Made by a program: the position numbers and the translations under genes. Shown here piece after piece: positions 1 through 64,000 of a stretch of DNA of 64,000 nt. The DNA is from Bacteroidota bacterium (GTDB lineage Bacteria; Bacteroidota; Bacteroidia; Bacteroidales; JABHKC01). The stretch lies in assembly GCA_018692315.1 (NCBI GenBank), contig JABHKC010000088.1:1-64000 (forward strand), given 5' to 3'. The notes under the pieces were generated by a model, which saw only the letters and a program-made list of their open reading frames with translations, did no database searches and was not told the DNA's origin. How positions within the stretch are numbered: position 1 is the first letter of the stretch; each line of letters begins with the position of its first letter.

Positions 1-214
1 GCACATCATCTTTGACCGTCCTCAATTTTTATTCCATCAAAATAGCTCGCTATTACTCAAAAATAAAAATCTGTGGTAGTTCAAATCTGACACACATTTT
101 GAACTTTCGAGACGAAAATTTATGAATTATTCAGGTTAGAATTGTTATTCAAAATATATTAGTAATGAATATATTGGTGTACCCATGAGCATTTGCTAAT
201 TAAAATTTACTAAT

Positions 215-751
215 ATGAAATACATTTCAATATTAAGAGGGATAAATGTTGGTGGGAGAAGAAAAATCTTAATGGCTGATTTAAGAGCCCTTTACAAAGA
301 TTTAGGATTTTCGAATGTCGCCACATATATTCAAAGTGGGAATGTAGTTTTTAGCACCAATCAAAAACAAGAAGGTTTGGCAGATAAAATTTCAAATCAA
401 ATTTTCGAAAGATTTGGTTTTAATCTACCTGTAATTATTAGAACTAATGAAGAGCTTGAGAAGGCAATTGATAATAATCCATATCTGAAATTAGAAAATG
501 TAAAAATAGAAAATCTTTGTTTGACCTTTTTGTCAGACGTTCCACAAGCCAACTTGCTTGAAAAATTGAAAGAAATAAGTTATCCTCCTGACCAATTTCA
601 AGTAATTGAAAACAATATATTTATCTATTTTTCAGGAAAATATAGTGATACTAAACTAACAAACAAATTTTTTGAAGACAAATTGAAAATCTCGGCAACT
701 TCAAGAAATTGGAAAACTGTTAATAGATTATTAGAATTAGCAAAATTATAA
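215..751 (+). CDS. DUF1697 family protein
   Basis: A 178-residue protein of the DUF1697 family, small cytoplasmic proteins of unknown biochemical function. The recognisable signature is at the very N-terminus, where ISILRGINVGG is followed by a short spacer and, around residues 38-47, YIQSGNVVFS. Length fits the family. There is no signal peptide or membrane segment. The ATG at 215 is the only start that keeps the N-terminal motif. It is followed 19 nt later by the next gene on the same strand, so the two may be cotranscribed, although they are functionally unrelated as far as known. The family assignment is firm; the role is not known. Confidence 0.9.
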   Translation: MKYISILRGINVGGRRKILMADLRALYKDLGFSNVATYIQSGNVVFSTNQKQEGLADKISNQIFERFGFNLPVIIRTNEELEKAIDNNPYLKLENVKIENLCLTFLSDVPQANLLEKLKEISYPPDQFQVIENNIFIYFSGKYSDTKLTNKFFEDKLKISATSRNWKTVNRLLELAKL

Positions 752-770
752 CTCATTCATTTACTGAAAT

Positions 771-1541
771 ATGATTTCACAAACTGAACTAAAAGAATTT
801 CTCGACGAAAAATATTATCAATATAATGTGCCCGAATTTATTGAAAGCGATCCCATTCAAATTCCGCATATGTTTTCAAAAAAAGAAAATATCGAAATTT
901 CTGCATTCCTAACGTCAACTATTGCATGGGGGCAACGAAAAACTATTATTAAAAACGCAAAGTTCCTTCTTAATTTAATGGATAACAGCCCTTTTGATTT
1001 TGTTTTGAATGTTACGGAAAAAGAATTGAAAATTTTTGAGAATTTCAAACATCGAACTTTTAATGGTGAAGATTGCATGTATTTCATCAAATCGCTTCAA
1101 AATATATATAAAAATCACGGTGGTTTACAAAATGTTTTCTATAAGGCATATTCTCAAAACCAGGAAATAAAAGATAGTTTGTTATATTTCAGGCAAGTTT
1201 TTTTTCAATTAAATCATCCGAAACGAACAACAAAACACATCTCAAATATCGAAAAAAAATCAGCCGCAAAAAGACTTAACTTATTTCTAATGTGGATGAT
1301 AAGAAACGACAATCGAGCTGTTCATTTTGAACTTTGGGAGAATTTTTCGCCATCGAAATTATATATCCCATTAGATGTTCACTGTGGAAATATTGGTAGA
1401 AAACTGAACTTACTTCACAGGAAACAAAACGATTGGTTAGCTGTTTCAGAACTCACAAACAAACTAAAGGAGTTCGATGATCAAGATCCTGTAAAATACG
1501 ATTTTGCTTTGTTTGGTATTGGCGTGAATGATGATTTGTAG
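771..1541 (+). CDS. TIGR02757 (DUF2400) family protein
   Basis: A 256-residue protein of the TIGR02757/DUF2400 family, common in Bacteroidota and of unknown function. Visible family features are the stretch ISAFLTSTIAWGQRKTII near residues 43-60, the segment FLMWMIRND around 172-180, the LDVHCGNIGRKL motif near 201-212 and the terminal YDFALFGIGV. Helix-rich, with no signal peptide and no membrane span, so presumably cytoplasmic. I have no evidence for a catalytic activity. It is the second gene of a short plus-strand pair and is followed by a gap that carries a long imperfect hairpin. Confidence 0.88.
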   Translation: MISQTELKEFLDEKYYQYNVPEFIESDPIQIPHMFSKKENIEISAFLTSTIAWGQRKTIIKNAKFLLNLMDNSPFDFVLNVTEKELKIFENFKHRTFNGEDCMYFIKSLQNIYKNHGGLQNVFYKAYSQNQEIKDSLLYFRQVFFQLNHPKRTTKHISNIEKKSAAKRLNLFLMWMIRNDNRAVHFELWENFSPSKLYIPLDVHCGNIGRKLNLLHRKQNDWLAVSELTNKLKEFDDQDPVKYDFALFGIGVNDDL

Positions 1542-1621
1542 AAAGAACGCTTGGCATTAGATAGACACAAAAAATCAAAATTGTTTTAAAACTCCATTTA
1601 CTTTGGCAAAGTTTAGAAACT

Positions 1622-1784
1622 TAGGCATTGCTATGAAATAACTTGCCCATTCAAGCTTGCTCTTTTGCACGCAAACTTCGTTAAAAATACTCGCCGTAGC
1701 TATGGCTATGCCTGTGTTTTTTGCCTTGTTATCGTACAAAATAACTTCGCTTGCATGGTCAACTTATTTCGTAGCAAAGCCTTA
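1622..1784. repeat. Long imperfect hairpin element
   Basis: The gap between the TIGR02757 gene and the convergent transglutaminase-like gene is almost filled by an inverted repeat of about 163 bp. The left end reads TTAGGCATTGCTATGAAATA and the right end, on the opposite strand, CTAAGGCTTTGCTACGAAAT. The similarity runs inward for roughly 35 bases at about 80 percent and then weakly to a near-palindromic centre (TAGCTATGGCTA, 1697-1708). It could fold into one long stem. The base composition is richer in G and C than the flanks. No second copy was seen in this window. It could be a nonautonomous mobile element or a structured 3' end shared by the convergent genes. Confidence 0.6.
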
Positions 1785-1805
1785 GTGAAATTTACCTCCT
1801 GATTT

Positions 1806-2927
1806 TCAGGTCTTTTTTATAAACATAAACATTCGCTTTGGCTTAGAACTGTTCAAATACTTTTCAACAAAATCTTTTTCTCGCTCCATGTTTGAAATTA
1901 GTTTAGGCATCCTTTTTCTTGAATCTGAAATTAGTTTATTCAAGTCTTTATTGTTCGACACTAAAGTTTGAAACATTTTGTCTGCAGCATAAATACTTGT
2001 CTCAATATCTGAAATCATTTTTTTTAATGTGCTGTCGGGCAATTTTGTTTTCAGAAATTGTTTGTTTTTATAAGAAATATACAGATTGTAGATATCTATT
2101 CCATAGTTTAAAGTATCAATTGCAATATTGTATTTTGTGTTTTCAATTTGAAAATAATTTTCATCTATCTGAATTTTAATTAATTCATTGATAATTCCGG
2201 ATTGTATAATTCGCTTGTTCGATTGTTCCAAAGCCGCAACCACATCAAGTTGTTCATGTTTTGTTATTGAGTCCTTGTATTCAAAACTACCCGATTGTTC
2301 AATCTTTGAGAAATCCTGATTGTAAAAATCTTGATGGTTAATCGGATTTTCTAAAAACTGCCAAATTGGGTCGAAAGGAATATGTGTTTTTACAAATATT
2401 TTTGGCTCTATCAAGAAGTACTCATCGCAAAATTTATGTATAAATCTGTCATTTTGTTCATATCCTGCTGCCCAGGTTACATCAATATTGTAATATTTGG
2501 AATCGATTAGTATAGCATTCCAAACATGACTCAAATTTATTATTTTTCCATCTGTATTTCTGGCATATCCTCGAATCACATATGATTTTATCTGCTGAAC
2601 CACACACATTGCATGAAAAATTTCAGAATAATGCTGACAAATTCCTTGTCTGTTTTCAAGAGCCTCATCAATTATTTCACTTTTGGAAAAGTATCTGCGA
2701 ACTATGTTTTTTTGCTTTAAATCGTATTTGATGTTATGGGCTATCCATACATAAAAAGCTCGGGTTTTATCTTTGTCGGAATAGAGATTTTCTGATAAAT
2801 AAGTAGATATTTCTTCTATAGTTTGCAAAGAATCAGGCACAGACTTCGACCTACCGTCGATTTCCGAATTGCAAATTCCTGCTGTCGGTAAAAGAATTAC
2901 AATAAGAAATAATATTTTAGTTTTCAT
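1806..2927 (-). CDS. Secreted transglutaminase-like protein
   Basis: A 373-residue exported protein with a transglutaminase-like (papain-fold) core. Residues 1-20 form a Sec signal peptide. The core follows directly: a helical entry (AFYVWIAHNIKYD, 57-69), the nucleophile segment NRQGICQHYS with Cys97, then HVWN with His134 and NIDVTW with Asp149, giving a complete Cys-His-Asp triad. The C-terminal 200 residues are helical and charged, with no domain I recognise. Related secreted proteins are thought to act as proteases or cross-linking enzymes in the periplasm or at the surface; the substrate here is unknown. It is a single gene with no clear operon partner. Confidence 0.85.
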   Translation of the reverse strand: MKTKILFLIVILLPTAGICNSEIDGRSKSVPDSLQTIEEISTYLSENLYSDKDKTRAFYVWIAHNIKYDLKQKNIVRRYFSKSEIIDEALENRQGICQHYSEIFHAMCVVQQIKSYVIRGYARNTDGKIINLSHVWNAILIDSKYYNIDVTWAAGYEQNDRFIHKFCDEYFLIEPKIFVKTHIPFDPIWQFLENPINHQDFYNQDFSKIEQSGSFEYKDSITKHEQLDVVAALEQSNKRIIQSGIINELIKIQIDENYFQIENTKYNIAIDTLNYGIDIYNLYISYKNKQFLKTKLPDSTLKKMISDIETSIYAADKMFQTLVSNNKDLNKLISDSRKRMPKLISNMEREKDFVEKYLNSSKPKRMFMFIKKT

Positions 2928-2983
2928 TTCTGTGAAAATTTAAAATTTCAATTGAAGCAAAAAAATATTTAAATACCAACAAT

Positions 2984-4075
2984 TTATTCATTATTAAATT
3001 CATTTTTTAGTTCAATAACAACATTTTTCTGATTATCCGTAAGGTTATCTGCGGTAAAAAATGAAATTCCTTTTGCACCGTTTTCCTTTGCTAGAATTAT
3101 TGCATTCCTTAAATCTGATGGTTCTCTCAATGCAGAAACATATAATCCCGAAAATATTGGAAAATCCACATCGTTCACACCCTGCCTCGTGGCAAATCCT
3201 ATCCAATTTATATTTTCATTATAGAAATTTTGATAAAGCATTGGAAATGCAGCATCTAAATCCCAATCGTTCCAAGCCTGTCGTACCATTTGACGCGACA
3301 TTTCCGGAAATGGGAAAACTGCCGCAGTCATTTTGGTGTCGTTGCTGTGGGCTATATTAACCAGATCGTTTACTAAAGTTGTAATTGCATTAAGCCTGTA
3401 TTGTCGCCACTCTGTACTTAATTCAGGATTTTTAAAATCAATTGGATCTTTGCCAAAAATCTTTTTAAACCCTTCTCGTGCAATAGGATGATAGCCAAAA
3501 TCATATTCAGGCATTTCATGATCTTGAATCAAGCCATATTTTGGTTGCAAATCGGCACCAAGAATTACATCTACATAACGCACATAATCTAAATGAATAG
3601 ATGCCAGTCCTTTAACTTTTGTTAGCTTTCTTACAATATTTTTAATATGATTGCATGCGTCCGGATGAAATGGACTTAACCACTGATAATAATCGACATA
3701 GGCTCTATACTCTAATGAATTTTGCCCAAGTCTATTGACTGCATACCACTCTGGATGTTTTTTTGCGATTGAATCGTTCGGTCTGTTTAGTGTCCACATC
3801 CAAGCATGGATTTTTATGTTTTTTTCATTGGCATATGGCAATAACTTATTAAAAAATTCGGGACTTCCGCTAAGCAATATTTCAGATATTCCCAATTCTC
3901 GATAATAGTTTAACTTATCAATCCAAATTTCTTTTTCAAAAGTTTTTCCACCATGGGCCCAAGCAGCAAAAATGAATTTTTCGGAAGTTTCTTTAGTGCT
4001 CAATTGAGAAATTTCGCTGGACTCTTTGCAAGAAAAAAATGTAAATGCTAAAATAATAACCAAAAAATATTTCAT
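2984..4075 (-). CDS. Lipoprotein, glycosyl-hydrolase-like 10 type
   Basis: A 363-residue lipoprotein with a lipobox ending at Cys16 (TFFSC), so it is probably anchored in a membrane. The body looks like a TIM-barrel protein of the glycosyl-hydrolase-like 10 (GHL10, DUF187-related) group: an N-terminal strand FIFAAWAHGG, then EILLSGSPEF, IKIHAWMWTLNRP, the active-site-like segment IHLDYVRYVD near residues 159-168, and AAFPMLYQNFY. The paired acids in the LDYVRY strand are typical of the group, whose members act on, or are predicted to act on, bacterial surface polysaccharide or peptidoglycan. Substrate is unknown. Its neighbours give no further hint. Confidence 0.75.
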   Translation of the reverse strand: MKYFLVIILAFTFFSCKESSEISQLSTKETSEKFIFAAWAHGGKTFEKEIWIDKLNYYRELGISEILLSGSPEFFNKLLPYANEKNIKIHAWMWTLNRPNDSIAKKHPEWYAVNRLGQNSLEYRAYVDYYQWLSPFHPDACNHIKNIVRKLTKVKGLASIHLDYVRYVDVILGADLQPKYGLIQDHEMPEYDFGYHPIAREGFKKIFGKDPIDFKNPELSTEWRQYRLNAITTLVNDLVNIAHSNDTKMTAAVFPFPEMSRQMVRQAWNDWDLDAAFPMLYQNFYNENINWIGFATRQGVNDVDFPIFSGLYVSALREPSDLRNAIILAKENGAKGISFFTADNLTDNQKNVVIELKNEFNNE

Positions 4076-4127
4076 TGTCAGAAATCTAAATTTTCATATA
4101 AGAATTAGTTGATAGTTTTGCTTGGCT

Positions 4128-4592
4128 TCACCCTTTTGTTTTTCCGGTCATTTCTACAATTGTTAATTTCAGCACACAAGTTCTGTTCAAAATTCTACTC
4201 TCGAACGAAAAATCGGATTTGTTAGTGTAATGTTCCATAATCATATTCAACCCGTAATTTCTTTCCTTTTCATCCTGAACAATTGAAATATTTCCATTTC
4301 CAACAATGCTTTTAAAATTCATGGTGCATTGGCAGGCAGAATCAGAAATTATTAATTTGTGAGCAGTGTCAATTTGGAAGCAAACATTATTGTTTTTAGA
4401 AATCACATCAAGTTTTCTGCCCTTTTTTGCCGTGTGAAAATATATTGATTTTTTCTCTACTGAATATCCAAAATTCATTGCAACAATATATGGCAAATTT
4501 CCATCGCACAAAGCAATTCTACAAATATCAGCATCTTGAAAAACCTGACTAAATTCAGCAGAACTATCAAAATTCTTTTCTTTTTGTTTCAT
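4128..4592 (-). CDS. Pyridoxamine 5'-phosphate oxidase-fold flavoprotein
   Basis: A 154-residue cytoplasmic protein with the split beta-barrel fold of the pyridoxamine 5'-phosphate oxidase superfamily, closest in appearance to the NimA-like or flavin-nucleotide-binding group. Visible features are CRIALCDGNLPYIVAMNFGY near residues 24-43, the FMN-phosphate-binding type stretch YFHTAKKGRKLDVI, and a conserved-looking C(Q)CTMNFKSIVGNG strand pair. Such proteins usually bind FMN or F420-like cofactors and reduce small aromatic compounds; which substrate is used here cannot be told. A possible -7 element (TATTTTTG on the minus strand, 4625-4632) lies about 33 nt upstream of the ATG, without a clear -33 partner. 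Confidence 0.82.
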   Translation of the reverse strand: MKQKEKNFDSSAEFSQVFQDADICRIALCDGNLPYIVAMNFGYSVEKKSIYFHTAKKGRKLDVISKNNNVCFQIDTAHKLIISDSACQCTMNFKSIVGNGNISIVQDEKERNYGLNMIMEHYTNKSDFSFESRILNRTCVLKLTIVEMTGKTKG

Positions 4593-4694
4593 TATAAAAT
4601 TCCTGTTTATAATTAAAATTTTGTCAAAAATATAAATATTGCTGATTATTTTGAATATACTTCGTTCCTCTAAGAAAACTCCATTTTATTCAAA

Positions 4695-4815
4695 TGGCTT
4701 TAAGAAAACGGCAAGAACAAGGCTTGTGAAGAATTTGGAACTCAGGAGTTTACTTTTGTAAATGACTGATTCAAAATTCAAGCATAACGCAGTTATTGTC
4801 GTTTTCTTAGAGCCA
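4695..4815. repeat. 121-bp hairpin element, copy 1
   Basis: An imperfect inverted repeat whose ends read TGGCTTTAAGAAAACGGCAA on the plus strand and TGGCTCTAAGAAAACGACAA on the minus strand (18 of 20 identical). Similarity continues inward, so the whole element can fold into a single stem. At its midpoint is the core AGTTTACTTTTGTAAATGA (4747-4765), which matches the core of copy 2 at 22340-22460 in 17 of 19 positions when read on the other strand. TTCAAA occurs on both sides (4689-4694 and 4820-4825), though the right copy is four bases away from the end as delimited. There is no coding capacity. It looks like a MITE-type or REP-type element. Confidence 0.7.
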
Positions 4816-5172
4816 CTACTTCAAATAAAAAATCTCTGCCAAAGTAATTACAATCAATGATGTAATCATACTTATCATCATCATCACAAAAAAATCGGAT
4901 AAGTAATGTTCATAAATCATAAACAACATACACATATAGAAAAGAAAACAGCCAACAATACTGACTAAATATTGCTTCTTTTCATTAAAATAAAATCTGG
5001 CTGCGGCAATTGAAACTAATGGCACCAAAAAAAACCAAAAGACTATGACACTTATAACATTCCACCCAAACAACAAAGAATAAGGCACAAGCACAGCTGA
5101 TAATGAAGCTATTACTACAAATATTGAAATAATTATGTTCGCTCTGATTTTTTGAAAATTTAAGGTTTTCAT
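4816..5172 (-). CDS. Small four-helix membrane protein, unknown function
   Basis: A 118-residue protein made almost entirely of four hydrophobic segments (roughly residues 12-35, 38-61, 68-89 and 91-115) with short charged connections, so an inner-membrane protein. I do not recognise a family. Its TAG stop codon (4816-4818) lies directly against the inverted-repeat element at 4695-4815 and is formed by the bases of that element's terminus, so the natural C-terminus may have been altered by the insertion. No operon partner: the T9SS cargo gene upstream ends with its own terminator. Confidence 0.6.
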   Translation of the reverse strand: MKTLNFQKIRANIIISIFVVIASLSAVLVPYSLLFGWNVISVIVFWFFLVPLVSIAAARFYFNEKKQYLVSIVGCFLFYMCMLFMIYEHYLSDFFVMMMISMITSLIVITLAEIFYLK

Positions 5173-5250
5173 AATTTAAATATTTTTAGTTCGGGTATAA
5201 ATTTCTTAAATTAAAATACAAAACCAAATCCTCATTTTTGAAATATGCCA

Positions 5251-5287
5251 AAAAAAAGCTCAATTGTAAATCATACAATTGAGCTTT
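5251..5287 (-). terminator. Intrinsic terminator of the T9SS cargo gene
   Basis: A perfect 13-bp stem (5255-5267 with 5275-5287) around a 7-nt loop. Read on the minus strand, it is followed by seven T residues (5257-5251). It lies 35 nt past the stop codon of the 5323-7197 gene, the classic place and form of a rho-independent terminator. Confidence 0.9.
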
Positions 5288-5322
5288 AAAACTGCAAAAA
5301 GTTTTATAGAATCTGAAAAAAA

Positions 5323-7197
5323 CTATTTGATAAGAAGTTTTTTAGTTTGCTTGTTATCGCCTGCTATTAAGGTATATGAATAAATACCACTTTGCAAATT
5401 GCTAAGGTCAATTGAAATTCTATGTTTTCCTCCGGTTTTTTCACCAAGCTCAAAAGTTTTTACTTTTTTTCCGGCTATATCGAAAATACTCAAGTTCACA
5501 TCGCATGAATTTGAAATACAAAATGATATTTCAGTTTCGCCTGAACATGGATTTGGAGTATTTTGATTGAGCACAAATTCTTGATTTTGCAAATCTGCAA
5601 CACTTGATGTTTCCGGTGGTATTCCAAAATTTAAACGAATCATAGGCAGATCATCAGTAATATAACCCCAATCGCCATCAGACACTAAATAAATATATGC
5701 AGTTTGCGGAATATGAGAGAAAGAATTGTCGCTTCCTACATAAAAATCCGGGCCATAAGTTTCTATACCAACATTAATTAATCCGACTCGAAGATATTCG
5801 CTTTGAGCATCGAATTCGAATGGAATATCTATCCATCTTCCTATATCGGTGGCTGAAATTACATATTCGTCCGAGGTGAGCATGGTTGGCCAATTCTCGG
5901 TTTCCGGATCCCATATTTTTGCAATAATAGTAGATCCTTCCTGAGTATCTTCATGTACAAAAACTGAAACCGAAGCAGCAGCGGTGCTTTCATCGAGAGG
6001 GTCACCTGCCACCGAAATATAATATCTTACGCACCAGGCATCTCCATCGCCAGAGTTTGCTGTTTCTGAAATATAAGTGCCAGTGTATGCTCCGGTTGGG
6101 CTGGCAGGATCAGTATCGCGGGCAAATACAGAATCGGTAATTTCAAATTCGATCTCACCAAAATTATCTTCAATAACTAATTCCGTGTCATCGAAAACCA
6201 GCTCATGATAACTGGTATATTCACCTATTTCGCTTGGGAAAAATGCCGGTTCAATTAGTTTTGAAGTATCTAATGTCATCGACAAAAGATTTAAAGTATC
6301 ACCAAAAGAAGTAAAAATAGTATCGTTTTGTTTGGCTACATCAATTTTTACAGAAACATTTTGAGTTGTTGCACCAATATTTGTAGCAACTCCCTGAAAC
6401 ATAATTCCATTATTATCTTCTATTGCTTCCGAGATTTGGCGTAGTGGAATTTTTGTGATCAAGCCAAAATTTGTATAAAAAAAGCTCGGAACTACTTCTT
6501 TCATATAGATGTTAACATCTGGCGTTTCAAACACTTCAATATTGTCGATGGAACAATCTGCGGCATCCGTGCCAAAATATTGAAATCCAATTCGTATTCC
6601 TTGTCCGGAATATGAACTTAAATCCAGAACTGCTGTTTTCCATTCCCAATTGTCCCAGGGCCAGCAAAAGGCTGCGCTACACATTTCTTCATTATCTTCA
6701 ATCCAAATAGCATCTGTCCATGTAAGACCACTATCTAATGTAATTTTCACCATCAAATCTGCATTATCATTGGGTTCTAACAACCAATAATAACTGGTGT
6801 TAAAATCGAATTTCATTGTGATTGCCTGAGCCGGAAGTACAATTGTTGGAGTAATAATCCATTCGTCTTGTGCTGGCGGAGGAACAACATCATCCCAATT
6901 TACTGTTGCTGATGGAGTAGGATTACCGTATTGACTGGATTGTACCCAATTTTTATTAGGACTTGTATTGACAAAAGTCCAGTCGGCCGGCGGCCATGTA
7001 TCGAAACTTTCTGACAAAAGAGTGGTGGTTGTACTTTTTATATACTTTGTATCGGTTCTGCATGGTACATTGTCAGCACTTCGGCTGGCCATATCAGTTT
7101 CATCAAATTTACTTTTCTTCGATTTATTTGTGTAAGATTGCGCAAATGAGCTAATGCCAATTGCTATTAAAAATGTTAAGATGATTAATTTTTTCAT
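5323..7197 (-). CDS. Secreted T9SS (type A) cargo protein with jelly-roll domain
   Basis: A 624-residue exported protein. Residues 1-19 are a Sec signal peptide (cleavage after SSFA). Residues about 60-225 form a choice-of-anchor J / MAM-like jelly-roll domain (SFDTWPPADW at the start, SIDNIEVFE at the end), a fold often used for adhesion or glycan binding. The middle (230-530) is beta-rich with no domain I can name. The last 85 residues are a T9SS type A sorting domain: LNQNTPNPCSGETEISF, then DIAGKKV, then LQSGIYSYTL, ending in KKLLIK. It should cross the outer membrane through T9SS and be attached to the surface or released. Specific function is unknown. Confidence 0.87.
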   Translation of the reverse strand: MKKLIILTFLIAIGISSFAQSYTNKSKKSKFDETDMASRSADNVPCRTDTKYIKSTTTTLLSESFDTWPPADWTFVNTSPNKNWVQSSQYGNPTPSATVNWDDVVPPPAQDEWIITPTIVLPAQAITMKFDFNTSYYWLLEPNDNADLMVKITLDSGLTWTDAIWIEDNEEMCSAAFCWPWDNWEWKTAVLDLSSYSGQGIRIGFQYFGTDAADCSIDNIEVFETPDVNIYMKEVVPSFFYTNFGLITKIPLRQISEAIEDNNGIMFQGVATNIGATTQNVSVKIDVAKQNDTIFTSFGDTLNLLSMTLDTSKLIEPAFFPSEIGEYTSYHELVFDDTELVIEDNFGEIEFEITDSVFARDTDPASPTGAYTGTYISETANSGDGDAWCVRYYISVAGDPLDESTAAASVSVFVHEDTQEGSTIIAKIWDPETENWPTMLTSDEYVISATDIGRWIDIPFEFDAQSEYLRVGLINVGIETYGPDFYVGSDNSFSHIPQTAYIYLVSDGDWGYITDDLPMIRLNFGIPPETSSVADLQNQEFVLNQNTPNPCSGETEISFCISNSCDVNLSIFDIAGKKVKTFELGEKTGGKHRISIDLSNLQSGIYSYTLIAGDNKQTKKLLIK

Positions 7198-7835
7198 ATC
7201 TTTGTTATGTAAAATAATTTATTAATAGATTATTTGAAAAAGTAGGGGGATAGTTGGTGAGAGTTTTATTATGAGTTGAGTTGCCAGCTACCCCCTACAA
7301 AATGATTTTTATAATTTAGTATCCGTGTTATTAAATACTATTGGTTGCCATGAGTTAATAATTATTATATAAAAATCATTAGTATATTATGAATGTTATT
7401 TTCTTCAATTCTCAATAAAAATTAAAGAATATAACTGTTATAAAAATTTTTAAAACTACGGAGGTTTGAATTTATCAACAAAAGAATTGTCTTCAATTAA
7501 TAAAATGGAAATTTGTGAATTATTATAATAAATGATTGTGGGTCTTTTTTTAAAGCATCTATTTATTCGCAATTTTTGTCTCATATTTTAATCCCATAAA
7601 GCAATATTTTTTAAAGCACAAAATCTTTCAATACATATGCCATAGTCCGTAAAACTCGTGAACTCAAAAGAATACAACACAAATTTCAAAATAAAAAATT
7701 AATAATTGTACATATCTGAACAGTTCGATGTACTATTTTGAACACTATGAGGGGGATGCCATAATCAAATGGCGATATTTGAATTTTATTCTACAAGAAA
7801 ATGTCTAATAATCTTGCTTCAAGAAAAATTGCAAT
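7198..7835. other. Intergenic region, 638 nt
   Basis: No credible gene is seen. The region contains the 5' leader of the T9SS cargo gene, including an inverted repeat GTAGGGGG (7242-7249) / CCCCCTAC (7291-7298) about 45 nt upstream of its start codon. Near 7708-7733 there is a small inverted repeat, GTACAT and ATGTAC, around GAACAGTTC. The rest is AT-rich and unstructured by eye. The open frame from 7769 into the mnmH gene is antisense to the conserved 3' end of mnmH and is not supported. Confidence 0.6.
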
Positions 7836-8867
7836 TCACAAATACATTTTCTCTTTTGCAAAATCCAGAACAATTTCAACATTTTTCTCAATCTTTTCAT
7901 CGATTAGTTTCAATGAAAACATTGTATCGGTATTTCTTTGAGATAAACCAAAGTTGTAGGCTTTATCGTAATAATTTAAAACTAAATTAACTAAAGTATA
8001 AAAATCGTTTTTTTCAAGCGCCTCAATAGCCCTTTTTGTATTTAAACCACCGAGTCGTTTTTCAATTTTTAAAATTGAAGACAAAATGATTTTCTTATCG
8101 AAATCAGCATATTCTTCAATCAATTTGTCAATCCTTTTTTCTATTGGCACAGAAATTTTAAGTACCGGACTATTTCTCATCTGTTTATATAATTCGTTCG
8201 GTATGCGTGCTTTACCTATGGTTGCACTTTCGTCCTCGAACCAAATTGGCTTTGAAAAATCGAATTTTTGCCATTTCTCAAAAAGAAGATTTTCGAAATA
8301 TTCTACCGTTGGTTGCTCTTCTTTACCAATTGAACCAAAAGCCGATCCTTTATGATTTGCGAGTAGTTCGAGGTCGAGAATCTGGTGCCCTTTTTCTTCT
8401 ATTTTTCTCAAAATTTCCGATTTTCTACTTCCGGTCATTCCGCCTAAAACTATTATTTTCGCTTTTCTGCAGAAGCTCGACAAAACAAAATTTCTAAATC
8501 TTTTATAACCTCCGTCAAGAACTAAAATTTCATAACCTACTTGACTGAAAAGCCATGCCATACTTTCACTTCTTTTTCCGCCACGCCAACAATGTAGTAG
8601 AACTTTTTTCTGTTTTGTTACTTTTTTTAATTTGTTGATATAGACAGTCAATTTAGGCCCAACCATTTCGAGTCCCAGCAAAGTAGCTTTTTCATTGCCC
8701 GACTCTTTATATTTTTTTCCGATTTGCTCTCTTTCTGAGTTTGTAAACAACGGAATGTTTATAGCATTCGGAATATGTCCTTTTTCGAATTCCACTGGAG
8801 ATCGAACGTCAATCACAGGGTGCTTTTCCGAAAGTTTCAAGAATTCATCAATTTCAATTTTTGTCAT
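7836..8867 (-). CDS. mnmH: tRNA 2-selenouridine synthase
   Basis: A 343-residue enzyme that replaces sulfur by selenium at the wobble uridine of certain tRNAs (via a geranylated intermediate), also called SelU/YbbB. The N-terminal rhodanese domain (1-125) has the entry motif PVIDVRSPVEF and the active-site loop LLHCWRGGKRSES with Cys93. The C-terminal P-loop domain starts at LGGMTGSRKS (141-150). In that Walker A loop the usual glycine before the lysine is Arg148 (codon AGA, one base away from GGA), which is unusual and may impair nucleotide or prenyl-phosphate binding, or be a sequence error. Otherwise full length. No selD or selenium-related gene is in the window. Confidence 0.9.
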   Translation of the reverse strand: MTKIEIDEFLKLSEKHPVIDVRSPVEFEKGHIPNAINIPLFTNSEREQIGKKYKESGNEKATLLGLEMVGPKLTVYINKLKKVTKQKKVLLHCWRGGKRSESMAWLFSQVGYEILVLDGGYKRFRNFVLSSFCRKAKIIVLGGMTGSRKSEILRKIEEKGHQILDLELLANHKGSAFGSIGKEEQPTVEYFENLLFEKWQKFDFSKPIWFEDESATIGKARIPNELYKQMRNSPVLKISVPIEKRIDKLIEEYADFDKKIILSSILKIEKRLGGLNTKRAIEALEKNDFYTLVNLVLNYYDKAYNFGLSQRNTDTMFSLKLIDEKIEKNVEIVLDFAKEKMYL

Positions 8868-8931
8868 TTTGTTTTATTTGTTGGAAGCTTCCCATAATAG
8901 TTAATACAGAATTAGGCTGAAAATTAAGCAC

Positions 8932-10887
8932 TTACTTGCAATATTTTTGAATTTCCCTACTTGCTTCGGCAAAACCCAGACTTTGTGCTTTATAATAGTC
9001 TTTGCAAGCATCGTCTTTTTTCCCAATTTTTATTTTCGACATTCCTCTTAGGAAATATGCTGTGCCATCTTTGGGGTTCAGTTCAATTGTTTTCGAGAAA
9101 TCGCTTATTGCAGCATTGTCGTTTCCTTCAATAGTAAAGGCTATTCCGCGATTTGCATACGCTTCGGAATAATCTGGCTTGAGCAATATTGCATTATCGT
9201 AATCGCTCATTGCAGCTTCCAGATTTTGCAGATTTAAATATACATTTGCTCTGTTCGAATATGCTTGAGCATAATCTGGTTTCAGCTCAATTGCTTTATT
9301 ATAGTCTTCGAGAGCTTGCGAAAACTTTGCCAAATCTAAAAAAGCTCCTCCCCTATTATAATATGCTTTTTCTTGATTTGGTTTTAGTTTGAGAGATTTG
9401 TTATAATCCTTAACAGCCCCTATCAAATCACCAGTTTCTTTTCTTGCAGTAGCCCTGTTTAAATAAGCCTGCGCTTGGTCTGGTTTATGTGCAAGTGCTT
9501 GATTATAATCTTTTATTGCAGATTGATATTTTTTTATTTTGTATTTCGCATTTCCACGATTTATCCATGCAATTGGAGCTTCGGTATGTTTTGATAGAAC
9601 ATCATCCCAAAGGGTCATGCTATTTTCCCAAACTTTTGTTCTATTAAAAGTTAAAACTGAAAGTATTAAAATATATAAAGAAATTATTGCTATGCCAAAT
9701 TTTCTGAAATTTCGATATTTTTGATTTATTTGATGGAAAAAAAATCCAACAAGAAAAAAGTAACCGATGGATGGAATATATGTATATCTGTCGGCAAACA
9801 TGGCACTTCCTACCGGAATTATTTGCATAACAAAGATGATATTTGCTAAAAAAAACAAAATTCCAAAACGACCAAAATGCGAGCGTTTAATTGTCAAAAT
9901 CAATCCTACAGAAAGAGCAATAAAGATTATCAAAAAGAAGTAGAATTTTGCAGGAATTGCACCTCCAATTTTGATTGGATATGGATAAATTGCCGACAAA
10001 TTTACTGGCATCAACAACTTGAAATGATATTGACAAAAACCGTAGCACGCAAATAAAATCCTTTCATAAAACTTAAAAACGCTGCCATCTGCAATAGCAT
10101 CACCTGTTTGCTGGGCATGTAGTGCAACAATTCCGAAAATTAATGACAGGATAAAATATGGTATTTTTTCAAGTAATACTTTTTTGCTTAGAATTTTGCG
10201 TTTCAAAACCAAATCGATGGCTATCAGGCTGAGTGCAAGCGAAACAGCCATTCCTTTAGACAACAAGGACAGAATGAAAAAAAGAAGGGAAAATATGTAA
10301 TTTTTATTCTTTTTGCTTTTTACAAATTTTAAATACTGAATTATTGAAGCCAAAAAAAACATAGAATACAACAAGTCTTTCCTTTCAGAAATCCACGAAA
10401 CAGACTCTACATGAAGTGTATGTACAGCAAATAAGGCAGCAGTGATTAATGCAATTTCAGTTTTGTTAGACAAACCAATAATTTCCAAAATCAAAAATAT
10501 CATCCAAAAAACCAAGACGATATTTATAAGATGCAACAAAACATTTACAAAATGAAAAACAAAAGGATTTTGTCCGGCTATTTGAAAATCAAGAGATAAG
10601 GATAAAAGCGTGAGTGGATGATAGTTACTAATAAAATACTCAGTGAAAATTGTTTTAACATTTTCAAAAGAAAGATTATGAATTAGTTGATTTTCGGTAA
10701 TATAACCCCCATCGTCCCAATTCGTAAAATCGCTGGTGAACGTTGGAAAGTAAACCATAATTGTCAATAAAAGAATTGCAATCAAAAGAAATTTTTTGTT
10801 TTTACTTTCTACCTGAATTTTGGTTTGAACTTTAGATTTATTTTTTGGAATTTTGTTAGCCAATGATTTTTTATATTTTTTTTTCAT
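8932..10887 (-). CDS. TMTC-like multi-pass membrane protein with TPR tail
   Basis: A 651-residue inner-membrane protein. A basic N-terminus of 32 residues precedes about ten membrane spans (33-410), followed by tandem tetratricopeptide repeats (about 425-630). The first outer loop has TNWDDGGYI with the paired acids Asp58-Asp59, then SNYHPLTLLS near 87-96 and HTLHVESVSWISERKDLL near 155-172. These are hallmarks of the TMTC group of GT-C fold proteins, whose eukaryotic members are O-mannosyltransferases. The bacterial role is not established; use of a polyprenyl-phosphate sugar donor is an inference from the fold. It is followed on the same strand by a polyprenyl synthase and sugar-nucleotide genes, a suggestive context. 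Confidence 0.82.
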   Translation of the reverse strand: MKKKYKKSLANKIPKNKSKVQTKIQVESKNKKFLLIAILLLTIMVYFPTFTSDFTNWDDGGYITENQLIHNLSFENVKTIFTEYFISNYHPLTLLSLSLDFQIAGQNPFVFHFVNVLLHLINIVLVFWMIFLILEIIGLSNKTEIALITAALFAVHTLHVESVSWISERKDLLYSMFFLASIIQYLKFVKSKKNKNYIFSLLFFILSLLSKGMAVSLALSLIAIDLVLKRKILSKKVLLEKIPYFILSLIFGIVALHAQQTGDAIADGSVFKFYERILFACYGFCQYHFKLLMPVNLSAIYPYPIKIGGAIPAKFYFFLIIFIALSVGLILTIKRSHFGRFGILFFLANIIFVMQIIPVGSAMFADRYTYIPSIGYFFLVGFFFHQINQKYRNFRKFGIAIISLYILILSVLTFNRTKVWENSMTLWDDVLSKHTEAPIAWINRGNAKYKIKKYQSAIKDYNQALAHKPDQAQAYLNRATARKETGDLIGAVKDYNKSLKLKPNQEKAYYNRGGAFLDLAKFSQALEDYNKAIELKPDYAQAYSNRANVYLNLQNLEAAMSDYDNAILLKPDYSEAYANRGIAFTIEGNDNAAISDFSKTIELNPKDGTAYFLRGMSKIKIGKKDDACKDYYKAQSLGFAEASREIQKYCK

Positions 10888-10903
10888 GCCAAAAAATGTT
10901 TTG

Positions 10904-10933
10904 CAAAATTATTAAGCACTGAATACCAACAAA
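10904..10933 (-). promoter_or_regulatory. Candidate promoter of the TMTC-like gene
   Basis: On the minus strand a TTTG (10933-10930) is followed after 18 nt by TAATTTTG (10911-10904). These match the Bacteroidota -33 TTTG and -7 TAnnTTTG consensus with acceptable spacing. A transcript would start near 10899, about a dozen bases before the ATG at 10887. In AT-rich DNA chance matches occur, so this is tentative. Confidence 0.45.
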
Positions 10934-11006
10934 CTACACTTCATTTTCGATTGTCAGTTTTGTTGGATGTGATTACATAGAAGTAAAAAAATCAATCAAA
11001 AATAAG

Positions 11007-11981
11007 CTATATTTTTCGTTCAGTAGTGTATTCAACAAGCTCGGAAAGCGATTGTTTAGCCTTGCTATCAGGAAATTCCGATAAAATATCCAAAGCTTTT
11101 TGTTTATATTCTATCATTTTTGTGTGAGAATAATCTATGCCTCCATTTTTTGTAACAAAGTCTATAACTTCTTTTACTTTTTTTGAATTATTATTATGTC
11201 GATTTATAATGCGCAAATATTTTTTCTTGTCGGAAGACGAAACATTGTTCAAAACATGAATCAAAGGAAGCGTAAGTTTTTTTTCTTTAATATCGTTTCC
11301 GGTAGGTTTTCCTATCAAATTTTTAGACTGATAATCAAAAATATCGTCTTTTATCTGGAATGCAATGCCAACATATTTTCCAAAAAGCATCATTCTTTCG
11401 ACTGTCTTGTCGTCAGCTCCAGCAGATTTTGCACCGGCACCACAACATGAAGAAATTAGTGTAGCCGTTTTTTTTCTGATTATTTCAAAATAAACCTCCT
11501 CAGTAATATTAAGTTTGCGAGATTTTTCGATTTGCAACAATTCTCCTTCGCTCATTTCTTGCACCGAGTCCGACACAATTTTCAGCAAATCGAATTCTTT
11601 TTCTTCAACAGCAAGTAAAAGTCCTTTTGCAAGTAAAAAATCGCCTGTAAGAACAGCAATTTTATTTTTCCAAAGAGCATTTATTGAGAAAAAACCACGT
11701 CTTTCGTAAGCCTCATCTACAACGTCGTCGTGTATGAGTGTAGCTGTATGTAGCAGTTCAATCATCGCAGCCGCAGTATGGCTCGAACGATTTGTTTCTC
11801 CATGAAGTTTTGCCGAAAGGAAAACAAACGCAGGTCGCATTTGTTTTCCTTTACGGCGAATTATATAGTTTGTAATTAAGCCAAACAGAGGAACTTTACT
11901 TTTCAATTGTTTCCTGAAATATGGCTCAAATTTTACCATTTCATCAGCAATGGTAGCTGTAATTTTATCTATTGCAGACAT
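11007..11981 (-). CDS. Polyprenyl (long-chain) diphosphate synthase
   Basis: A 324-residue trans-prenyltransferase that condenses isopentenyl diphosphate units into a long-chain prenyl diphosphate, the side-chain precursor of menaquinone. The first aspartate-rich motif is HDDVVDEAYERRG (Asp85, Asp86, Asp89) with the downstream arginines. The second is IKDDIFDYQSK (Asp212, Asp213, Asp216). The N-terminal GKQMRPAFVFLSAK contains the substrate-binding arginine. Two small residues before the first motif (TATLI) fit a long-chain product. Gene symbol is withheld because chain length cannot be read from sequence. Probably expressed as a single gene or with the neighbouring envelope genes. Confidence 0.93.
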   Translation of the reverse strand: MSAIDKITATIADEMVKFEPYFRKQLKSKVPLFGLITNYIIRRKGKQMRPAFVFLSAKLHGETNRSSHTAAAMIELLHTATLIHDDVVDEAYERRGFFSINALWKNKIAVLTGDFLLAKGLLLAVEEKEFDLLKIVSDSVQEMSEGELLQIEKSRKLNITEEVYFEIIRKKTATLISSCCGAGAKSAGADDKTVERMMLFGKYVGIAFQIKDDIFDYQSKNLIGKPTGNDIKEKKLTLPLIHVLNNVSSSDKKKYLRIINRHNNNSKKVKEVIDFVTKNGGIDYSHTKMIEYKQKALDILSEFPDSKAKQSLSELVEYTTERKI

Positions 11982-12092
11982 ATTTTATTGTGCTCCGACC
12001 AACAATAAAAGCTAATTAACTTAGCCGGTACTTTTTATAAAAAGATTTGAAAAATTTTGAATAATTAGATTTTAATTGCAGTCAAAAACAGA

Positions 12093-13148
12093 TTAACGAT
12101 TTTTGTACATATCATCATAATATTTTTCGTAATCGCCAGAAATAATACTATTCAACCATTTTTCATTGGCAAGATACCAATCTACTGTTTTTTCGATACC
12201 TTCCTCAAATTGCAGCGATGGTTCCCAGCCGAGGTCGTTTTTAAGTTTTGTAGAGTCAATTGCATAGCGCATATCATGCCCGGCACGGTCGGTTACAAAA
12301 GTTATTAGCTTAGCTGAAGTTCCGGCTTGGCGACTAAGTTTTTTGTCCATTACTTCACAAAGTTTCTTTATCAAACTAATATTTGTCCATTCGTTGTTGC
12401 CACCAATATTGTATGTTTCACTATCTTTTCCTTCATGGAAAATAATGTCGATTGCTGTTGCATGATCTTCAACAAAAAGCCAATCGCGAATGTTTTCGCC
12501 TTTTCCATAAATTGGTACCGGCTTATTATTTTTGATATTATTTATTGCAAGTGGGATTAACTTTTCAGGAAACTGATTTGCTCCGTAATTGTTTGAGCAA
12601 TTTGATATTACTGCAGGAATTTTAAATGTATGATTATAGGCACGCACCAAATGGTCTGAACTTGCTTTTGAAGCTGAATAAGGACTTTTTGGGTCGTAAG
12701 GAGTTGTTTCAACAAAAAAGCCTTCGCTTCCGAGCGAACCATATACTTCATCAGTTGAAACATGATAAAATCTTTTATTCTCGAAATTGTTCATCCAGAC
12801 TTTCCTAGCAGAATTCAACAGATTTACTGTTCCTACAATATTTGTATGAATAAATTCCAATGGATTTGAAATTGATCTGTCAACATGCGATTCGGCGGCA
12901 AGATGAATTACTGAATCAAATTTATATTTTCCAAATAGAAAATCTATCAAGCCAGCATTATTAATATCGGCTTTCACAAATTCGTAATTTGGCTTTTGGT
13001 CTATATCTTTAAGATTTTCAAGATTTCCGGCATATGTTAAAGCATCTAAATTAATGATTTTATAATTTGGGTATTTGTTAACAAATAATCGAACTACGTG
13101 CGAACCAATAAATCCAGCACCACCGGTTATTAGAATAGTTTTGTTCAT
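12093..13148 (-). CDS. rfbB: dTDP-glucose 4,6-dehydratase
   Basis: A 351-residue NAD-dependent short-chain dehydrogenase of the extended type that converts dTDP-glucose to dTDP-4-keto-6-deoxyglucose, the entry to dTDP-rhamnose and other deoxysugars of surface glycans. The Rossmann signature is GGAGFIGSH (9-17). The family-specific triad is STDEVYG (Thr132, Asp133, Glu134) and YSASKAS (Tyr157, Lys161). DRPGH-like DRAGHDMRYAID near the C-terminus is also typical. Nineteen bases separate it from galE upstream on the same strand, so the pair is probably cotranscribed. The other dTDP-rhamnose genes (rfbA, rfbC, rfbD) are not in the window. Confidence 0.95.
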   Translation of the reverse strand: MNKTILITGGAGFIGSHVVRLFVNKYPNYKIINLDALTYAGNLENLKDIDQKPNYEFVKADINNAGLIDFLFGKYKFDSVIHLAAESHVDRSISNPLEFIHTNIVGTVNLLNSARKVWMNNFENKRFYHVSTDEVYGSLGSEGFFVETTPYDPKSPYSASKASSDHLVRAYNHTFKIPAVISNCSNNYGANQFPEKLIPLAINNIKNNKPVPIYGKGENIRDWLFVEDHATAIDIIFHEGKDSETYNIGGNNEWTNISLIKKLCEVMDKKLSRQAGTSAKLITFVTDRAGHDMRYAIDSTKLKNDLGWEPSLQFEEGIEKTVDWYLANEKWLNSIISGDYEKYYDDMYKNR

Positions 13149-13167
13149 CCTTGTAATTTTTTATAGT

Positions 13168-14199
13168 TTAATTTTTATTTTTCCTAATATTTTGTTCCCA
13201 TTTCCATGCCGAAAGCATTGTATCGTCCAGATTTGTTTCTGCTTGCCAGCCAAGTTCTTCGTTTGCAAATCGGGTATCGGCAAACACTGCTGTTACATCG
13301 CCAGCTCGCCGCGGCACTATCTTATAATTTAAGTTTTGTTTTGCAACTTTTTCAAACGATTTGATAACTTCAAACACCGATGAACCTTTTCCGGTTCCAA
13401 GATTAAAATATTCAAAATCAAGTTTATTTTTTTCTCCGACCAATCGCTGGATAGCAATAACATGTGCTTTTGCTAAATCTACAACATTAATATAATCTCG
13501 AATGCAAGAGCCATCAGGCGTATCATAATCGTCGCCAAAAACACTAAGTTGTTCTCTTAATCCGATTGCTGTTTGTGTAATAAACGGAACCAAATTGTTT
13601 GGAACTCCAATTGGCAATTCTCCAATGTGTGCCGTAGGATGAGCCCCAATAGGATTAAAATATCGTAGTGCTATTGCCTTAATTTTCTTTGAAGCTATTA
13701 TAGAATCTTGAATTATCTCTTCAGAAATTTGTTTAGTATTTCCGTAAGGAGAATTTGCTTTAACGATTGGAGCTTCCTCGTTTACAGGCAATTTTTCGGG
13801 CTGACCGTAAACTGTACAAGACGATGAAAAAACAAAATTGCTAATATTGAATCTAATCATAGCATCGAGCAAATTGATAAGCGAAGCTAAATTATTGTGG
13901 TAGTATTTCAAAGGCTCGGCAACCGATTCTCCAACGGCTTTATAGGCTGCAAAATGCACTATTGCTTCAATATTCTGATATTTTGAAAAGAAATCATCTA
14001 CTTTACTTTTTTCAGCCAAATCGAATTGCTCAAAAGCTGGACGAACTTTAGAAATTTTTTCAATCCCATCTAAAACTTCAATTTGCGAATTCGACAAATT
14101 GTCAACAATAATTACTTCAAAACCACTATTTTGTAATTCAACAACAGTATGTGAACCAATATATCCTGTGCCTCCGGTAACTAATATTTGTTTTTTCAT
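13168..14199 (-). CDS. galE: UDP-glucose 4-epimerase
   Basis: A 343-residue epimerase that interconverts UDP-glucose and UDP-galactose using bound NAD, in the cytoplasm. The nucleotide-binding motif is GGTGYIGSHTVVEL (9-22). The catalytic residues sit in SSSCTVYG (Ser126/127, Thr129) and PYGNTKQ (Tyr152, Lys156). RYFNPIGAHP and the C-terminal RRAGDVTAVFAD are typical of GalE. Length is normal. It is directly upstream of rfbB, pointing to a sugar-nucleotide supply operon for surface polysaccharide or protein glycosylation rather than galactose catabolism. Confidence 0.95.
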   Translation of the reverse strand: MKKQILVTGGTGYIGSHTVVELQNSGFEVIIVDNLSNSQIEVLDGIEKISKVRPAFEQFDLAEKSKVDDFFSKYQNIEAIVHFAAYKAVGESVAEPLKYYHNNLASLINLLDAMIRFNISNFVFSSSCTVYGQPEKLPVNEEAPIVKANSPYGNTKQISEEIIQDSIIASKKIKAIALRYFNPIGAHPTAHIGELPIGVPNNLVPFITQTAIGLREQLSVFGDDYDTPDGSCIRDYINVVDLAKAHVIAIQRLVGEKNKLDFEYFNLGTGKGSSVFEVIKSFEKVAKQNLNYKIVPRRAGDVTAVFADTRFANEELGWQAETNLDDTMLSAWKWEQNIRKNKN

Positions 14200-14281
14200 A
14201 TTTATATTCTTTAATTTCTAATAACAAACTGCTAAAAATAATCTATTTTAATGAAAATTGAATCATAATTAAATTGTTTCT

Positions 14282-14692
14282 CTAATTAATTTGATTAAAC
14301 CCCTCAGCAACTCTATCCGATAATGTGTTCATAAAATCTTTGAGCTTACTGCCAAAAGCCATTTTTAACATAGGATTTAATGTAATATCGAGAGTAAATT
14401 TCATGCGAGTATCAAATTCTGAAATTTGTTTCAATTGAATCCAAAATTTAAAATCGTATTTTGTATTCGAATCCGGAACTATTTTTATTAAAGAAAACTC
14501 CTTTTTCTCAAGCATTTTCATTGAAATAAATCCAATCATATTTATTTCAAAGGAGCAAGTATCTTCGGTTGATTGCCAATTTTTTACATCCGATGGCAAC
14601 ATTGATTTCAAATTATTGAAGTTCGACAATTTACTATAAATCAGGCTTGCAGGCTGATTTATTCTTGATTGATGACTTTCGTATCTTGTCAT
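14282..14692 (-). CDS. SRPBCC (START-like) family protein
   Basis: A 136-residue protein with the helix-grip pattern of the SRPBCC superfamily: an N-terminal strand ESHQSRINQPASLIYSKLSNFNNLKSMLP, then a run of beta strands, and a long C-terminal helix (LKDFMNTLSDRVAEGF). Proteins of this fold bind hydrophobic ligands. The same kind of gene often lies next to pyrE in Bacteroidota, to my knowledge, but no function is known. Cytoplasmic. It is 91 nt downstream of pyrE on the same strand, so likely cotranscribed. Confidence 0.72.
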   Translation of the reverse strand: MTRYESHQSRINQPASLIYSKLSNFNNLKSMLPSDVKNWQSTEDTCSFEINMIGFISMKMLEKKEFSLIKIVPDSNTKYDFKFWIQLKQISEFDTRMKFTLDITLNPMLKMAFGSKLKDFMNTLSDRVAEGFNQIN

Positions 14693-14783
14693 ATTTTTAT
14701 TGATTTTTGAAGATTTTTTATTGTCCCGATAGCCATCAGGATTTTATGGATTATATATTTATTATTAATTCACAATTAAAAAG

Positions 14784-15413
14784 CTACTGCCATTCAGAAG
14801 GATTATTTCTCCATTCTTTCAATGTTTCAATCTGATTTTCAGAAATAAATTCAGTTTCTAAAGCTGTATCAATCATTGCATTGTAGTTGCATAAAGTAGT
14901 CAATTGGCAATTAGAATTTAAGAAATTTTGTTTTGCAATTTCAAAACCATATGAAAAAATTGCTAATAATCCTAAAATCTCGCAACCAGCTTTTCTCAGA
15001 GCTTCCACAGCTTTTAGGCTACTACCTCCGGTCGATATCAAATCCTCTATCACCACAACCTTCTGTCCTTCAACTATATGCCCCTCGACAAGATTTTCTA
15101 AACCATGTTTTTTGGTTGAAGACCGGACATAAACAAAAGGCAAATTCAAATAATCTGCTACTAAAGCCCCGGTTGCTATTGCCCCGGTTGCGACTCCTGC
15201 AATCACATCAGCATCAGGATATTTTTCAGAAATAATCTTTGCGAATTGCTCTTTAATTAAATTTCTTGTACTTGTAAAAGATAAAGTTTTTCGGTTGTCG
15301 CAATAAATTGGCGATTTCCAGCCCGATGCCCAAATAAAAGGGTTTGAAGGTTGCAATTTTATTGCTTTAATTTGCAATAAATGTTCAGCAATTTGTTTTT
15401 CTAAATTTTCCAT
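14784..15413 (-). CDS. pyrE: Orotate phosphoribosyltransferase
   Basis: A 209-residue enzyme of pyrimidine synthesis that joins orotate to PRPP to make OMP. The N-terminal block AIKLQPSNPFIWASGWKSPIYCDNRK is characteristic of the family, and the PRPP-binding motif is VVVIEDLISTGGSSLKAV (residues about 117-134). Its partner pyrF lies 5.6 kb away in this window. The start at 15413 keeps the conserved N-terminus (LEKQIAEHLLQIKAIKL). It leaves a single base between this ATG and the divergent ATG of the Nudix gene, so both promoters must lie inside the opposite coding regions. A TACTTTTG -7 match (15425-15418, minus strand) would give a very short leader. Confidence 0.95.
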   Translation of the reverse strand: MENLEKQIAEHLLQIKAIKLQPSNPFIWASGWKSPIYCDNRKTLSFTSTRNLIKEQFAKIISEKYPDADVIAGVATGAIATGALVADYLNLPFVYVRSSTKKHGLENLVEGHIVEGQKVVVIEDLISTGGSSLKAVEALRKAGCEILGLLAIFSYGFEIAKQNFLNSNCQLTTLCNYNAMIDTALETEFISENQIETLKEWRNNPSEWQ

Positions 15414-15414
15414 A

Positions 15415-16026
15415 ATGCAAAAGTATAAAGTTTTTTTTAACAGTAGAATCGTTTATTTAAGCCAAACCAAACTTAAAAACATTGATCAATATTACAAATT
15501 CGAAAACAAAGAGAAACTATTCGAAGAAATAGAAATATTCATTTTAAATGAAAAAATGAATTCCTTGAATGTTATCGGCAACGATTTAGAAAACCTTTTT
15601 GAGAATTTTAAATCATATTTTTCAGAAATCGAAGCTGCCGGAGGTATAGTCAAAAATGAAAAAGACGAAATTCTTTTCATTTTCAGATTAGCAAAATGGG
15701 ATCTTCCGAAAGGAAAAATTGAAAATAATGAAACTCCTGAACGTGCCGCTATTCGTGAAGTTGAAGAAGAATGCGGAATTTCAAATCTCCGAATAAGCTC
15801 TAAATTACAAAACAGTTATCATATATATTTCCTGAAAGCTAAGTACATTTTAAAAAAAACATACTGGTTTGAAATGGAATATTCTGGCAATGAAAACTTA
15901 ATCCCGCAAACTGAAGAAGACATCACAGATGCACGCTGGTTCAACAAAAAAATGACGCAGACAGTTTTAGACAACACTTATGATTCCTTAATAGACATAA
16001 TAAAAGAGGCTACAAAAGGCAAATAA
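15415..16026 (+). CDS. Nudix hydrolase
   Basis: A 203-residue cytoplasmic hydrolase of nucleoside diphosphate-linked compounds. The Nudix box is complete: G-x5-E-x7-REVEEECGI, running from GKIENNE to the glycine-isoleucine at about residues 98-120, preceded by AAGGIV. The N-terminal 75 residues (MQKYKVFFNSRIVYL and following) form an extra domain that I associate with Bacteroidota Nudix proteins encoded beside pyrE, which supports the early start at 15415. That start is one base from the divergent pyrE start. The substrate cannot be predicted. Confidence 0.9.
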   Translation: MQKYKVFFNSRIVYLSQTKLKNIDQYYKFENKEKLFEEIEIFILNEKMNSLNVIGNDLENLFENFKSYFSEIEAAGGIVKNEKDEILFIFRLAKWDLPKGKIENNETPERAAIREVEEECGISNLRISSKLQNSYHIYFLKAKYILKKTYWFEMEYSGNENLIPQTEEDITDARWFNKKMTQTVLDNTYDSLIDIIKEATKGK

Positions 16027-16181
16027 GCTGAAAATTAAATCTAAAACCAAAAAAGTTATTTCACAAATGGTAACTACACCGGAAAAACAAAAATAGAGCT
16101 TTGAACGAAAATAAAATATCAGGCTAAAAAACTGACCGATAAAATTAATAATAGGAAGAATATACTAAACAATCAAAATAT

Positions 16182-16214
16182 TGATTTTATAAAATGAAAA
16201 CTTTTGTACTTTTG
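16182..16214 (+). promoter_or_regulatory. Candidate promoter of the PorE-like gene
   Basis: A TTG at 16182-16184 and a TACTTTTG at 16207-16214, 22 nt apart, match the Bacteroidota -33 and -7 (TAnnTTTG) elements. The gap to the ATG at 16247 is 32 nt, giving a leader of about 25 nt. This is the best promoter match in the window. Confidence 0.55.
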
Positions 16215-16246
16215 CAAAAAAATTTTGTTGATTAATTTTTAAAACT

Positions 16247-18268
16247 ATGAGAAACAGTAAAGCATTGATTATAGGAACATTAATAATATTGTTTTCACTT
16301 AATCTGTATTCACAAAAAAGAGAATTAGAAAAAGCCGATCAGGCATACTCTATTCGGGAATTTGATGCAGCAAAAGATATTTATATAAAAGTGTACGGAA
16401 AACTTCAAAGCGACAAGGTAAAAAAGGCTGAAGTTACTTTTAAAATTGCCGAATGTTATCGTTATACAGGAATATCAAAAAAAGCAGAATCATGGTATAA
16501 AAAAGCAATTAAGAGAAAATATCCCGATCCGGTAATTTATATGTATTACGCAGATATGCTTCGCATGAACGAAAAATATGAGGAAGCAGTTGTTCAGTAT
16601 AAAATTTACAAAGAGAAAGTTCCTGACGACGAACGAGGAGCATATGGAGAACAGGCTTGTGAACTTTCAGCCGAATGGAAAAATAATCCAACCCGTCATA
16701 TTGTCGAAAACATGGCTTTTTTTAATACCAAAGAAGGTGATTTTAGTCCCACTTTTGCAAAAAAAGATTTTAAAATTGTATATTTTACATCTTCACGGCA
16801 AGGCTCTACCGGCGAAAAAATCAGTAAACTTACCGGACAATATTATACCGACCTATACCAAACTGCACTCGACAGGAAAGGAAAATGGAGTATCCCAACT
16901 CCTCTCGTAGAAACTATAAATTCTGAATACGACGAAGGAGCTTCCTCACTAAACAAAAAAGCAAACACATTGTTTTTTACCCGTTGCCGCTTTGAAAAAA
17001 ATAAAAAACTTGGCTGTCAAATTTATTCTGCCAAAAAGAAAGGTGTAAATTGGGATGTTCCTACATTATTAAATATTGCTCCCGATAGTGTCGATGTGAA
17101 ACACCCATCGCTATCTGCAGACGAAACAACATTGTATTTCACAGCAACCATGCCCGGAGGATATGGAGGCAGAGATATTTGGATGGCAAAAAGAGAAAAA
17201 AAGAATAAACCTTTTAGCGAACCAATAAATTTGGGACCGGAAATCAACACCAAAGGAAACGAAGCTTTTCCATATATTCATTCAAATGGGAACCTATATT
17301 TTTCGTCCGATTATCATCTCGGAATGGGTGGACTTGATATTTTTGTTGCAGAAAAAGGAGAAGATGAAAAATGGAAAATATCAAATCTACAATATCCTAT
17401 AAATTCTGCAAAAGACGATTTTGGAGCAATTTATGAAGGAACTAAAGATAAAGGATTTTTCACATCGAATCGTAGAGGTGGAAAAGGTGGAGACGACATA
17501 TATTCATTTATGCTTCCACCAAAACTTTTTTCTATTGAAGGTTTTGTGAAAAATGAAAAAACCGATGGAGTAATTTTGGGCTCGAAAGTAAAAATTATGG
17601 GCGATGACGGTTTTACACTCGAAATGAAAACAGAAGCAGATGGTTCATTCAAATTTAAGCTTAAACCTGAAGTTGACTATGTGATTACTGCACAAATGGA
17701 AGGATATTTATTGGGGAAAATTAACGAATCGACAAAAGGTCTTGACGAAAATAAAGATTTTTATGCAAATTTTACACTTTCTCCTATAGTGAAATTTACG
17801 GAAATTCCCCTTCCAAATATCGAATACGGTTATAATAAAGCAACACTCCGACCAGAATCTATGGTTGAATTAGATAAACTTGTTGAAACTATGGAAGATA
17901 ATCCAACTATTACAATAGAATTAAATTCTCATACAGATTATATTGGTAGTGATGATGCCAATATAACTCTATCTAATAAGAGAGCTCAATCTGTAGTAAA
18001 TTACTTGGTATCAAAAGGAATAGCTTCTGACAGAATGCAATCTAAAGGTTTTGGAGAATCGAGTCCAAAAACTGTAACCAAAGATGATGCTGTCATTTAT
18101 CCTTTCCTAAAAGAAGGCGATATTTTAAGCGAAGAATTTATTAAATCTATCGAAACTGAGGAACAACAACTTGGTGCAAATCAGCTAAATAGAAGAACAT
18201 CATTTAGCATTTTAACAACCGATTACATCCCAGCAAACCTTCCTCAAGAAAATATTGAAGAACAATAA
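16247..18268 (+). CDS. PorE-like OmpA-family outer-membrane protein
   Basis: A 673-residue exported protein with four modules: a signal peptide (1-22, cleavage after LYS), TPR repeats (about 25-135), a PD40/WD40-like beta-propeller (about 155-420, with repeats such as HPSLSADETTLYFTA and YFSSDYHLGMGGLDIF), a carboxypeptidase regulatory-like beta sandwich (about 430-510), and an OmpA peptidoglycan-binding domain (about 525-665, with ELNSHTDYIGSDDANITLSNKRA). This is the architecture of PorE, the T9SS component that links the machinery to peptidoglycan. Unlike PorE of Porphyromonas gingivalis no lipobox is seen, and Bacteroidota have several paralogues, so the T9SS role is probable but not certain. 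A terminator follows. Confidence 0.8.
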   Translation: MRNSKALIIGTLIILFSLNLYSQKRELEKADQAYSIREFDAAKDIYIKVYGKLQSDKVKKAEVTFKIAECYRYTGISKKAESWYKKAIKRKYPDPVIYMYYADMLRMNEKYEEAVVQYKIYKEKVPDDERGAYGEQACELSAEWKNNPTRHIVENMAFFNTKEGDFSPTFAKKDFKIVYFTSSRQGSTGEKISKLTGQYYTDLYQTALDRKGKWSIPTPLVETINSEYDEGASSLNKKANTLFFTRCRFEKNKKLGCQIYSAKKKGVNWDVPTLLNIAPDSVDVKHPSLSADETTLYFTATMPGGYGGRDIWMAKREKKNKPFSEPINLGPEINTKGNEAFPYIHSNGNLYFSSDYHLGMGGLDIFVAEKGEDEKWKISNLQYPINSAKDDFGAIYEGTKDKGFFTSNRRGGKGGDDIYSFMLPPKLFSIEGFVKNEKTDGVILGSKVKIMGDDGFTLEMKTEADGSFKFKLKPEVDYVITAQMEGYLLGKINESTKGLDENKDFYANFTLSPIVKFTEIPLPNIEYGYNKATLRPESMVELDKLVETMEDNPTITIELNSHTDYIGSDDANITLSNKRAQSVVNYLVSKGIASDRMQSKGFGESSPKTVTKDDAVIYPFLKEGDILSEEFIKSIETEEQQLGANQLNRRTSFSILTTDYIPANLPQENIEEQ

Positions 18269-18340
18269 CTTATCAAGAAAAACAAGAATGAAAGATATTT
18301 GATAAGTATAAGAAACAATTGTTAATAAACTAATTACTAA

Positions 18341-18373
18341 AACGTTCCGATTCTATCAGGGACGTTTTTTTTT
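18341..18373 (+). terminator. Intrinsic terminator after the PorE-like gene
   Basis: An 8-bp stem AACGTTCC (18341-18348) with GGGACGTT (18359-18366), including one G-U pair, around a 10-nt loop and followed by a run of nine T. It separates the PorE-like gene from purM. Confidence 0.8.
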
Positions 18374-18390
18374 ACAAAAAATTAAATAAA

Positions 18391-19563
18391 ATGTCTTCAA
18401 AATCAAGATATGAAAACAGAGGGGTTTCGGCTTCAAAAGAAGATGTACATAATGCTATCAAAAAAATCGACAAAGGACTTTTTCCTAAAGCGTTTTGCAA
18501 AGTAATTCCGGACATTCTTGGTGGCGACCCCGATTACTGCAATATTATGCATGCCGATGGAGCCGGCACAAAATCTTCTCTGGCATATATTTATTGGAAA
18601 GAAACCGGAGACCTTTCTGTTTGGAAAGGAATTGCACAGGATGCAATTATTATGAATATTGACGATTTGCTATGCGTTGGAGCCACCGAAAATATTTTAC
18701 TGTCTTCAACAATTGGAAGAAATAAAAACCTAATCTCGGGAGAAGTAATTTCTGAAATTATAAATGGAACCGAAGAAATTATTGAAGAGCTTAGAAAACT
18801 TAACATTTCAATTTTTTCAACAGGTGGCGAAACTGCAGATGTTGGCGATTTGGTTCGTACAATAATTGTTGATTCTACAGTAATTTGCCGAATGCCGAAA
18901 AAAGAAATTATTTCAAATGAAAAAATAGCTGATGGAGATGTGATTGTAGGATTTTCTTCGAGCGGACAAGCAAGCTACGAAAATGAGTATAATTCCGGAA
19001 TGGGCAGCAATGGTTTAACTTCTGCAAGGCACGATGTTTTTTCAAAATTAGTTTCAAAGAAGTTTCCGGAGAGTTACGACCAGAATATTCCAGAAGATTT
19101 AGCATATTCCGGCAAATATTTTCTTACCGATGAAATTACTAAATTGGAGACAACTATCGGAAAATTAGTTCTTTCGCCAACTCGAACATATGCACCACTT
19201 ATAAAATCTATTTTGAAAAAGCATAGACAAAATATTCACGGGATGATACATTGCTCGGGTGGAGCTCAAACAAAGATTTTAAACTTCGTTGAAAATTTGC
19301 ATATAATTAAAAACAATATGTTTGAAATACCACCTCTTTTTGAAATTATTCAGCAACAATCTGAAACTGAGTGGAAAGAAATGTACAAAGTTTTCAATAT
19401 GGGGCATAGATTTGAAATTTATTTACCAGAAAAATTTGCCAATGATATAATAGAAATTTCAAAATCATTTAATATCGATGCAAAAATTGTTGGGCACTGC
19501 GAAAAAAATGTGGGTAAAAAACTTTCCATCATTAGCGAAAAAGGAAAGTTTACATATACATAG
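18391..19563 (+). CDS. purM: Phosphoribosylformylglycinamidine cyclo-ligase (AIR synthetase)
   Basis: A 390-residue enzyme of purine synthesis that closes FGAM to AIR using ATP. Visible signatures are YENRGVSASKEDV at the N-terminus, the glycine-rich MHADGAGTKSSLAY (about 52-65), AIIMNIDDLLCVGA (about 86-99) and FSTGGETADVGDLVRTIIVDST (about 141-162). It is longer than the E. coli enzyme, as is usual in Bacteroidota. Followed by prfA and pyrF in the same direction, an arrangement I know as conserved in Bacteroidota. The ATG at 18391 lies just past the upstream terminator. Confidence 0.93.
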   Translation: MSSKSRYENRGVSASKEDVHNAIKKIDKGLFPKAFCKVIPDILGGDPDYCNIMHADGAGTKSSLAYIYWKETGDLSVWKGIAQDAIIMNIDDLLCVGATENILLSSTIGRNKNLISGEVISEIINGTEEIIEELRKLNISIFSTGGETADVGDLVRTIIVDSTVICRMPKKEIISNEKIADGDVIVGFSSSGQASYENEYNSGMGSNGLTSARHDVFSKLVSKKFPESYDQNIPEDLAYSGKYFLTDEITKLETTIGKLVLSPTRTYAPLIKSILKKHRQNIHGMIHCSGGAQTKILNFVENLHIIKNNMFEIPPLFEIIQQQSETEWKEMYKVFNMGHRFEIYLPEKFANDIIEISKSFNIDAKIVGHCEKNVGKKLSIISEKGKFTYT

Positions 19564-19671
19564 GTAAAAGTTGAATAACAAATGTCAATAGTCTAAAAAA
19601 TTCAGGAAATTGAAAATAGAACATTAATTGACAACAACTTAACTACACAAAATCTAATAAAAAATAAAGAA

Positions 19672-20748
19672 ATGATAATTGAAAAACTCGAAGGAATAAA
19701 AACAAGATACGAAGAAGTTGAAGAGCTGATAAGTTCGCCGGAAATAATGCAGAATATGAAGAGATATATTCTGCTGAACAAAGAATTTAAGAGCCTAAAA
19801 CCAATAATTAAAGCACACAAAGATTATAAAAACATTATTGACAATATCAGTTCCACCAAAAGTTTACTTTCGAAAGAAAAAGACGAGGAGATGCGAGAGA
19901 TGGCAAAAATGGAGCTCGACGACCTACAAAAGAATAAAATAGTTCTTGAAGAAGAAATAAAAATTCTGCTATTGCCAGCCAATCCAGAAGATGACAAGAA
20001 TGCTTTTCTGGAAATTCGTGCCGGAACAGGAGGAGACGAAGCAAGTATTTTTGCAGGAGATTTATACAGAATGTATGTGAAATATTGCGACTCGCGAAAA
20101 TGGAAAATTGAGAATGTACGAATTTCAGAAGGAACAGTGGGCGGATATAAAGAAATTGTTTTGAAAATCACCGGCGAAGGTTCATACGGAATTTTAAAGT
20201 ATGAATCCGGTGTCCATCGCGTTCAGCGAGTTCCAAAAACCGAGACCCAAGGCAGAGTTCATACATCTGCAGCTTCTGTAGCTGTTTTGCCCGAAGCCGA
20301 CCAATTCGATGTCGTAATTAAACCAGAGGATATTCGTAAAGATACATATTGCTCATCAGGTCCCGGAGGACAGTCAGTAAACACCACATATTCAGCGGTT
20401 AGGCTAACTCATACTCCGAGCGGTATAGTTGTTACTTGTCAAGACCAGAAATCTCAATTAAAAAATCTTGACAAAGCAATGGCAGAACTTCGTACTCGAT
20501 TATATAATGTTGAACATCAAAAGCATTTAGATAAAATTTCGTCGAAAAGAAAAACTATGGTTTCTACTGGCGATAGATCTGCAAAAATCAGAACATATAA
20601 TTGGCCACAAGGGAGAGTTACCGACCATAGAATTAGCCTGACTATGTATAATTTACAAGCAATAGTAGATGGAGATATTCAGGAATTAATTGACAAACTT
20701 CAAGTTGCTGAAAATGCTGAAAGACTAAAAGATAGTGGCATCAGCTAA
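19672..20748 (+). CDS. prfA: Peptide chain release factor 1
   Basis: A 358-residue class I release factor that recognises UAA and UAG in the ribosomal A site and triggers peptide release. The stop-codon recognition tripeptide is in the RF1 form PKT (188-190, within VQRVPKTETQGR). The catalytic GGQ is at 232-235 within SSGPGGQSVN. The domain I coiled coil occupies the N-terminal 100 residues, and length is normal. It lies between purM and pyrF. A short hairpin element follows 40 nt after the stop codon. Confidence 0.97.
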   Translation: MIIEKLEGIKTRYEEVEELISSPEIMQNMKRYILLNKEFKSLKPIIKAHKDYKNIIDNISSTKSLLSKEKDEEMREMAKMELDDLQKNKIVLEEEIKILLLPANPEDDKNAFLEIRAGTGGDEASIFAGDLYRMYVKYCDSRKWKIENVRISEGTVGGYKEIVLKITGEGSYGILKYESGVHRVQRVPKTETQGRVHTSAASVAVLPEADQFDVVIKPEDIRKDTYCSSGPGGQSVNTTYSAVRLTHTPSGIVVTCQDQKSQLKNLDKAMAELRTRLYNVEHQKHLDKISSKRKTMVSTGDRSAKIRTYNWPQGRVTDHRISLTMYNLQAIVDGDIQELIDKLQVAENAERLKDSGIS

Positions 20749-20788
20749 TATACAAAATATCAATTAATGAAATTCAAATCGAAAAGTT

Positions 20789-20864
20789 ATATAGTGCCTC
20801 TAAGAAAACAGTTCAAAAATAAATTATTTTATAAAAATTGCCTGTTTTCTTTGAACCACTATAT
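20789..20864. repeat. Short 76-bp hairpin element related to copy 1
   Basis: Inverted repeat between prfA and pyrF. The left end reads ATATAGTGCCTCTAAGAAAA; the right end, read on the other strand, is ATATAGTGGTTCAAAGAAAA. Its terminus TAGTGnCTCTAAGAAAAC also matches the right terminus of the 4695-4815 element (4818-4801 read on the minus strand). It lacks the 19-bp core found in the two 121-bp elements, so it may be a deleted derivative or merely share the ends. It could also work as a transcript-end hairpin between the two genes. Confidence 0.55.
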
Positions 20865-20970
20865 AGGAAAATTTGTAGTTTTATAATTTAAAAGTTGCAA
20901 TTTGTAAATTACTTGAAACTTTTTTAATAAAACTACATAGTAGTATTTCAATGAAAACTATTTATTTTTT

Positions 20971-21786
20971 ATGAAAAGAGAAAATTTATATCGAAGCATT
21001 ATTGCAAAAAAAAGTTTTTTGTGCATAGGATTAGATTCTGATGTAAATAAAATTCCAAAGCATCTATTGAAATTTTCCGACCCAATATTCGAATTTAATA
21101 AACAGATAATAGATGCTACTCACGATTTAGCTATAGCATACAAACCCAATATTGCATTTTATGAAAGTGAAGGATCGGCAGGCTGGGAAAGTCTTTCAAA
21201 AACAGCTTTCTATATAAAAAACAATTATCCGGAGATATTTTTAATTGCAGACGCAAAAAGAGGCGACATTGGAAATACATCGAAAATGTATGCAAAAGCA
21301 TTCTTTGAAAATATGCCATTCGATGCAATTACTGTTGCTCCATATATGGGAAAAGATTCGATTCAACCTTTTTTGTCTTATGAAAATAAATGGGTAATTA
21401 TTTTGGCACTCACCTCAAACTCAGGAGCTTTCGATTTTCAAATGTTAGACACAAATAATGAAAAATTATTTAATCAGGTTCTCTCAATTTCGAAAACATG
21501 GGGCTCTGAAGAAAATATTATGTATGTGGTTGGAGCAACAAAATCGGAACATTTAAAAACAATAAGAAAAAACATACCGGAGCATTTTTTATTGATTCCC
21601 GGAATTGGTGCTCAAGGCGGAAGTTTAGAAGCAGTGTTTGAAAATGGCAAAAATAAATCCTGTGGATTAATTGTAAACTCTTCAAGAAATATTATCTTTG
21701 CGAAAAGTGATGAAAATTTTGCCGAATTTGCGAGAGCAAATGCTTTGAAGGTGAAAAAGTTGATGGAAAATTTATTGTGTAATTAA
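20971..21786 (+). CDS. pyrF: Orotidine 5'-phosphate decarboxylase (type 2)
   Basis: A 271-residue enzyme that decarboxylates OMP to UMP in the last step of pyrimidine synthesis. The substrate-binding strand is [14 protein letters not shown] (16-29). The catalytic lysine is Lys96 in [13 protein letters not shown] (92-104), with Asp99 completing the charged network. The phosphate-binding region is [13 protein letters not shown] (about 208-220). The length and the DAKRGDIG form place it in the longer type 2 subfamily. Last identifiable member of the purM-prfA-pyrF run. Confidence 0.95.
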
Positions 21787-21805
21787 AATTTTGTTGTTGC
21801 TTGCT

Positions 21806-22156
21806 ATGTCAATTAAAGAAAAAGCACTGAATGAAATAGATGACCTACTTGCTGTTGGAAAGGATATGACATGTAGAGAAATTACTGATAATGAGTTTTA
21901 CGAATATATGACAAAAGTAAATTCGTGCCGCGAACTCATTTCAAATATTCCACAAAACGGACTCAACACAATAAACACTAATGATATTTTCAGAAGTATC
22001 GACAAAGATATTAAGGAAATCGAAGATATAGAAGCTAAACAAAGCTGGTGGCAACTGTTCAAAAAAGAAAAAGACATTCACCGACCCAGAAAAAATATAA
22101 TTTGGAATGCTAATCTAAAATTTGATGGAATTAAGTTTTTGCTCACCGGAAAATAA
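21806..22156 (+). CDS. Hypothetical protein, 116 residues
   Basis: A small soluble protein with no signal peptide or membrane segment and no family I recognise. It is helical and charged, with a tryptophan pair (QSWWQLFKKEKD) near the C-terminus. The open frame extends to a TTG at 21791, but the ATG at 21806 is the natural start, 20 nt after pyrF. It may be cotranscribed with pyrF. Its TAA stop is followed, in the same frame, by an open stretch that encodes the remnant of an M28 peptidase. Confidence 0.5.
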   Translation: MSIKEKALNEIDDLLAVGKDMTCREITDNEFYEYMTKVNSCRELISNIPQNGLNTINTNDIFRSIDKDIKEIEDIEAKQSWWQLFKKEKDIHRPRKNIIWNANLKFDGIKFLLTGK

Positions 22157-22554
22157 ATTCAAATAAATATTTCCATAGAGAAGTATAATTTGCTGAACTT
22201 TAAATTTATTAGGACAAAAATATTTACAGGTCCAAGCTATTTGCCCGGAATAGATTTTTCAGACCACCTTAATTATTGGGGATTTGGTTATGACGCAATG
22301 ATGATTACGGACACAGTCTTTTATAGGAATAATAATTATGGGAACATCTAAAAATGCAAATTTCTTCGTTGTTTCAAAATTTTAAAATCCTCATTTACAA
22401 TGGTAAACTGCGGTTTTAAAATCTCTTACGTCTTGAAATTTGATATTTTTAGAAGTCCCCTTATCATAATAGAGGAGACAAATTGGATACTCTCGATATC
22501 AGAAGAATGGCAAATGTAATTGATAGTGTTTATTTTGTTTTGCTGGCTTTATAA
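22157..22554 (+). pseudogene. M28 family peptidase remnant interrupted by a hairpin element
   Basis: From 22157 an open frame encodes the C-terminal active-site region of a zinc M28 peptidase: PSYLPGIDFSDHLNYW, then FGYDAMMITDTVFYRNNNY, ending at 22339. The continuation YHNRGDKLDTLDIRRMANV and a short tail to a stop at 22552-22554 resumes at 22462 in another frame. Between them is a 121-bp inverted-repeat element (22340-22460) flanked by TTAT on both sides. Removing the element and one TTAT (125 bp) rejoins the two halves exactly in frame (NNY-HNRGD). The N-terminal two thirds of the peptidase, including most zinc ligands, are absent upstream, so the gene was already truncated or has been deleted. 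Confidence 0.85.
22340..22460. repeat. 121-bp hairpin element, copy 2, with TTAT duplication
   Basis: Imperfect inverted repeat. The left end reads GGGAACATCTAAAAATGCAA and the right end, on the other strand, GGGGACTTCTAAAAATATCA; about 22 of the first 25 or so bases match with one gap. Direct TTAT copies flank it at 22336-22339 and 22461-22464. The exact midpoint carries TCATTTACAATGGTAAACT (22391-22409), 17 of 19 identical to the midpoint core of the 4695-4815 element. There is no coding capacity. This is the form of a nonautonomous transposable element (MITE) that needs a transposase encoded elsewhere. Confidence 0.8.
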
Positions 22555-22798
22555 ATACTCACAACTAATTGCAAACATACGTACTACAGATTCTCCAAAC
22601 GCACTTTTTACAAGACTTATAATTTAAAGGAATATTGGATTTCTTCTAAAATAGTTTTCCTTTGTAAATTTATTGCGTTTTGATGAATGGATTCTTAAGT
22701 ACTTGATTGAAATATTAATATTGTTATGAAAATATCAGATGTATATTATTTAAATAAATATAGAAATCGAAACCTTTATCATTCAAAACAGACAATAA

Positions 22799-22814
22799 TG
22801 GCTTAATAAAGCCA
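22799..22814 (+). promoter_or_regulatory. Small perfect hairpin in the KAS III-like leader
   Basis: TGGCTT (22799-22804) and AAGCCA (22809-22814) form a perfect 6-bp inverted repeat around AATA, 24 nt before the ATG of the next gene. It could be an operator half-site pair or a leader hairpin. No further evidence is visible. Confidence 0.3.
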
Positions 22815-22838
22815 ATTTATTAAATATTAACAACAAAT

Positions 22839-23921
22839 ATGAACAATAATATTTACAGTGTAATTACAGGTTCGGGAAATTATATACCACCAAAAACTAT
22901 AAAAAATGAAGATTTTTTAAATAATGAATTTTACGAAGCTGATGGTAGTAAAATAGAAAAACCCACTCAGGAAATAATCGACAAATTTCTGCAAATTACA
23001 ACCATTGCCGAGAGACGGTATGTTTCTGACGATTTATTAACTTCCGACATAGCTTATTTTTCAGCTATTGAAGCTATTAAATCTGCCGATATTGATAAAG
23101 AAGAATTAGATTATATTATTGTTGCTCACAATTTTGGCGATGTAAAAACCGAAAATAAAAGATTAGATATTGTACCAAGTATTGCGGCTCGGGTAAAACA
23201 CAAATTAGAAATTGAAAACCCATATACCGTAGCATATGATATCCCTTTTGGCTGCCCGGGTTGGTTGCAAGGAATTATTCAGGCTAATTATTTTATTAAA
23301 TCCGGCGATGCTAAAAAAATACTTGTAATTGGTGCAGATATTTTATCAAGAGTTTCTGACCCTCACGACCGAGACAGTATGTTGTATGCCGATGGTGCAG
23401 GGGCAACTATTTTAGAATCAAGAAAAAGCGAAAATCCAATTGGGATATTAGCTCACAAAACACGTTCCGATACCTTCTTGTACTCGAAAATGTTGTATAT
23501 GGGCAAATCATATAATCCTGACATTGAAAATAAATATGATATTTATTTAAAAATGAATGGAAGAAAACTTTATCAATATGCTCTTGAACATGTTCCGCAA
23601 GCAATAAAAGATTGTCTTGAAAAATCCAACATTCATATTAGTGAGATAAAAAAAGTGCTTATCCACCAAGCAAATGGAAAAATGGACGATGCAATTTTAA
23701 AAAGACTTTATAAACTTTATGAAATTACTGATATTCCTGAAAATGTTATGCCAATGACAATTTCGTGGTTAGGAAATTCATCTGTTGCCACAGTACCAAC
23801 TTTGTACGATTTGATTATAAAAGGAAATTTAGACCAGCATGAAATCAACAATGGTGATACTATTGTTTTTGCCTCAGTAGGTGCCGGCATGAATATTAAT
23901 GTGATGATATATAAAGTCTAA
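22839..23921 (+). CDS. 3-oxoacyl-ACP synthase III-like enzyme
   Basis: A 360-residue thiolase-fold condensing enzyme of the KAS III (FabH-like) group. The triad is complete: Cys139 in IPFGCPGWLQG, His276 in LIHQANGKMDD and Asn313 in WLGNSSVATVP. The N-terminal 60 residues contain an insertion relative to FabH (EFYEADGSKIEKPTQEIIDKF), as in the subgroup common in Bacteroidota. Such enzymes start fatty-acid or specialised acyl chains from acyl-CoA or acyl-ACP. No other lipid gene is nearby, so primary FabH versus a specialised paralogue cannot be decided. A strong bidirectional terminator follows. Confidence 0.87.
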   Translation: MNNNIYSVITGSGNYIPPKTIKNEDFLNNEFYEADGSKIEKPTQEIIDKFLQITTIAERRYVSDDLLTSDIAYFSAIEAIKSADIDKEELDYIIVAHNFGDVKTENKRLDIVPSIAARVKHKLEIENPYTVAYDIPFGCPGWLQGIIQANYFIKSGDAKKILVIGADILSRVSDPHDRDSMLYADGAGATILESRKSENPIGILAHKTRSDTFLYSKMLYMGKSYNPDIENKYDIYLKMNGRKLYQYALEHVPQAIKDCLEKSNIHISEIKKVLIHQANGKMDDAILKRLYKLYEITDIPENVMPMTISWLGNSSVATVPTLYDLIIKGNLDQHEINNGDTIVFASVGAGMNINVMIYKV

Positions 23922-23944
23922 CTAAACCAAAATAGTTTTTAAAT

Positions 23945-23978
23945 AAAAAAGGCACATAATTTAATTATGTGCCTTTTT
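23945..23978. terminator. Bidirectional intrinsic terminator
   Basis: A perfect 10-bp stem GGCACATAAT (23951-23960) / ATTATGTGCC (23964-23973) with a 3-nt loop, preceded by six A and followed by five T. It lies between the convergent KAS III-like gene and the long T9SS gene and can end transcripts from either side. Confidence 0.92.
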
Positions 23979-23995
23979 CATTTTTTCAGTAAAAT

Positions 23996-26900
23996 CTATT
24001 TCGCTCGAATTAAATGAACAGCACCTTTATCTTCATAGGTATGTCCGTCTTTTCCAGTTGCTTTGTATGCCCAAAAATATACACCGGGTGAGGCTTCATT
24101 TCCGCTATCTAATTTTCCGTCCCACCAACCTGGATCCGGCTCGTCTTCCGATTCGTTCCATGTCCAGGAAAAGATTTGTTTTCCCCAGCGATTGAAAATA
24201 TATCCCTCCATAAATTGTAAAGTCTCTGTTTGGAATCTGAAAACATCATTCTCGCCATCTCCGTTCGGAGTGAAAACATTTGAAGATTCAACCATAGATT
24301 CGGCATCAGTAAATATATACCCGCCAACTAAGGTGTCGGTACATTCAAATTCGCTTGTTACAACATACATATATTTATAGTAACCTGCTTTTGTAAATTC
24401 TACCTGAGGGTCGCTTCCTTCAATAATCTCTTCGCCATTTGGAAATATATATGGGTCTTCATCAGGGAATATTTCAGCAGGATGCAGTAAATCGGCATAG
24501 TTTGTATCATATTTTATATAGTAAAAACGCCATTCAAATCCATCTCCAACTTCATAATCTGTAATTGTAGTAGAATCTTCAGGATCAGTCCATTCCCAGT
24601 AAGAAACATCTGATAAACCAACCATATGAGGTGCAATTCCATCAGTATCCTCTTCATTAACAAATTCGAAGTCAGCAATTACATATCCGGTATCTACAAT
24701 TTCTACAGTAAAGGTATCAACACATTTGTAGTTTTCAGGATTTGGTATTAAAGTCGATTTTGCTCTTGCTGAATATGTGTATATTCCAGGTAACAATTCA
24801 ATTTGGTTATCGTCAACAGAGCCATTAAACAAAGTATCTAACCAAACATAATTATTAACTTGTTCTCCATTTGTAGGTGACAAGAAAATCTCTCCATTTG
24901 CCCCACCACAATAAGATTCTTTTATTTCTTCTTCTCTGTAAACCGCATCGGGTTCAACAATGGTATCAACATATGTAGAAGAAAAACATAAAAAATTATT
25001 CTGAGTTATCAGAGTAAGGTAATGTTCATCAGCAGCTTCTGAATTTGGCCATGTAATCCAAAATTCTCCTTGCCCAATACTATCAGCTGTTACACCACTA
25101 GCAGCAGTATCAAGAATTCCATTATCTAATCCCCAATCCCAATCTATAATATATTTGTAATCGTCAAAATCATCGTTTGCACGAACTCGTGCATATTCAG
25201 ATAATGGATCTTCACCGTTTAAGCAGAACGGGCGATCAAATATTGTATATATTCCTTCTGGAACTGGAGCAAATGTAACTTCAAGAGTATCTTTATCAGC
25301 GCATCCATAAGATTGCCCATACCATTGATTATCCTCGTTCCAAACCAATTCATAATATGGTTGGGTTGGGTTGTCGTAGCTAAGGAAATTAACATCAACG
25401 GTATCGTATGCTACAGAATCTTCATCGTGTCTGAAATTTATATTTGCTCCATTATCAGTTGACCAATACCCATAGGCAGTATCAACAGAGCGAATCGCAT
25501 CTAAAATATATGAATAGCCACAAGAAGTATCAGTATTTACGTCTGTTAAAGAATTCCAGTGTCCACCGGCATTTGCGACAGGCACCTCTATAAAATTAAT
25601 TACAATTGGATAGTCAGAAGAGTCTCTACAAAGATAATCTCCTCCCGCTTCAATATTATCAATCACCCACCAAATTTCATGTACTCCATATGAACCTGCA
25701 AGTACATCAGCATCTATATCGTTCGGATTCGGAAAGAAATCTACATCAAGTCCTGTCCAATATCCTGTAGCACTTGGGTTTGTAACAGGTTCGGCACTTA
25801 ATAATAATGAATCTAATAATCCACAGACTGTTGAGTCACTCCAATCCATCGAAGGAATTTGCGGATCAGGCCATTGCCAATAAATCGTAGCGTCAGGAAC
25901 TTCCATAAAGGTTATATCAACCGAGTCTGTTCCAATACAGTGCCAATTGGATTCCGTCCAAACGAGTGTATAGGTTGGATTTCCACTACTACTACCAACA
26001 TGAATTTCCGCAAAAGCATTCATATAATCACCATTTGGGAAAGAAACACCGCTGTTTTGCATCCATTGGCCTTCTTCTCCGCCTCCAGTAGTGCAATTCA
26101 ACTGGTAATCTAAACCACAAATAAACGTATCTACACCGGCATCTACAAGCGGATAGTCAACAAAATGAATATAAACAGTATCTCTATCAAGGCAACTTGG
26201 TTTATAAAAATTTCTTTCGGTCCAGATAAACATTTTAGTTCCTTCTTGCGAAACAGTAACATGAGCATTTGGATCAGCATTGTCTCCATTCAGGTAGTTT
26301 GCAGTTCCTGAGCCTGTGGACATAACCCACTGTCCGGTTGAAGCTCCTATAGTATATATAGCATTAAAATCGTATTCCAATCCGCAAATAGTATCCTCCT
26401 GTGTGGGGAAGTTATAGCTTGCATCTGCAACTGGTATTTGGTAGAATATTATCCAAACAGTGTCAATATCAACACATCTCATATATTCTATTTGCCACAC
26501 AAAAGGAACCGCAACATGTGAAGTATCTCCAAAACTACCACTTATTGGTGCACCGGGCATAGAACCGGTATTAGGAATTGAGACCTCTGCTTCCGGGTTG
26601 TGTGCATCGTCGTATGTTGCTACAAGAAGGTCTGTACCCCAGGTAGCTTCATCGTAGGTCATACCGGTTACATCTGCCGAAAATTCGTAAACATTTCCGC
26701 AAATTTCATCGTTTGTTCCGGGCCAGGATGTTGGCGAAACTGCATAAGTTATATGCACATCGTCCTGCGAATTGCAAAAATCGTTAGCTTCTTGCCATGT
26801 ATAAGTTGCTGTGTAAGAAGTTGTGCCATAAGCTTGAATTACTGTTGCATTTGGCATATTTACACCACTATTTGAAACTCCGGGTGTGGCCGGATTCACG

Positions 26901-29773
26901 AAATTAGAGCCTGAAGGTCCAAGCCACTCTCCTACTCCCATAGTGGAAATAGCATTTAAATCGTAGGAATTTCCACAAACTGTATCATCGTGGTTGGCAT
27001 CAACATTAGGATTTTGTAAAAATTCAATAGTTACATAATCCTGATCGAAGCATTCTTCATTGTTTTCTCTCCAAATATAAGTGAATTGACCAAAATTGTA
27101 AACTGTTAAATAGGCATTCGGAGAGCTTACACCACCACCGCCAAAGTTTCCTAAACCAGACCAATTTCCATAACTTGCTGTTGGTCCACCAAGGCTATAA
27201 ATGGCGTTTAAATCAACTGTAAGTCCACAAACTGTGGTATCATTTCCAGCGAAAGCTGTTGGAGTTGGTTTATAAGTAACAGTAACATTATCGGAATGAG
27301 TACAAGGTCCATTAGTTATTGTCCAGGTAAAAACTACATTTGTATTAATTGGATTATTATTTGCATTTGTTAAGAAGTCAGAAATGGTTACGGATGGATC
27401 CGGAATATCATAGGTTGGAGCCCAATTCACCGCAACAGATGCGTCCCATGCACCTATTCCTACATAATTTTGAGTAGTGTCTGCCATAAGCTGAACTGTT
27501 TCACCACATATTTGTTGGTCAAGTCCTGCATTTGCAATTGGAAGCTCCATCCATCTTGCTGGTGTTCCTATAGCAACTGACAAGCAATTATCATTAATAT
27601 CAACTAAATTACTTGCAGGGACTGATCCGCCAATATTATTTCCAACTACTCCTGAAATATAATACCACTGTCCGTAAACCATGTTTCCGGGTTGGAAATA
27701 GAATTGTCCTGTGGTATTATGAGCAATTATATCTGAACCAACAAAAGTTCCAAACTGATTTGTATGTAGATAATACTCAAATCCATCGTTTCCATCATAT
27801 GTTGTATCTGCATTTGTTTCTGACAAAATTGGAAGATATTGACATACTTCAATTGGTGTAGTTGGCATTGTTCCAGCCCATGAAGTGCAACCACAATTTT
27901 TATATCCGGAAACTGTTACAGGATTACAACTAAAGTTATCATCAACTATAAATACATAAGCGGTTCCTGAAGGTATCGGATCGCTAATAAAGATTCCTCC
28001 ATTAATGGTTCCTACAGCCGAAGGAGTGCAAAACCCATTAGTATCGCAAATATAATAACTTGCCTGATTTCCTCCAATAATTTGAAATTGAACTGTATAA
28101 AATTGGTTAGTTGGATCGCAGGTTTCTATCAGATTAATTACCATTGGAGCATCAACAACATCTATAATTACCGAAGTATCACTCGGACAAACACCTCCAA
28201 ACTCATAGCAAATTTCGTTAGGACCTAAGTTTGCAATTGCCGGAAAGAAAAATCCTCCACCTGAAATACAGGCGGAAGCAGCACCGGAACCACAAGCTTC
28301 CCATACTCCACCATAATATTCGGGGATTAATTGAACAGGAGGATCGGTTTGGCAAATCACTGATGGAAATGATAAAATACTAGCATCTGTAGGAAGTGTT
28401 ATGTAGGTATTCGATGCTGAAGGATGACAAGGAGTGTAACCAGTAATTTCGTTTCCAAGAGTATCATAAAGATGATCTTGTATTGTTAATGTAAAAGTAG
28501 TAGTAGTAGTAGGTTCGGGATTAATAAATGGATTTGGATTTGTATAAAAATCCTGACTTCCCCATAAAGGGTCCCAAGTAACCGGCGAGCAAGACCAGCT
28601 TGCAGTAACAGAATCGTGAAGCACATAACTGCTTGTTGGTTTTAGCGGAACAACATAAATTGATGCTGTTGTCGGATCGCAAGAATTATCGTTAATAGCA
28701 GAATTTATTGGTCCTGAATCATAGTCGATGATTGTTAATCCACAATCCGATTGACCTTTAAAAGTAATTGAAACTTCGCTTAAAAATCCAACATCAGCAC
28801 CAATACAGTCATAGATTTGTACTGCCCAACCACCTTCTGCTGCATTGAACGAACCATTTAACCAAAGCGGCGACCAAGGTCCGGCAGATGCAAATGTTCC
28901 GCTAAGTGGTGTTGACATATTGCAAACACAGGCAGTCATATACGGATCGCCAGGTGTTAATGAAGGTAAACCACTATTTATCGCTCCTGTAGAAAAACAA
29001 AATTCGTCAACATCGTTTCCGCTATTACAATTAGTATTTACTTCGTTTGAGTCGCACAAAAGAACTTGTGAAGCATCAAGAGTAGTACTGTTATTCCAGC
29101 CTGCAACTGAAGGAAGAAGTTCAACGGTAGTTACACCATCGGGAGCTACGAGATAAAATCCCAAATCGGAAACATAAGTATGGTCTGCCGAAAAACAAAC
29201 TGTAATTTCAGTTAAAGAATCTACTATGAACGGGCTGGCAGGTGGGTCATAAATTGTTATATCATTAACTTCGTCAATGTAGCCACCTGTAAGCGAAAAT
29301 GTATCGCAACCAGCAGCAATTGCATCAAATTCTACAATGCTTTGATTAATAAAAACATGAGCTCTTGCACAGGTTTTCGTTCCACCACAATTCACAACCA
29401 CTTGATAAAACCCATTAGGTATATTTGTGATATTATCAGTAAATCCTGTTCCCCAATCCTGAATTGTTACAAATTGTTGGTATGTTGGCGATTGATCATC
29501 TTCATCGTACTTTCCCCATGTATATGTACATGTTGCATATCCTCCTGTAATATTTAGTTCACCAACTGAATCCTGCCCAACTTCAGCACAAAAAATAAAA
29601 ATTGGATCTGGGTCAAGATTTGGGTTTGTATATGTAGTTGGAATTTGCTCGATGCCTGGATTTGCCCAAATAATAGGACTTTGAGAAAACGCCTGAATAT
29701 TTGCAAAAACCAATAGAACAAAAAGACTTATACCAACTTTGTTCACTAATTTAAAAACTTTCTTTTTCATCAT
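23996..29773 (-). CDS. Giant secreted repeat protein with T9SS type B tail
   Basis: A 1925-residue exported protein. The signal peptide covers residues 1-31. Around 155-345 lies a region resembling a proprotein convertase P domain (LTEITVCFSADHTYVSDLGFYL at its start, WAVQIYDCIGADVGFLSEV near its end). From about 748 to 1500 there are eight imperfect Ig/PKD-like repeats of 82-103 residues. Each has a start like ANAGLDQQICG or AFAGNDTTVCG, one conserved cysteine, a central GxW and a second cysteine before a D-x-V strand. The last 90 residues are the gliding-motility-associated (type B) T9SS sorting domain: SSNVFTPNGDGENDVF, IFNRWGKQIF, WDGK, SPGVYFWAYKA. It should be displayed on or released from the cell surface; an adhesin or structural role is inferred. 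Confidence 0.9.
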   Translation of the reverse strand: MMKKKVFKLVNKVGISLFVLLVFANIQAFSQSPIIWANPGIEQIPTTYTNPNLDPDPIFIFCAEVGQDSVGELNITGGYATCTYTWGKYDEDDQSPTYQQFVTIQDWGTGFTDNITNIPNGFYQVVVNCGGTKTCARAHVFINQSIVEFDAIAAGCDTFSLTGGYIDEVNDITIYDPPASPFIVDSLTEITVCFSADHTYVSDLGFYLVAPDGVTTVELLPSVAGWNNSTTLDASQVLLCDSNEVNTNCNSGNDVDEFCFSTGAINSGLPSLTPGDPYMTACVCNMSTPLSGTFASAGPWSPLWLNGSFNAAEGGWAVQIYDCIGADVGFLSEVSITFKGQSDCGLTIIDYDSGPINSAINDNSCDPTTASIYVVPLKPTSSYVLHDSVTASWSCSPVTWDPLWGSQDFYTNPNPFINPEPTTTTTFTLTIQDHLYDTLGNEITGYTPCHPSASNTYITLPTDASILSFPSVICQTDPPVQLIPEYYGGVWEACGSGAASACISGGGFFFPAIANLGPNEICYEFGGVCPSDTSVIIDVVDAPMVINLIETCDPTNQFYTVQFQIIGGNQASYYICDTNGFCTPSAVGTINGGIFISDPIPSGTAYVFIVDDNFSCNPVTVSGYKNCGCTSWAGTMPTTPIEVCQYLPILSETNADTTYDGNDGFEYYLHTNQFGTFVGSDIIAHNTTGQFYFQPGNMVYGQWYYISGVVGNNIGGSVPASNLVDINDNCLSVAIGTPARWMELPIANAGLDQQICGETVQLMADTTQNYVGIGAWDASVAVNWAPTYDIPDPSVTISDFLTNANNNPINTNVVFTWTITNGPCTHSDNVTVTYKPTPTAFAGNDTTVCGLTVDLNAIYSLGGPTASYGNWSGLGNFGGGGVSSPNAYLTVYNFGQFTYIWRENNEECFDQDYVTIEFLQNPNVDANHDDTVCGNSYDLNAISTMGVGEWLGPSGSNFVNPATPGVSNSGVNMPNATVIQAYGTTSYTATYTWQEANDFCNSQDDVHITYAVSPTSWPGTNDEICGNVYEFSADVTGMTYDEATWGTDLLVATYDDAHNPEAEVSIPNTGSMPGAPISGSFGDTSHVAVPFVWQIEYMRCVDIDTVWIIFYQIPVADASYNFPTQEDTICGLEYDFNAIYTIGASTGQWVMSTGSGTANYLNGDNADPNAHVTVSQEGTKMFIWTERNFYKPSCLDRDTVYIHFVDYPLVDAGVDTFICGLDYQLNCTTGGGEEGQWMQNSGVSFPNGDYMNAFAEIHVGSSSGNPTYTLVWTESNWHCIGTDSVDITFMEVPDATIYWQWPDPQIPSMDWSDSTVCGLLDSLLLSAEPVTNPSATGYWTGLDVDFFPNPNDIDADVLAGSYGVHEIWWVIDNIEAGGDYLCRDSSDYPIVINFIEVPVANAGGHWNSLTDVNTDTSCGYSYILDAIRSVDTAYGYWSTDNGANINFRHDEDSVAYDTVDVNFLSYDNPTQPYYELVWNEDNQWYGQSYGCADKDTLEVTFAPVPEGIYTIFDRPFCLNGEDPLSEYARVRANDDFDDYKYIIDWDWGLDNGILDTAASGVTADSIGQGEFWITWPNSEAADEHYLTLITQNNFLCFSSTYVDTIVEPDAVYREEEIKESYCGGANGEIFLSPTNGEQVNNYVWLDTLFNGSVDDNQIELLPGIYTYSARAKSTLIPNPENYKCVDTFTVEIVDTGYVIADFEFVNEEDTDGIAPHMVGLSDVSYWEWTDPEDSTTITDYEVGDGFEWRFYYIKYDTNYADLLHPAEIFPDEDPYIFPNGEEIIEGSDPQVEFTKAGYYKYMYVVTSEFECTDTLVGGYIFTDAESMVESSNVFTPNGDGENDVFRFQTETLQFMEGYIFNRWGKQIFSWTWNESEDEPDPGWWDGKLDSGNEASPGVYFWAYKATGKDGHTYEDKGAVHLIRAK

Positions 29774-29860
29774 TATTTATTTTTATATAATTGATATTAA
29801 ATATTTTATCAATAAAGAAATTAAAACTTGTATGTTCTAAATTTCAGTTTAATAGATTTA

Positions 29861-30277
29861 CTATTTTTTCAAACTGAGAATAAACTTATCAGCATCCATC
29901 AATTTATCGTTCACTTCTACTTTTTGAACATTCATATAAATCAGTACCTTAGAAAATGTTCTTAAATAATTATCCTTTTTTAGTCTGATGTAGCATCTTC
30001 TTTGGTTTGCAATTTTGTCTGACGAATTTTTAATTCCGAATTTAAAAACTCCATCAAGTGCGTTTACTTTCGATGTAATTTCTTTTGTATTGAAATTGTC
30101 ATTGATGCCTTTAAAAATGAAAGAGGCATAAAAATCCGAACCTTCATCAACAAAAAAGTTGTCAGGGCTTTTTACGACAATTGATAATGTTTCGCCTTTT
30201 TGTTGTGAAAATGAACTATTTACAAACAGAAAATTCATACATAAAATGAGAATAGATAGGGTTTTAAACTTTTTCAT
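29861..30277 (-). CDS. Small secreted protein, unknown function
   Basis: A 138-residue protein with a clear Sec signal peptide (1-25, cleavage after SSFS). The remaining 113 residues look beta-rich, alternating hydrophobic and charged residues, with a single cysteine (RRCYIRLKKDNY). No known family recognised. It lies 87 nt upstream of the giant T9SS gene on the same strand and may be cotranscribed, which would make it a periplasmic or surface partner of that protein. No sorting tail of its own. Confidence 0.6.
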   Translation of the reverse strand: MKKFKTLSILILCMNFLFVNSSFSQQKGETLSIVVKSPDNFFVDEGSDFYASFIFKGINDNFNTKEITSKVNALDGVFKFGIKNSSDKIANQRRCYIRLKKDNYLRTFSKVLIYMNVQKVEVNDKLMDADKFILSLKK

Positions 30278-30659
30278 ATTATTTAATTTTTATTATTATT
30301 TACTATTTATTAATTATCAACCTAATATTATTTATGAAAAAAATCATAATTTACAATTCACAAAACCTGCAATATTACAAAAAAATCTACTCAAAATATC
30401 AATATATTTATCCTCGATTCAATTTGCTTATTTGACAAAACTGCTTTAAGTTTCGTTGTCTGAGAAATGAATTATTTTTTATAGAAATGAAAAATAAATT
30501 GTTAATAGTACGAAATCGAACAGTAATGTTCGGAAACGAACGCAAGTAGAAGAATATAAATGTTTATTTATAGCTATATGCAAGCATAGTAAATAAGTAA
30601 ATGTTTTGGTCAATAATTTGACAATGGATGAAAATTATTTATTAATTAAGAAAAGAAAT
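30278..30659. other. Divergent intergenic region, 382 nt
   Basis: Shared upstream region of the small secreted protein (minus) and the esterase (plus). No gene is credible. The main feature is a perfect inverted repeat CGAACA (30517-30522) / TGTTCG (30527-30532) with a 4-nt spacer, followed by a further CGAACG at 30537-30542. The rest is AT-rich. No convincing paired -33/-7 elements were found for either gene. Confidence 0.5.
30517..30532. promoter_or_regulatory. Perfect inverted repeat in a divergent promoter region
   Basis: CGAACA-GTAA-TGTTCG, a perfect 6+6 bp dyad with a 4-bp spacer, lies in the gap between two divergently transcribed genes, 128 nt before the esterase ATG. A further CGAACG follows 4 nt later. 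The form fits an operator for a dimeric repressor; which regulator is unknown. GAAC and GTTC are six bases apart, not four as in Gram-positive LexA boxes. Confidence 0.35.
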
Positions 30660-31811
30660 ATGAAAAAGTTTTATTTTTTGTTCGTAGGATTGTTGTTAAG
30701 TTTTAGCCTTGCTTTTCATAGTAATATTTATTCTCAAAAAAAAGGCAAACACAGCAAGAAAGTTGAAATTGGAGAATCAATAAAAATTTCATCGAAAATC
30801 CTTGACGAGGACAGGGTTTTACTTATTAGTAAACCCATTAATTCACAAATGTTCGATTACAAATATCCGGTAATTTATTTGTTAGATGGCGAATCGCATT
30901 TTAGGCATGTTGCGAGTTTGGTGCATTATTTGGCATCGCACGGAGTAATTCCGAATATGTTGGTTGTAGGAATTAGAAATGTAAACAGAGATCGTGATTT
31001 TACTCCAACATCTATCGAAAAAATAAAAACTACTGGTGGTGCCGATAAGTTTTTAGATTTTCTTGCCGATGAATTGATACCATATATCGACAAAAATTTC
31101 AATACAGAGCCATACAGAATTCTTGTCGGGCATTCGCTTGGTGGCGTTTTTGCAAGCTATACTTTGCTGAAAAAGCCCGAATTATTTAATTCTTATATGG
31201 CAATCAGCCCTTATCTTGCGTTCGACAACGATTTTGTGGTGAATATGACACAGGAAAAACTACCCGAAAGTTTTGCAAACATGACTAACTTTTTCATGAC
31301 ACTTGCAGATGAAAAATCATACCTGCCTTCAATTGAACAATATAAGTCAATAATTCACAAAAAAAATCCGAAAAATCTAAATTTCAATTTTAAAAGTTTC
31401 GAAGACGAAAGTCATATGACTACTCCACACATAAGTTTTTATTATGGAATAAAAAGCATTTTCGAGAAATGGCAATTTTCTGAAGAAACATATGCCAAAG
31501 GATTGCCAGCCATAAAAGAGCATTATAAAAAGCTTTCAGCGGCTTTAGGCTACAATGTCGAAATTCCTGAAGACGTTTTAAACATGCTGGGATACAACGA
31601 ATTATACAAAAACAAAAATACTGATAAGGCTTTGGAAATTTTTGAAATGAATGCCCAGAAATATCCCAATTCTTGGAATGTTTACGACAGCCTTGCTGAA
31701 GCTTACTTGATGAAAACTGAAAAGGAAAAAGCGATGAAATATTATAAAAAATCGCTGAAATTAAATCCCGACAACGAAAATGCTGAAAAAATGCTGAAAA
31801 AGCTTAAGTAG
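30660..31811 (+). CDS. Secreted esterase-like alpha/beta hydrolase with TPR tail
   Basis: A 383-residue exported protein with an esterase D-type alpha/beta hydrolase domain followed by TPRs. The open frame begins earlier, at 30606, but the ATG at 30660 starts a proper signal peptide (MKKFYFLFVG through NIYS). The nucleophile is in the elbow GHSLGG (Ser159 from this start). The oxyanion segment is VIYLLDGESHFR and the probable catalytic histidine is in EDESHMTTPH. After residue about 300, a TPR pair (TDKALEIFEMNAQKYP and KAMKYYKKSLKLNPDN) ends the protein. Related enzymes hydrolyse siderophore esters, feruloyl or acetyl esters; the substrate is unknown. Convergent with the TolC gene. Confidence 0.85.
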   Translation: MKKFYFLFVGLLLSFSLAFHSNIYSQKKGKHSKKVEIGESIKISSKILDEDRVLLISKPINSQMFDYKYPVIYLLDGESHFRHVASLVHYLASHGVIPNMLVVGIRNVNRDRDFTPTSIEKIKTTGGADKFLDFLADELIPYIDKNFNTEPYRILVGHSLGGVFASYTLLKKPELFNSYMAISPYLAFDNDFVVNMTQEKLPESFANMTNFFMTLADEKSYLPSIEQYKSIIHKKNPKNLNFNFKSFEDESHMTTPHISFYYGIKSIFEKWQFSEETYAKGLPAIKEHYKKLSAALGYNVEIPEDVLNMLGYNELYKNKNTDKALEIFEMNAQKYPNSWNVYDSLAEAYLMKTEKEKAMKYYKKSLKLNPDNENAEKMLKKLK

Positions 31812-31825
31812 GATTTTAAGAATAG

Positions 31826-33133
31826 CTATTTATAAACGGAAATAATGCCCGAGGTCAATCGAAGAAGTTCGGTTTTAGAATCAATCAAATTGTAAATGGC
31901 TTCCAATTTATTGATTGCAGTATTTTGATAAATAAGCTGTACATCGCGAAAGTTAAACGAATTTATTGCTCCTGATTTAAATTTTTCATTAGAGATTTGA
32001 AGATTCAACTCTGCTGCTTTCATGCTTTCTTCAGAAACTAAATACAGTTGTTTGCGAATATTATAAAACTCGAAAGTATTTATTAGCTGAATACTTAAAC
32101 TATTTTTTATTTCCTCAAGTTGAATATCGCCAATTTCTTGCTCAATTCGTGCATTTTTGATGGCTCTTTTTACATTTCCGCCATTAAACAAATTGTAACT
32201 TAAAGCAAAGTTTGCATAATAATCGTAAGAATTACTGGTCATTCTGTCCAATCCTTCATATTTTATAGCTGAATTTAAACGATCGTAGCCCGAGCTTAAA
32301 GAAATTGTAGGATAAAGTGAACTTTTCTTTAGAGAAATATTATTTCTAAGGATTTTTTGATTTATATATTGATTTCTCAAGTTTTTGTTATTGGCAAACA
32401 TTTTTGATGTAAGGTCAGAAATTTCGTAATCCTCAGTCGGAATTTCTAAATTATTAGTTAAAGAATAATTAGTTTCAATTGATTCTCCAAGCAATAAATT
32501 CAGGTTCATTTTTGCATTTTTCAAATTCAGACTTTGCAGCAAAACATTAGACGAATCGCTCAAAAATGAGTTTTTTGCCTGCAAAACTTCATATGTAACC
32601 GAATTTCCTAACTCCTTTTTTGCGAGCAAATAATCATATCTGTCTTTCGACAAACTTTTTACTTCTTGCAAAATATCCAGTTTCTCATTTTCTACAAGCA
32701 CATTATAATATGCCAAAACTACTGCTTGAATTGTATTTTCAACTACAATGGAAAAATTCTCTTCGGTCATATCTTCAAGCAATTGCAGATTTTTTTTGTT
32801 CAGACTTATTGAAAATCCATTGAATAAAATCCAGTTTAACTGAATGCCGGGCATAATCATATTCGACGAATATTGATCGTTGCCTGTACCGGTTTGGCTT
32901 GGAGCATCGTCGAAACGGTTTGTTTGAGCCAGACTAAATGCCAGACTTGGATATCTGCCGGCCTGTCCCCACGAATTGTTATTTTTTGCAATTTCTAAAT
33001 TCAATTCCGAAATTTGTACCTGATAATTATTTTCTAAACTTTTTATAATTGCCTCGGACAGCGACAGGTTTTGTTGGGAAAATATATTCGCTGAGATGAA
33101 CAGGATGAAAATAAGGTTTTTTATTCTTAACAT
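31826..33133 (-). CDS. TolC-family outer-membrane efflux protein
   Basis: A 435-residue outer-membrane channel subunit with a signal peptide (1-19, cleavage before QQN) and the two-fold helical repeat of the TolC/OEP family (LSEAIIKSLENNYQVQISELNLEIAKNN near the N-terminus, LSIQLINTFEFYNIRKQL and LNLQISNEKFKSGAINSFNFRDVQ in the second half). It forms the exit duct for the RND pump encoded upstream. It is separated from that pump by the DUF1016 and BRO-N genes but lies on the same strand with a 62-nt gap, so is probably still in the same transcript. Confidence 0.9.
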   Translation of the reverse strand: MLRIKNLIFILFISANIFSQQNLSLSEAIIKSLENNYQVQISELNLEIAKNNNSWGQAGRYPSLAFSLAQTNRFDDAPSQTGTGNDQYSSNMIMPGIQLNWILFNGFSISLNKKNLQLLEDMTEENFSIVVENTIQAVVLAYYNVLVENEKLDILQEVKSLSKDRYDYLLAKKELGNSVTYEVLQAKNSFLSDSSNVLLQSLNLKNAKMNLNLLLGESIETNYSLTNNLEIPTEDYEISDLTSKMFANNKNLRNQYINQKILRNNISLKKSSLYPTISLSSGYDRLNSAIKYEGLDRMTSNSYDYYANFALSYNLFNGGNVKRAIKNARIEQEIGDIQLEEIKNSLSIQLINTFEFYNIRKQLYLVSEESMKAAELNLQISNEKFKSGAINSFNFRDVQLIYQNTAINKLEAIYNLIDSKTELLRLTSGIISVYK

Positions 33134-33195
33134 ATGACTTTGATTATCAATTAATTATTCTACTTATTTTTTTGATGAGAGGGTTTACTCATTTT

Positions 33196-34329
33196 TTATA
33201 ATAGTTTTTTTAATATATCGGTATCAGGTAGCATTCCTTTATACTTTTTCGGAATTTTTCTAGTTGTCTTAAACTTTGCTACACCCATTGCTTTGTTAAA
33301 ATCTCGAAATGCAAATTCTACTACTTTGTCATCTTTTTCTTTGCAAAGGATTATACCAATTGACGGGTTTTCATGTTCTTTTTTTAGGTATTCGTCCAAT
33401 GCTGATAAATACAAATTCATTTTTCCGGCGTATTCGGCTTTAAATTTTCCGCTTTTCAACTCAATTGCCACTAACGATTGTAGTGTCCTGTGAAAAAAAA
33501 GTAAATCAATGAAGAACTCTTCCTCGCCAACTATCATTCTATGCTGGTTACCAATGAATGAAAAGTCGTTACCTAATGACATTATGAATTCTTTTATATT
33601 CACTACAATTTTATTTTCTATTATTCTTTCATTATCTTCCTCATCTATATTTATGAAATCGAGTAGATATTCGCCTTTGAAGGCATCGGTTGCATGTTTT
33701 TGCAAGTTTTTAGGTAAGGTTTTGTCGAAATTATTTATTATTTTGCCTTTCAGGTCATACAATTGGCTATTAATGTTATATTCGAGTGTAGAATTACTCC
33801 ATTGGTGCTCTATTGTTTTTTGCAAATAGAAGAATCGTTCTTTTAAGTCTTTACATTTGTTAATTAATGTTATATGATGGGTAAAGCCTATTTTGAGGAG
33901 CCTATTTTCAGCAAACCTTTCAATTTGCCTTGATAATTCTTTTTCGCCGGTTTGTGCAGTTAGCAACGGCATAAATTCACTATTTGCGAATTGTGCCGTT
34001 GCCAATGGCACAATAATAATTTCATGGTTCATTGCAGATAGTAAAACATCCTTGAATATTTCGTATTCTTCATAAAATTGCTTCATTTTTTGCAAATTTC
34101 TATATGAAAAACCTCTCAATCCTGATAATTCTTTTTGCAAATCATCAGAAATATTTCGTACTATTTTTGCTCCCCAATTAGATTTTTTAATTTTCCCGGA
34201 TAGCTTAGAGCCTGTGTAATAGTAGAGTAAGAGCATTTCTCTATTTGCTAACGATGCTGCTTTATATCTACTTTTTACTATTACATTTTTTATTTCCGAA
34301 ATAAACTCAAAATATTCTTGTTGCTGCAT
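33196..34329 (-). CDS. DUF1016 (YhcG-type) PD-(D/E)XK nuclease-like protein
   Basis: A 377-residue protein of the DUF1016/YhcG family. The N-terminal winged-helix-like region (1-95) has the typical GAKIVRNISDDLQKEL and GFSYRNLQKMKQFYE. The middle has the family block ERFFYLQKTIEHQWSNSTL. The C-terminal nuclease fold shows Asp275 in EEFFIDLLFFHR and Glu290-x-Lys292 in LVAIELKSGKF, the PD-(D/E)XK pattern. Such proteins are often found in accessory regions and beside restriction or phage genes; no clear cellular role is established. Residues 105-130 contain an imperfect doubling (PLATAQ and PLLTAQ). It sits inside an RND efflux operon, an odd place. Confidence 0.87.
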   Translation of the reverse strand: MQQQEYFEFISEIKNVIVKSRYKAASLANREMLLLYYYTGSKLSGKIKKSNWGAKIVRNISDDLQKELSGLRGFSYRNLQKMKQFYEEYEIFKDVLLSAMNHEIIIVPLATAQFANSEFMPLLTAQTGEKELSRQIERFAENRLLKIGFTHHITLINKCKDLKERFFYLQKTIEHQWSNSTLEYNINSQLYDLKGKIINNFDKTLPKNLQKHATDAFKGEYLLDFINIDEEDNERIIENKIVVNIKEFIMSLGNDFSFIGNQHRMIVGEEEFFIDLLFFHRTLQSLVAIELKSGKFKAEYAGKMNLYLSALDEYLKKEHENPSIGIILCKEKDDKVVEFAFRDFNKAMGVAKFKTTRKIPKKYKGMLPDTDILKKLL

Positions 34330-34420
34330 TGGATTTATGTAATTTTTATTCGAATAAAGCTTTGGATATACCTGATAATGAGTATTATCTTATTTGAAAC
34401 CTCTATTAGTTTAATAATTA

Positions 34421-35266
34421 TTAGCTTTTAAGTCTGTTTTTTTCTTCTTTTTTTGTTGCTTTTGCATTATGATCGCTAATTACCTTTTTACCGGTTGTAT
34501 TTTCTAATTGTTTTCGGGCAGCTTTGGCTACTTTGCCGCCTTCTTTTGCTACTTCTTTATTTTCATTGAAATTTTCAGGTTCTTTCTTTTTTGAGATTTC
34601 TGTAGTTGAAGCTTCGGCAAGCATATTGAAAACAAGTTCCAAATTTGTCATATTATCGCGAAGATTTTCTTTTTTGAGATTTTTATAATCTTTGTATTCT
34701 TTTGTGGTAAAACCGCTCCATGTTTTTGTTATTTCGTTGGTAAGAATTGCATATTCCAAACCTTTTTTCACACCTCTTTCGTCCCATTCGTCAGTAAGTT
34801 CTTTGCGAATTTCTATACTTTTGAAACGCTGATTTATCCAATCTTTACTATAACCTTTTTTCAGATAGGTTTCCATTGCTCTATCAAAAGCCAATTCAGG
34901 ATCGTCAATTTCATCAATTCTTTCTGTACCAACTTTTGCCAGCCATTGTTTGAAAGGCTCAGCTTTTGGCGAAGGAATAGATTGTATAAGTCGCAAAAGT
35001 TGTTCTGTATCAGCTACATCGGTCATTCGCATTTTGCCATCGCTTGCTTGCATTTTCAAACGGTTACAATTTGTAACCGTTTGGTTACCTTCTTTTAAAA
35101 GCCTATGTTTTAGGACTTTCCAATAGTTTCTGCTACCATGACGGGTAGTTTGGTTGCTAAGTATTCCAACTACGTCCACAATAGAAAAATACCATTTCTC
35201 ATCTTCTTCGCTCCAATGTGTGCGAACTTTGTTCTGATCAAATAATTTTACCTTAGTTTCATTCAT
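34421..35266 (-). CDS. BRO-N domain antirepressor-like protein
   Basis: A 281-residue protein with an N-terminal BRO-N DNA-binding domain (residues 5-110; WYFSIVDVVGILSN near the start), of the kind found in phage antirepressors and in bacterial DinD-like proteins. The central region (LAFDRAMETYLKKGYSKDWINQRFKSIEIRKELTDEWDERG in two parts) and the lysine-rich tail KVAKAARKQLENTTGKKVIS are typical of a bacterial chromosomal subgroup. It is probably a DNA-binding regulator, with function unknown. It lies 25 nt downstream of the RND pump gene and 91 nt upstream of the DUF1016 gene, so the two accessory genes look like a unit inserted into the pump operon. Confidence 0.85.
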   Translation of the reverse strand: MNETKVKLFDQNKVRTHWSEEDEKWYFSIVDVVGILSNQTTRHGSRNYWKVLKHRLLKEGNQTVTNCNRLKMQASDGKMRMTDVADTEQLLRLIQSIPSPKAEPFKQWLAKVGTERIDEIDDPELAFDRAMETYLKKGYSKDWINQRFKSIEIRKELTDEWDERGVKKGLEYAILTNEITKTWSGFTTKEYKDYKNLKKENLRDNMTNLELVFNMLAEASTTEISKKKEPENFNENKEVAKEGGKVAKAARKQLENTTGKKVISDHNAKATKKEEKNRLKS

Positions 35267-35291
35267 AATTCACAATTCAAATTAAACAAAC

Positions 35292-38200
35292 TTAATCAAC
35301 AGTTACATTTTTATGAATTATTGCTTTTGTAACAGATTCCTTTGATGGCTTTTTACCTGTTCGTATCCATCTTATCAAAACTTTCACATCGTTAATGCCA
35401 ACAATAAGTGCCGGAAAAAACAGAAGTATAAAAATAGTCCCAATCATTACGCCATAGGCTAAAGAAACTGCCATAGGACGGAGAAACTGTGCTTGAAAAC
35501 TTTTTTCCAAAATGATTGGATATAAGCCTACAGTTGTTGTTATGGTTGTAAGCAGAATAGCTCTAAAACGAGCTTTTCCTGCAAGTTGTGCAGCAATCAA
35601 TACTTTTTTTCCTTCTAATAACAGATTGTTATATTTTTGCAGAAACACAACAGCATCGTTGATAATTACTCCCGATAGGGCAACCATTCCCCAGGTACTA
35701 AGCATTGAAACAGGAATTCCTTCGAAACCGTGCCCCCATATTGCACCAAGCCATCCCATCGGAATCATCAGGATAATAATTAAAGCATGAGAAACGGATT
35801 TGAAATGAACTGTAATGATTAATATTATTATTAATAAAGCAATTCCAAAATATTTCTGCAGGTCTCCCATGGCTTCGTTTGTTTCTTTCTGTTGCCCAAG
35901 ATAGTCAACTCTCACCGATGGGAATTTTTCTAATAATACAGGTATAATCTCAGTTTTTATTTTTCCAAGTAATGGTGGGACTGGTTCTAAAGGATCTATT
36001 ACTCCTGCTGTAACTCTGATTTCACGTTGTCCGTTGTATCGTTTTATTGAAACTGGACCTCGTTCGATAGTATATTCTGCCAATTCCGACAAGGGGAAAT
36101 TTCCTGCAGGAGTTTTTATCTTCATTTTTTCTAATTGACCAATATTTAATCGGTCTTGTTTTGGATACCGAACCCAAACCCTCAACTCATTTCTACCATC
36201 TTGAAGACGCTGTGCCTGATCGCCATAAAATCCTTGACGAACTTGATTAGAAATTGATATTTGATTTAAACCCAAGAAATATGCTTTAGGTTTTAGCTTC
36301 AATCTGACTTCTTGTTTACCAACCGCATTATTGTCAGTAATATTTGTCAGGGTTGGCATTAATCTCATTTCATTTTCAAGAAAACCTTTTGCTTGATTGA
36401 GTTCTGCAAAATTTTCGCCGAGCAAACTAATTGAGATTGGATCGCCAAAAGTATTTCTTCCGGCTACCGAAAATTTTTCAGCTTGTGGAGTTTCACCAAT
36501 TTTCTCAGATACACGATTCACAATTTCGAAACTTGATGTACCGCTGTCTTCCAAATCGCGAAGAAGAACAAAAATATTTCCTGCATGTGAACCGGTTTCT
36601 TGCCCGTTGAAAGCCATTCCAACAGACATATATGTATAGTTTACAAAATCAACCGTGTCGCTTAATTCTTCTTTTAGTTCTTTGTTAACCTCCCAAATTG
36701 CATCATCGAATTTCTTAACATATTCAAAAGTAATTTTTTCTCCAGTACCTGGTTTAAACGCAACATCAATATTAAATTGGTCGAACGGAATACTTGGGAA
36801 AAATGTATATTGAATGAATCCACCCTGAAACAAACCGGCTGTGATAGTAAACAAGCCTAATGGCAAAAAAACCATTGCCCAGCGGAATTTTATGATTCTT
36901 ATCAATAAAAATCCATAGATTTTCTCTTTTACATAATTAATTCCTTTGTCTAAGTTTCTTCTAATTTTCATTCCACGTCCTGAACGTCTCTCATGGCGTA
37001 GAACGTGGGGACTTGCGAGATGTGCAGGTAATACAAAAAATGCCTCAAAAAGCGAAAAGAATAAACTAAAAACTACAACAAATGCCATTTCAAACATAAA
37101 TTCCATCATGCTTCCAAGCATAAATAATGGAGAAAATGCAACTATTGTTGTTGAAACTGAGGTTACTACAGCAGGAATCACCTCCATTGCTCCATCTATA
37201 GCAGCCCGCCTTGGACTTTTTCCTGCTTCGAAATGTGCAAAGATATTTTCAGCAATAACTATCCCATCGTCAACTAAAATTCCGATAACGAGTATCATTC
37301 CAAAAAGAGAAATCATGTTGATAGTAATTCCATAAATATTTGCAACCATAAACATAGCAAAAAATGAAGCCGGAATACCCCAGGCTACCCATAGCGAAAG
37401 TCTGAAATTAAGAAACAAACCAAGTGCAAGAATCACTAATATTAAACCAATACCACCATTGTCTCTTAAAAGCAATAGTCTTTGTTTAAGCATTTCAAGA
37501 AAGTCGTATGTAATATCAAGTTTCACTGCATCGTGTTTTGCATTAAACTCTGAAACATAGTTGTTTATATATTCTGAAATTGTACTTAAATCTTCGTTTG
37601 GCAATTTATTCACCTGAAACGAAACAGACTGTTTGCCGTTCATGAAAGATTCGCCAGGAACATCGGCAAATTGAACTTTAACTGTTGCTACATCTCTGAT
37701 ATGCAAAAAACTACCATTAGGATTTGCTCTCAGAATAATATCAGATATTTTTGCAGGATCAACGCTTCTCGACCTCGATCTAATAAGAATTTCTTCTTCA
37801 TCAGATTTTATCATTCCGCCGGATAAGTCAATGTTGTTCTGAGCAATAGCATTTGCAATTTCGCTGAATGTAAGATTATATCTTAGCAAATTTTCTTCGG
37901 TAATTTCAACAGATATTTCCAAGTCAGGAAATCCGGTAATGGTCAATTGCGATACTATTCCAGAATTTAAAAAGTCATTTTCAATTTCTTCGGCAAGTTT
38001 TTGAAGTGTCATCAGATCGACATCGCCCGATAAACCCATAAAACCAGCCATCGTAATATTTCTTTGCTTATATACAATTGGTTTTTCGGAATTTGTAGGA
38101 AAAGAATTTATCGCATCAATAGCATTTTTCACATCCATTAATGTCTCGTCTAAATCGTAATCTCCTGTGGTTGTAATGGTTACAGTAGCGAAATTTTCCA

Positions 38201-38456
38201 TAGAGGTAGAATTAATTTCTTTAATTCCGGTAATGCTCCTTATGGCTTCTTCAATTCGTGTGGTAATTCCTTCTTCCATTTCTATTGGCGAGGCTCCTGG
38301 ATAGGCTACTGAAACGAAAATATTTTTTGAGGAAGTTTCAGGAAAAAATGACATTCTCATACTTGAGATGCTGATTATACCTCCAATTAGTAGAACGGCA
38401 ATTATCAAATTTGCATAAAATGGATATTTTACGAATATTGTTACAAGTTTTCTCAT
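35292..38456 (-). CDS. RND efflux pump, inner-membrane permease
   Basis: A 1054-residue AcrB/MexB-superfamily proton-driven pump with twelve membrane spans and two large periplasmic loops. The N-terminal start RKLVTIFVKYPFYANLIIAVLL is typical. The TM4 acid pair is in ILVDDGIVIAEN, and the matching TM10 region is SGVIINDAVVFLQKYN. The residue pattern fits the hydrophobe/amphiphile or related exporter type; the substrate is unknown. It is 48 nt downstream of its periplasmic adaptor gene. TolC follows after two accessory genes. In Bacteroidota such systems export drugs, bile-like compounds or lipids. Confidence 0.95.
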   Translation of the reverse strand: MRKLVTIFVKYPFYANLIIAVLLIGGIISISSMRMSFFPETSSKNIFVSVAYPGASPIEMEEGITTRIEEAIRSITGIKEINSTSMENFATVTITTTGDYDLDETLMDVKNAIDAINSFPTNSEKPIVYKQRNITMAGFMGLSGDVDLMTLQKLAEEIENDFLNSGIVSQLTITGFPDLEISVEITEENLLRYNLTFSEIANAIAQNNIDLSGGMIKSDEEEILIRSRSRSVDPAKISDIILRANPNGSFLHIRDVATVKVQFADVPGESFMNGKQSVSFQVNKLPNEDLSTISEYINNYVSEFNAKHDAVKLDITYDFLEMLKQRLLLLRDNGGIGLILVILALGLFLNFRLSLWVAWGIPASFFAMFMVANIYGITINMISLFGMILVIGILVDDGIVIAENIFAHFEAGKSPRRAAIDGAMEVIPAVVTSVSTTIVAFSPLFMLGSMMEFMFEMAFVVVFSLFFSLFEAFFVLPAHLASPHVLRHERRSGRGMKIRRNLDKGINYVKEKIYGFLLIRIIKFRWAMVFLPLGLFTITAGLFQGGFIQYTFFPSIPFDQFNIDVAFKPGTGEKITFEYVKKFDDAIWEVNKELKEELSDTVDFVNYTYMSVGMAFNGQETGSHAGNIFVLLRDLEDSGTSSFEIVNRVSEKIGETPQAEKFSVAGRNTFGDPISISLLGENFAELNQAKGFLENEMRLMPTLTNITDNNAVGKQEVRLKLKPKAYFLGLNQISISNQVRQGFYGDQAQRLQDGRNELRVWVRYPKQDRLNIGQLEKMKIKTPAGNFPLSELAEYTIERGPVSIKRYNGQREIRVTAGVIDPLEPVPPLLGKIKTEIIPVLLEKFPSVRVDYLGQQKETNEAMGDLQKYFGIALLIIILIITVHFKSVSHALIIILMIPMGWLGAIWGHGFEGIPVSMLSTWGMVALSGVIINDAVVFLQKYNNLLLEGKKVLIAAQLAGKARFRAILLTTITTTVGLYPIILEKSFQAQFLRPMAVSLAYGVMIGTIFILLFFPALIVGINDVKVLIRWIRTGKKPSKESVTKAIIHKNVTVD

Positions 38457-38504
38457 TTATTAAGAGGATTAGTGATAAGTATTTGGAAATTAGAAATTAA
38501 TAAT

Positions 38505-39626
38505 TCAATTAATGATCTCATATTCGGTACCTTCAATGGGATTTACAAGTGCTTCTGCAACTATCTTAAGTCCCTCTTCTAATCCTGAGAAAAGCAAAGT
38601 TTTTTCATTTATTTTATGAACATTTATTTTTCTCTTTTTCAGTTTGTTATCTTCAATCGTAAAAACTTCATCATTGTTATTAACATAAGATCTTTGAATT
38701 TCCATTACATTTTCCATTTCTATGCCAGTGAAACGAGCTTTTAAATATTGTCCTTTTAATAAAAGATTTTTGTTATTTACTATTTTAATAAAAATGCTAA
38801 CAGATTGTGTAGTAGGATCTACATAATTTGCTTTTCTAACCACTTTTCCTTTCCATGGCAATTTATGATTGGCTGCAATAACCTCCACTTCTTGTCCAAC
38901 TCTAACCCATTTTGCATTTTCAATTTCGAGCGGGACTTCGAGTTCTAATTCGTCAGTACGAATAATTGTAGCTAATCGTATTCCCGGGGATGCTATTGCT
39001 CCAGTTTCGGCAAAAACATCAGTGTAAGAGCCATTAAATGGTGCATAAATTGAATATTTTTGAAGTCGGATTTCGTCACTTTTTATCGAAAAATAATCGC
39101 TTAGAATATTTCTGCTGGCAAGGAAAATCTTTTCTTGTTTAGTTTTAGTTTCTGGAATTTCCGGCAGGGGTTTATCCATTTTAATTGCAACAAAAAAATC
39201 TGACCATTCTTCATAAATATTCGGATAATCAATTTTCAAATCGGGCAACAAGTTGGCAATTGAATTTAGAAAACGGCTCTTTTTCGATTGCAGAGCCAGT
39301 ATAAACTCCTCGCTATAAATTTTCATCAATAAATCGCCCTTTTTAAAACTTTGTCCTTTTTTTAGAGAAATCTTTCCTGAAAGGATTTTCCCTTGAACTT
39401 CAGCACTTAAATCAATATATTGTCGCGACTCTAATCTGCCATGCGCCTCGACGCTTGAACTTAAAGTTGAATATTTAATACTTTCAACTTTAATATATTT
39501 TTTCATTTCTTCTTTTTCAACTCTTGGCTGCTCTTCTTTCATGCTAGCAAAAAGCATCATCATGGAAACTGAAATTGTTAGAATTGCAATTATTGATATT
39601 ATTACAGTTAATACTCGTTTATTCAT
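38505..39626 (-). CDS. RND efflux periplasmic adaptor subunit
   Basis: A 373-residue membrane fusion protein of the HlyD/AcrA type. One N-terminal membrane anchor (residues 5-27) is followed by the first barrel-sandwich half (SSVEAHGRLESRQYIDLSAEVQGKILSGKISLKKGQ), a short helical hairpin, the second half (KYSIYAPFNGSYTDVFAETGAIASPG near 192-217) and the beta-barrel domain. It connects the inner-membrane pump to the TolC channel. It is the first gene of the pump operon. The upstream gap of 477 nt has room for the promoter, although none is clear. Confidence 0.92.
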   Translation of the reverse strand: MNKRVLTVIISIIAILTISVSMMMLFASMKEEQPRVEKEEMKKYIKVESIKYSTLSSSVEAHGRLESRQYIDLSAEVQGKILSGKISLKKGQSFKKGDLLMKIYSEEFILALQSKKSRFLNSIANLLPDLKIDYPNIYEEWSDFFVAIKMDKPLPEIPETKTKQEKIFLASRNILSDYFSIKSDEIRLQKYSIYAPFNGSYTDVFAETGAIASPGIRLATIIRTDELELEVPLEIENAKWVRVGQEVEVIAANHKLPWKGKVVRKANYVDPTTQSVSIFIKIVNNKNLLLKGQYLKARFTGIEMENVMEIQRSYVNNNDEVFTIEDNKLKKRKINVHKINEKTLLFSGLEEGLKIVAEALVNPIEGTEYEIIN

Positions 39627-40103
39627 TACTCTTTCTTTATTATTAATTTTTGTAAAACTATAAATTTGATTTAGTAAAATGTCTGATTTATTGTTAATAT
39701 TTTATTAAAAAAGCGTTGGACTTTACAAATTTTATGCCATATCAAGTCAGTATCAAAATTTTCCAACTCTATTTTCAAAGATATATGTAAAGACGAGACT
39801 AATTTTAATTATTGCATTTTATAGTAATATTTATGAAGTTTTTCTATGGTTTGGTGTTTGATTTTATTTTTGAAGAATGAAATTGATGAAGTGAGAGGGT
39901 GGCTTTGAGTCACTATCTCACTACTATTTAAGCTCTGACTAAAAATAATAACAATTAGTTTTATCAGATAATATATGGTCTTTTAAATTCAAAAAGGAGT
40001 CCTCAAAAAAGAACTCCTAATTTTTTCTTTTAATAAAAAAAGATACATTAAATAAATAATAAACTTTATAGAAAACCTTCAGTAAAGTTCAAAAATGATG
40101 ATA
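39627..40103. other. Intergenic region, 477 nt, upstream of the efflux operon
   Basis: No gene is seen. It carries an imperfect hairpin at 39891-39921 (GTGAGA with TCTCAC and a partly paired interior, about 265 nt before the adaptor start) and the terminator of the 40104-41903 gene near 39993-40020. The remainder is AT-rich, and no convincing -33/-7 pair was found. Confidence 0.5.
39993..40020 (-). terminator. Terminator at the end of the glucan-utilisation locus
   Basis: On the minus strand AGGAGT (40020-40015) pairs with ACTCCT (40002-39997), followed by TTTT and more T-rich sequence. It lies 84 nt after the stop codon of the last gene of the locus. The stem is short (6 bp, perhaps extended by two pairs with a bulge), so it is a moderate terminator. 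Confidence 0.65.
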
Positions 40104-41903
40104 TTAGTTTTTAAGAAATTGTCCGCTAAATACTTTCCCGGTAGTTTCTTGAATTCTAATAAAATATAAACCAGCATCAAGATTACTTATGTTCAATCTG
40201 TTGCTAATTAGTTCTTGAATATTTATTTTTTTACCTAAAATATTATAAATTTCAATAGATTGTACCAATTCTGAATTATTGATATTCAAAAAATCTGATG
40301 CAGGATTTGGAGATAATTGAATTGTCTCAAAATTGTTTTCTCCAATTGCAGATGGTTCTGCCAAAACAATATTGTCGAAGTAGAACATTGCGCTGGAAGA
40401 ATGTCCTTCACCACCCAATTGAACAACCACCTGATCGTAGTTTACGCTATCGGGAATTGTACTGAAATCAAATTGGAGAGTTACCCATTGGTCAAAATCG
40501 CTAACTGTGTTAACTATCTCGGTTTGTGAAGCCCACGCATTTCCTCCCATCAAGCTATTTTGCAATTTTATGGCAGTTGTCGCAGCCAAATCTCCGGTGT
40601 AATCATTAGTTGACGGAAAATACACATCAATACTGAAAATATTTTTAGAAGTAAGATCCATCCTATGATCTAAAATGAACTGGGCATTTGTCCATTCGAA
40701 GCTGCCCGAACGATTGTATTCTGCAACATTATTGTTTGCATCTACAGGGTCGGCTACTATTGTCAAATCCACTAAATCCGGATCCTGAAATTTCCAATCA
40801 TTGATTGTTCCGTAACCGTCATTTTCAAAATTGTCTTGCACATCAGCCGCTAACAATGGTTTTGGGCCTGCAACAAGGCTATATAATTCAATATCATCGA
40901 AATAGAATTGGCCTGTTGCAAAGTGTCCTTCACCACCAAATTGAACAACCACTTGGTCATAGTTTACACTATCGGCAATAGAGCTAAAATCGAAAGTAAG
41001 AGTTAGCCATTGGTCAAAAAGGATGACTGTGTCAATTAGTTCTGTTTGAGTAGTATATGCATTTCCTCCTAGCAAACTATTTTGCAATTTGATTGCTGCT
41101 GTGGGAGCTAAATCGCCTGTATAATCATTGCTCGATGGGAAATATACTTTCAAATCGAATAAATTCTTTTCACTTAGGTCCATTCTATGTTCTAAGACAA
41201 ATTGAGTATTAGTCCACTCGAAAACACCTGTGCGATTATAGTCAACAACTTGATTTGTAGGTTCAACAGGGTCAGCAATGATTGTTATATCTACTAAATC
41301 GGGATCTTGAAATTTCCAAGTGTTAATAGTTGACCATCCGTCATTTTCGAAATTATCCTGTACATCTCCAGCTAATAATGGTTTAGGACCTACGGCTATT
41401 CCCAATGATGGACCCACAATATCGTCAAAATAGAAAAGATTGTCGGTAGTGGAAGAAAAGTCGAAGAAAATTACAACTTTATTATAAATACCGGATTGTG
41501 AGCCTGCAAAATCGAATTCTATCTGCTCCCAAACATTAGCTGCTGAAACAGTTGCACTCACTTCTACAAAAATCCCAGCATTTGCAGCATCTTCAAGTTT
41601 AAAAAGCACATCGCAGGCAATAGGTGAATAAACTTTTAGCTGAAAAATAGAGCTTGAATCGAAGCTTATATAATCGGCAAGTTCGCCATAAACATGTGCC
41701 CACTGTTCTTGCGATCTTTGCCATTCTCCAACATTTGCGCTGGTATTGATACCTGTTTGATCGGGATTTGCTACCATTGCAGGAACATTTGGCCATCCAA
41801 TAAAATCTACATTTTGATTTCCATCAAAATCATTGTAGATTGATTGTGCATTAAGCATTGTTGCAATTAATAAAATTGCAGAAATTGTAAATAATTTTGT
41901 CAT
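40104..41903 (-). CDS. Three-module T9SS (type A) carbohydrate-binding candidate
   Basis: A 599-residue exported protein. The signal peptide covers residues 1-19. Three jelly-roll-like modules follow: a divergent first copy (about 21-170), then two close copies (172-345 and 346-519). The close copies start with GPKPLLA(G/A)DVQDNFEND and share KFQDPDLVD, VYFPS(S/T)NDYTGDLA, AIKLQNSL and SVNYDQVVVQ. The last 75 residues are a T9SS type A sorting domain (LSPNPASDFLNI, IYNILGKKI, LDAGLYFIRI). The strand motif PSTNDYxGDL is also in the C-terminal module of the PKD lipoprotein at 61285-62757, which links both to the same locus and suggests glucan binding. Last gene of the locus; a terminator follows. 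Confidence 0.85.
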   Translation of the reverse strand: MTKLFTISAILLIATMLNAQSIYNDFDGNQNVDFIGWPNVPAMVANPDQTGINTSANVGEWQRSQEQWAHVYGELADYISFDSSSIFQLKVYSPIACDVLFKLEDAANAGIFVEVSATVSAANVWEQIEFDFAGSQSGIYNKVVIFFDFSSTTDNLFYFDDIVGPSLGIAVGPKPLLAGDVQDNFENDGWSTINTWKFQDPDLVDITIIADPVEPTNQVVDYNRTGVFEWTNTQFVLEHRMDLSEKNLFDLKVYFPSSNDYTGDLAPTAAIKLQNSLLGGNAYTTQTELIDTVILFDQWLTLTFDFSSIADSVNYDQVVVQFGGEGHFATGQFYFDDIELYSLVAGPKPLLAADVQDNFENDGYGTINDWKFQDPDLVDLTIVADPVDANNNVAEYNRSGSFEWTNAQFILDHRMDLTSKNIFSIDVYFPSTNDYTGDLAATTAIKLQNSLMGGNAWASQTEIVNTVSDFDQWVTLQFDFSTIPDSVNYDQVVVQLGGEGHSSSAMFYFDNIVLAEPSAIGENNFETIQLSPNPASDFLNINNSELVQSIEIYNILGKKINIQELISNRLNISNLDAGLYFIRIQETTGKVFSGQFLKN

Positions 41904-41987
41904 TTTGTCAATTTTTAGTTACTAATTAATTCATTAATTTTTAAAGTTATTCATAAAATATAATATAAAGATCAAAATTGCATTAAT

Positions 41988-43463
41988 TTAATTGCCATTT
42001 CTTCTTGCTTCCAATTCAATTTTTACTTTTTCTAAAGTTTTATCGTCAAGTTTATACCAGAAAAGTAAAACTGCTGTAATTAGATATAAAGTTCCTGGTA
42101 TAATTGAAAAAAGTAATCTCAAACTGAGGATAGCTTCATCGGTTTGTTCAATTGCAGCTCCATCATAGTTTGCTATTGTTAAAATAAATCCAGCCAATCC
42201 GGTTGCAATTCCACCACCAAGTTTTTGTGCAAAAGTAGTTGCCGAGAAAAATAGTCCGGTTGCTCGCCTGTTGTTTTTCCACTCAGAAAAATCTGCTGTA
42301 TCGGCAATCATTGCCCATAGTAGAGGTATTGTTGGTGCAATAGCCAGTTTTGATAAAATGTTAATTGTATGAAGCATATAGAAATCTTCGGGACCAGGAA
42401 TATACAATGCAATAGTGAATATTCCGGCAATAGCCGAACAAACAATATAAACATCGCGTTTCTCAAATTTTTTGGTAAGCGGACGAGCCAGCAATACACC
42501 AATTATTAAAGCTATAGTAGTTGAAGTATAAAGGATAGTTGCATCGTTTTCAGATTTAATAAAATATTTGAAATATTGATTTATCACTGCAGCTTGCAAG
42601 AGAATTAGCACGAATGTTATAATTCCTAAAACAAATAGGATAATCCATGCTTTCATACCGAAAACATTTTTTATATCTTCTCTCAGATTGCTTTTTTGAT
42701 TTTTTGGAGGTTCTATCCTTTCTTTTGTTGAAAAATATGAGATTAAAAGCAGAATAACTCCCAAAACACCTAAAATAATTGCAATGAGTTGAAAAGCATT
42801 TTGCTCAAATTGTGTTATCATTCCTTGCAGAGTTCCGGTTGAGTCTAACAATTTGGCATCTGCCCAATTATATAGCTTAATGAAATCTAATGCTTTTGGC
42901 GAAAGATTAATAGATTTTGCGTAAGCTAAAACATCATCTAAAATCAATAGATTTTTGAAATACATTGTAAAACTAACAATGAACATTCCTGTAAATCCGA
43001 GAAAGAAACGATACTGATTTAGCAAAGTCCTTTGCCCCGGGTCGGCAGTCATAACTCCGGAGAGTGCTGAAAATGGCAGGTTTACAGCTGTATAAAATGT
43101 ACTAAGCAGCAAATATGCACATGTAGCATAAATTATTTTTCCGGTCTCTTCCAAATCCGGAGTAGTGAACAACACAACGAGAGAGACACTCAATGGAACT
43201 GCAAACCATAACATGTATGGACGAAATTTGCCATATTTTGTTTTTGTGCGGTCAGCAATTATTCCAATCATAGGATCTGAGATTGCGTCCCAAATTCGGG
43301 CTACCATCATAATTGTTCCGGCAGCAGCAGCTGAAATTCCATATACATCTGTAAAATAGAAAAACAAAAACATACCAGCCATATCCCAAGAAAAATGAGA
43401 AGCAGTATCTCCCAATCCGTATGAGAATTTTTCTTTGAATGATAGTTTTGAATTATTGCTCAT
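41988..43463 (-). CDS. GPH-type sugar:cation symporter 1
   Basis: A 491-residue inner-membrane transporter with twelve predicted spans, of the glycoside-pentoside-hexuronide:cation symporter family within the major facilitator superfamily. The N-terminal KEKFSYGLGDTASHFSW and the loop motif DAISDPMIGIIADRTKTKYGKFRPYML (here in two parts) are characteristic of MelB/XylP relatives. It would bring di- or oligosaccharides from periplasm to cytosol. Its place in the locus points to beta-glucan oligosaccharides, by inference. It is 36 nt downstream of the GH17 lipoprotein gene. Confidence 0.92.
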   Translation of the reverse strand: MSNNSKLSFKEKFSYGLGDTASHFSWDMAGMFLFFYFTDVYGISAAAAGTIMMVARIWDAISDPMIGIIADRTKTKYGKFRPYMLWFAVPLSVSLVVLFTTPDLEETGKIIYATCAYLLLSTFYTAVNLPFSALSGVMTADPGQRTLLNQYRFFLGFTGMFIVSFTMYFKNLLILDDVLAYAKSINLSPKALDFIKLYNWADAKLLDSTGTLQGMITQFEQNAFQLIAIILGVLGVILLLISYFSTKERIEPPKNQKSNLREDIKNVFGMKAWIILFVLGIITFVLILLQAAVINQYFKYFIKSENDATILYTSTTIALIIGVLLARPLTKKFEKRDVYIVCSAIAGIFTIALYIPGPEDFYMLHTINILSKLAIAPTIPLLWAMIADTADFSEWKNNRRATGLFFSATTFAQKLGGGIATGLAGFILTIANYDGAAIEQTDEAILSLRLLFSIIPGTLYLITAVLLFWYKLDDKTLEKVKIELEARRNGN

Positions 43464-43499
43464 CCTATAAAGTTTTAATAAATTTTTATAAATGTATGA

Positions 43500-45344
43500 C
43501 TATCTTGAATAATAAATATTTTTTACAAAAATCTGTTTTCCATCAAAGTTTTCAACTCCTCTAAAAAACAAAAGAGCGGTTAAATCATTTAAATTTGCTC
43601 CTTTTTCTAATATAGCAATTGGAATAGAAAAACTTGCCCAGTTTTCTTTTATTCGATATTTACTTTCTGGTGAAAAAATTACATAGTTGTTTGATTGCGT
43701 GCCTTTTGCAAATATACCTGTCTGAAACCCAAGCTTGAAGGAAGAATTAGTGTTTCCTTTAATTTCAAAATTTAAATTTCCGTTTACAAATTTCGACATA
43801 TCCTCACCAATTCCATCAGATTCTAATTCTATTGCACAACCCCACCAATCTCCATGTCCGCTGGTAATTTTTATTATTCTTGAAGAGTTCAGTTCGATAT
43901 CGCAAGTTCCCTCCCATGAATTTAATTTTAGTTCAGAACATGGAAATGTCATATCATTAGTTTCATCAGGAATTAAAGATTCACTAAGAACAACATAGGT
44001 ATTTTCCGAAACAGTTTCTCCGGGCTTTCGATTAATATTTGTTGTTGTAATTGATTTATCCCCAATTTCAGCTTTTGAAGGCGGCGGAAGAATTTCAGAA
44101 AAAAACACGGTTTCATCTCCATTATATGTTTTGCTGATAGAAATTCCATTTCTGGTCAATCCTTCAAAAATTCCTTCATCGACTAAATCCCACAATGCGT
44201 ATTTTGCTTGCCCGTTTAATTTTATTAGTCCGAAATGATTTTCTGAACCCAAAGTATCAGCTTTATCTTTCCATTTCTCATCAAAAGCCTCAAAATAGAA
44301 ACATGACATTCCAGCCTCTAATGTCCAGTCTCTCATATGTTTATAAAATAGTGCTTGTTTATATTCATCGGCAGCCTGCGAACCACCCTCTCCATATAAA
44401 GAAGACGAAATGCTTGCCCATCCTGTTTCGCCAATATGAATGGTTTTTTCTGTATTTATACTGGAAATATAATCAGCCGCAGTTTGAAATTGAGATATTG
44501 CATAATTTTTTGCCCTTAACATTCCGGCATCAATTTTTTCTACTGTAGAGAGTTTTTCCTCTTCTGCCGGAACCATCCAAAAAGTTGGATTGTAGTGGCT
44601 GTCGTGAAATGGATACGTGTGGAGTGACACATAATCGACTGCATTTATCAATTTAGATAAGTCTTCGGTATGATAACTTTTGTCGCGGCCTCCCCAGGAT
44701 TCATAATTGTCAGAACTTGTAATCCAAATATTTGCAGGTAAATTTCCATTCATTTTTAAATTTTGCAAATATTCGACCCAATGAAGGATAATTTTGGCTT
44801 GCACAAAATATTGAACTGCCCATTTGACCATAGCTTCGTTTCCTACTGCAATAATCTTGACAATATCAGGGTATTCGTTTGCCATTTTTACGGCAGCTTG
44901 AATTTCAGCATTATTATTTTTCAAATTTCCCAAAGAATGATTGCGATTTTCGGTCCATGCTCCCTTGCATTCTATCCAGGTTCCTAACATAACAAACATT
45001 TCAAAATCTGAATCCTCATTTTTTAATTGACTAATTGCTTCCAACAGATTGGAAACTTGCAAAAATTGTTGAGAATTGTATGTTCGTATCAGCTTTATCC
45101 CTATTGCAGATAAGATTTTCATATCTTCTTTCAGCTCAGCTACAGAGGGAACTATTTCTCGTGTGTTTTGTCTATAACCTCCGTATGAAATTGCCGGGTA
45201 ATCAGGATTTCCTAAAATGTCTGCTGCTCCTATTTCTATTGATTTTTGTTGCTTGTTCATACAACTGTTTGTGAAAATTATTGTAAAATATAATAATATT
45301 GCTTTCGTAAATGTTCTCATTTTCGGTAGATTTATTGTCCTCAA
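43500..45344 (-). CDS. GH17-like glucanase lipoprotein
   Basis: A 614-residue lipoprotein with a GH17-type barrel (endo-beta-1,3-glucanase or glucanosyltransferase family). The general acid is Glu170 in IIAVGNEAMVKW and the nucleophile Glu306 in IHIGETGWAS. The helper segment SLHTYPFHDS and the terminal strand CFYFEAFDEKWK fit the family. The C-terminal 170 residues (about 445-614) form a beta-rich domain that may be a carbohydrate-binding module. The annotated start gives eight extra residues; the internal Met at residue 9 (start at 45320) makes a better lipoprotein signal with a lipobox ending at Cys28 (FTNSC). The upstream symporter gene abuts directly. Confidence 0.83.
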   Translation of the reverse strand: MRTINLPKMRTFTKAILLYFTIIFTNSCMNKQQKSIEIGAADILGNPDYPAISYGGYRQNTREIVPSVAELKEDMKILSAIGIKLIRTYNSQQFLQVSNLLEAISQLKNEDSDFEMFVMLGTWIECKGAWTENRNHSLGNLKNNNAEIQAAVKMANEYPDIVKIIAVGNEAMVKWAVQYFVQAKIILHWVEYLQNLKMNGNLPANIWITSSDNYESWGGRDKSYHTEDLSKLINAVDYVSLHTYPFHDSHYNPTFWMVPAEEEKLSTVEKIDAGMLRAKNYAISQFQTAADYISSINTEKTIHIGETGWASISSSLYGEGGSQAADEYKQALFYKHMRDWTLEAGMSCFYFEAFDEKWKDKADTLGSENHFGLIKLNGQAKYALWDLVDEGIFEGLTRNGISISKTYNGDETVFFSEILPPPSKAEIGDKSITTTNINRKPGETVSENTYVVLSESLIPDETNDMTFPCSELKLNSWEGTCDIELNSSRIIKITSGHGDWWGCAIELESDGIGEDMSKFVNGNLNFEIKGNTNSSFKLGFQTGIFAKGTQSNNYVIFSPESKYRIKENWASFSIPIAILEKGANLNDLTALLFFRGVENFDGKQIFVKNIYYSR

Positions 45345-46790
45345 TTATTTTTTACCTTGATGTTTTACTTTCCCTCTACGTTCAATTAATGCTGCTCTAA
45401 TTTCTCGAGCTTTTTTCTCGGTAACATCATATTTCCACATCATGATTACTGCCATCAAACCAGTGAATATCGGAATTACAATGTCGGCAATTCTGAGGTT
45501 TGTAATCGTTTCAACCGTTTGAACTGTTACATCTTTATCAAAACCAACTAAATTTAAAACTGCTCCGCTGGTAAGTAATGCTACAGCAGTTCCCAATTTA
45601 ACCATCCACCAGTAAACTGCTCCAAAAGTGCCTTCTCGCCGTGTTCCATTATTTAGTTCATCGAGGTCGCAAACATCGGCTGTCATAGACATCATCAAAG
45701 TAAACAATCCACCAATTCCGAAAGAAATTAGAGGAATCGGGAGAAACATCAAATATGGGTTATCAGGACTAAAACCCCACCATTTTAAGGCATATCCTAT
45801 AATTGAAATAATTGTAGCAACAAGAAAAGCATTCTTTTTACCAATTTTTTCAGAAAGAAAGGTAATTATTGGAATCACTAAAAAAGCAGTTGCAATTGCA
45901 CTAACAGTACCAAACCAAGCAGGCCAATGTCCGGCAGCTTCGGTATCGCCGTTAAACAGGTAAAAAATAATAATAAAGAAGGCAAATTGTGCAATTGTTT
46001 GAAAACCATTAAACACAAAAAAGGTAGCTCCACACAAACGTAAAAAAGGTTTACTTACGAAGGTCTGTTTTATTCCTTTAACAAACCCTTTAGTGTTCTC
46101 AGTTAGATCTTTCCACGACATTTTTGAATTTTGTTTGGAAGCCGGTGGAATAAGCTCTTTGCAAAATAGAGCAGGCATTATTCCGAGAAGCATGCACAAG
46201 CCTCCAACCCAAATTGAAAGATTCCTGGCACCTTCGGGAGCAGTGTCGTACAGAGATTGGTCGTAAATTATTACCCAAAACCAAGGAGCAATCATCCATG
46301 CAATTTGTCCCATCCATTGCGAAACTGCCATCAGTCTGGTACGTTCGTTATAGTCTGGGCTCATTTCGTAACCTAAACCTATTAGAGGGGTTGCAAAAAT
46401 TGTATATCCTATATAAAAAACCACTGATAAACTCAAAAAGAAATAGAAATTATAGCTTTGTCCATTTTCGGGATACAACTGCCACATGTACATAAAAGTA
46501 ATTCCGGTGATTACGCTTCCCAGAAAAATATATGGTTTGCGTCTTCCCCATTTCGATCTGGTATTGTCGGAAATATATCCCATAATTGGATCTGTAAGTG
46601 CATCTAACAAGCGTGGAATTGCTGCCAATAATCCGGCAAGAAATGGATCCATTTTTAAAGCCAAAACAAGGATTATCATAAATACTCCTAATGCTGCCGG
46701 AAAAAGTTGGTTTGCCAGATGTCCCGATCCGAAAGCTATTTTCTGACCGAAAGGAACAATATCTTCATTGGCAATTTTATAAGGTGTCAT
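45345..46790 (-). CDS. GPH-type sugar:cation symporter 2
   Basis: A 481-residue inner-membrane transporter of the same glycoside-pentoside-hexuronide symporter family as the gene two positions downstream. It shows PFGQKIAFGSGHLANQLFP at the N-terminus, DALTDPIMGYISDNTRSKWGRRKPYI near residues 63-88, and a repeat of the helix-loop pattern in the second half. The two paralogues differ strongly, so they probably carry different products (for instance glucose, gentiobiose or laminari-oligosaccharides). The stop codon directly abuts the start region of the GH17 lipoprotein, which suggests cotranscription. Confidence 0.92.
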   Translation of the reverse strand: MTPYKIANEDIVPFGQKIAFGSGHLANQLFPAALGVFMIILVLALKMDPFLAGLLAAIPRLLDALTDPIMGYISDNTRSKWGRRKPYIFLGSVITGITFMYMWQLYPENGQSYNFYFFLSLSVVFYIGYTIFATPLIGLGYEMSPDYNERTRLMAVSQWMGQIAWMIAPWFWVIIYDQSLYDTAPEGARNLSIWVGGLCMLLGIMPALFCKELIPPASKQNSKMSWKDLTENTKGFVKGIKQTFVSKPFLRLCGATFFVFNGFQTIAQFAFFIIIFYLFNGDTEAAGHWPAWFGTVSAIATAFLVIPIITFLSEKIGKKNAFLVATIISIIGYALKWWGFSPDNPYLMFLPIPLISFGIGGLFTLMMSMTADVCDLDELNNGTRREGTFGAVYWWMVKLGTAVALLTSGAVLNLVGFDKDVTVQTVETITNLRIADIVIPIFTGLMAVIMMWKYDVTEKKAREIRAALIERRGKVKHQGKK

Positions 46791-46843
46791 TTAATTGTCA
46801 TTATTATATAAATTTTCAGAGTTCTCATCTTTCATTCTCACAT

Positions 46844-48364
46844 TTACTTTAGCACAATTGTCTGAATTGCTTGTGGACTAATTTTTACTTCAGCTTGCTT
46901 ATCTTCAATTGAAAGTTTAAAGTTTTTGGCTTTCAGACTCATATTTAAGACAATAACTACAATTGATCCATCAGGATTTTTTACTGCTGTAAGCATCAAA
47001 TCTTTGTCGGTATTTTCAAAACCTATCCTTTCCGAATTTGGTTTTATGAATTTGCTAAAATGAGCAATAGTGTAATATAGAGGCGTGAAGTAAACTTCGT
47101 CGAGTTCCGGATCGACAATTACAGGTGCAACACACCAGTTTTTAAACCAGTTTGGTCCGCCTTGTCTGTCGAGAACCATGTTCCAGTCTATCCAGCCTTC
47201 AACCCAATTATTCAAACAACCAATAATATCTCTTGCATATCGATACACAGGAGCATATTTTGGATGTTTATGTTTGTCTTTATCTGGAGCCCAATCCAAG
47301 CCCCAGTCGGTTGCTTCTTTTTTCCAGTACCATTCGTCTTCTTTCCAATGTGGAACTTCCGAGTCGACACATGCTTCCGATTGAATTATATGTTTGTTTG
47401 GAGCAATTTCGTGAGTAAAATTTAAGGATTCGGGAAACCAATCGGTTGTGCTTGCATACCAGTGTATGGCAGTTCCGTAGAAATATTTTGAAGATTCTTC
47501 GTCTGCAAACATAATCTTCGCCCACTCGACTAATTCCTCGCCACGATTTTGATCGTAACCGAAAATTTTCGTGTCGTGGCCATCTGTTTCAAGTTTTTGC
47601 CCAAGGTGATTTTTTACAAAATCGACCATTTCTTCGGCATTAAAGTGCATGCTTTCCCAATTGTTGCCATTTCCGAGAGGTTCGTTTTCGACAGTTACTC
47701 CCCAAATATCAATTCCTTCTTTTTTATATTCAGTTAAATATTTCGAGAAAAACAAAGCCCAGGTATCGTAATATTCCGGCAATAATTTTCCTCCAACCCA
47801 ACTTTTGTTGTCCTTCATCCAAGGAGGTGCCGTCCAGGGCGATGCTATTATTTTGAAACCATTTTCAGATTTCTCCATGGCTTGTTTAATCATTGGGATT
47901 ATATCATCACGATCTTCATCAATTGAGAAATTCTGCAAATCTTTATCGCCTTCCACAGGTGCATAAGAATAATTCTTCAAAGAGAAATCGCAGGAATTTA
48001 TATGTGTTCGTGTTAGAGAATATTTTGCTCCATTTGTTCCAAAATATGCATCAATAATTTGATTTCGTTTTTCTTCGCTTAGCTGATTTAGCAAATATGC
48101 AGAAGATTCGGTAAATGAGCCACCAAAGCCTTCGATAGTTTGAAATTTTGTTTCAGGAAATATTTTGATGATTTCTTTGGACTCTTCCTCCGGGAAATCA
48201 GTTATTTGTTTAAGTTTATTTCCGCTGGCTGATGTTTCGTAAACTTCAAGCGATAGTTTTTTTTGTTTCATGCTGCATCCTCCATAAACTACGATGAGTA
48301 TTACGATTAATAAATTTCCAACTGATTTCATTTTATATCTTTTATTACATTTTTCTTCCAACAA
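46844..48364 (-). CDS. GH30 family glycosidase lipoprotein
   Basis: A 506-residue lipoprotein with a GH30 (alpha/beta)8 barrel and side beta-sandwich. The acid/base is Glu228 in VTVENEPLGNG and the nucleophile Glu330 in IIQSEACVDS. The entry FQTIEGFGGSFTESSAYLL and SPWTAPPWMKDN are classic GH30 signatures. Bacterial members of this subgroup include beta-1,6-glucanases and beta-glucosidases, and a beta-1,6 role would fit the branches of laminarin, by inference. The first ATG gives an 11-residue charged extension; the Met at residue 12 (start near 48331) starts a lipoprotein signal ending at Cys30 (VYGGC). Three bases separate the longer form from the upstream gene. Confidence 0.88.
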   Translation of the reverse strand: MLEEKCNKRYKMKSVGNLLIVILIVVYGGCSMKQKKLSLEVYETSASGNKLKQITDFPEEESKEIIKIFPETKFQTIEGFGGSFTESSAYLLNQLSEEKRNQIIDAYFGTNGAKYSLTRTHINSCDFSLKNYSYAPVEGDKDLQNFSIDEDRDDIIPMIKQAMEKSENGFKIIASPWTAPPWMKDNKSWVGGKLLPEYYDTWALFFSKYLTEYKKEGIDIWGVTVENEPLGNGNNWESMHFNAEEMVDFVKNHLGQKLETDGHDTKIFGYDQNRGEELVEWAKIMFADEESSKYFYGTAIHWYASTTDWFPESLNFTHEIAPNKHIIQSEACVDSEVPHWKEDEWYWKKEATDWGLDWAPDKDKHKHPKYAPVYRYARDIIGCLNNWVEGWIDWNMVLDRQGGPNWFKNWCVAPVIVDPELDEVYFTPLYYTIAHFSKFIKPNSERIGFENTDKDLMLTAVKNPDGSIVVIVLNMSLKAKNFKLSIEDKQAEVKISPQAIQTIVLK

Positions 48365-48367
48365 AAA

Positions 48368-49252
48368 TTAATATTTGAGTTTTTCGGCAATATCCCAAAG
48401 CCCCCAAAAAGCACCAACATCTCCTTCGTCATCAATTTTCCACGATTCATCGAAAGATGAGAAATAGAAAATATCGATATCGTCTTCGGCAGACCACTGC
48501 TGCGTATTCAGAAAATATTTCAGTGCATTTACTTCGGATGGTACCGAACCATAAAACTTTTCGCCTTTGTTTGGCCAGCCTGTTTCACTGATAATTACCT
48601 TTTTGCCATTTCCTGCTTTTACTGCTCTGCGAAACATATCTTTCATGTAGAGAAGTGAATATTCGAGGCTGCACCCCTCCCAAAATGGGTAACAATTTGC
48701 CAGAATAAGATCACAAGCTTCGGTGATTTTTGGCCGATTTTCAAATTCATAATACGCATCAACATATCCAACAGGAATATCAGAAACTTCTTTTTTTACA
48801 TTATATATTTCTTCTAACAATTCTTCCTCCGTCAAATCTCCACGGTACATCACTTCATTTCCTACAGAAATAATATTTGCAAAGCCATCTTTAGCAAGGT
48901 GTATTAAGTTTTCAATTTCTTGCTTATTTATTTTTTCATTCTTGCCTAACCATGCACCGACAAAGGTTTTCAAACCATATTCATGAGCAATTCGAGGAAT
49001 CATTTCGTTTCCTTCGGTACAAGAAAAAGAACGCACCCACTTTGTGTAAGGTTTAATTATTTCTAACCTTCTTCTGATTTGCTTTTCAGACAATGGTGTT
49101 CCGGGCATTTGTCCATCAAGATAGGGGCTGAAACACAGGCCGTGCATTTTGGTTTTTAAAGCCTTATGAAACATTTCAATAAGCTCACTCTTTGTTTTAT
49201 TTAAAACATTTTCTCCTGTTAGAGATAATACTCTGTCTCTGTTAGCCAGCAT
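48368..49252 (-). CDS. GH17-like cytoplasmic glucanase
   Basis: A 294-residue GH17-type protein without any signal peptide, so cytoplasmic. The general acid is Glu133 in IISVGNEVMYRG and the nucleophile Glu223 in VIISETGWPNKG. LCFSPYLDGQMPGTPL near residue 39 and the terminal DIFYFSSFDESWK match the fold. It overlaps the upstream phosphorylase-like gene by 11 bases, which points to translational coupling and joint action on imported beta-1,3-oligosaccharides. It might be hydrolytic or a transglycosylase. The other GH17-like protein of the locus is a lipoprotein, so the same chemistry is placed in two compartments. Confidence 0.85.
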   Translation of the reverse strand: MLANRDRVLSLTGENVLNKTKSELIEMFHKALKTKMHGLCFSPYLDGQMPGTPLSEKQIRRRLEIIKPYTKWVRSFSCTEGNEMIPRIAHEYGLKTFVGAWLGKNEKINKQEIENLIHLAKDGFANIISVGNEVMYRGDLTEEELLEEIYNVKKEVSDIPVGYVDAYYEFENRPKITEACDLILANCYPFWEGCSLEYSLLYMKDMFRRAVKAGNGKKVIISETGWPNKGEKFYGSVPSEVNALKYFLNTQQWSAEDDIDIFYFSSFDESWKIDDEGDVGAFWGLWDIAEKLKY

Positions 49253-52200
49253 TTTTTATATTATTTAATGTTACTTCAACTAATTCTACTTCGCCAGTTC
49301 TGCTGAAAATTAAATCGCTGGTTTGCTCATCGATGGAGTTTCCATTGAAATATTTTGTATTTCCATTCTTGAATGAAACCGAAATATTTTCTTTATCTGA
49401 AAAAGTATAAACAATGGGAGTTTGGCAAAATGTAAAAGCAATGTGATTTTTACTCAATTCAACTTTACAGTTTTCTCCTTTTATGTTGTAATATTCAAAT
49501 ACACGATTTCTATCTAAAATTTCTTCGTGATTGAACAATGTAGGTTCGAAGAAAATCTTCCCTTGTTTTATTCTTAGGCCTAATTCTCCGATTTTCGAAA
49601 TAATATCTTCTTTCACTTGCCCTGTGAGTCCGGGTTGCTTAACTCCGGTATTCGATGGAGTATGAGAATAGGCATCGGTTGGGAAAGCTCCATATAAATC
49701 CGGAGATTTGTAAACACCGATTCCGGCTTTTATTTCGTAATAATGATCTTGAAGATGATTGATAATATTTGCATTTGCACCTTCGAATTTTGCAGCAAAA
49801 TAATTTTCTTGAGTTGCCAATAAAAGTTTTGAAACCATGTGCCAATAAATAGATCCTAATCCTTCGTAGCCATAAAAAGTTCCGGAGCGTCCTGTAAAGG
49901 ATTGATGATCGAAAATCTGTTCATATATATCTAAAATCTTATCTTTTTCAAGTTCAATAAGATGACTATAGCTACCAACTCTTAAGCCGTTTAAAACTTC
50001 TTCTAACACTTCTCTATTTCTAAAAGTGCCATTAAAATGAAATTCTCCTTCTTTATCAACTTTTATGATTGAAGTTTCTTTGTCAGCTATAAGTTTTGTA
50101 AACAAAGCCGATTCCTCAACAAATTTCTTAGGAATAATATTTTTATTGATAAAACGTGGCAATTGTCTGTCAGGATAAAGCATATAGCTATTTTGATCTT
50201 CCCGAAACATCGCACTGTTTTTCAACGAATCTAATACATCGAGACTTTCTTTAGCTGTAAGCAAACCGGAACTTAAAACTGCAACTTGACCTTCGAGCAT
50301 TTCGTAAAGATTGCGAATGGAGATTTCTTTTTTCCTGATGGAAATTAAATTGTAGGCATGATACAATCCGTCCTTACGTTTATTTATTTTTATTGATTGG
50401 TCGATATATTTCAGGCTCACCTTCGTAAAATCCAAAAGCTCTTTTACTTTTATGTTGCTCTTTTCGCCGGAAAACGAATAATTATAAATTTCGTTTCTGT
50501 ATTTTGTATGTGCTTCTCCGAGATAGTTTGCAAATTTTCTTCGGTCTTTGTCAGAAAATCCTGTATTGATAAGATTTACATTTTCTAAAAAGAAATTATA
50601 AATATTCGTAAACAAAGTTTCTACTTCAATAGAAATACTGATTTCAGAAAATGATATTTCTTGAAATTTCTTTTGCCAAAATTTAAGGAACCTTCTAAGG
50701 TAATAAAGTGTAACCATCGATGTTCCGTTTCCGACAAGTGCATTGTTTGCATCGTTCCATTCGGGGCGTTGGGTATTTAGCCAAATTCCTGCTTCGGGAA
50801 TAAAATTGCTCAACTTGGACAATAAGGAAACAAGGATTTTTTCAGTAAGATTGACTTTATAAATATTGTCGCCAGACTTGTATTTCAACAAACTTGCATC
50901 CGCTCCAAGAAGTTCAACCTCAGTTCTTATTTTCTTATTTAGTTCTACATCAAAAACGACAGTATCTTTTGGATTCTGAACAATTTCGTTGTACGATTTT
51001 ATTTTATAAGGGACATTTGCATAAGTAAAAATCTCGCTTACTAAAAGATTATCTAATTTGCCCGGATGGAAATTGTTTGAAAGTTCTAATAATTTCTGGA
51101 GATAAATTATTTGATGATCGCCCCAGTATCCAATGTATGCCCAAGGATCGTCAGGATGTGGCGATTCCCAATCAATTCCATCACGCATGATGCGATACGG
51201 GTTGTAACCATCAATGGTTGAAGCATTTAAAAACTTACTGATTATGCCTTCAATAAATTGCGGGTATGAAAAACAGAGGGCTTCCCAATTTTGAAAAATA
51301 TCTCTCCAATTGCCTTCGTAATAATATTTTGTTTGCCCATCTTCTTTTTTTGTTTCTATAGAAAACAAATTCCAAGGACGACTTGGGTCGCCGTGTCTTC
51401 TGCTAAATGTCAAAGGCAAATATTCGTTTGTTATTCTGATAAGGTCAGTATCACCTGTTTGTTCAGCAAGGTTTATTAAATTTGAATACGATATTTCGTC
51501 AGGTAGATGGCTAATCCAGGATTGATATTCTTTTGTGATTAGTTTGTTTATTTGTAATAAATAAAGTTCGAAATCGTCTTTCTTTACTGAATAATTGTTG
51601 ACAAAAACACCACCTCGCATAATATTATATAAGGTGTTCGAATAATGACGGGCGTAAGACAAATCTGTATTTGTCATTTGAAAACCATCTGCAAACGAGA
51701 CCATTTTCTTGAGATTTTCGGTTCCTTGTTCAATATCAGCAATTAGAAAGTCAGTAGGTTTTTTAGTTTTAATTATGAAATTGTTAAGATTAGCAACATC
51801 GGTGCTTCCTTGATTTAATTCTGCAATGGTAAACCAATCGCTATTTTCATTTTTATTCAAATCTACATGAGAATTTACAAAATATGCCCCTCTCGAAGCT
51901 CTCACATCATATTCGGATTCAATATCAAATCCATTTCTAAATTTATTAACTTGCTTTTCGGAAACCAGAATTTTGCTGTCTTTGGCAATACCAGTTGACC
52001 AGACGGTTGTTAGTTTTAAAGCTTCGCTCGGTTCTGCTTTATCCACCGGAATTGAGCTTAACATAAACAGAGCCAGGGTACTACCTTCAATTCGTTCATT
52101 TTTTTTATAGGCATCCAAAAGGTTGCTATATTCGTTTTGGAATAAATAATCGAGCCCAAATGGGAGAATATTTGTAATTCCATCAATAAATTCAATTTTG

Positions 52201-52721
52201 GTTTTTGTCTGGCTTAAATTTACTAATGAAGATTTCTTTACGAAGCCAAACTTTTCGCTATTATTCCAGCTATAGCTGAAACTAATTTCTAAATCGGAAT
52301 TTATTTCTTCGAAAATTATTTTATTGCCATAAATGTTTTTATATAAATTTCGAGTAATATCGTATGTTTTTTGAGACTCGTTGGTGAATGGTTCCCAAAG
52401 GAAAGTTTTTTCGTTTTTATGTATAAGAAAACAAGATTTGCTTCCTGTAATACATTTGTAATCATGAATTTTATCAACCGTATAATAAGGAAAAAGTGCG
52501 TTGTTACGGTCTTTCCTGCCGGCAGATAATGATCCATTACTTGAAATAAACATCCATAAATCGGAATCGCTGACAATGCTTATAAAAAAGTCAGGCATCT
52601 CATGATAATTCTGAATTTTATAAAATTTCTCATTTTCAATTTCTACAAATTGCCCTGATATTTCAGATGATTGAGTTTTTATTTTATTCTCTCCTAAATA
52701 TATTGTTCTGTTATTCATCAA
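49242..52721 (-). CDS. Candidate GH149-type beta-1,3-glucan phosphorylase
   Basis: A very large (1159-residue) protein without signal peptide or membrane segment, thus cytoplasmic. The N-terminal third looks like a beta-sandwich and linker; the region from about 400 to 950 looks like an alpha/alpha barrel. Barrel motifs are SRRHGDPSRPWNLFSI (440-455), YEGNWRDIFQNWEAL (468-482), HPDDPWAYIGYWGDHQ (522-537) and TQRPEWNDANNALVGNG (650-666). The last resembles the (D/E)WND acid loop of clan GH-Q phosphorylases (GH94, GH149, GH161). The size and the GH17/GH30/GH16 context fit GH149, which releases glucose 1-phosphate from beta-1,3-glucan. The family call is from motif memory, and other GH-Q families are possible. 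Coupled to the cytoplasmic GH17 gene by overlap. Confidence 0.6.
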   Translation of the reverse strand: MMNNRTIYLGENKIKTQSSEISGQFVEIENEKFYKIQNYHEMPDFFISIVSDSDLWMFISSNGSLSAGRKDRNNALFPYYTVDKIHDYKCITGSKSCFLIHKNEKTFLWEPFTNESQKTYDITRNLYKNIYGNKIIFEEINSDLEISFSYSWNNSEKFGFVKKSSLVNLSQTKTKIEFIDGITNILPFGLDYLFQNEYSNLLDAYKKNERIEGSTLALFMLSSIPVDKAEPSEALKLTTVWSTGIAKDSKILVSEKQVNKFRNGFDIESEYDVRASRGAYFVNSHVDLNKNENSDWFTIAELNQGSTDVANLNNFIIKTKKPTDFLIADIEQGTENLKKMVSFADGFQMTNTDLSYARHYSNTLYNIMRGGVFVNNYSVKKDDFELYLLQINKLITKEYQSWISHLPDEISYSNLINLAEQTGDTDLIRITNEYLPLTFSRRHGDPSRPWNLFSIETKKEDGQTKYYYEGNWRDIFQNWEALCFSYPQFIEGIISKFLNASTIDGYNPYRIMRDGIDWESPHPDDPWAYIGYWGDHQIIYLQKLLELSNNFHPGKLDNLLVSEIFTYANVPYKIKSYNEIVQNPKDTVVFDVELNKKIRTEVELLGADASLLKYKSGDNIYKVNLTEKILVSLLSKLSNFIPEAGIWLNTQRPEWNDANNALVGNGTSMVTLYYLRRFLKFWQKKFQEISFSEISISIEVETLFTNIYNFFLENVNLINTGFSDKDRRKFANYLGEAHTKYRNEIYNYSFSGEKSNIKVKELLDFTKVSLKYIDQSIKINKRKDGLYHAYNLISIRKKEISIRNLYEMLEGQVAVLSSGLLTAKESLDVLDSLKNSAMFREDQNSYMLYPDRQLPRFINKNIIPKKFVEESALFTKLIADKETSIIKVDKEGEFHFNGTFRNREVLEEVLNGLRVGSYSHLIELEKDKILDIYEQIFDHQSFTGRSGTFYGYEGLGSIYWHMVSKLLLATQENYFAAKFEGANANIINHLQDHYYEIKAGIGVYKSPDLYGAFPTDAYSHTPSNTGVKQPGLTGQVKEDIISKIGELGLRIKQGKIFFEPTLFNHEEILDRNRVFEYYNIKGENCKVELSKNHIAFTFCQTPIVYTFSDKENISVSFKNGNTKYFNGNSIDEQTSDLIFSRTGEVELVEVTLNNIKNAG

Positions 52722-52737
52722 TTTTTTGTTTCGAATA

Positions 52738-55002
52738 TTATTTTAAGAAAAAACTTTTTGTTTGTAATTCCGAAGGTCTGCCACCAATTAATATTGAAAA
52801 TTCTCCCGGTTCAGTTATCCATTTATTATCTGTCCCTACAAATGCAAAATCATCAGTACTTAGTTTGAATTTTATAGATTTTGACTCTCCGGCTTTCAAT
52901 CCAATTTTTTTAAATCTTGCTAATCGTTTTATATCTGGAGAAATTGTTGCAAAATGGTCGCGAGTGTATAACTGAATAACTTCTTTTCCGAAAATTTCTC
53001 CTGTATTTGTAATCTCCACTTCGATGGTAATTGTATCTCCTTTTGAAAAAATACTATCGCTTAGAGTAGGTTCGGAATATTCAAAACTTGTATAACTTAG
53101 TCCTTCGCCAAATTCATATTGAGGATTAAAACCGCCAAGACTAAATTCTTTATCCATAGCATCCATTCCTTTATAATTATATTTCAAGATTGAACCTGAA
53201 TATCGGGGATAAGTATATGGCAATCTGCCACTTGGATTGCAATCGCCGAAAAGCAAATCTGCAATAGCTTTTCCACCTTCTTGTCCGGGCAAATAAGCCA
53301 TTATAATTGCCTTAGACAAAACTTCAATTTCACGAATGATTCTTGGTCTTCCTTCAAGAAGTAGCAAAACAATTGGTTTTCCTGTGGCAGCAAGATTTTT
53401 TATTAATTTCAATTGCACTTCTGAAAGCTCCAATTCCTCTATGTCGCTTGGTTTTTCGGTAGCTGGTTTTTCTCCAATACAAGCTATTATTATATCGCAT
53501 TCTTGCGAAAGAAAAACTGTGCTATCAATATTTATATCTTCAGTAAAGCTTGTTCCTTGTCCATAGTGTACATTATTTTTCCCAGCTTTTTCTATAATTG
53601 CATCTAGAATGGTAGCTTTGTTAGTATCGTTATAATTCTCCTCCTGTCCACTCCATGTTCTTGACCATGCACCATTTAAGAAGTTTATTGAGTTTGCAGT
53701 TGGTCCGCACACTAGAATCTTTTTTGTTTTGTCGATTGGCAGAGTTTCATTTTCATTTTTTAATAAGGTAATACACTCTTTGGCAGCTTCGTAGCTTGCA
53801 TTTGAAAATTCTTCTGAAGCAAATAAAGGATATTGTTCTGGTGATGTATAAGGTTTTTCAAATAATCCTAACTCAAATTTCACTTTTAATATCCTACGAA
53901 CAGCATCATCTATGCGTTCAATTGGGATTTCGCCCTGTTTGACCAATTCAACAATATCTATTGCAAAACTTTCATTGTAAGGAACCATACACATATCCAT
54001 ACCTGCCAAAACTGCTAATTTCGCAGCTTCTTTATTATCTTTAGCTACATTATGAGCATATACTAATTTTGTAAGATCGTCCCAATCTGAAATTACAAAA
54101 CCATGAAATTCTAATTCACCTTTCAACAAATCAGTTATTAAATGATGATTGACTAAACCTGGAATTCCATTTACGGAACCGGAATTTATCATAATTGTTT
54201 TTGCCCCAGAGCGAATTCCTTCCTCAAATGGAGGCAGATAATATTGTCGAAGTTCATTTTCAACAATATTTGCAGTCCCACGATCTTTTCCATTGTTGGG
54301 ATTTCCATATCCAATAAAATGTTTCAAACATACTGCGGCTTTTGTATTGTCTGACAAACTATTTCCTTGCGATCCTTTAATGAAAGAATTTGTCATTTGT
54401 GTAGTCAAATAAGTATCTTCACCAAAAGTTTCAAATATTCTTCCCCACAATGGTTGTAATGAAATATCGAGCACCGGTGCATAATTCCATGGGATAGATG
54501 AGGCTCTCATTTCGTAGGCTGTAATTTCGCCCATTTTTTCAGCATGTTTTGCATTCCAAGTTGCGGCACATGCAATTTGATGCGGAAATAATGTTGATGA
54601 AGCTGTATAATTTGCACCGTGAACTCCATCGTTTCCAAATAATATTGGAATCTTTAATCGAGATTTTTCTAAGGTAAAATCCTGAATTTGACTAATAATA
54701 TTGTACCATTCTTCTTTTGTTGGCGGATATTTTCCTTTGTTTTGAATTGAGCCAATATGATACTTCAAAATCAATTTATTTAATTTTTCAATATCAATTT
54801 CAAGCGAATCAGCATTGCTCCAAAACGGTCCTTTACAAACCGCTGTTAGACCAATATTAGTCATTTGACCAACCTTTTCTTCTAAGGTCATTTGCTGAAT
54901 AAGCTCCTCAATTTTGTTTTTCCCTTCATTCTTCACATTTCCACAAGAGACGAAAAGCAAAATCCCGCTCATAAATATTATTGAAGATAAATATCTTCCC
55001 AT
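52738..55002 (-). CDS. GH3 family beta-glucosidase lipoprotein
   Basis: A 754-residue lipoprotein (lipobox ending at Cys20, LLFVSC) with the three-domain layout of long GH3 enzymes. The TIM-barrel domain begins with IEELIQQMTLEEKVGQM and has LFGNDGVHGANY, the KH motif (Lys227-His228 in CLKHFIGYG) and the nucleophile Asp306 in FVISDWDDL. The alpha/beta sandwich domain carries EKPATEKPSDIEELELSEVQ. The C-terminal fibronectin III-like domain includes FEYGEGLSYT-like EFGEGLSYTSFEYS. It removes glucose from the non-reducing ends of beta-glucan oligosaccharides, probably in the periplasm. It begins the enzyme part of the operon, after two strong hairpins downstream of susD. Confidence 0.93.
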   Translation of the reverse strand: MGRYLSSIIFMSGILLFVSCGNVKNEGKNKIEELIQQMTLEEKVGQMTNIGLTAVCKGPFWSNADSLEIDIEKLNKLILKYHIGSIQNKGKYPPTKEEWYNIISQIQDFTLEKSRLKIPILFGNDGVHGANYTASSTLFPHQIACAATWNAKHAEKMGEITAYEMRASSIPWNYAPVLDISLQPLWGRIFETFGEDTYLTTQMTNSFIKGSQGNSLSDNTKAAVCLKHFIGYGNPNNGKDRGTANIVENELRQYYLPPFEEGIRSGAKTIMINSGSVNGIPGLVNHHLITDLLKGELEFHGFVISDWDDLTKLVYAHNVAKDNKEAAKLAVLAGMDMCMVPYNESFAIDIVELVKQGEIPIERIDDAVRRILKVKFELGLFEKPYTSPEQYPLFASEEFSNASYEAAKECITLLKNENETLPIDKTKKILVCGPTANSINFLNGAWSRTWSGQEENYNDTNKATILDAIIEKAGKNNVHYGQGTSFTEDINIDSTVFLSQECDIIIACIGEKPATEKPSDIEELELSEVQLKLIKNLAATGKPIVLLLLEGRPRIIREIEVLSKAIIMAYLPGQEGGKAIADLLFGDCNPSGRLPYTYPRYSGSILKYNYKGMDAMDKEFSLGGFNPQYEFGEGLSYTSFEYSEPTLSDSIFSKGDTITIEVEITNTGEIFGKEVIQLYTRDHFATISPDIKRLARFKKIGLKAGESKSIKFKLSTDDFAFVGTDNKWITEPGEFSILIGGRPSELQTKSFFLK

Positions 55003-55075
55003 ATTTAATTTTATTTTCTTTTATTCTATATGGTAAATTTTGAGGTAAATTAAAATCACTAAAACACCTGTATAT

Positions 55076-55154
55076 ATCACTAAATCAGTATGCCATTACT
55101 GATTTTATGTGATTAAACAAAAACTGCTTAAAAAGAATATAAACAGTTTTTGTT
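55076..55154 (-). promoter_or_regulatory. Two tandem hairpins between susD and the GH3 gene
   Basis: Hairpin one (55116-55154): an 11-bp perfect stem AACAAAAACTG / CAGTTTTTGTT with a 17-nt loop. Hairpin two (55076-55114): a 9-bp perfect stem AAATCAGTA / TACTGATTT with loop TGCCAT, extended across a small internal loop by ATCAC / GTGAT. On the minus strand they follow the susD stop codon at 55262 by about 107 nt and precede the GH3 start by 74 nt. Only the first is followed by some T residues. They are probably transcript-processing, attenuation or stability elements that separate high susCD expression from the enzyme genes. Confidence 0.6.
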
Positions 55155-55261
55155 ATTAACCAACCCATTTACATTTATAAGATTTAAATAATCTCACTTG
55201 GTATTTCAATTTATTATTAACTAATTAAAAACAGGTATTTTAGTGAATTTTAATTTATATT

Positions 55262-56815
55262 TTAGTAACCTTCATTCTGAACAAATAATCCACCGGATAA
55301 ATCTATTTCGGTTTGAGGAATTGGCAAAAATCCTTTTGTTACGGCATCGAATGTTACATCGAAAAGCACTTGATCTCCAATATATTGAGAACCATATATG
55401 CCAACAGTAAGTTCCTGACTTGCAACATTCATTCCTTGACGTATCAAATCAAAATAGCGAATTCCTTCGAGCGAAAGCTCTAACCTACGTTCATTCAAGA
55501 TATTATCAATAGTTGCAGATACGCTTGCCAATCCGACTCTTGCTCTTACTTTATCAAGATATTGCTGAGCATTAGCACTTCCAAGCTCGGCAGCCATAAG
55601 TAAAACATCAGAATATCTGATTACTCTATGGTTGCATGTACGGTTTAGCTCTAATTGTCCGTCTGCGCTTTGGTGTTCAGCATCGGAGCTATATTTTTTT
55701 GAAAAATAACCTGTATGTTGATATCCTGGAACCAAATCTCCATCAAGACTATCTTCAAACAAAACTGTTTTATATAAACGAGGGTCTCCTTGTAAATCAT
55801 CAACTAATTTCTGGCTCACCGTACCGAAGCTCCATCCTCTGTTCCAATTTTCTGAACCTGAAACACGAGGGCCTTGCATTTGGGCCGACAAATTGCCGTC
55901 TCCTCCACGTACAAAATCCCAATCCCACCAGGCATAAGAATCGCCGTGGGATATTTCAAAAACTGATTCTTCACCAAATTCACCGGCAAGTTTAAAATTT
56001 GTTTCATAATTTTCGAATAAATCATGGGTGCTATTGGTGATAAGGTCTTCAAGGTATAGTAGAACTTCTGCTTTGTCAATAGTAGTACCGTTGGCATCGA
56101 GATCTGTTTTATATACGCCATTGTAAAATAAATATACTCTGGCGAGTAGTGCTTCTGCAGCCCATTTTGTAACTCTGCCTGATTCATTAGTTGGTATTGA
56201 TTCGGGCAAATCATTAATTGCATCAACCAGATCGGCAGCAATTTGGTTGTAAACCTCAGTTGGTGTATTTTGCGTCTGGCTATATTCCGATGGTCCTTTA
56301 ATGGTTTCGGTAAGCAATGGGATATTTTCGAAAAACCTTACTTGTTCGAAATAGAAATAGGCTCTTAAAAATTTACACTCTGCAATGGTTCGTATTTTAA
56401 ATTCTTCAGAAACTACTATATCTTCAATTTTTTCGAGTAGGAGATTTGCTCTATAAATTCCATTATAGTTTTTAATATAGATAGCATGAACTATTTTATT
56501 AGTAGTAGGAATATTAAATGTATTTAATTCATTTTCATCCATACCATCGTTGGCATCAGAACCTCCTGCATAAGAATCGTCAGAGAGAATGTCAGCCATT
56601 GTAACCAATGGAGCCCATGAGACATTAGGGCTTGATTGAAAACCCAATACATCATATACAGCTACCAATGCTTGCATAGCATCTTCTTCAGTCTGATAGA
56701 AATTTGAAGATACTTCTCTGTCTAATGGGTAACGCTCTAAAAACTCTTCACTGCATCCGGTTGAAAATGCGATTAGAATTACTGATATTATTATATATAT
56801 ATTTATTTTTTTCAT
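55262..56815 (-). CDS. SusD-like surface glycan-binding lipoprotein
   Basis: A 517-residue SusD/RagB-family lipoprotein (lipobox ending at Cys21, FSTGC). The family start CSEEFLERYPLDREVSSNFYQTEEDAMQAL is clear. TPR-like helices follow (LLARVYLFYNGVY near 223-235), and the C-terminal region has NERRLELSLEGIRYFDLIRQG and FLPIPQTEI. It sits on the cell surface as the lid of its SusC partner and captures glycan for import. It starts 11 nt after the susC stop, so the two are translated together. Confidence 0.96.
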   Translation of the reverse strand: MKKINIYIIISVILIAFSTGCSEEFLERYPLDREVSSNFYQTEEDAMQALVAVYDVLGFQSSPNVSWAPLVTMADILSDDSYAGGSDANDGMDENELNTFNIPTTNKIVHAIYIKNYNGIYRANLLLEKIEDIVVSEEFKIRTIAECKFLRAYFYFEQVRFFENIPLLTETIKGPSEYSQTQNTPTEVYNQIAADLVDAINDLPESIPTNESGRVTKWAAEALLARVYLFYNGVYKTDLDANGTTIDKAEVLLYLEDLITNSTHDLFENYETNFKLAGEFGEESVFEISHGDSYAWWDWDFVRGGDGNLSAQMQGPRVSGSENWNRGWSFGTVSQKLVDDLQGDPRLYKTVLFEDSLDGDLVPGYQHTGYFSKKYSSDAEHQSADGQLELNRTCNHRVIRYSDVLLMAAELGSANAQQYLDKVRARVGLASVSATIDNILNERRLELSLEGIRYFDLIRQGMNVASQELTVGIYGSQYIGDQVLFDVTFDAVTKGFLPIPQTEIDLSGGLFVQNEGY

Positions 56816-56826
56816 ATCTGTTTATT

Positions 56827-59800
56827 TTAGAAAGTTAAAGTTGTTCCAAGACGGAAAGTTCTTGCTTGTGGATAAATACCTCTATCTATACCTATATCAA
56901 ATGAACTTCGTGCACCTATTTCAGGATCTGCTCCGGAGTATCCTGTAATAGTAATCAGATTTTCACCAGAAATATAGAAGCGCCAGTTTGTGGCTTTAAT
57001 TTTATTTAAAATGCTATTTGGCAAATTGTATCCAATCTGCAGATTTTTAAGCCTAACATAAGTGCCATCCTCAATATACAGATCTGATACTCTGTAATTA
57101 TTATTAACATCGCTCCATGTATATCTTGGTATTTCATCGGAAGTTCCTTCGCCGGTCCAGCTATCTAAAATTTCTGTTGTTCTGTTCGTATAGAATAAAT
57201 CCTGTCTTTGTGAGCCATTAAAAATGTCGTGGCCAATGGCTGAGAATATCAGAAATGATATATCAAATTGTTTGTAATCGAGCGAACCATTAAAGCCTAA
57301 AGTCCAATCTGGTGTAGGATTTCCAATCATTGTTCGGTCGTCAGGTGTGATTTCATTATCGCCATTTACATCTACGAATCTTACATCGCCTGGCTCGGCA
57401 AGAGGTTGTAATAATTCACCATTAGTACCTATGTGTTGGTAAACTTCTGTTTCATTTTGGAACAATCCGTCTGTTTGGTATCCGTAGAAATGCGAAATTG
57501 GTAATCCTTCTTCGGCACGGGTAATTGTTCCTGCAACTGCCCAGTCGGCTCCCCAAATAATTCCCTCAGAGTTTCCAATATGGGTCATTGTATTTTTATT
57601 ATAAGCTGCATTTACTCCGAATGAATATTTCATATCACTTAGGGTATGCCTCCAATTAACTGACATTTCGATACCTTTGTTTTGAACGCTTCCTACGTTT
57701 GAATAAGGAGCACTATTTCCAACATGTGCAGGTATAGGTATTATTTCCAATAAATCATTGGTATTTTTAATATAGAAGTCGAATGTTGCAGTTAATCTAT
57801 CATTATATGCACCAAAGTCGAGTGCAATATCTATTTGTTCTGATTCTTCCCATTTAATATCAGCATTTTCGATATATTCAGGATACATGCCGATAAGCCT
57901 GCCTCCTCCAAATATATATCCAAAATCTGGTGTTGACATAACCGAAATATACTTATATGGACCGATATTATCATTTCCATTTATCCCCCAGGATGCTCTA
58001 AGTTTTGCAAAACTAAGCTGACTTATTTGCGGAAAAAAAGATTCATCGGAAATCAACCATGAAACACCGAGCGAAGGGAAAATTCCAAATCTATTATTGG
58101 CACCAAAATTTGACGAACCATCTCGTCTTAAAATTCCTGTAAAGGCATATTTACTTTTGTAATCATAAGTAATTCTTCCAAACACTGAGTAAAGGGCATA
58201 ATGTGAAGCTCCTCCATCCGCTTTCCATGCAGTATCTGAAGCCATATTTAGGTAAACGTTTTCAGGGTCGTAGGTTGAAACCATGGCATTAAAACCACTC
58301 AAATCGTCAAACCTGTCTTCCTTTGCTGTGGTTCCAGCAAGTACAGAAAAATTATGATCTTTAATCTTCTTTGAATAAGTAAGAGTGTTTTCTATTTGCC
58401 AGTTGTACCATCTTTGCATGTACTTATTCACTGAAGTTTTTTCAGTATTATATTGTGCACCATTCATATAATACAATGGTTTGTATGATCCGCCATTTCC
58501 ATATGCCAAATCGATACCCATGCTTGTTTTAAAAACCAAACCTTCAAATGGAGAAATTTCAGCAAACACATTTCCTACAATTTTATCTAATTTGTACTCG
58601 GATGTTTGTATTTCTAATAATGCCTGTGGATTAACTATTTCTGCTCCGAGATAATTTGAAATTCCATAAACATTTCCATCTTCATCTACAACCACCGGTT
58701 GATTTGAGTAAGGCTGTTCGGCAAGTATATCGGGATCTGTTTCGTAAAGAGGTGTAAGCGGATCTAAGTTTAATGCACTACTAAATACGCCATTGAATGA
58801 TTCATTACTGCCTATACCTCTTTTTGTGATACTTGAGTAGGCGAATGTGTTTCCAAATTTAAACCAATTGGTAACTTTATGCGAGCTGTTTAGGCGGGCT
58901 GTTAATCTATCGAATTGCGATTGACTGCCACCTATTATACCTTGCTGAGAAAAATAAGAAATTGAAGAAGAATAAAATGATTTTTCGTTCCCTCCTGACA
59001 CGTTAATATCGTGGTTTACTATAGGAACGTTTTTTTCGAAAATATAGCTTTGCCAGTCAGTATTATGTGCCACCTCATTCATATCAAAAGGTTCATCTTG
59101 GTTGGCATTTCTTGCACCTTGGTTCATCAATTCGCGGTATTGGTCTGCATTTAACATATCCAGAGTATTTGCAACATTTTGTATTCCGTAATATCCTGAA
59201 TAGCTTACACTCATTTTTGATTTCTGTCCGATACCTGAGCCTTTGGTGGTTATCAGAACAACACCGTTTGCTCCTCTGGCTCCATAAATTGCACAGGATG
59301 CAGCATCCTTCAATACGTCCATAGATTCAATATCGCCGGGATTCAGATAATCTATTCCACTAACAGGCATACCATCTATAATATAAAGAGGGTTTGCATC
59401 TCCTGTTGTTCCGGTTCCTCTGATACGTACGGTAGGTGCTTCTCCAGGTTGCCCTGACATTTGTGTAACCTGAACTCCGGCAGTTCGTCCCTGCATTGCT
59501 TGTTCAACACGGAGAATAGGCGTTTTGGCTATCTCATCAGCATCGACAGAAGCAATAGCTCCGGTTACAACTTTCTTTTTCTGAATTCCGTAACCAATCA
59601 CAACCAGCTCTTCAAGTTCGGTATGTTCAACCATCATAACAACATCAATTGTTGCTCTACCATTAATTGGAATTTCAATAGTTTCGTATCCAATACAAGA
59701 GAATGCAAGAGTATCAGTTGGTTTCGTAACTGTGATGGAATAATTTCCTTCAAAATCGGTAATTGTTCCATTTGTTGTTCCCTTTAGTATAACAGTAGTC

Positions 59801-59925
59801 CCGGGAATACTCAATCCATCGGCTTTATCAGTAATTACTCCTTTTACAGTATGTTGTGCAAAAATACTGTTTGAAAGTAAAAATAAGGCTATGGAGAAAA
59901 TTAATTTTTGTATATGTTTATTCAT
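56827..59925 (-). CDS. SusC-like TonB-dependent outer-membrane transporter
   Basis: A 1032-residue SusC/RagA-family porin. The signal peptide covers residues 1-23. The N-terminal carboxypeptidase regulatory-like domain (about 24-110; VKGVITDKADGLSIPGTTV) is followed by a TonB-box-like segment ELEELVVIGYG, the plug (about 115-230, with the signature SIDV-type stretch DVLKDAASCAIYGARGANGVVLITTK) and the 22-stranded barrel, ending with the aromatic LGTTLTF. It imports oligosaccharides captured by SusD, using energy from TonB-ExbBD encoded elsewhere. The upstream gap holds a strong dyad and a direct repeat that could be regulatory. Confidence 0.96.
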   Translation of the reverse strand: MNKHIQKLIFSIALFLLSNSIFAQHTVKGVITDKADGLSIPGTTVILKGTTNGTITDFEGNYSITVTKPTDTLAFSCIGYETIEIPINGRATIDVVMMVEHTELEELVVIGYGIQKKKVVTGAIASVDADEIAKTPILRVEQAMQGRTAGVQVTQMSGQPGEAPTVRIRGTGTTGDANPLYIIDGMPVSGIDYLNPGDIESMDVLKDAASCAIYGARGANGVVLITTKGSGIGQKSKMSVSYSGYYGIQNVANTLDMLNADQYRELMNQGARNANQDEPFDMNEVAHNTDWQSYIFEKNVPIVNHDINVSGGNEKSFYSSSISYFSQQGIIGGSQSQFDRLTARLNSSHKVTNWFKFGNTFAYSSITKRGIGSNESFNGVFSSALNLDPLTPLYETDPDILAEQPYSNQPVVVDEDGNVYGISNYLGAEIVNPQALLEIQTSEYKLDKIVGNVFAEISPFEGLVFKTSMGIDLAYGNGGSYKPLYYMNGAQYNTEKTSVNKYMQRWYNWQIENTLTYSKKIKDHNFSVLAGTTAKEDRFDDLSGFNAMVSTYDPENVYLNMASDTAWKADGGASHYALYSVFGRITYDYKSKYAFTGILRRDGSSNFGANNRFGIFPSLGVSWLISDESFFPQISQLSFAKLRASWGINGNDNIGPYKYISVMSTPDFGYIFGGGRLIGMYPEYIENADIKWEESEQIDIALDFGAYNDRLTATFDFYIKNTNDLLEIIPIPAHVGNSAPYSNVGSVQNKGIEMSVNWRHTLSDMKYSFGVNAAYNKNTMTHIGNSEGIIWGADWAVAGTITRAEEGLPISHFYGYQTDGLFQNETEVYQHIGTNGELLQPLAEPGDVRFVDVNGDNEITPDDRTMIGNPTPDWTLGFNGSLDYKQFDISFLIFSAIGHDIFNGSQRQDLFYTNRTTEILDSWTGEGTSDEIPRYTWSDVNNNYRVSDLYIEDGTYVRLKNLQIGYNLPNSILNKIKATNWRFYISGENLITITGYSGADPEIGARSSFDIGIDRGIYPQARTFRLGTTLTF

Positions 59926-59961
59926 ATGTTTATGATTTTATTTTTAAAGTTTAAATAATTG

Positions 59962-60089
59962 AAATGCGAATATTAAATATTGCATAGAGGCAAATGCCAA
60001 ACCAGATTACTTGGGATGCAATTTTCAAAATTGTTATCCCAATGTTTCGGAACACTTTAGTTTAAAACTTCATACTTCAAATGCGAATA
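59962..60089 (-). promoter_or_regulatory. Dyad and direct repeats upstream of susC
   Basis: An almost perfect inverted repeat (60011-60042: TTGGGAT...ATCCCAA outer arms, with CAATTTT/AAAATTG inside, one-base centre) lies 86 nt upstream of the susC ATG and 79 nt past the GH16 stop. It is flanked by two exact copies of AAATGCGAATA (59962-59972 and 60079-60089). On the minus strand no T run follows the dyad, which argues against a terminator. It is a plausible operator or leader structure controlling susCD. Confidence 0.5.
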
Positions 60090-60120
60090 AATTGAGGTTT
60101 ATTTAAAAAGTCAAGATTTA

Positions 60121-61230
60121 TTACTTTTGAAATACTCGGACGTAATCAACTTTCATTTGTTGAGGGAATATCGTAGAATTATCAGGAGAGCCAGGCCAGT
60201 TTCCTCCAACAGCTATATTAAAAATGAAGAAATGAGGCTGATGGAATTCTGACATATCAGAACCTGTAATATCAATAGTATAATATATTTGATCATCAAC
60301 AAAAAATTGTATCAGATTTTCGTTCCATTCAATAGAAAATACATGATATGCCTCGGCAAAATTATCTACACTCGAGGGTAGTAAGATTGATCCTCCGGCA
60401 TCGGCGTGTTCATTATTATACTCCCAATGTAAAGTTCCATACACATGGTATTCGCCATCGTTTCCTCCAACCATTTCCATAATGTCAATTTCACCACAAT
60501 CTGGCCAACTTACCGACGAAATATTTCCTCCTAACATCCATAGTGCAGGCCAAATTCCTTTCCCCTCAGGCAATAATGCTCTTATGTCAATTCTGCCATA
60601 TTGAAATTCCTGTTTCCCTTTAGTAATTATTCTTGCTGAAGTATAATTTGCACCGCCATAACTTTCCATACGAGCTTCGATAGTGAGTACGCTATCTCCG
60701 ACCCAAGCATTTTCCGGGCGATAATTTTCGAGTTCATTGTTTCCCCATCCACCGCCTCCGGTTTCATAACTCCAATCATCAGTATTTAACTGGGATCCAT
60801 TAAATTCATTCTGCCAAACTAAGTTATATCCGGTATATTCCAAAGGCGAAAAGTTACCTTTGTTTAATGGAATTTCTTCAGCTTGAAATGCTACATTCAC
60901 CTGCCTATTTTTTTTCACATACCTACCGGAAGAACCGTAGGCTCTTATCGTAAATTCATAAATTCCTTGACCTCCGAACTTATATTCAAAATATCCTGTA
61001 TTATTTACTTCTTCAGGAGTTTCATCAGAACCGATATAAAGTTGATAAAGTGTAGCATTGTCAGCAGTAGCCTGAATTTGTACAAATCCTATTTCATGGT
61101 CAATAGACACAATCTCTACAACTAAATTTGAAGGATCGTCTGTATTAACTTCACTTTTTTCAGTACAAAAAGTTAATGTAAGGGAGAAAAGCAGAAATAA
61201 TATAATATTGTATTTTGATAATAGTCTCAT
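60121..61230 (-). CDS. GH16 beta-1,3-glucanase (laminarinase-type) lipoprotein
   Basis: A 369-residue lipoprotein (lipobox ending at Cys22, LTFC). Residues 35-115 form an immunoglobulin-like or PKD-like beta domain, then a GH16 jelly-roll (about 130-369). The catalytic motif is GEIDIMEMVG with Glu247 (nucleophile), Asp249 and Glu252 (acid/base), in the beta-bulge form of laminarinases. WGNNELENY near 162-170 and ALWMLGGNI are also typical. It should cut beta-1,3-glucan at the cell surface before SusC uptake. It follows the PKD lipoprotein gene, from which it is separated by a terminator-like hairpin. Confidence 0.93.
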   Translation of the reverse strand: MRLLSKYNIILFLLFSLTLTFCTEKSEVNTDDPSNLVVEIVSIDHEIGFVQIQATADNATLYQLYIGSDETPEEVNNTGYFEYKFGGQGIYEFTIRAYGSSGRYVKKNRQVNVAFQAEEIPLNKGNFSPLEYTGYNLVWQNEFNGSQLNTDDWSYETGGGGWGNNELENYRPENAWVGDSVLTIEARMESYGGANYTSARIITKGKQEFQYGRIDIRALLPEGKGIWPALWMLGGNISSVSWPDCGEIDIMEMVGGNDGEYHVYGTLHWEYNNEHADAGGSILLPSSVDNFAEAYHVFSIEWNENLIQFFVDDQIYYTIDITGSDMSEFHQPHFFIFNIAVGGNWPGSPDNSTIFPQQMKVDYVRVFQK

Positions 61231-61237
61231 AATAGGA

Positions 61238-61274
61238 AAAATAAAAAGCTATGACCAATACGATCATAGCTTTT
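61238..61274 (-). terminator. Terminator-like hairpin between the PKD lipoprotein and GH16 genes
   Basis: An 11-bp stem AAAAGCTATGA (61244-61254) / TCATAGCTTTT (61264-61274) with a 9-nt loop. On the minus strand the stem is followed by TATTTTTC (61243-61236). It starts 11 nt past the stop codon of the PKD lipoprotein gene. It would end or attenuate that transcript, so the GH16-susCD part may depend on read-through or on its own promoter. Confidence 0.8.
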
Positions 61275-61284
61275 ATTTATATTT

Positions 61285-62757
61285 TTAATTAAATATGAAG
61301 TTTCGGATATAGAAAACACCAGCGTTTTCATGACCTCCTCCACCAAGAGAGATTGCAAAGAAATCTAATTTATCGTTTGTGAAAGGAGTGTATGAACCTG
61401 CTCCACTTGTTGGTGAGTCTAAATTAAAAGTATAAGTAACCCATTCGTCCATTACAGTGGCTACCGTGTCATACTGAATATGTCCGGTCCACCATTCTTC
61501 AGTTTCGCTATGTTCGGCAATTACTATTGCTATATCCTTGGTTAAATCACCAGAATAATCATTTGTACTTGGAACATAAACATCCAAAGAAACAGTTGTG
61601 AAATTATCAAACTGAATATCATTAGTCATGAAAAATTGAAGCTCTTGCCACATTCCCCATCTGTCATATTGACCACAATCAGCACCTGTACCTGCAGGAT
61701 CAGTTACACCCATTGCAAAACTCATGCTATTGGCTTTTGATGTATCTAAAACAACAAAACTGGTAGATGTTTCAAAAGTATTATACATCTCAGTTGGAGT
61801 TAAATCAGGTAGGTCTTCTCCATATGGTTCCAGCACAGTAACTACTTCTGGTTCTAATGAAGGATCTGAATAACTTACATAAACAATTTTCCAGAATCCA
61901 TCTGCACCCCAGTCGAAAGAAACAACCATTAAATCATATCCGGTTTCCTGAGTAATTTCAACATTAAAGGTAGTACTGGCAACTGGTATAGTAGTTTCAG
62001 CAGCAGTTCCTAATTTTGGGATTCCTATCCAAGCGCCAAGTCCTGTAATAGTTGCAGTTCCTGTAGATGCATCATATGTGAATTGATGAGTTCCAGATAG
62101 CCAGTCGCTTACATCAACGCCATCTTTATTTATCATATTTTCTGGTAAAGCATCAAAACAAATTTCATAGTTCCACTGGTCGTTGAATACACCATATTCT
62201 CCCCAGAACACACCATTGTCATTGAATTCGTATATGCCATCGAATTGGAAAGTAAATTCCTGATTATATACACAAGGTCTTGCTCCGTCGTTTTGTAATC
62301 CTTCCCACCAGCTTCCAGGGCTTTCAGAATTTTCACCAAGCGACATTGAAACGCCTTCTCTGTACAATTTCCAAGTTTTTGAAACATCTCCTGTTAGCAA
62401 TTTATATGCATCGTCAGGATCGGTAATCGTAATATCCATAGAATACTCATGGGAGCCTGCATCATTTGTAGCAGTTAATAAAACAGTATAGTCTCCTGAG
62501 GCCGCATAAATATGTACAGGGTTTTCCTCAGTTGAACTTTCAGTATCGCCAAAATCCCAACTATATGAGGTTGCATTTTGTGAGAAGTTTGTGAATGCTA
62601 CTTCAAGAAAATTTGTAGCACCAATTTCGTACTGAAAACTTGCAACTGGCATTACTGTGTTTTCATCCTCATCCTTATCGCAAGAATTTAATACAACAAG
62701 GGAAAAAATTCCCATTAGCAAGAATATACTTGCCAAAAATTTAAAAGCTTTTTTCAT
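61285..62757 (-). CDS. PKD-domain lipoprotein, candidate surface glycan-binding protein
   Basis: A 490-residue lipoprotein (lipobox ending at Cys26, LNSC). A PKD domain (36-112; SYSWDFGDTESSTEENPVH) is followed by a middle domain (113-300) rich in tryptophan, with KTWKLYREG and PGSWWEGLQNDG, as in SusE/F-like or laminarin SGBP proteins. A C-terminal jelly-roll-like domain (about 323-490) contains VYVPSTNDYSGDL and ISLGGGGHENAG. That last domain is related to the duplicated modules of the T9SS protein at 40104-41903. No catalytic motif is visible. The likely role is to hold glucan at the cell surface. It appears to be the first gene after the regulator. Confidence 0.78.
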   Translation of the reverse strand: MKKAFKFLASIFLLMGIFSLVVLNSCDKDEDENTVMPVASFQYEIGATNFLEVAFTNFSQNATSYSWDFGDTESSTEENPVHIYAASGDYTVLLTATNDAGSHEYSMDITITDPDDAYKLLTGDVSKTWKLYREGVSMSLGENSESPGSWWEGLQNDGARPCVYNQEFTFQFDGIYEFNDNGVFWGEYGVFNDQWNYEICFDALPENMINKDGVDVSDWLSGTHQFTYDASTGTATITGLGAWIGIPKLGTAAETTIPVASTTFNVEITQETGYDLMVVSFDWGADGFWKIVYVSYSDPSLEPEVVTVLEPYGEDLPDLTPTEMYNTFETSTSFVVLDTSKANSMSFAMGVTDPAGTGADCGQYDRWGMWQELQFFMTNDIQFDNFTTVSLDVYVPSTNDYSGDLTKDIAIVIAEHSETEEWWTGHIQYDTVATVMDEWVTYTFNLDSPTSGAGSYTPFTNDKLDFFAISLGGGGHENAGVFYIRNFIFN

Positions 62758-63058
62758 CGTAAAATGTTTTTAGTTAAAATAAATGTAAAGAAATATAAAG
62801 AAATATTGATTTTAAGTTTTCAAAGTAAGTAACAAAAATGTAATTCACAAATATATTTTGCTAAACAAAACTACATCATTGAAAGAATTATCATACGTCA
62901 AAAATACATCAAATTGCCTAAACATTCTAATTTTCTGACATTTATAAAACATTTACATATTCTCAATACGTTCATCAAACGCATCAACAAGAATAAAATA
63001 TTTTGATTCTGTTTTTTGAAGATATTTTTAAGAAGTTCTAATAAACTTGGAGGATTTA
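62758..63058. other. Intergenic region, 301 nt, between regulator and glucan genes
   Basis: No gene is seen. It should hold the promoter of the PKD lipoprotein gene. Three sequences match TAnnTTTG on the minus strand (62848-62855, 62866-62873, 62899-62906), but none has a well-spaced -33 TTTG, and such matches are expected by chance in this AT-rich stretch. No dyad similar to the one before susC is visible. Confidence 0.45.
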
Positions 63059-64000
63059 TTAAAAGGAAATAATGAAATCAGTAAGATTTACTGACCTGTC
63101 AAGATTTAGTTTTTTACGTAAACGATAGCGACTTATTTCAACACCTCTTGTCGATATATTCATAAGTAGTGCTATTTCTTTACTTGAAATATTTCTTCTC
63201 AGGTAGGCACATAGCTTTAATTCTCTTGGTGTAAGTTCGGTATATTGGTTTTTTAGCCTTTTAAGAAAAGCTTCATGCACATTTTCGAAATGTGTTTCAA
63301 AAACTTTCCATTGATTTTCGCTTTCTATATCTTTATTAATTTTCTTTATTAATGGCGAAATCATACCTAATTTGTTCTCACTACGGCTTTTAGAAACAAT
63401 ATCTTTTAATTCATTTTTTAAATTAAAGAGTAATTCGTTTTTTTGAATCATTTGCATAGTTGCATTAGCTAACTCTTTGTCTTTCATAATCATCTTTTCA
63501 CGCAAAGTGTCATTCCGTATTCTAATTACCTCTTTTTCCGCTTCGAGTGTTTGACGTTTCATTTCATTTTCTCTTTGCTTTGATTTTCGTTCCAGTATGA
63601 GTTTTTCTTTCATTTTTGATTTTTCAATCCTTAATTTTACCCAATAGAAAAACAGAAAAATCAACATCAAAAAAATGAAACTAAAGAGAATTAAAGCCTT
63701 TAAGGATTTATACCAAGGCGGTTTTATTTTGAAAGAATATTTTGAAGCTTGCGTTTCAACATCATAGGTACTGCGAGCTTTTACGAAAAAAGTGTAATCT
63801 CCTTCTTTCAGATTTGTGTATTCTTTTGTGTATCTAATATCCCAGTTTGACCAATTATCGTCATAGCCCTTTAAGAAAGTAGAGTATTTTGTCATTTCAA
63901 CATTTTCGAAATCATTTGCGGAAAATTTAAAACCAAGATTATTTTGATCATACTCAAGAATTGTTTGAACAGTCGAGTCTTCTATTCTTCTTTCATAACA
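63059..64000 (-). CDS. Y_Y_Y / LuxR-type membrane regulator (partial, 5' end missing)
   Basis: The C-terminal 313 codons of a protein that continues beyond the window; the frame is open through 64000, so the internal Met at 63895 is not the start. It contains a Y_Y_Y (triple-tyrosine) domain (LEYDQNNLGFKFSANDFEN, then KYSTFLKGYDDNW and LKEGDYTFFVKARS), one membrane span (ALILFSFIFLMLIFLFFYWV), a long coiled coil, and a C-terminal LuxR/NarL-type helix-turn-helix (LTPRELKLCAYLRR, SSKEIALLMNISTRGVEISRYRLRKKL). In this architecture the missing N-terminus is usually a periplasmic beta-propeller that senses a glycan. It probably activates the adjacent beta-glucan locus. There is no histidine kinase domain in the part seen. 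Confidence 0.87.
   Translation of the reverse strand, partial: CYERRIEDSTVQTILEYDQNNLGFKFSANDFENVEMTKYSTFLKGYDDNWSNWDIRYTKEYTNLKEGDYTFFVKARSTYDVETQASKYSFKIKPPWYKSLKALILFSFIFLMLIFLFFYWVKLRIEKSKMKEKLILERKSKQRENEMKRQTLEAEKEVIRIRNDTLREKMIMKDKELANATMQMIQKNELLFNLKNELKDIVSKSRSENKLGMISPLIKKINKDIESENQWKVFETHFENVHEAFLKRLKNQYTELTPRELKLCAYLRRNISSKEIALLMNISTRGVEISRYRLRKKLNLDRSVNLTDFIISF

Follow-up and report, generated by a model that had tools for sequence, protein, structure and literature searches.

Background

Clusters for laminarin use that carry a phosphorylase have already been described. Most GH149 genes of the Bacteroidetes map to PULs and CAZyme clusters that share GH3 and/or GH30_1 together with GH17 and/or GH16, and a cytoplasmic GH17, noted for the Alteromonadales, and a pfam13347 transporter belong to the Type II clusters (Kuhaudomlarp et al. 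2018, PMC5827456). The Formosa laminarin locus contains a GH149 and its cluster is induced by laminarin (PMC6246565), and the Muricauda laminarin locus contains one as well (PMC13188888). Phosphorolysis by published GH149 enzymes has been shown for laminaribiose and for longer chains; in Pro_7066 the key residues are W651-N652-D653 (the WND loop), R470-D471 (RD) and the phosphate-site H959 (PMC6771811). MlGH17B, a transglycosylase of 295 residues (PMC11005184), makes beta-1,6 links.

Here we report a GH149-bearing locus in a window of 64 kb, the first part of a 108.8-kb contig from a genome of 4.98 Mb that is 99.6% complete. An initial annotation had regarded phosphorolysis as lying outside the standard laminarin locus; the PULs already published with GH149 (PMC5827456, PMC6246565, PMC13188888) speak against this, as does the finding that in our sample of 392 genomes of the phylum all 38 with GH17A, the Formosa-type laminarinase, also carry GH149.

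Results and discussion

Twelve minus-strand genes between 40104 and 62757 make up the part of the locus within the window, and their identities were confirmed with Pfam and NCBIfam; every gene that had been named in the beta-1,3-glucan inventory was found, on that strand and at its position. From 40104 upwards they are ordered as listed, followed by the part of a regulator gene that reaches the window end.

40104..41903, minus strand: secreted T9SS protein with a PKD/CBM-like N-terminal part and CBM4_9 (Por_Secre_tail, CBM_4_9)
41988..43463, minus strand: GPH1 symporter, of a different deep clade from GPH2 (TIGR00792 342.9 bits, cut-off 231; tree)
43500..45344, minus strand: GH17A laminarinase lipoprotein with a C-terminal CBM30-like domain (6fcg FbGH17A, 547 bits)
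45345..46790, minus strand: GPH2 symporter, of the type fused to GH17 in other genomes (MFS_2 223 bits; tree)
46844..48364, minus strand: GH30 lipoprotein, GH30_1-like, beta-1,6-glucosidase type (PF02055)
48368..49252, minus strand: signal-less GH17 of 294 aa, probable beta-1,3-glucanosyltransglycosylase of MlGH17B type (4wtp; active-site residues)
49242..52721, minus strand: GH149 beta-1,3-glucan phosphorylase, 1159 aa, without signal peptide (NF058639; 6hq6)
52738..55002, minus strand: GH3 lipoprotein, probable beta-glucosidase (GH3 N, C and Fn3-like domains)
55262..56815, minus strand: SusD-like lipoprotein (SusD_RagB, SusD-like_3; cysteine then SEE)
56827..59925, minus strand: SusC-like TonB-dependent transporter (Plug, CarbopepD_reg_2)
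60121..61230, minus strand: GH16 lipoprotein, endo-beta-1,3-glucanase (laminarinase) type (PF00722)
61285..62757, minus strand: PKD-domain lipoprotein, probable surface glycan-binding protein (PKD_4 53.5 bits)
63059..64000, minus strand: 3' part of a 966-aa propeller/Y_Y_Y/LuxR regulator (Reg_prop, Y_Y_Y, GerE)

The spacing between neighbours ranges from an 11-base overlap to 84 bases, with two exceptions: GH16 and SusC are 195 bases apart, and SusD and GH3 are 259 bases apart. GH30, GH3, GH16, SusC, SusD, the PKD protein and both MFS_2/GPH symporters all score above their own Pfam cut-offs, and a profile search with PF00150 found no match anywhere in the genome. For GH30, GH17A and GH149 the TTG given as the start probably lies too far upstream, as each frame has a better-placed ATG further in; the ATG at 52718 is probably the start of GH149, and the true GH30 start probably lies downstream of its TTG in the same way.

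The regulator gene crosses the window end (full span 63059-65959 in contig coordinates), and the locus extends further to a T9SS GH16-like gene at contig 66173-67984. Beyond these two lie unrelated PrkA/SpoVR/DUF444 genes; two PrkA-like genes, SpoVR and DUF444 stand directly upstream of the locus at contig 68184-75726 (L009 8184-15726). Adjoining susC and susD, CAZyme genes and a regulator are thus found together, as in a Bacteroidota PUL, and GH149, GH16, GH17, GH3 and GH30, the families of a GH149-bearing laminarin PUL (PMC5827456), are all there. We consider it very probable that the locus serves laminarin-type (beta-1,3/1,6-glucan) utilisation and is of the GH149-bearing kind of marine Bacteroidota.

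Elsewhere in the window, an RND efflux operon (HlyD, AcrB and an outer-membrane protein; 31826-39626, minus strand) is interrupted by two genes, encoding a Bro-N protein (34421-35266) and a YhcG/DUF1016 nuclease (33196-34329), both of which match PADLOC candidate defence proteins (PDC-S13, 449 bits, and PDC-S02, 405 bits). In a protein of 1925 aa (23996-29773, minus strand), the sole known domain is a CHU_C/T9SS type B sorting signal at the C-terminus.

Comparison with described loci

The GH149 PULs and Type II clusters of Kuhaudomlarp et al. (PMC5827456) unite SusCD or a TonB receptor with GH149, GH16, GH17, GH3/GH30 and an MFS (pfam13347) transporter, a combination that the window shares; it differs from them in the GH17/GH149 overlap, the two symporters and the CBM30-like domain on GH17A. 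With the Formosa laminarin PUL (PMC6246565) it shares GH149 and a set of GH17A, GH30 and MFS/GH17 near SusCD, although the small GH17 of Formosa forms part of a fusion with the MFS transporter, whereas in the window it is a separate gene adjoining GH149. The Muricauda PUL (PMC13188888, PMC11005184) likewise has GH149, GH16, GH30, MFS, an endo-acting GH17A, a signal-less MlGH17B, a PKD gene and a LuxR regulator; the gene order differs, and GH30 is a lipoprotein in the window but predicted to be cytoplasmic in Muricauda.

Surface, periplasmic and cytoplasmic layers

GH16, GH3, GH30, GH17A, SusD and the PKD protein each carry a signal of lipoprotein type with its cysteine. In Bacteroidetes, acidic residues following the lipoprotein cysteine direct export to the surface. 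Such residues follow the cysteine in SusD and in the PKD protein (DKDEDE, a stretch resembling the export signal), and none stand immediately after it in GH3 (lipobox FVSC), GH30 or GH17A, a pattern that fits surface binding by the first pair and periplasmic trimming by the other three. The division into surface, periplasmic and cytoplasmic layers that had been suggested for the locus is supported.

The PKD lipoprotein matches PDB 7kv5, a 'PKD domain protein', over residues 10-178; the nearest chains to the GH16 lipoprotein are the laminarinases 4dfs, 3azx and 4crq; and GH3 is nearest to BoGH3B (5jp0). The T9SS/CBM4_9 protein at 40104-41903, unnamed in the initial annotation, has an N-terminal match to 8qx6. 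The CBM30-like domain of GH17A scores 27.0 bits, exactly at the Pfam cut-off, and is an added part; nearly all GH17A relatives are open frames of about 416-463 aa. GH30 gives 279 bits to glucosylceramidase 3ke0 versus 196 bits to 5ngk; a BT3312-type endo-beta-1,6-glucanase was considered for this protein and rejected (259 bits against an equivalog cut-off of 700, and nearer to glucosylceramidase-type GH30).

The GH149 phosphorylase and the overlapping GH17

On its profile and structural matches, the protein at 49242-52721 is a GH149 beta-1,3-glucan phosphorylase. It scores 1670.5 bits against NF058639 (cut-off 1150) over profile positions 2-1133 of 1134, so that the proposed GH149-like phosphorylase passes a clan GH-Q profile test, and it matches PDB 6hq6 (Pro_7066) with E=0 over residues 19-1152. 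Its EWND, NWRD and YWH motifs are identical to those of 6hq6 in the alignment, their positions being read with the numbering of the structure paper, for which the 6hq6 chain has an offset of 19 (PMC6771811). A hydrophobic N-terminus was looked for in GH149 and a signal peptide in the small GH17; neither was found.

The overlap that had been noted between these two genes proved to be 11 bases long (49242-49252), and it is no start-codon artefact, as 15 relatives begin at the position that aligns with the GH17 ATG. The presence of a cytoplasmic GH17 likewise stands, with its role refined from a second hydrolase to a transglycosylase: the top PDB match is 4WTP (RmBgt17A), a beta-1,3-glucanosyltransferase, and 21 of the 22 listed active-site residues of MlGH17B are identical and carry the same numbers, including the acid and nucleophile glutamates, W191, E192 and Y136. 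The sole mismatch, S275 to D, falls at a variable position. The window protein also has Pro50 together with Tyr136, like MlGH17B; in the stand-alone GH17 group Pro50 occurs in 29 of 29 and Tyr136 in 26 of 29, while the MFS-fused group has mostly Ile/Leu50 and Leu136. Taken together, the active-site residues, positions 50 and 136 and the best PDB match indicate that the small GH17 is more likely to be a glucanosyltransglycosylase than to act as a hydrolase.

A proposed route and its alternatives

We infer the substrate, the order of steps, the direction of GH149 and the transglycosylation as follows. The PKD lipoprotein, SusD, GH16 and secreted T9SS proteins would bind and cut glucan at the surface, and SusC would import the fragments. 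In the periplasm GH30 would take off beta-1,6 glucose, GH17A would cut the debranched chain and GH3 would yield glucose, and the GPH symporters would pass glucose or short laminari-oligosaccharides on into the cytoplasm. There GH149 would use phosphate to release alpha-glucose 1-phosphate from them, sparing one ATP per glucose so released, and the overlapping GH17 may redistribute glucosyl blocks among the oligosaccharides. The periplasmic GH3 would draw on the same pool of oligosaccharides, lowering the phosphorolysed share. The genome also has GH3 paralogues, a ROK sugar kinase and an uncertain phosphoglucomutase-family gene; the likeliest phosphoglucomutase candidate (L121) is below every equivalog cut-off.

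The two cytoplasmic enzymes could form a module similar to MalQ and MalP, with GH17 disproportionating short imported oligosaccharides to longer ones and GH149 phosphorolysing these, so that a larger share of the glucose would be recovered as glucose 1-phosphate. The likeness lies in the pairing of a cytoplasmic transglycosylase with a phosphorylase, and the differences in the linkages (beta-1,3, not alpha-1,4), in the unrelated families and in a pairing seen here as gene overlap and co-occurrence. We put this forward tentatively, because the beta-1,6 links made by MlGH17B should hinder a beta-1,3-specific phosphorylase. GH149 enzymes accept laminaribiose, so that disproportionation is not strictly needed.

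A somewhat doubtful alternative is that the small GH17 is a beta-1,3-glucosidase of the FbGH17B type, hydrolysing oligosaccharides in parallel with GH149, which would give the cytoplasm one hydrolytic and one phosphorolytic branch. FbGH17B, the nearest characterised relative of MlGH17B (53% identity), has been reported to release glucose, and relatives of FbGH17B that are fused to an MFS match the window GH17 with 283-370 bits; however, the latter has the stand-alone rather than the fused-group residues at positions 50 and 136, and the PDB entry that it matches best is a transferase.

It had been suggested that the two symporters could divide the products by linkage, beta-1,3 versus beta-1,6; in such a scheme GPH2 would carry beta-1,3 and GPH1 beta-1,6 oligosaccharides. 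Both genes are present, GPH1 and GPH2 fall in two deeply separate clades, and the GPH1-type adjoins GH30 in some loci (L073, L087). We nevertheless regard such a division as improbable: the GPH1-type alone stands beside GH149 in 8 loci and the GPH2-type alone in 43, so either can serve by itself, and in five relatives the GPH1-type directly adjoins GH149, a beta-1,3 enzyme. Two symporters were seen in 5 of 80 GH149 loci (the window, L002, L007, L065 and L100), a count from stretches of 12-23 kb in which distant second symporters may be missed. By simple hydropathy, the 12 helices of the symporters were not all resolved.

Reverse operation of the pair for storage, in which GH149 would extend beta-1,3-glucan with glucose 1-phosphate as donor and GH17 add beta-1,6 links, is very improbable, for although GH149 is reversible in vitro and MlGH17B forms beta-1,6-linked products up to DP26, with storage suggested by its authors, the genes lie within a catabolic locus among import and debranching genes, and phosphorolysis is favoured by the usual excess of phosphate over glucose 1-phosphate in the cytoplasm.

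Distribution and ancestry

GH149 was found in 76 of the 392 sampled genomes of the phylum. GH17 of the MlGH17B/FbGH17B type (>380 bits) is present in 38 genomes of the sample, all of them among those 76, a co-occurrence with a hypergeometric probability of 7e-32, a value that ignores relatedness. We rejected this as proof of a special link between GH17 and GH149, as the GH17A control gave the same 38 of 38; co-occurrence thus marks the laminarin module as a whole rather than this pair in particular. At the order level GH149 occurs in 4 of the 60 genomes searched, the window genome included.

In the 79 further GH149 loci, the gene most often found before GH149 is GH16, at a distance of up to 300 bases in 31 loci, and the one most often found after it is GH17A, in 25. 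Among all 80 loci read, a transglycosylase-type GH17 directly downstream of GH149 on the same strand, and with it the overlap, was seen in the window only. In three loci (L053, L056, L062) a GH3 without an evident signal peptide lies within 20 bases after GH149, which suggests a cytoplasmic beta-glucosidase partner. MFS-GH17 fusions occur in L047, L048, L051-L053, L056, L062, L063, L067, L070-L072, L075 and L077. In the five examined, the GH17 homology begins about 10-34 residues past the symporter homology with no hydrophobic segment between the two parts, which suggests from sequence that the GH17 domain is cytoplasmic.

The window GH149 groups with L001 and L002 (Bacteroidia, Cyclobacteriaceae; 62% identity, support 100/100), and forcing it together with the Bacteroidales L004, L007 and L065 was rejected (p-AU 1e-44). 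GPH2, in contrast, groups with L007 and L065 (72-73%, support 99/91). From these differing affinities, the locus was probably put together as a mosaic of genes with different histories.

Conclusions

This locus adds a GH149-bearing laminarin locus from a lineage in which such loci are uncommon, and the overlap of the GH149 and GH17 genes is its one unusual detail. This arrangement raises the question of why a glucan transglycosylase accompanies a phosphorylase. If the pair does not cooperate, the locus is otherwise ordinary; if it does, published descriptions of laminarin catabolism in which the cytoplasmic GH17 figures as a glucosidase or as an enzyme of storage would have to be revised.
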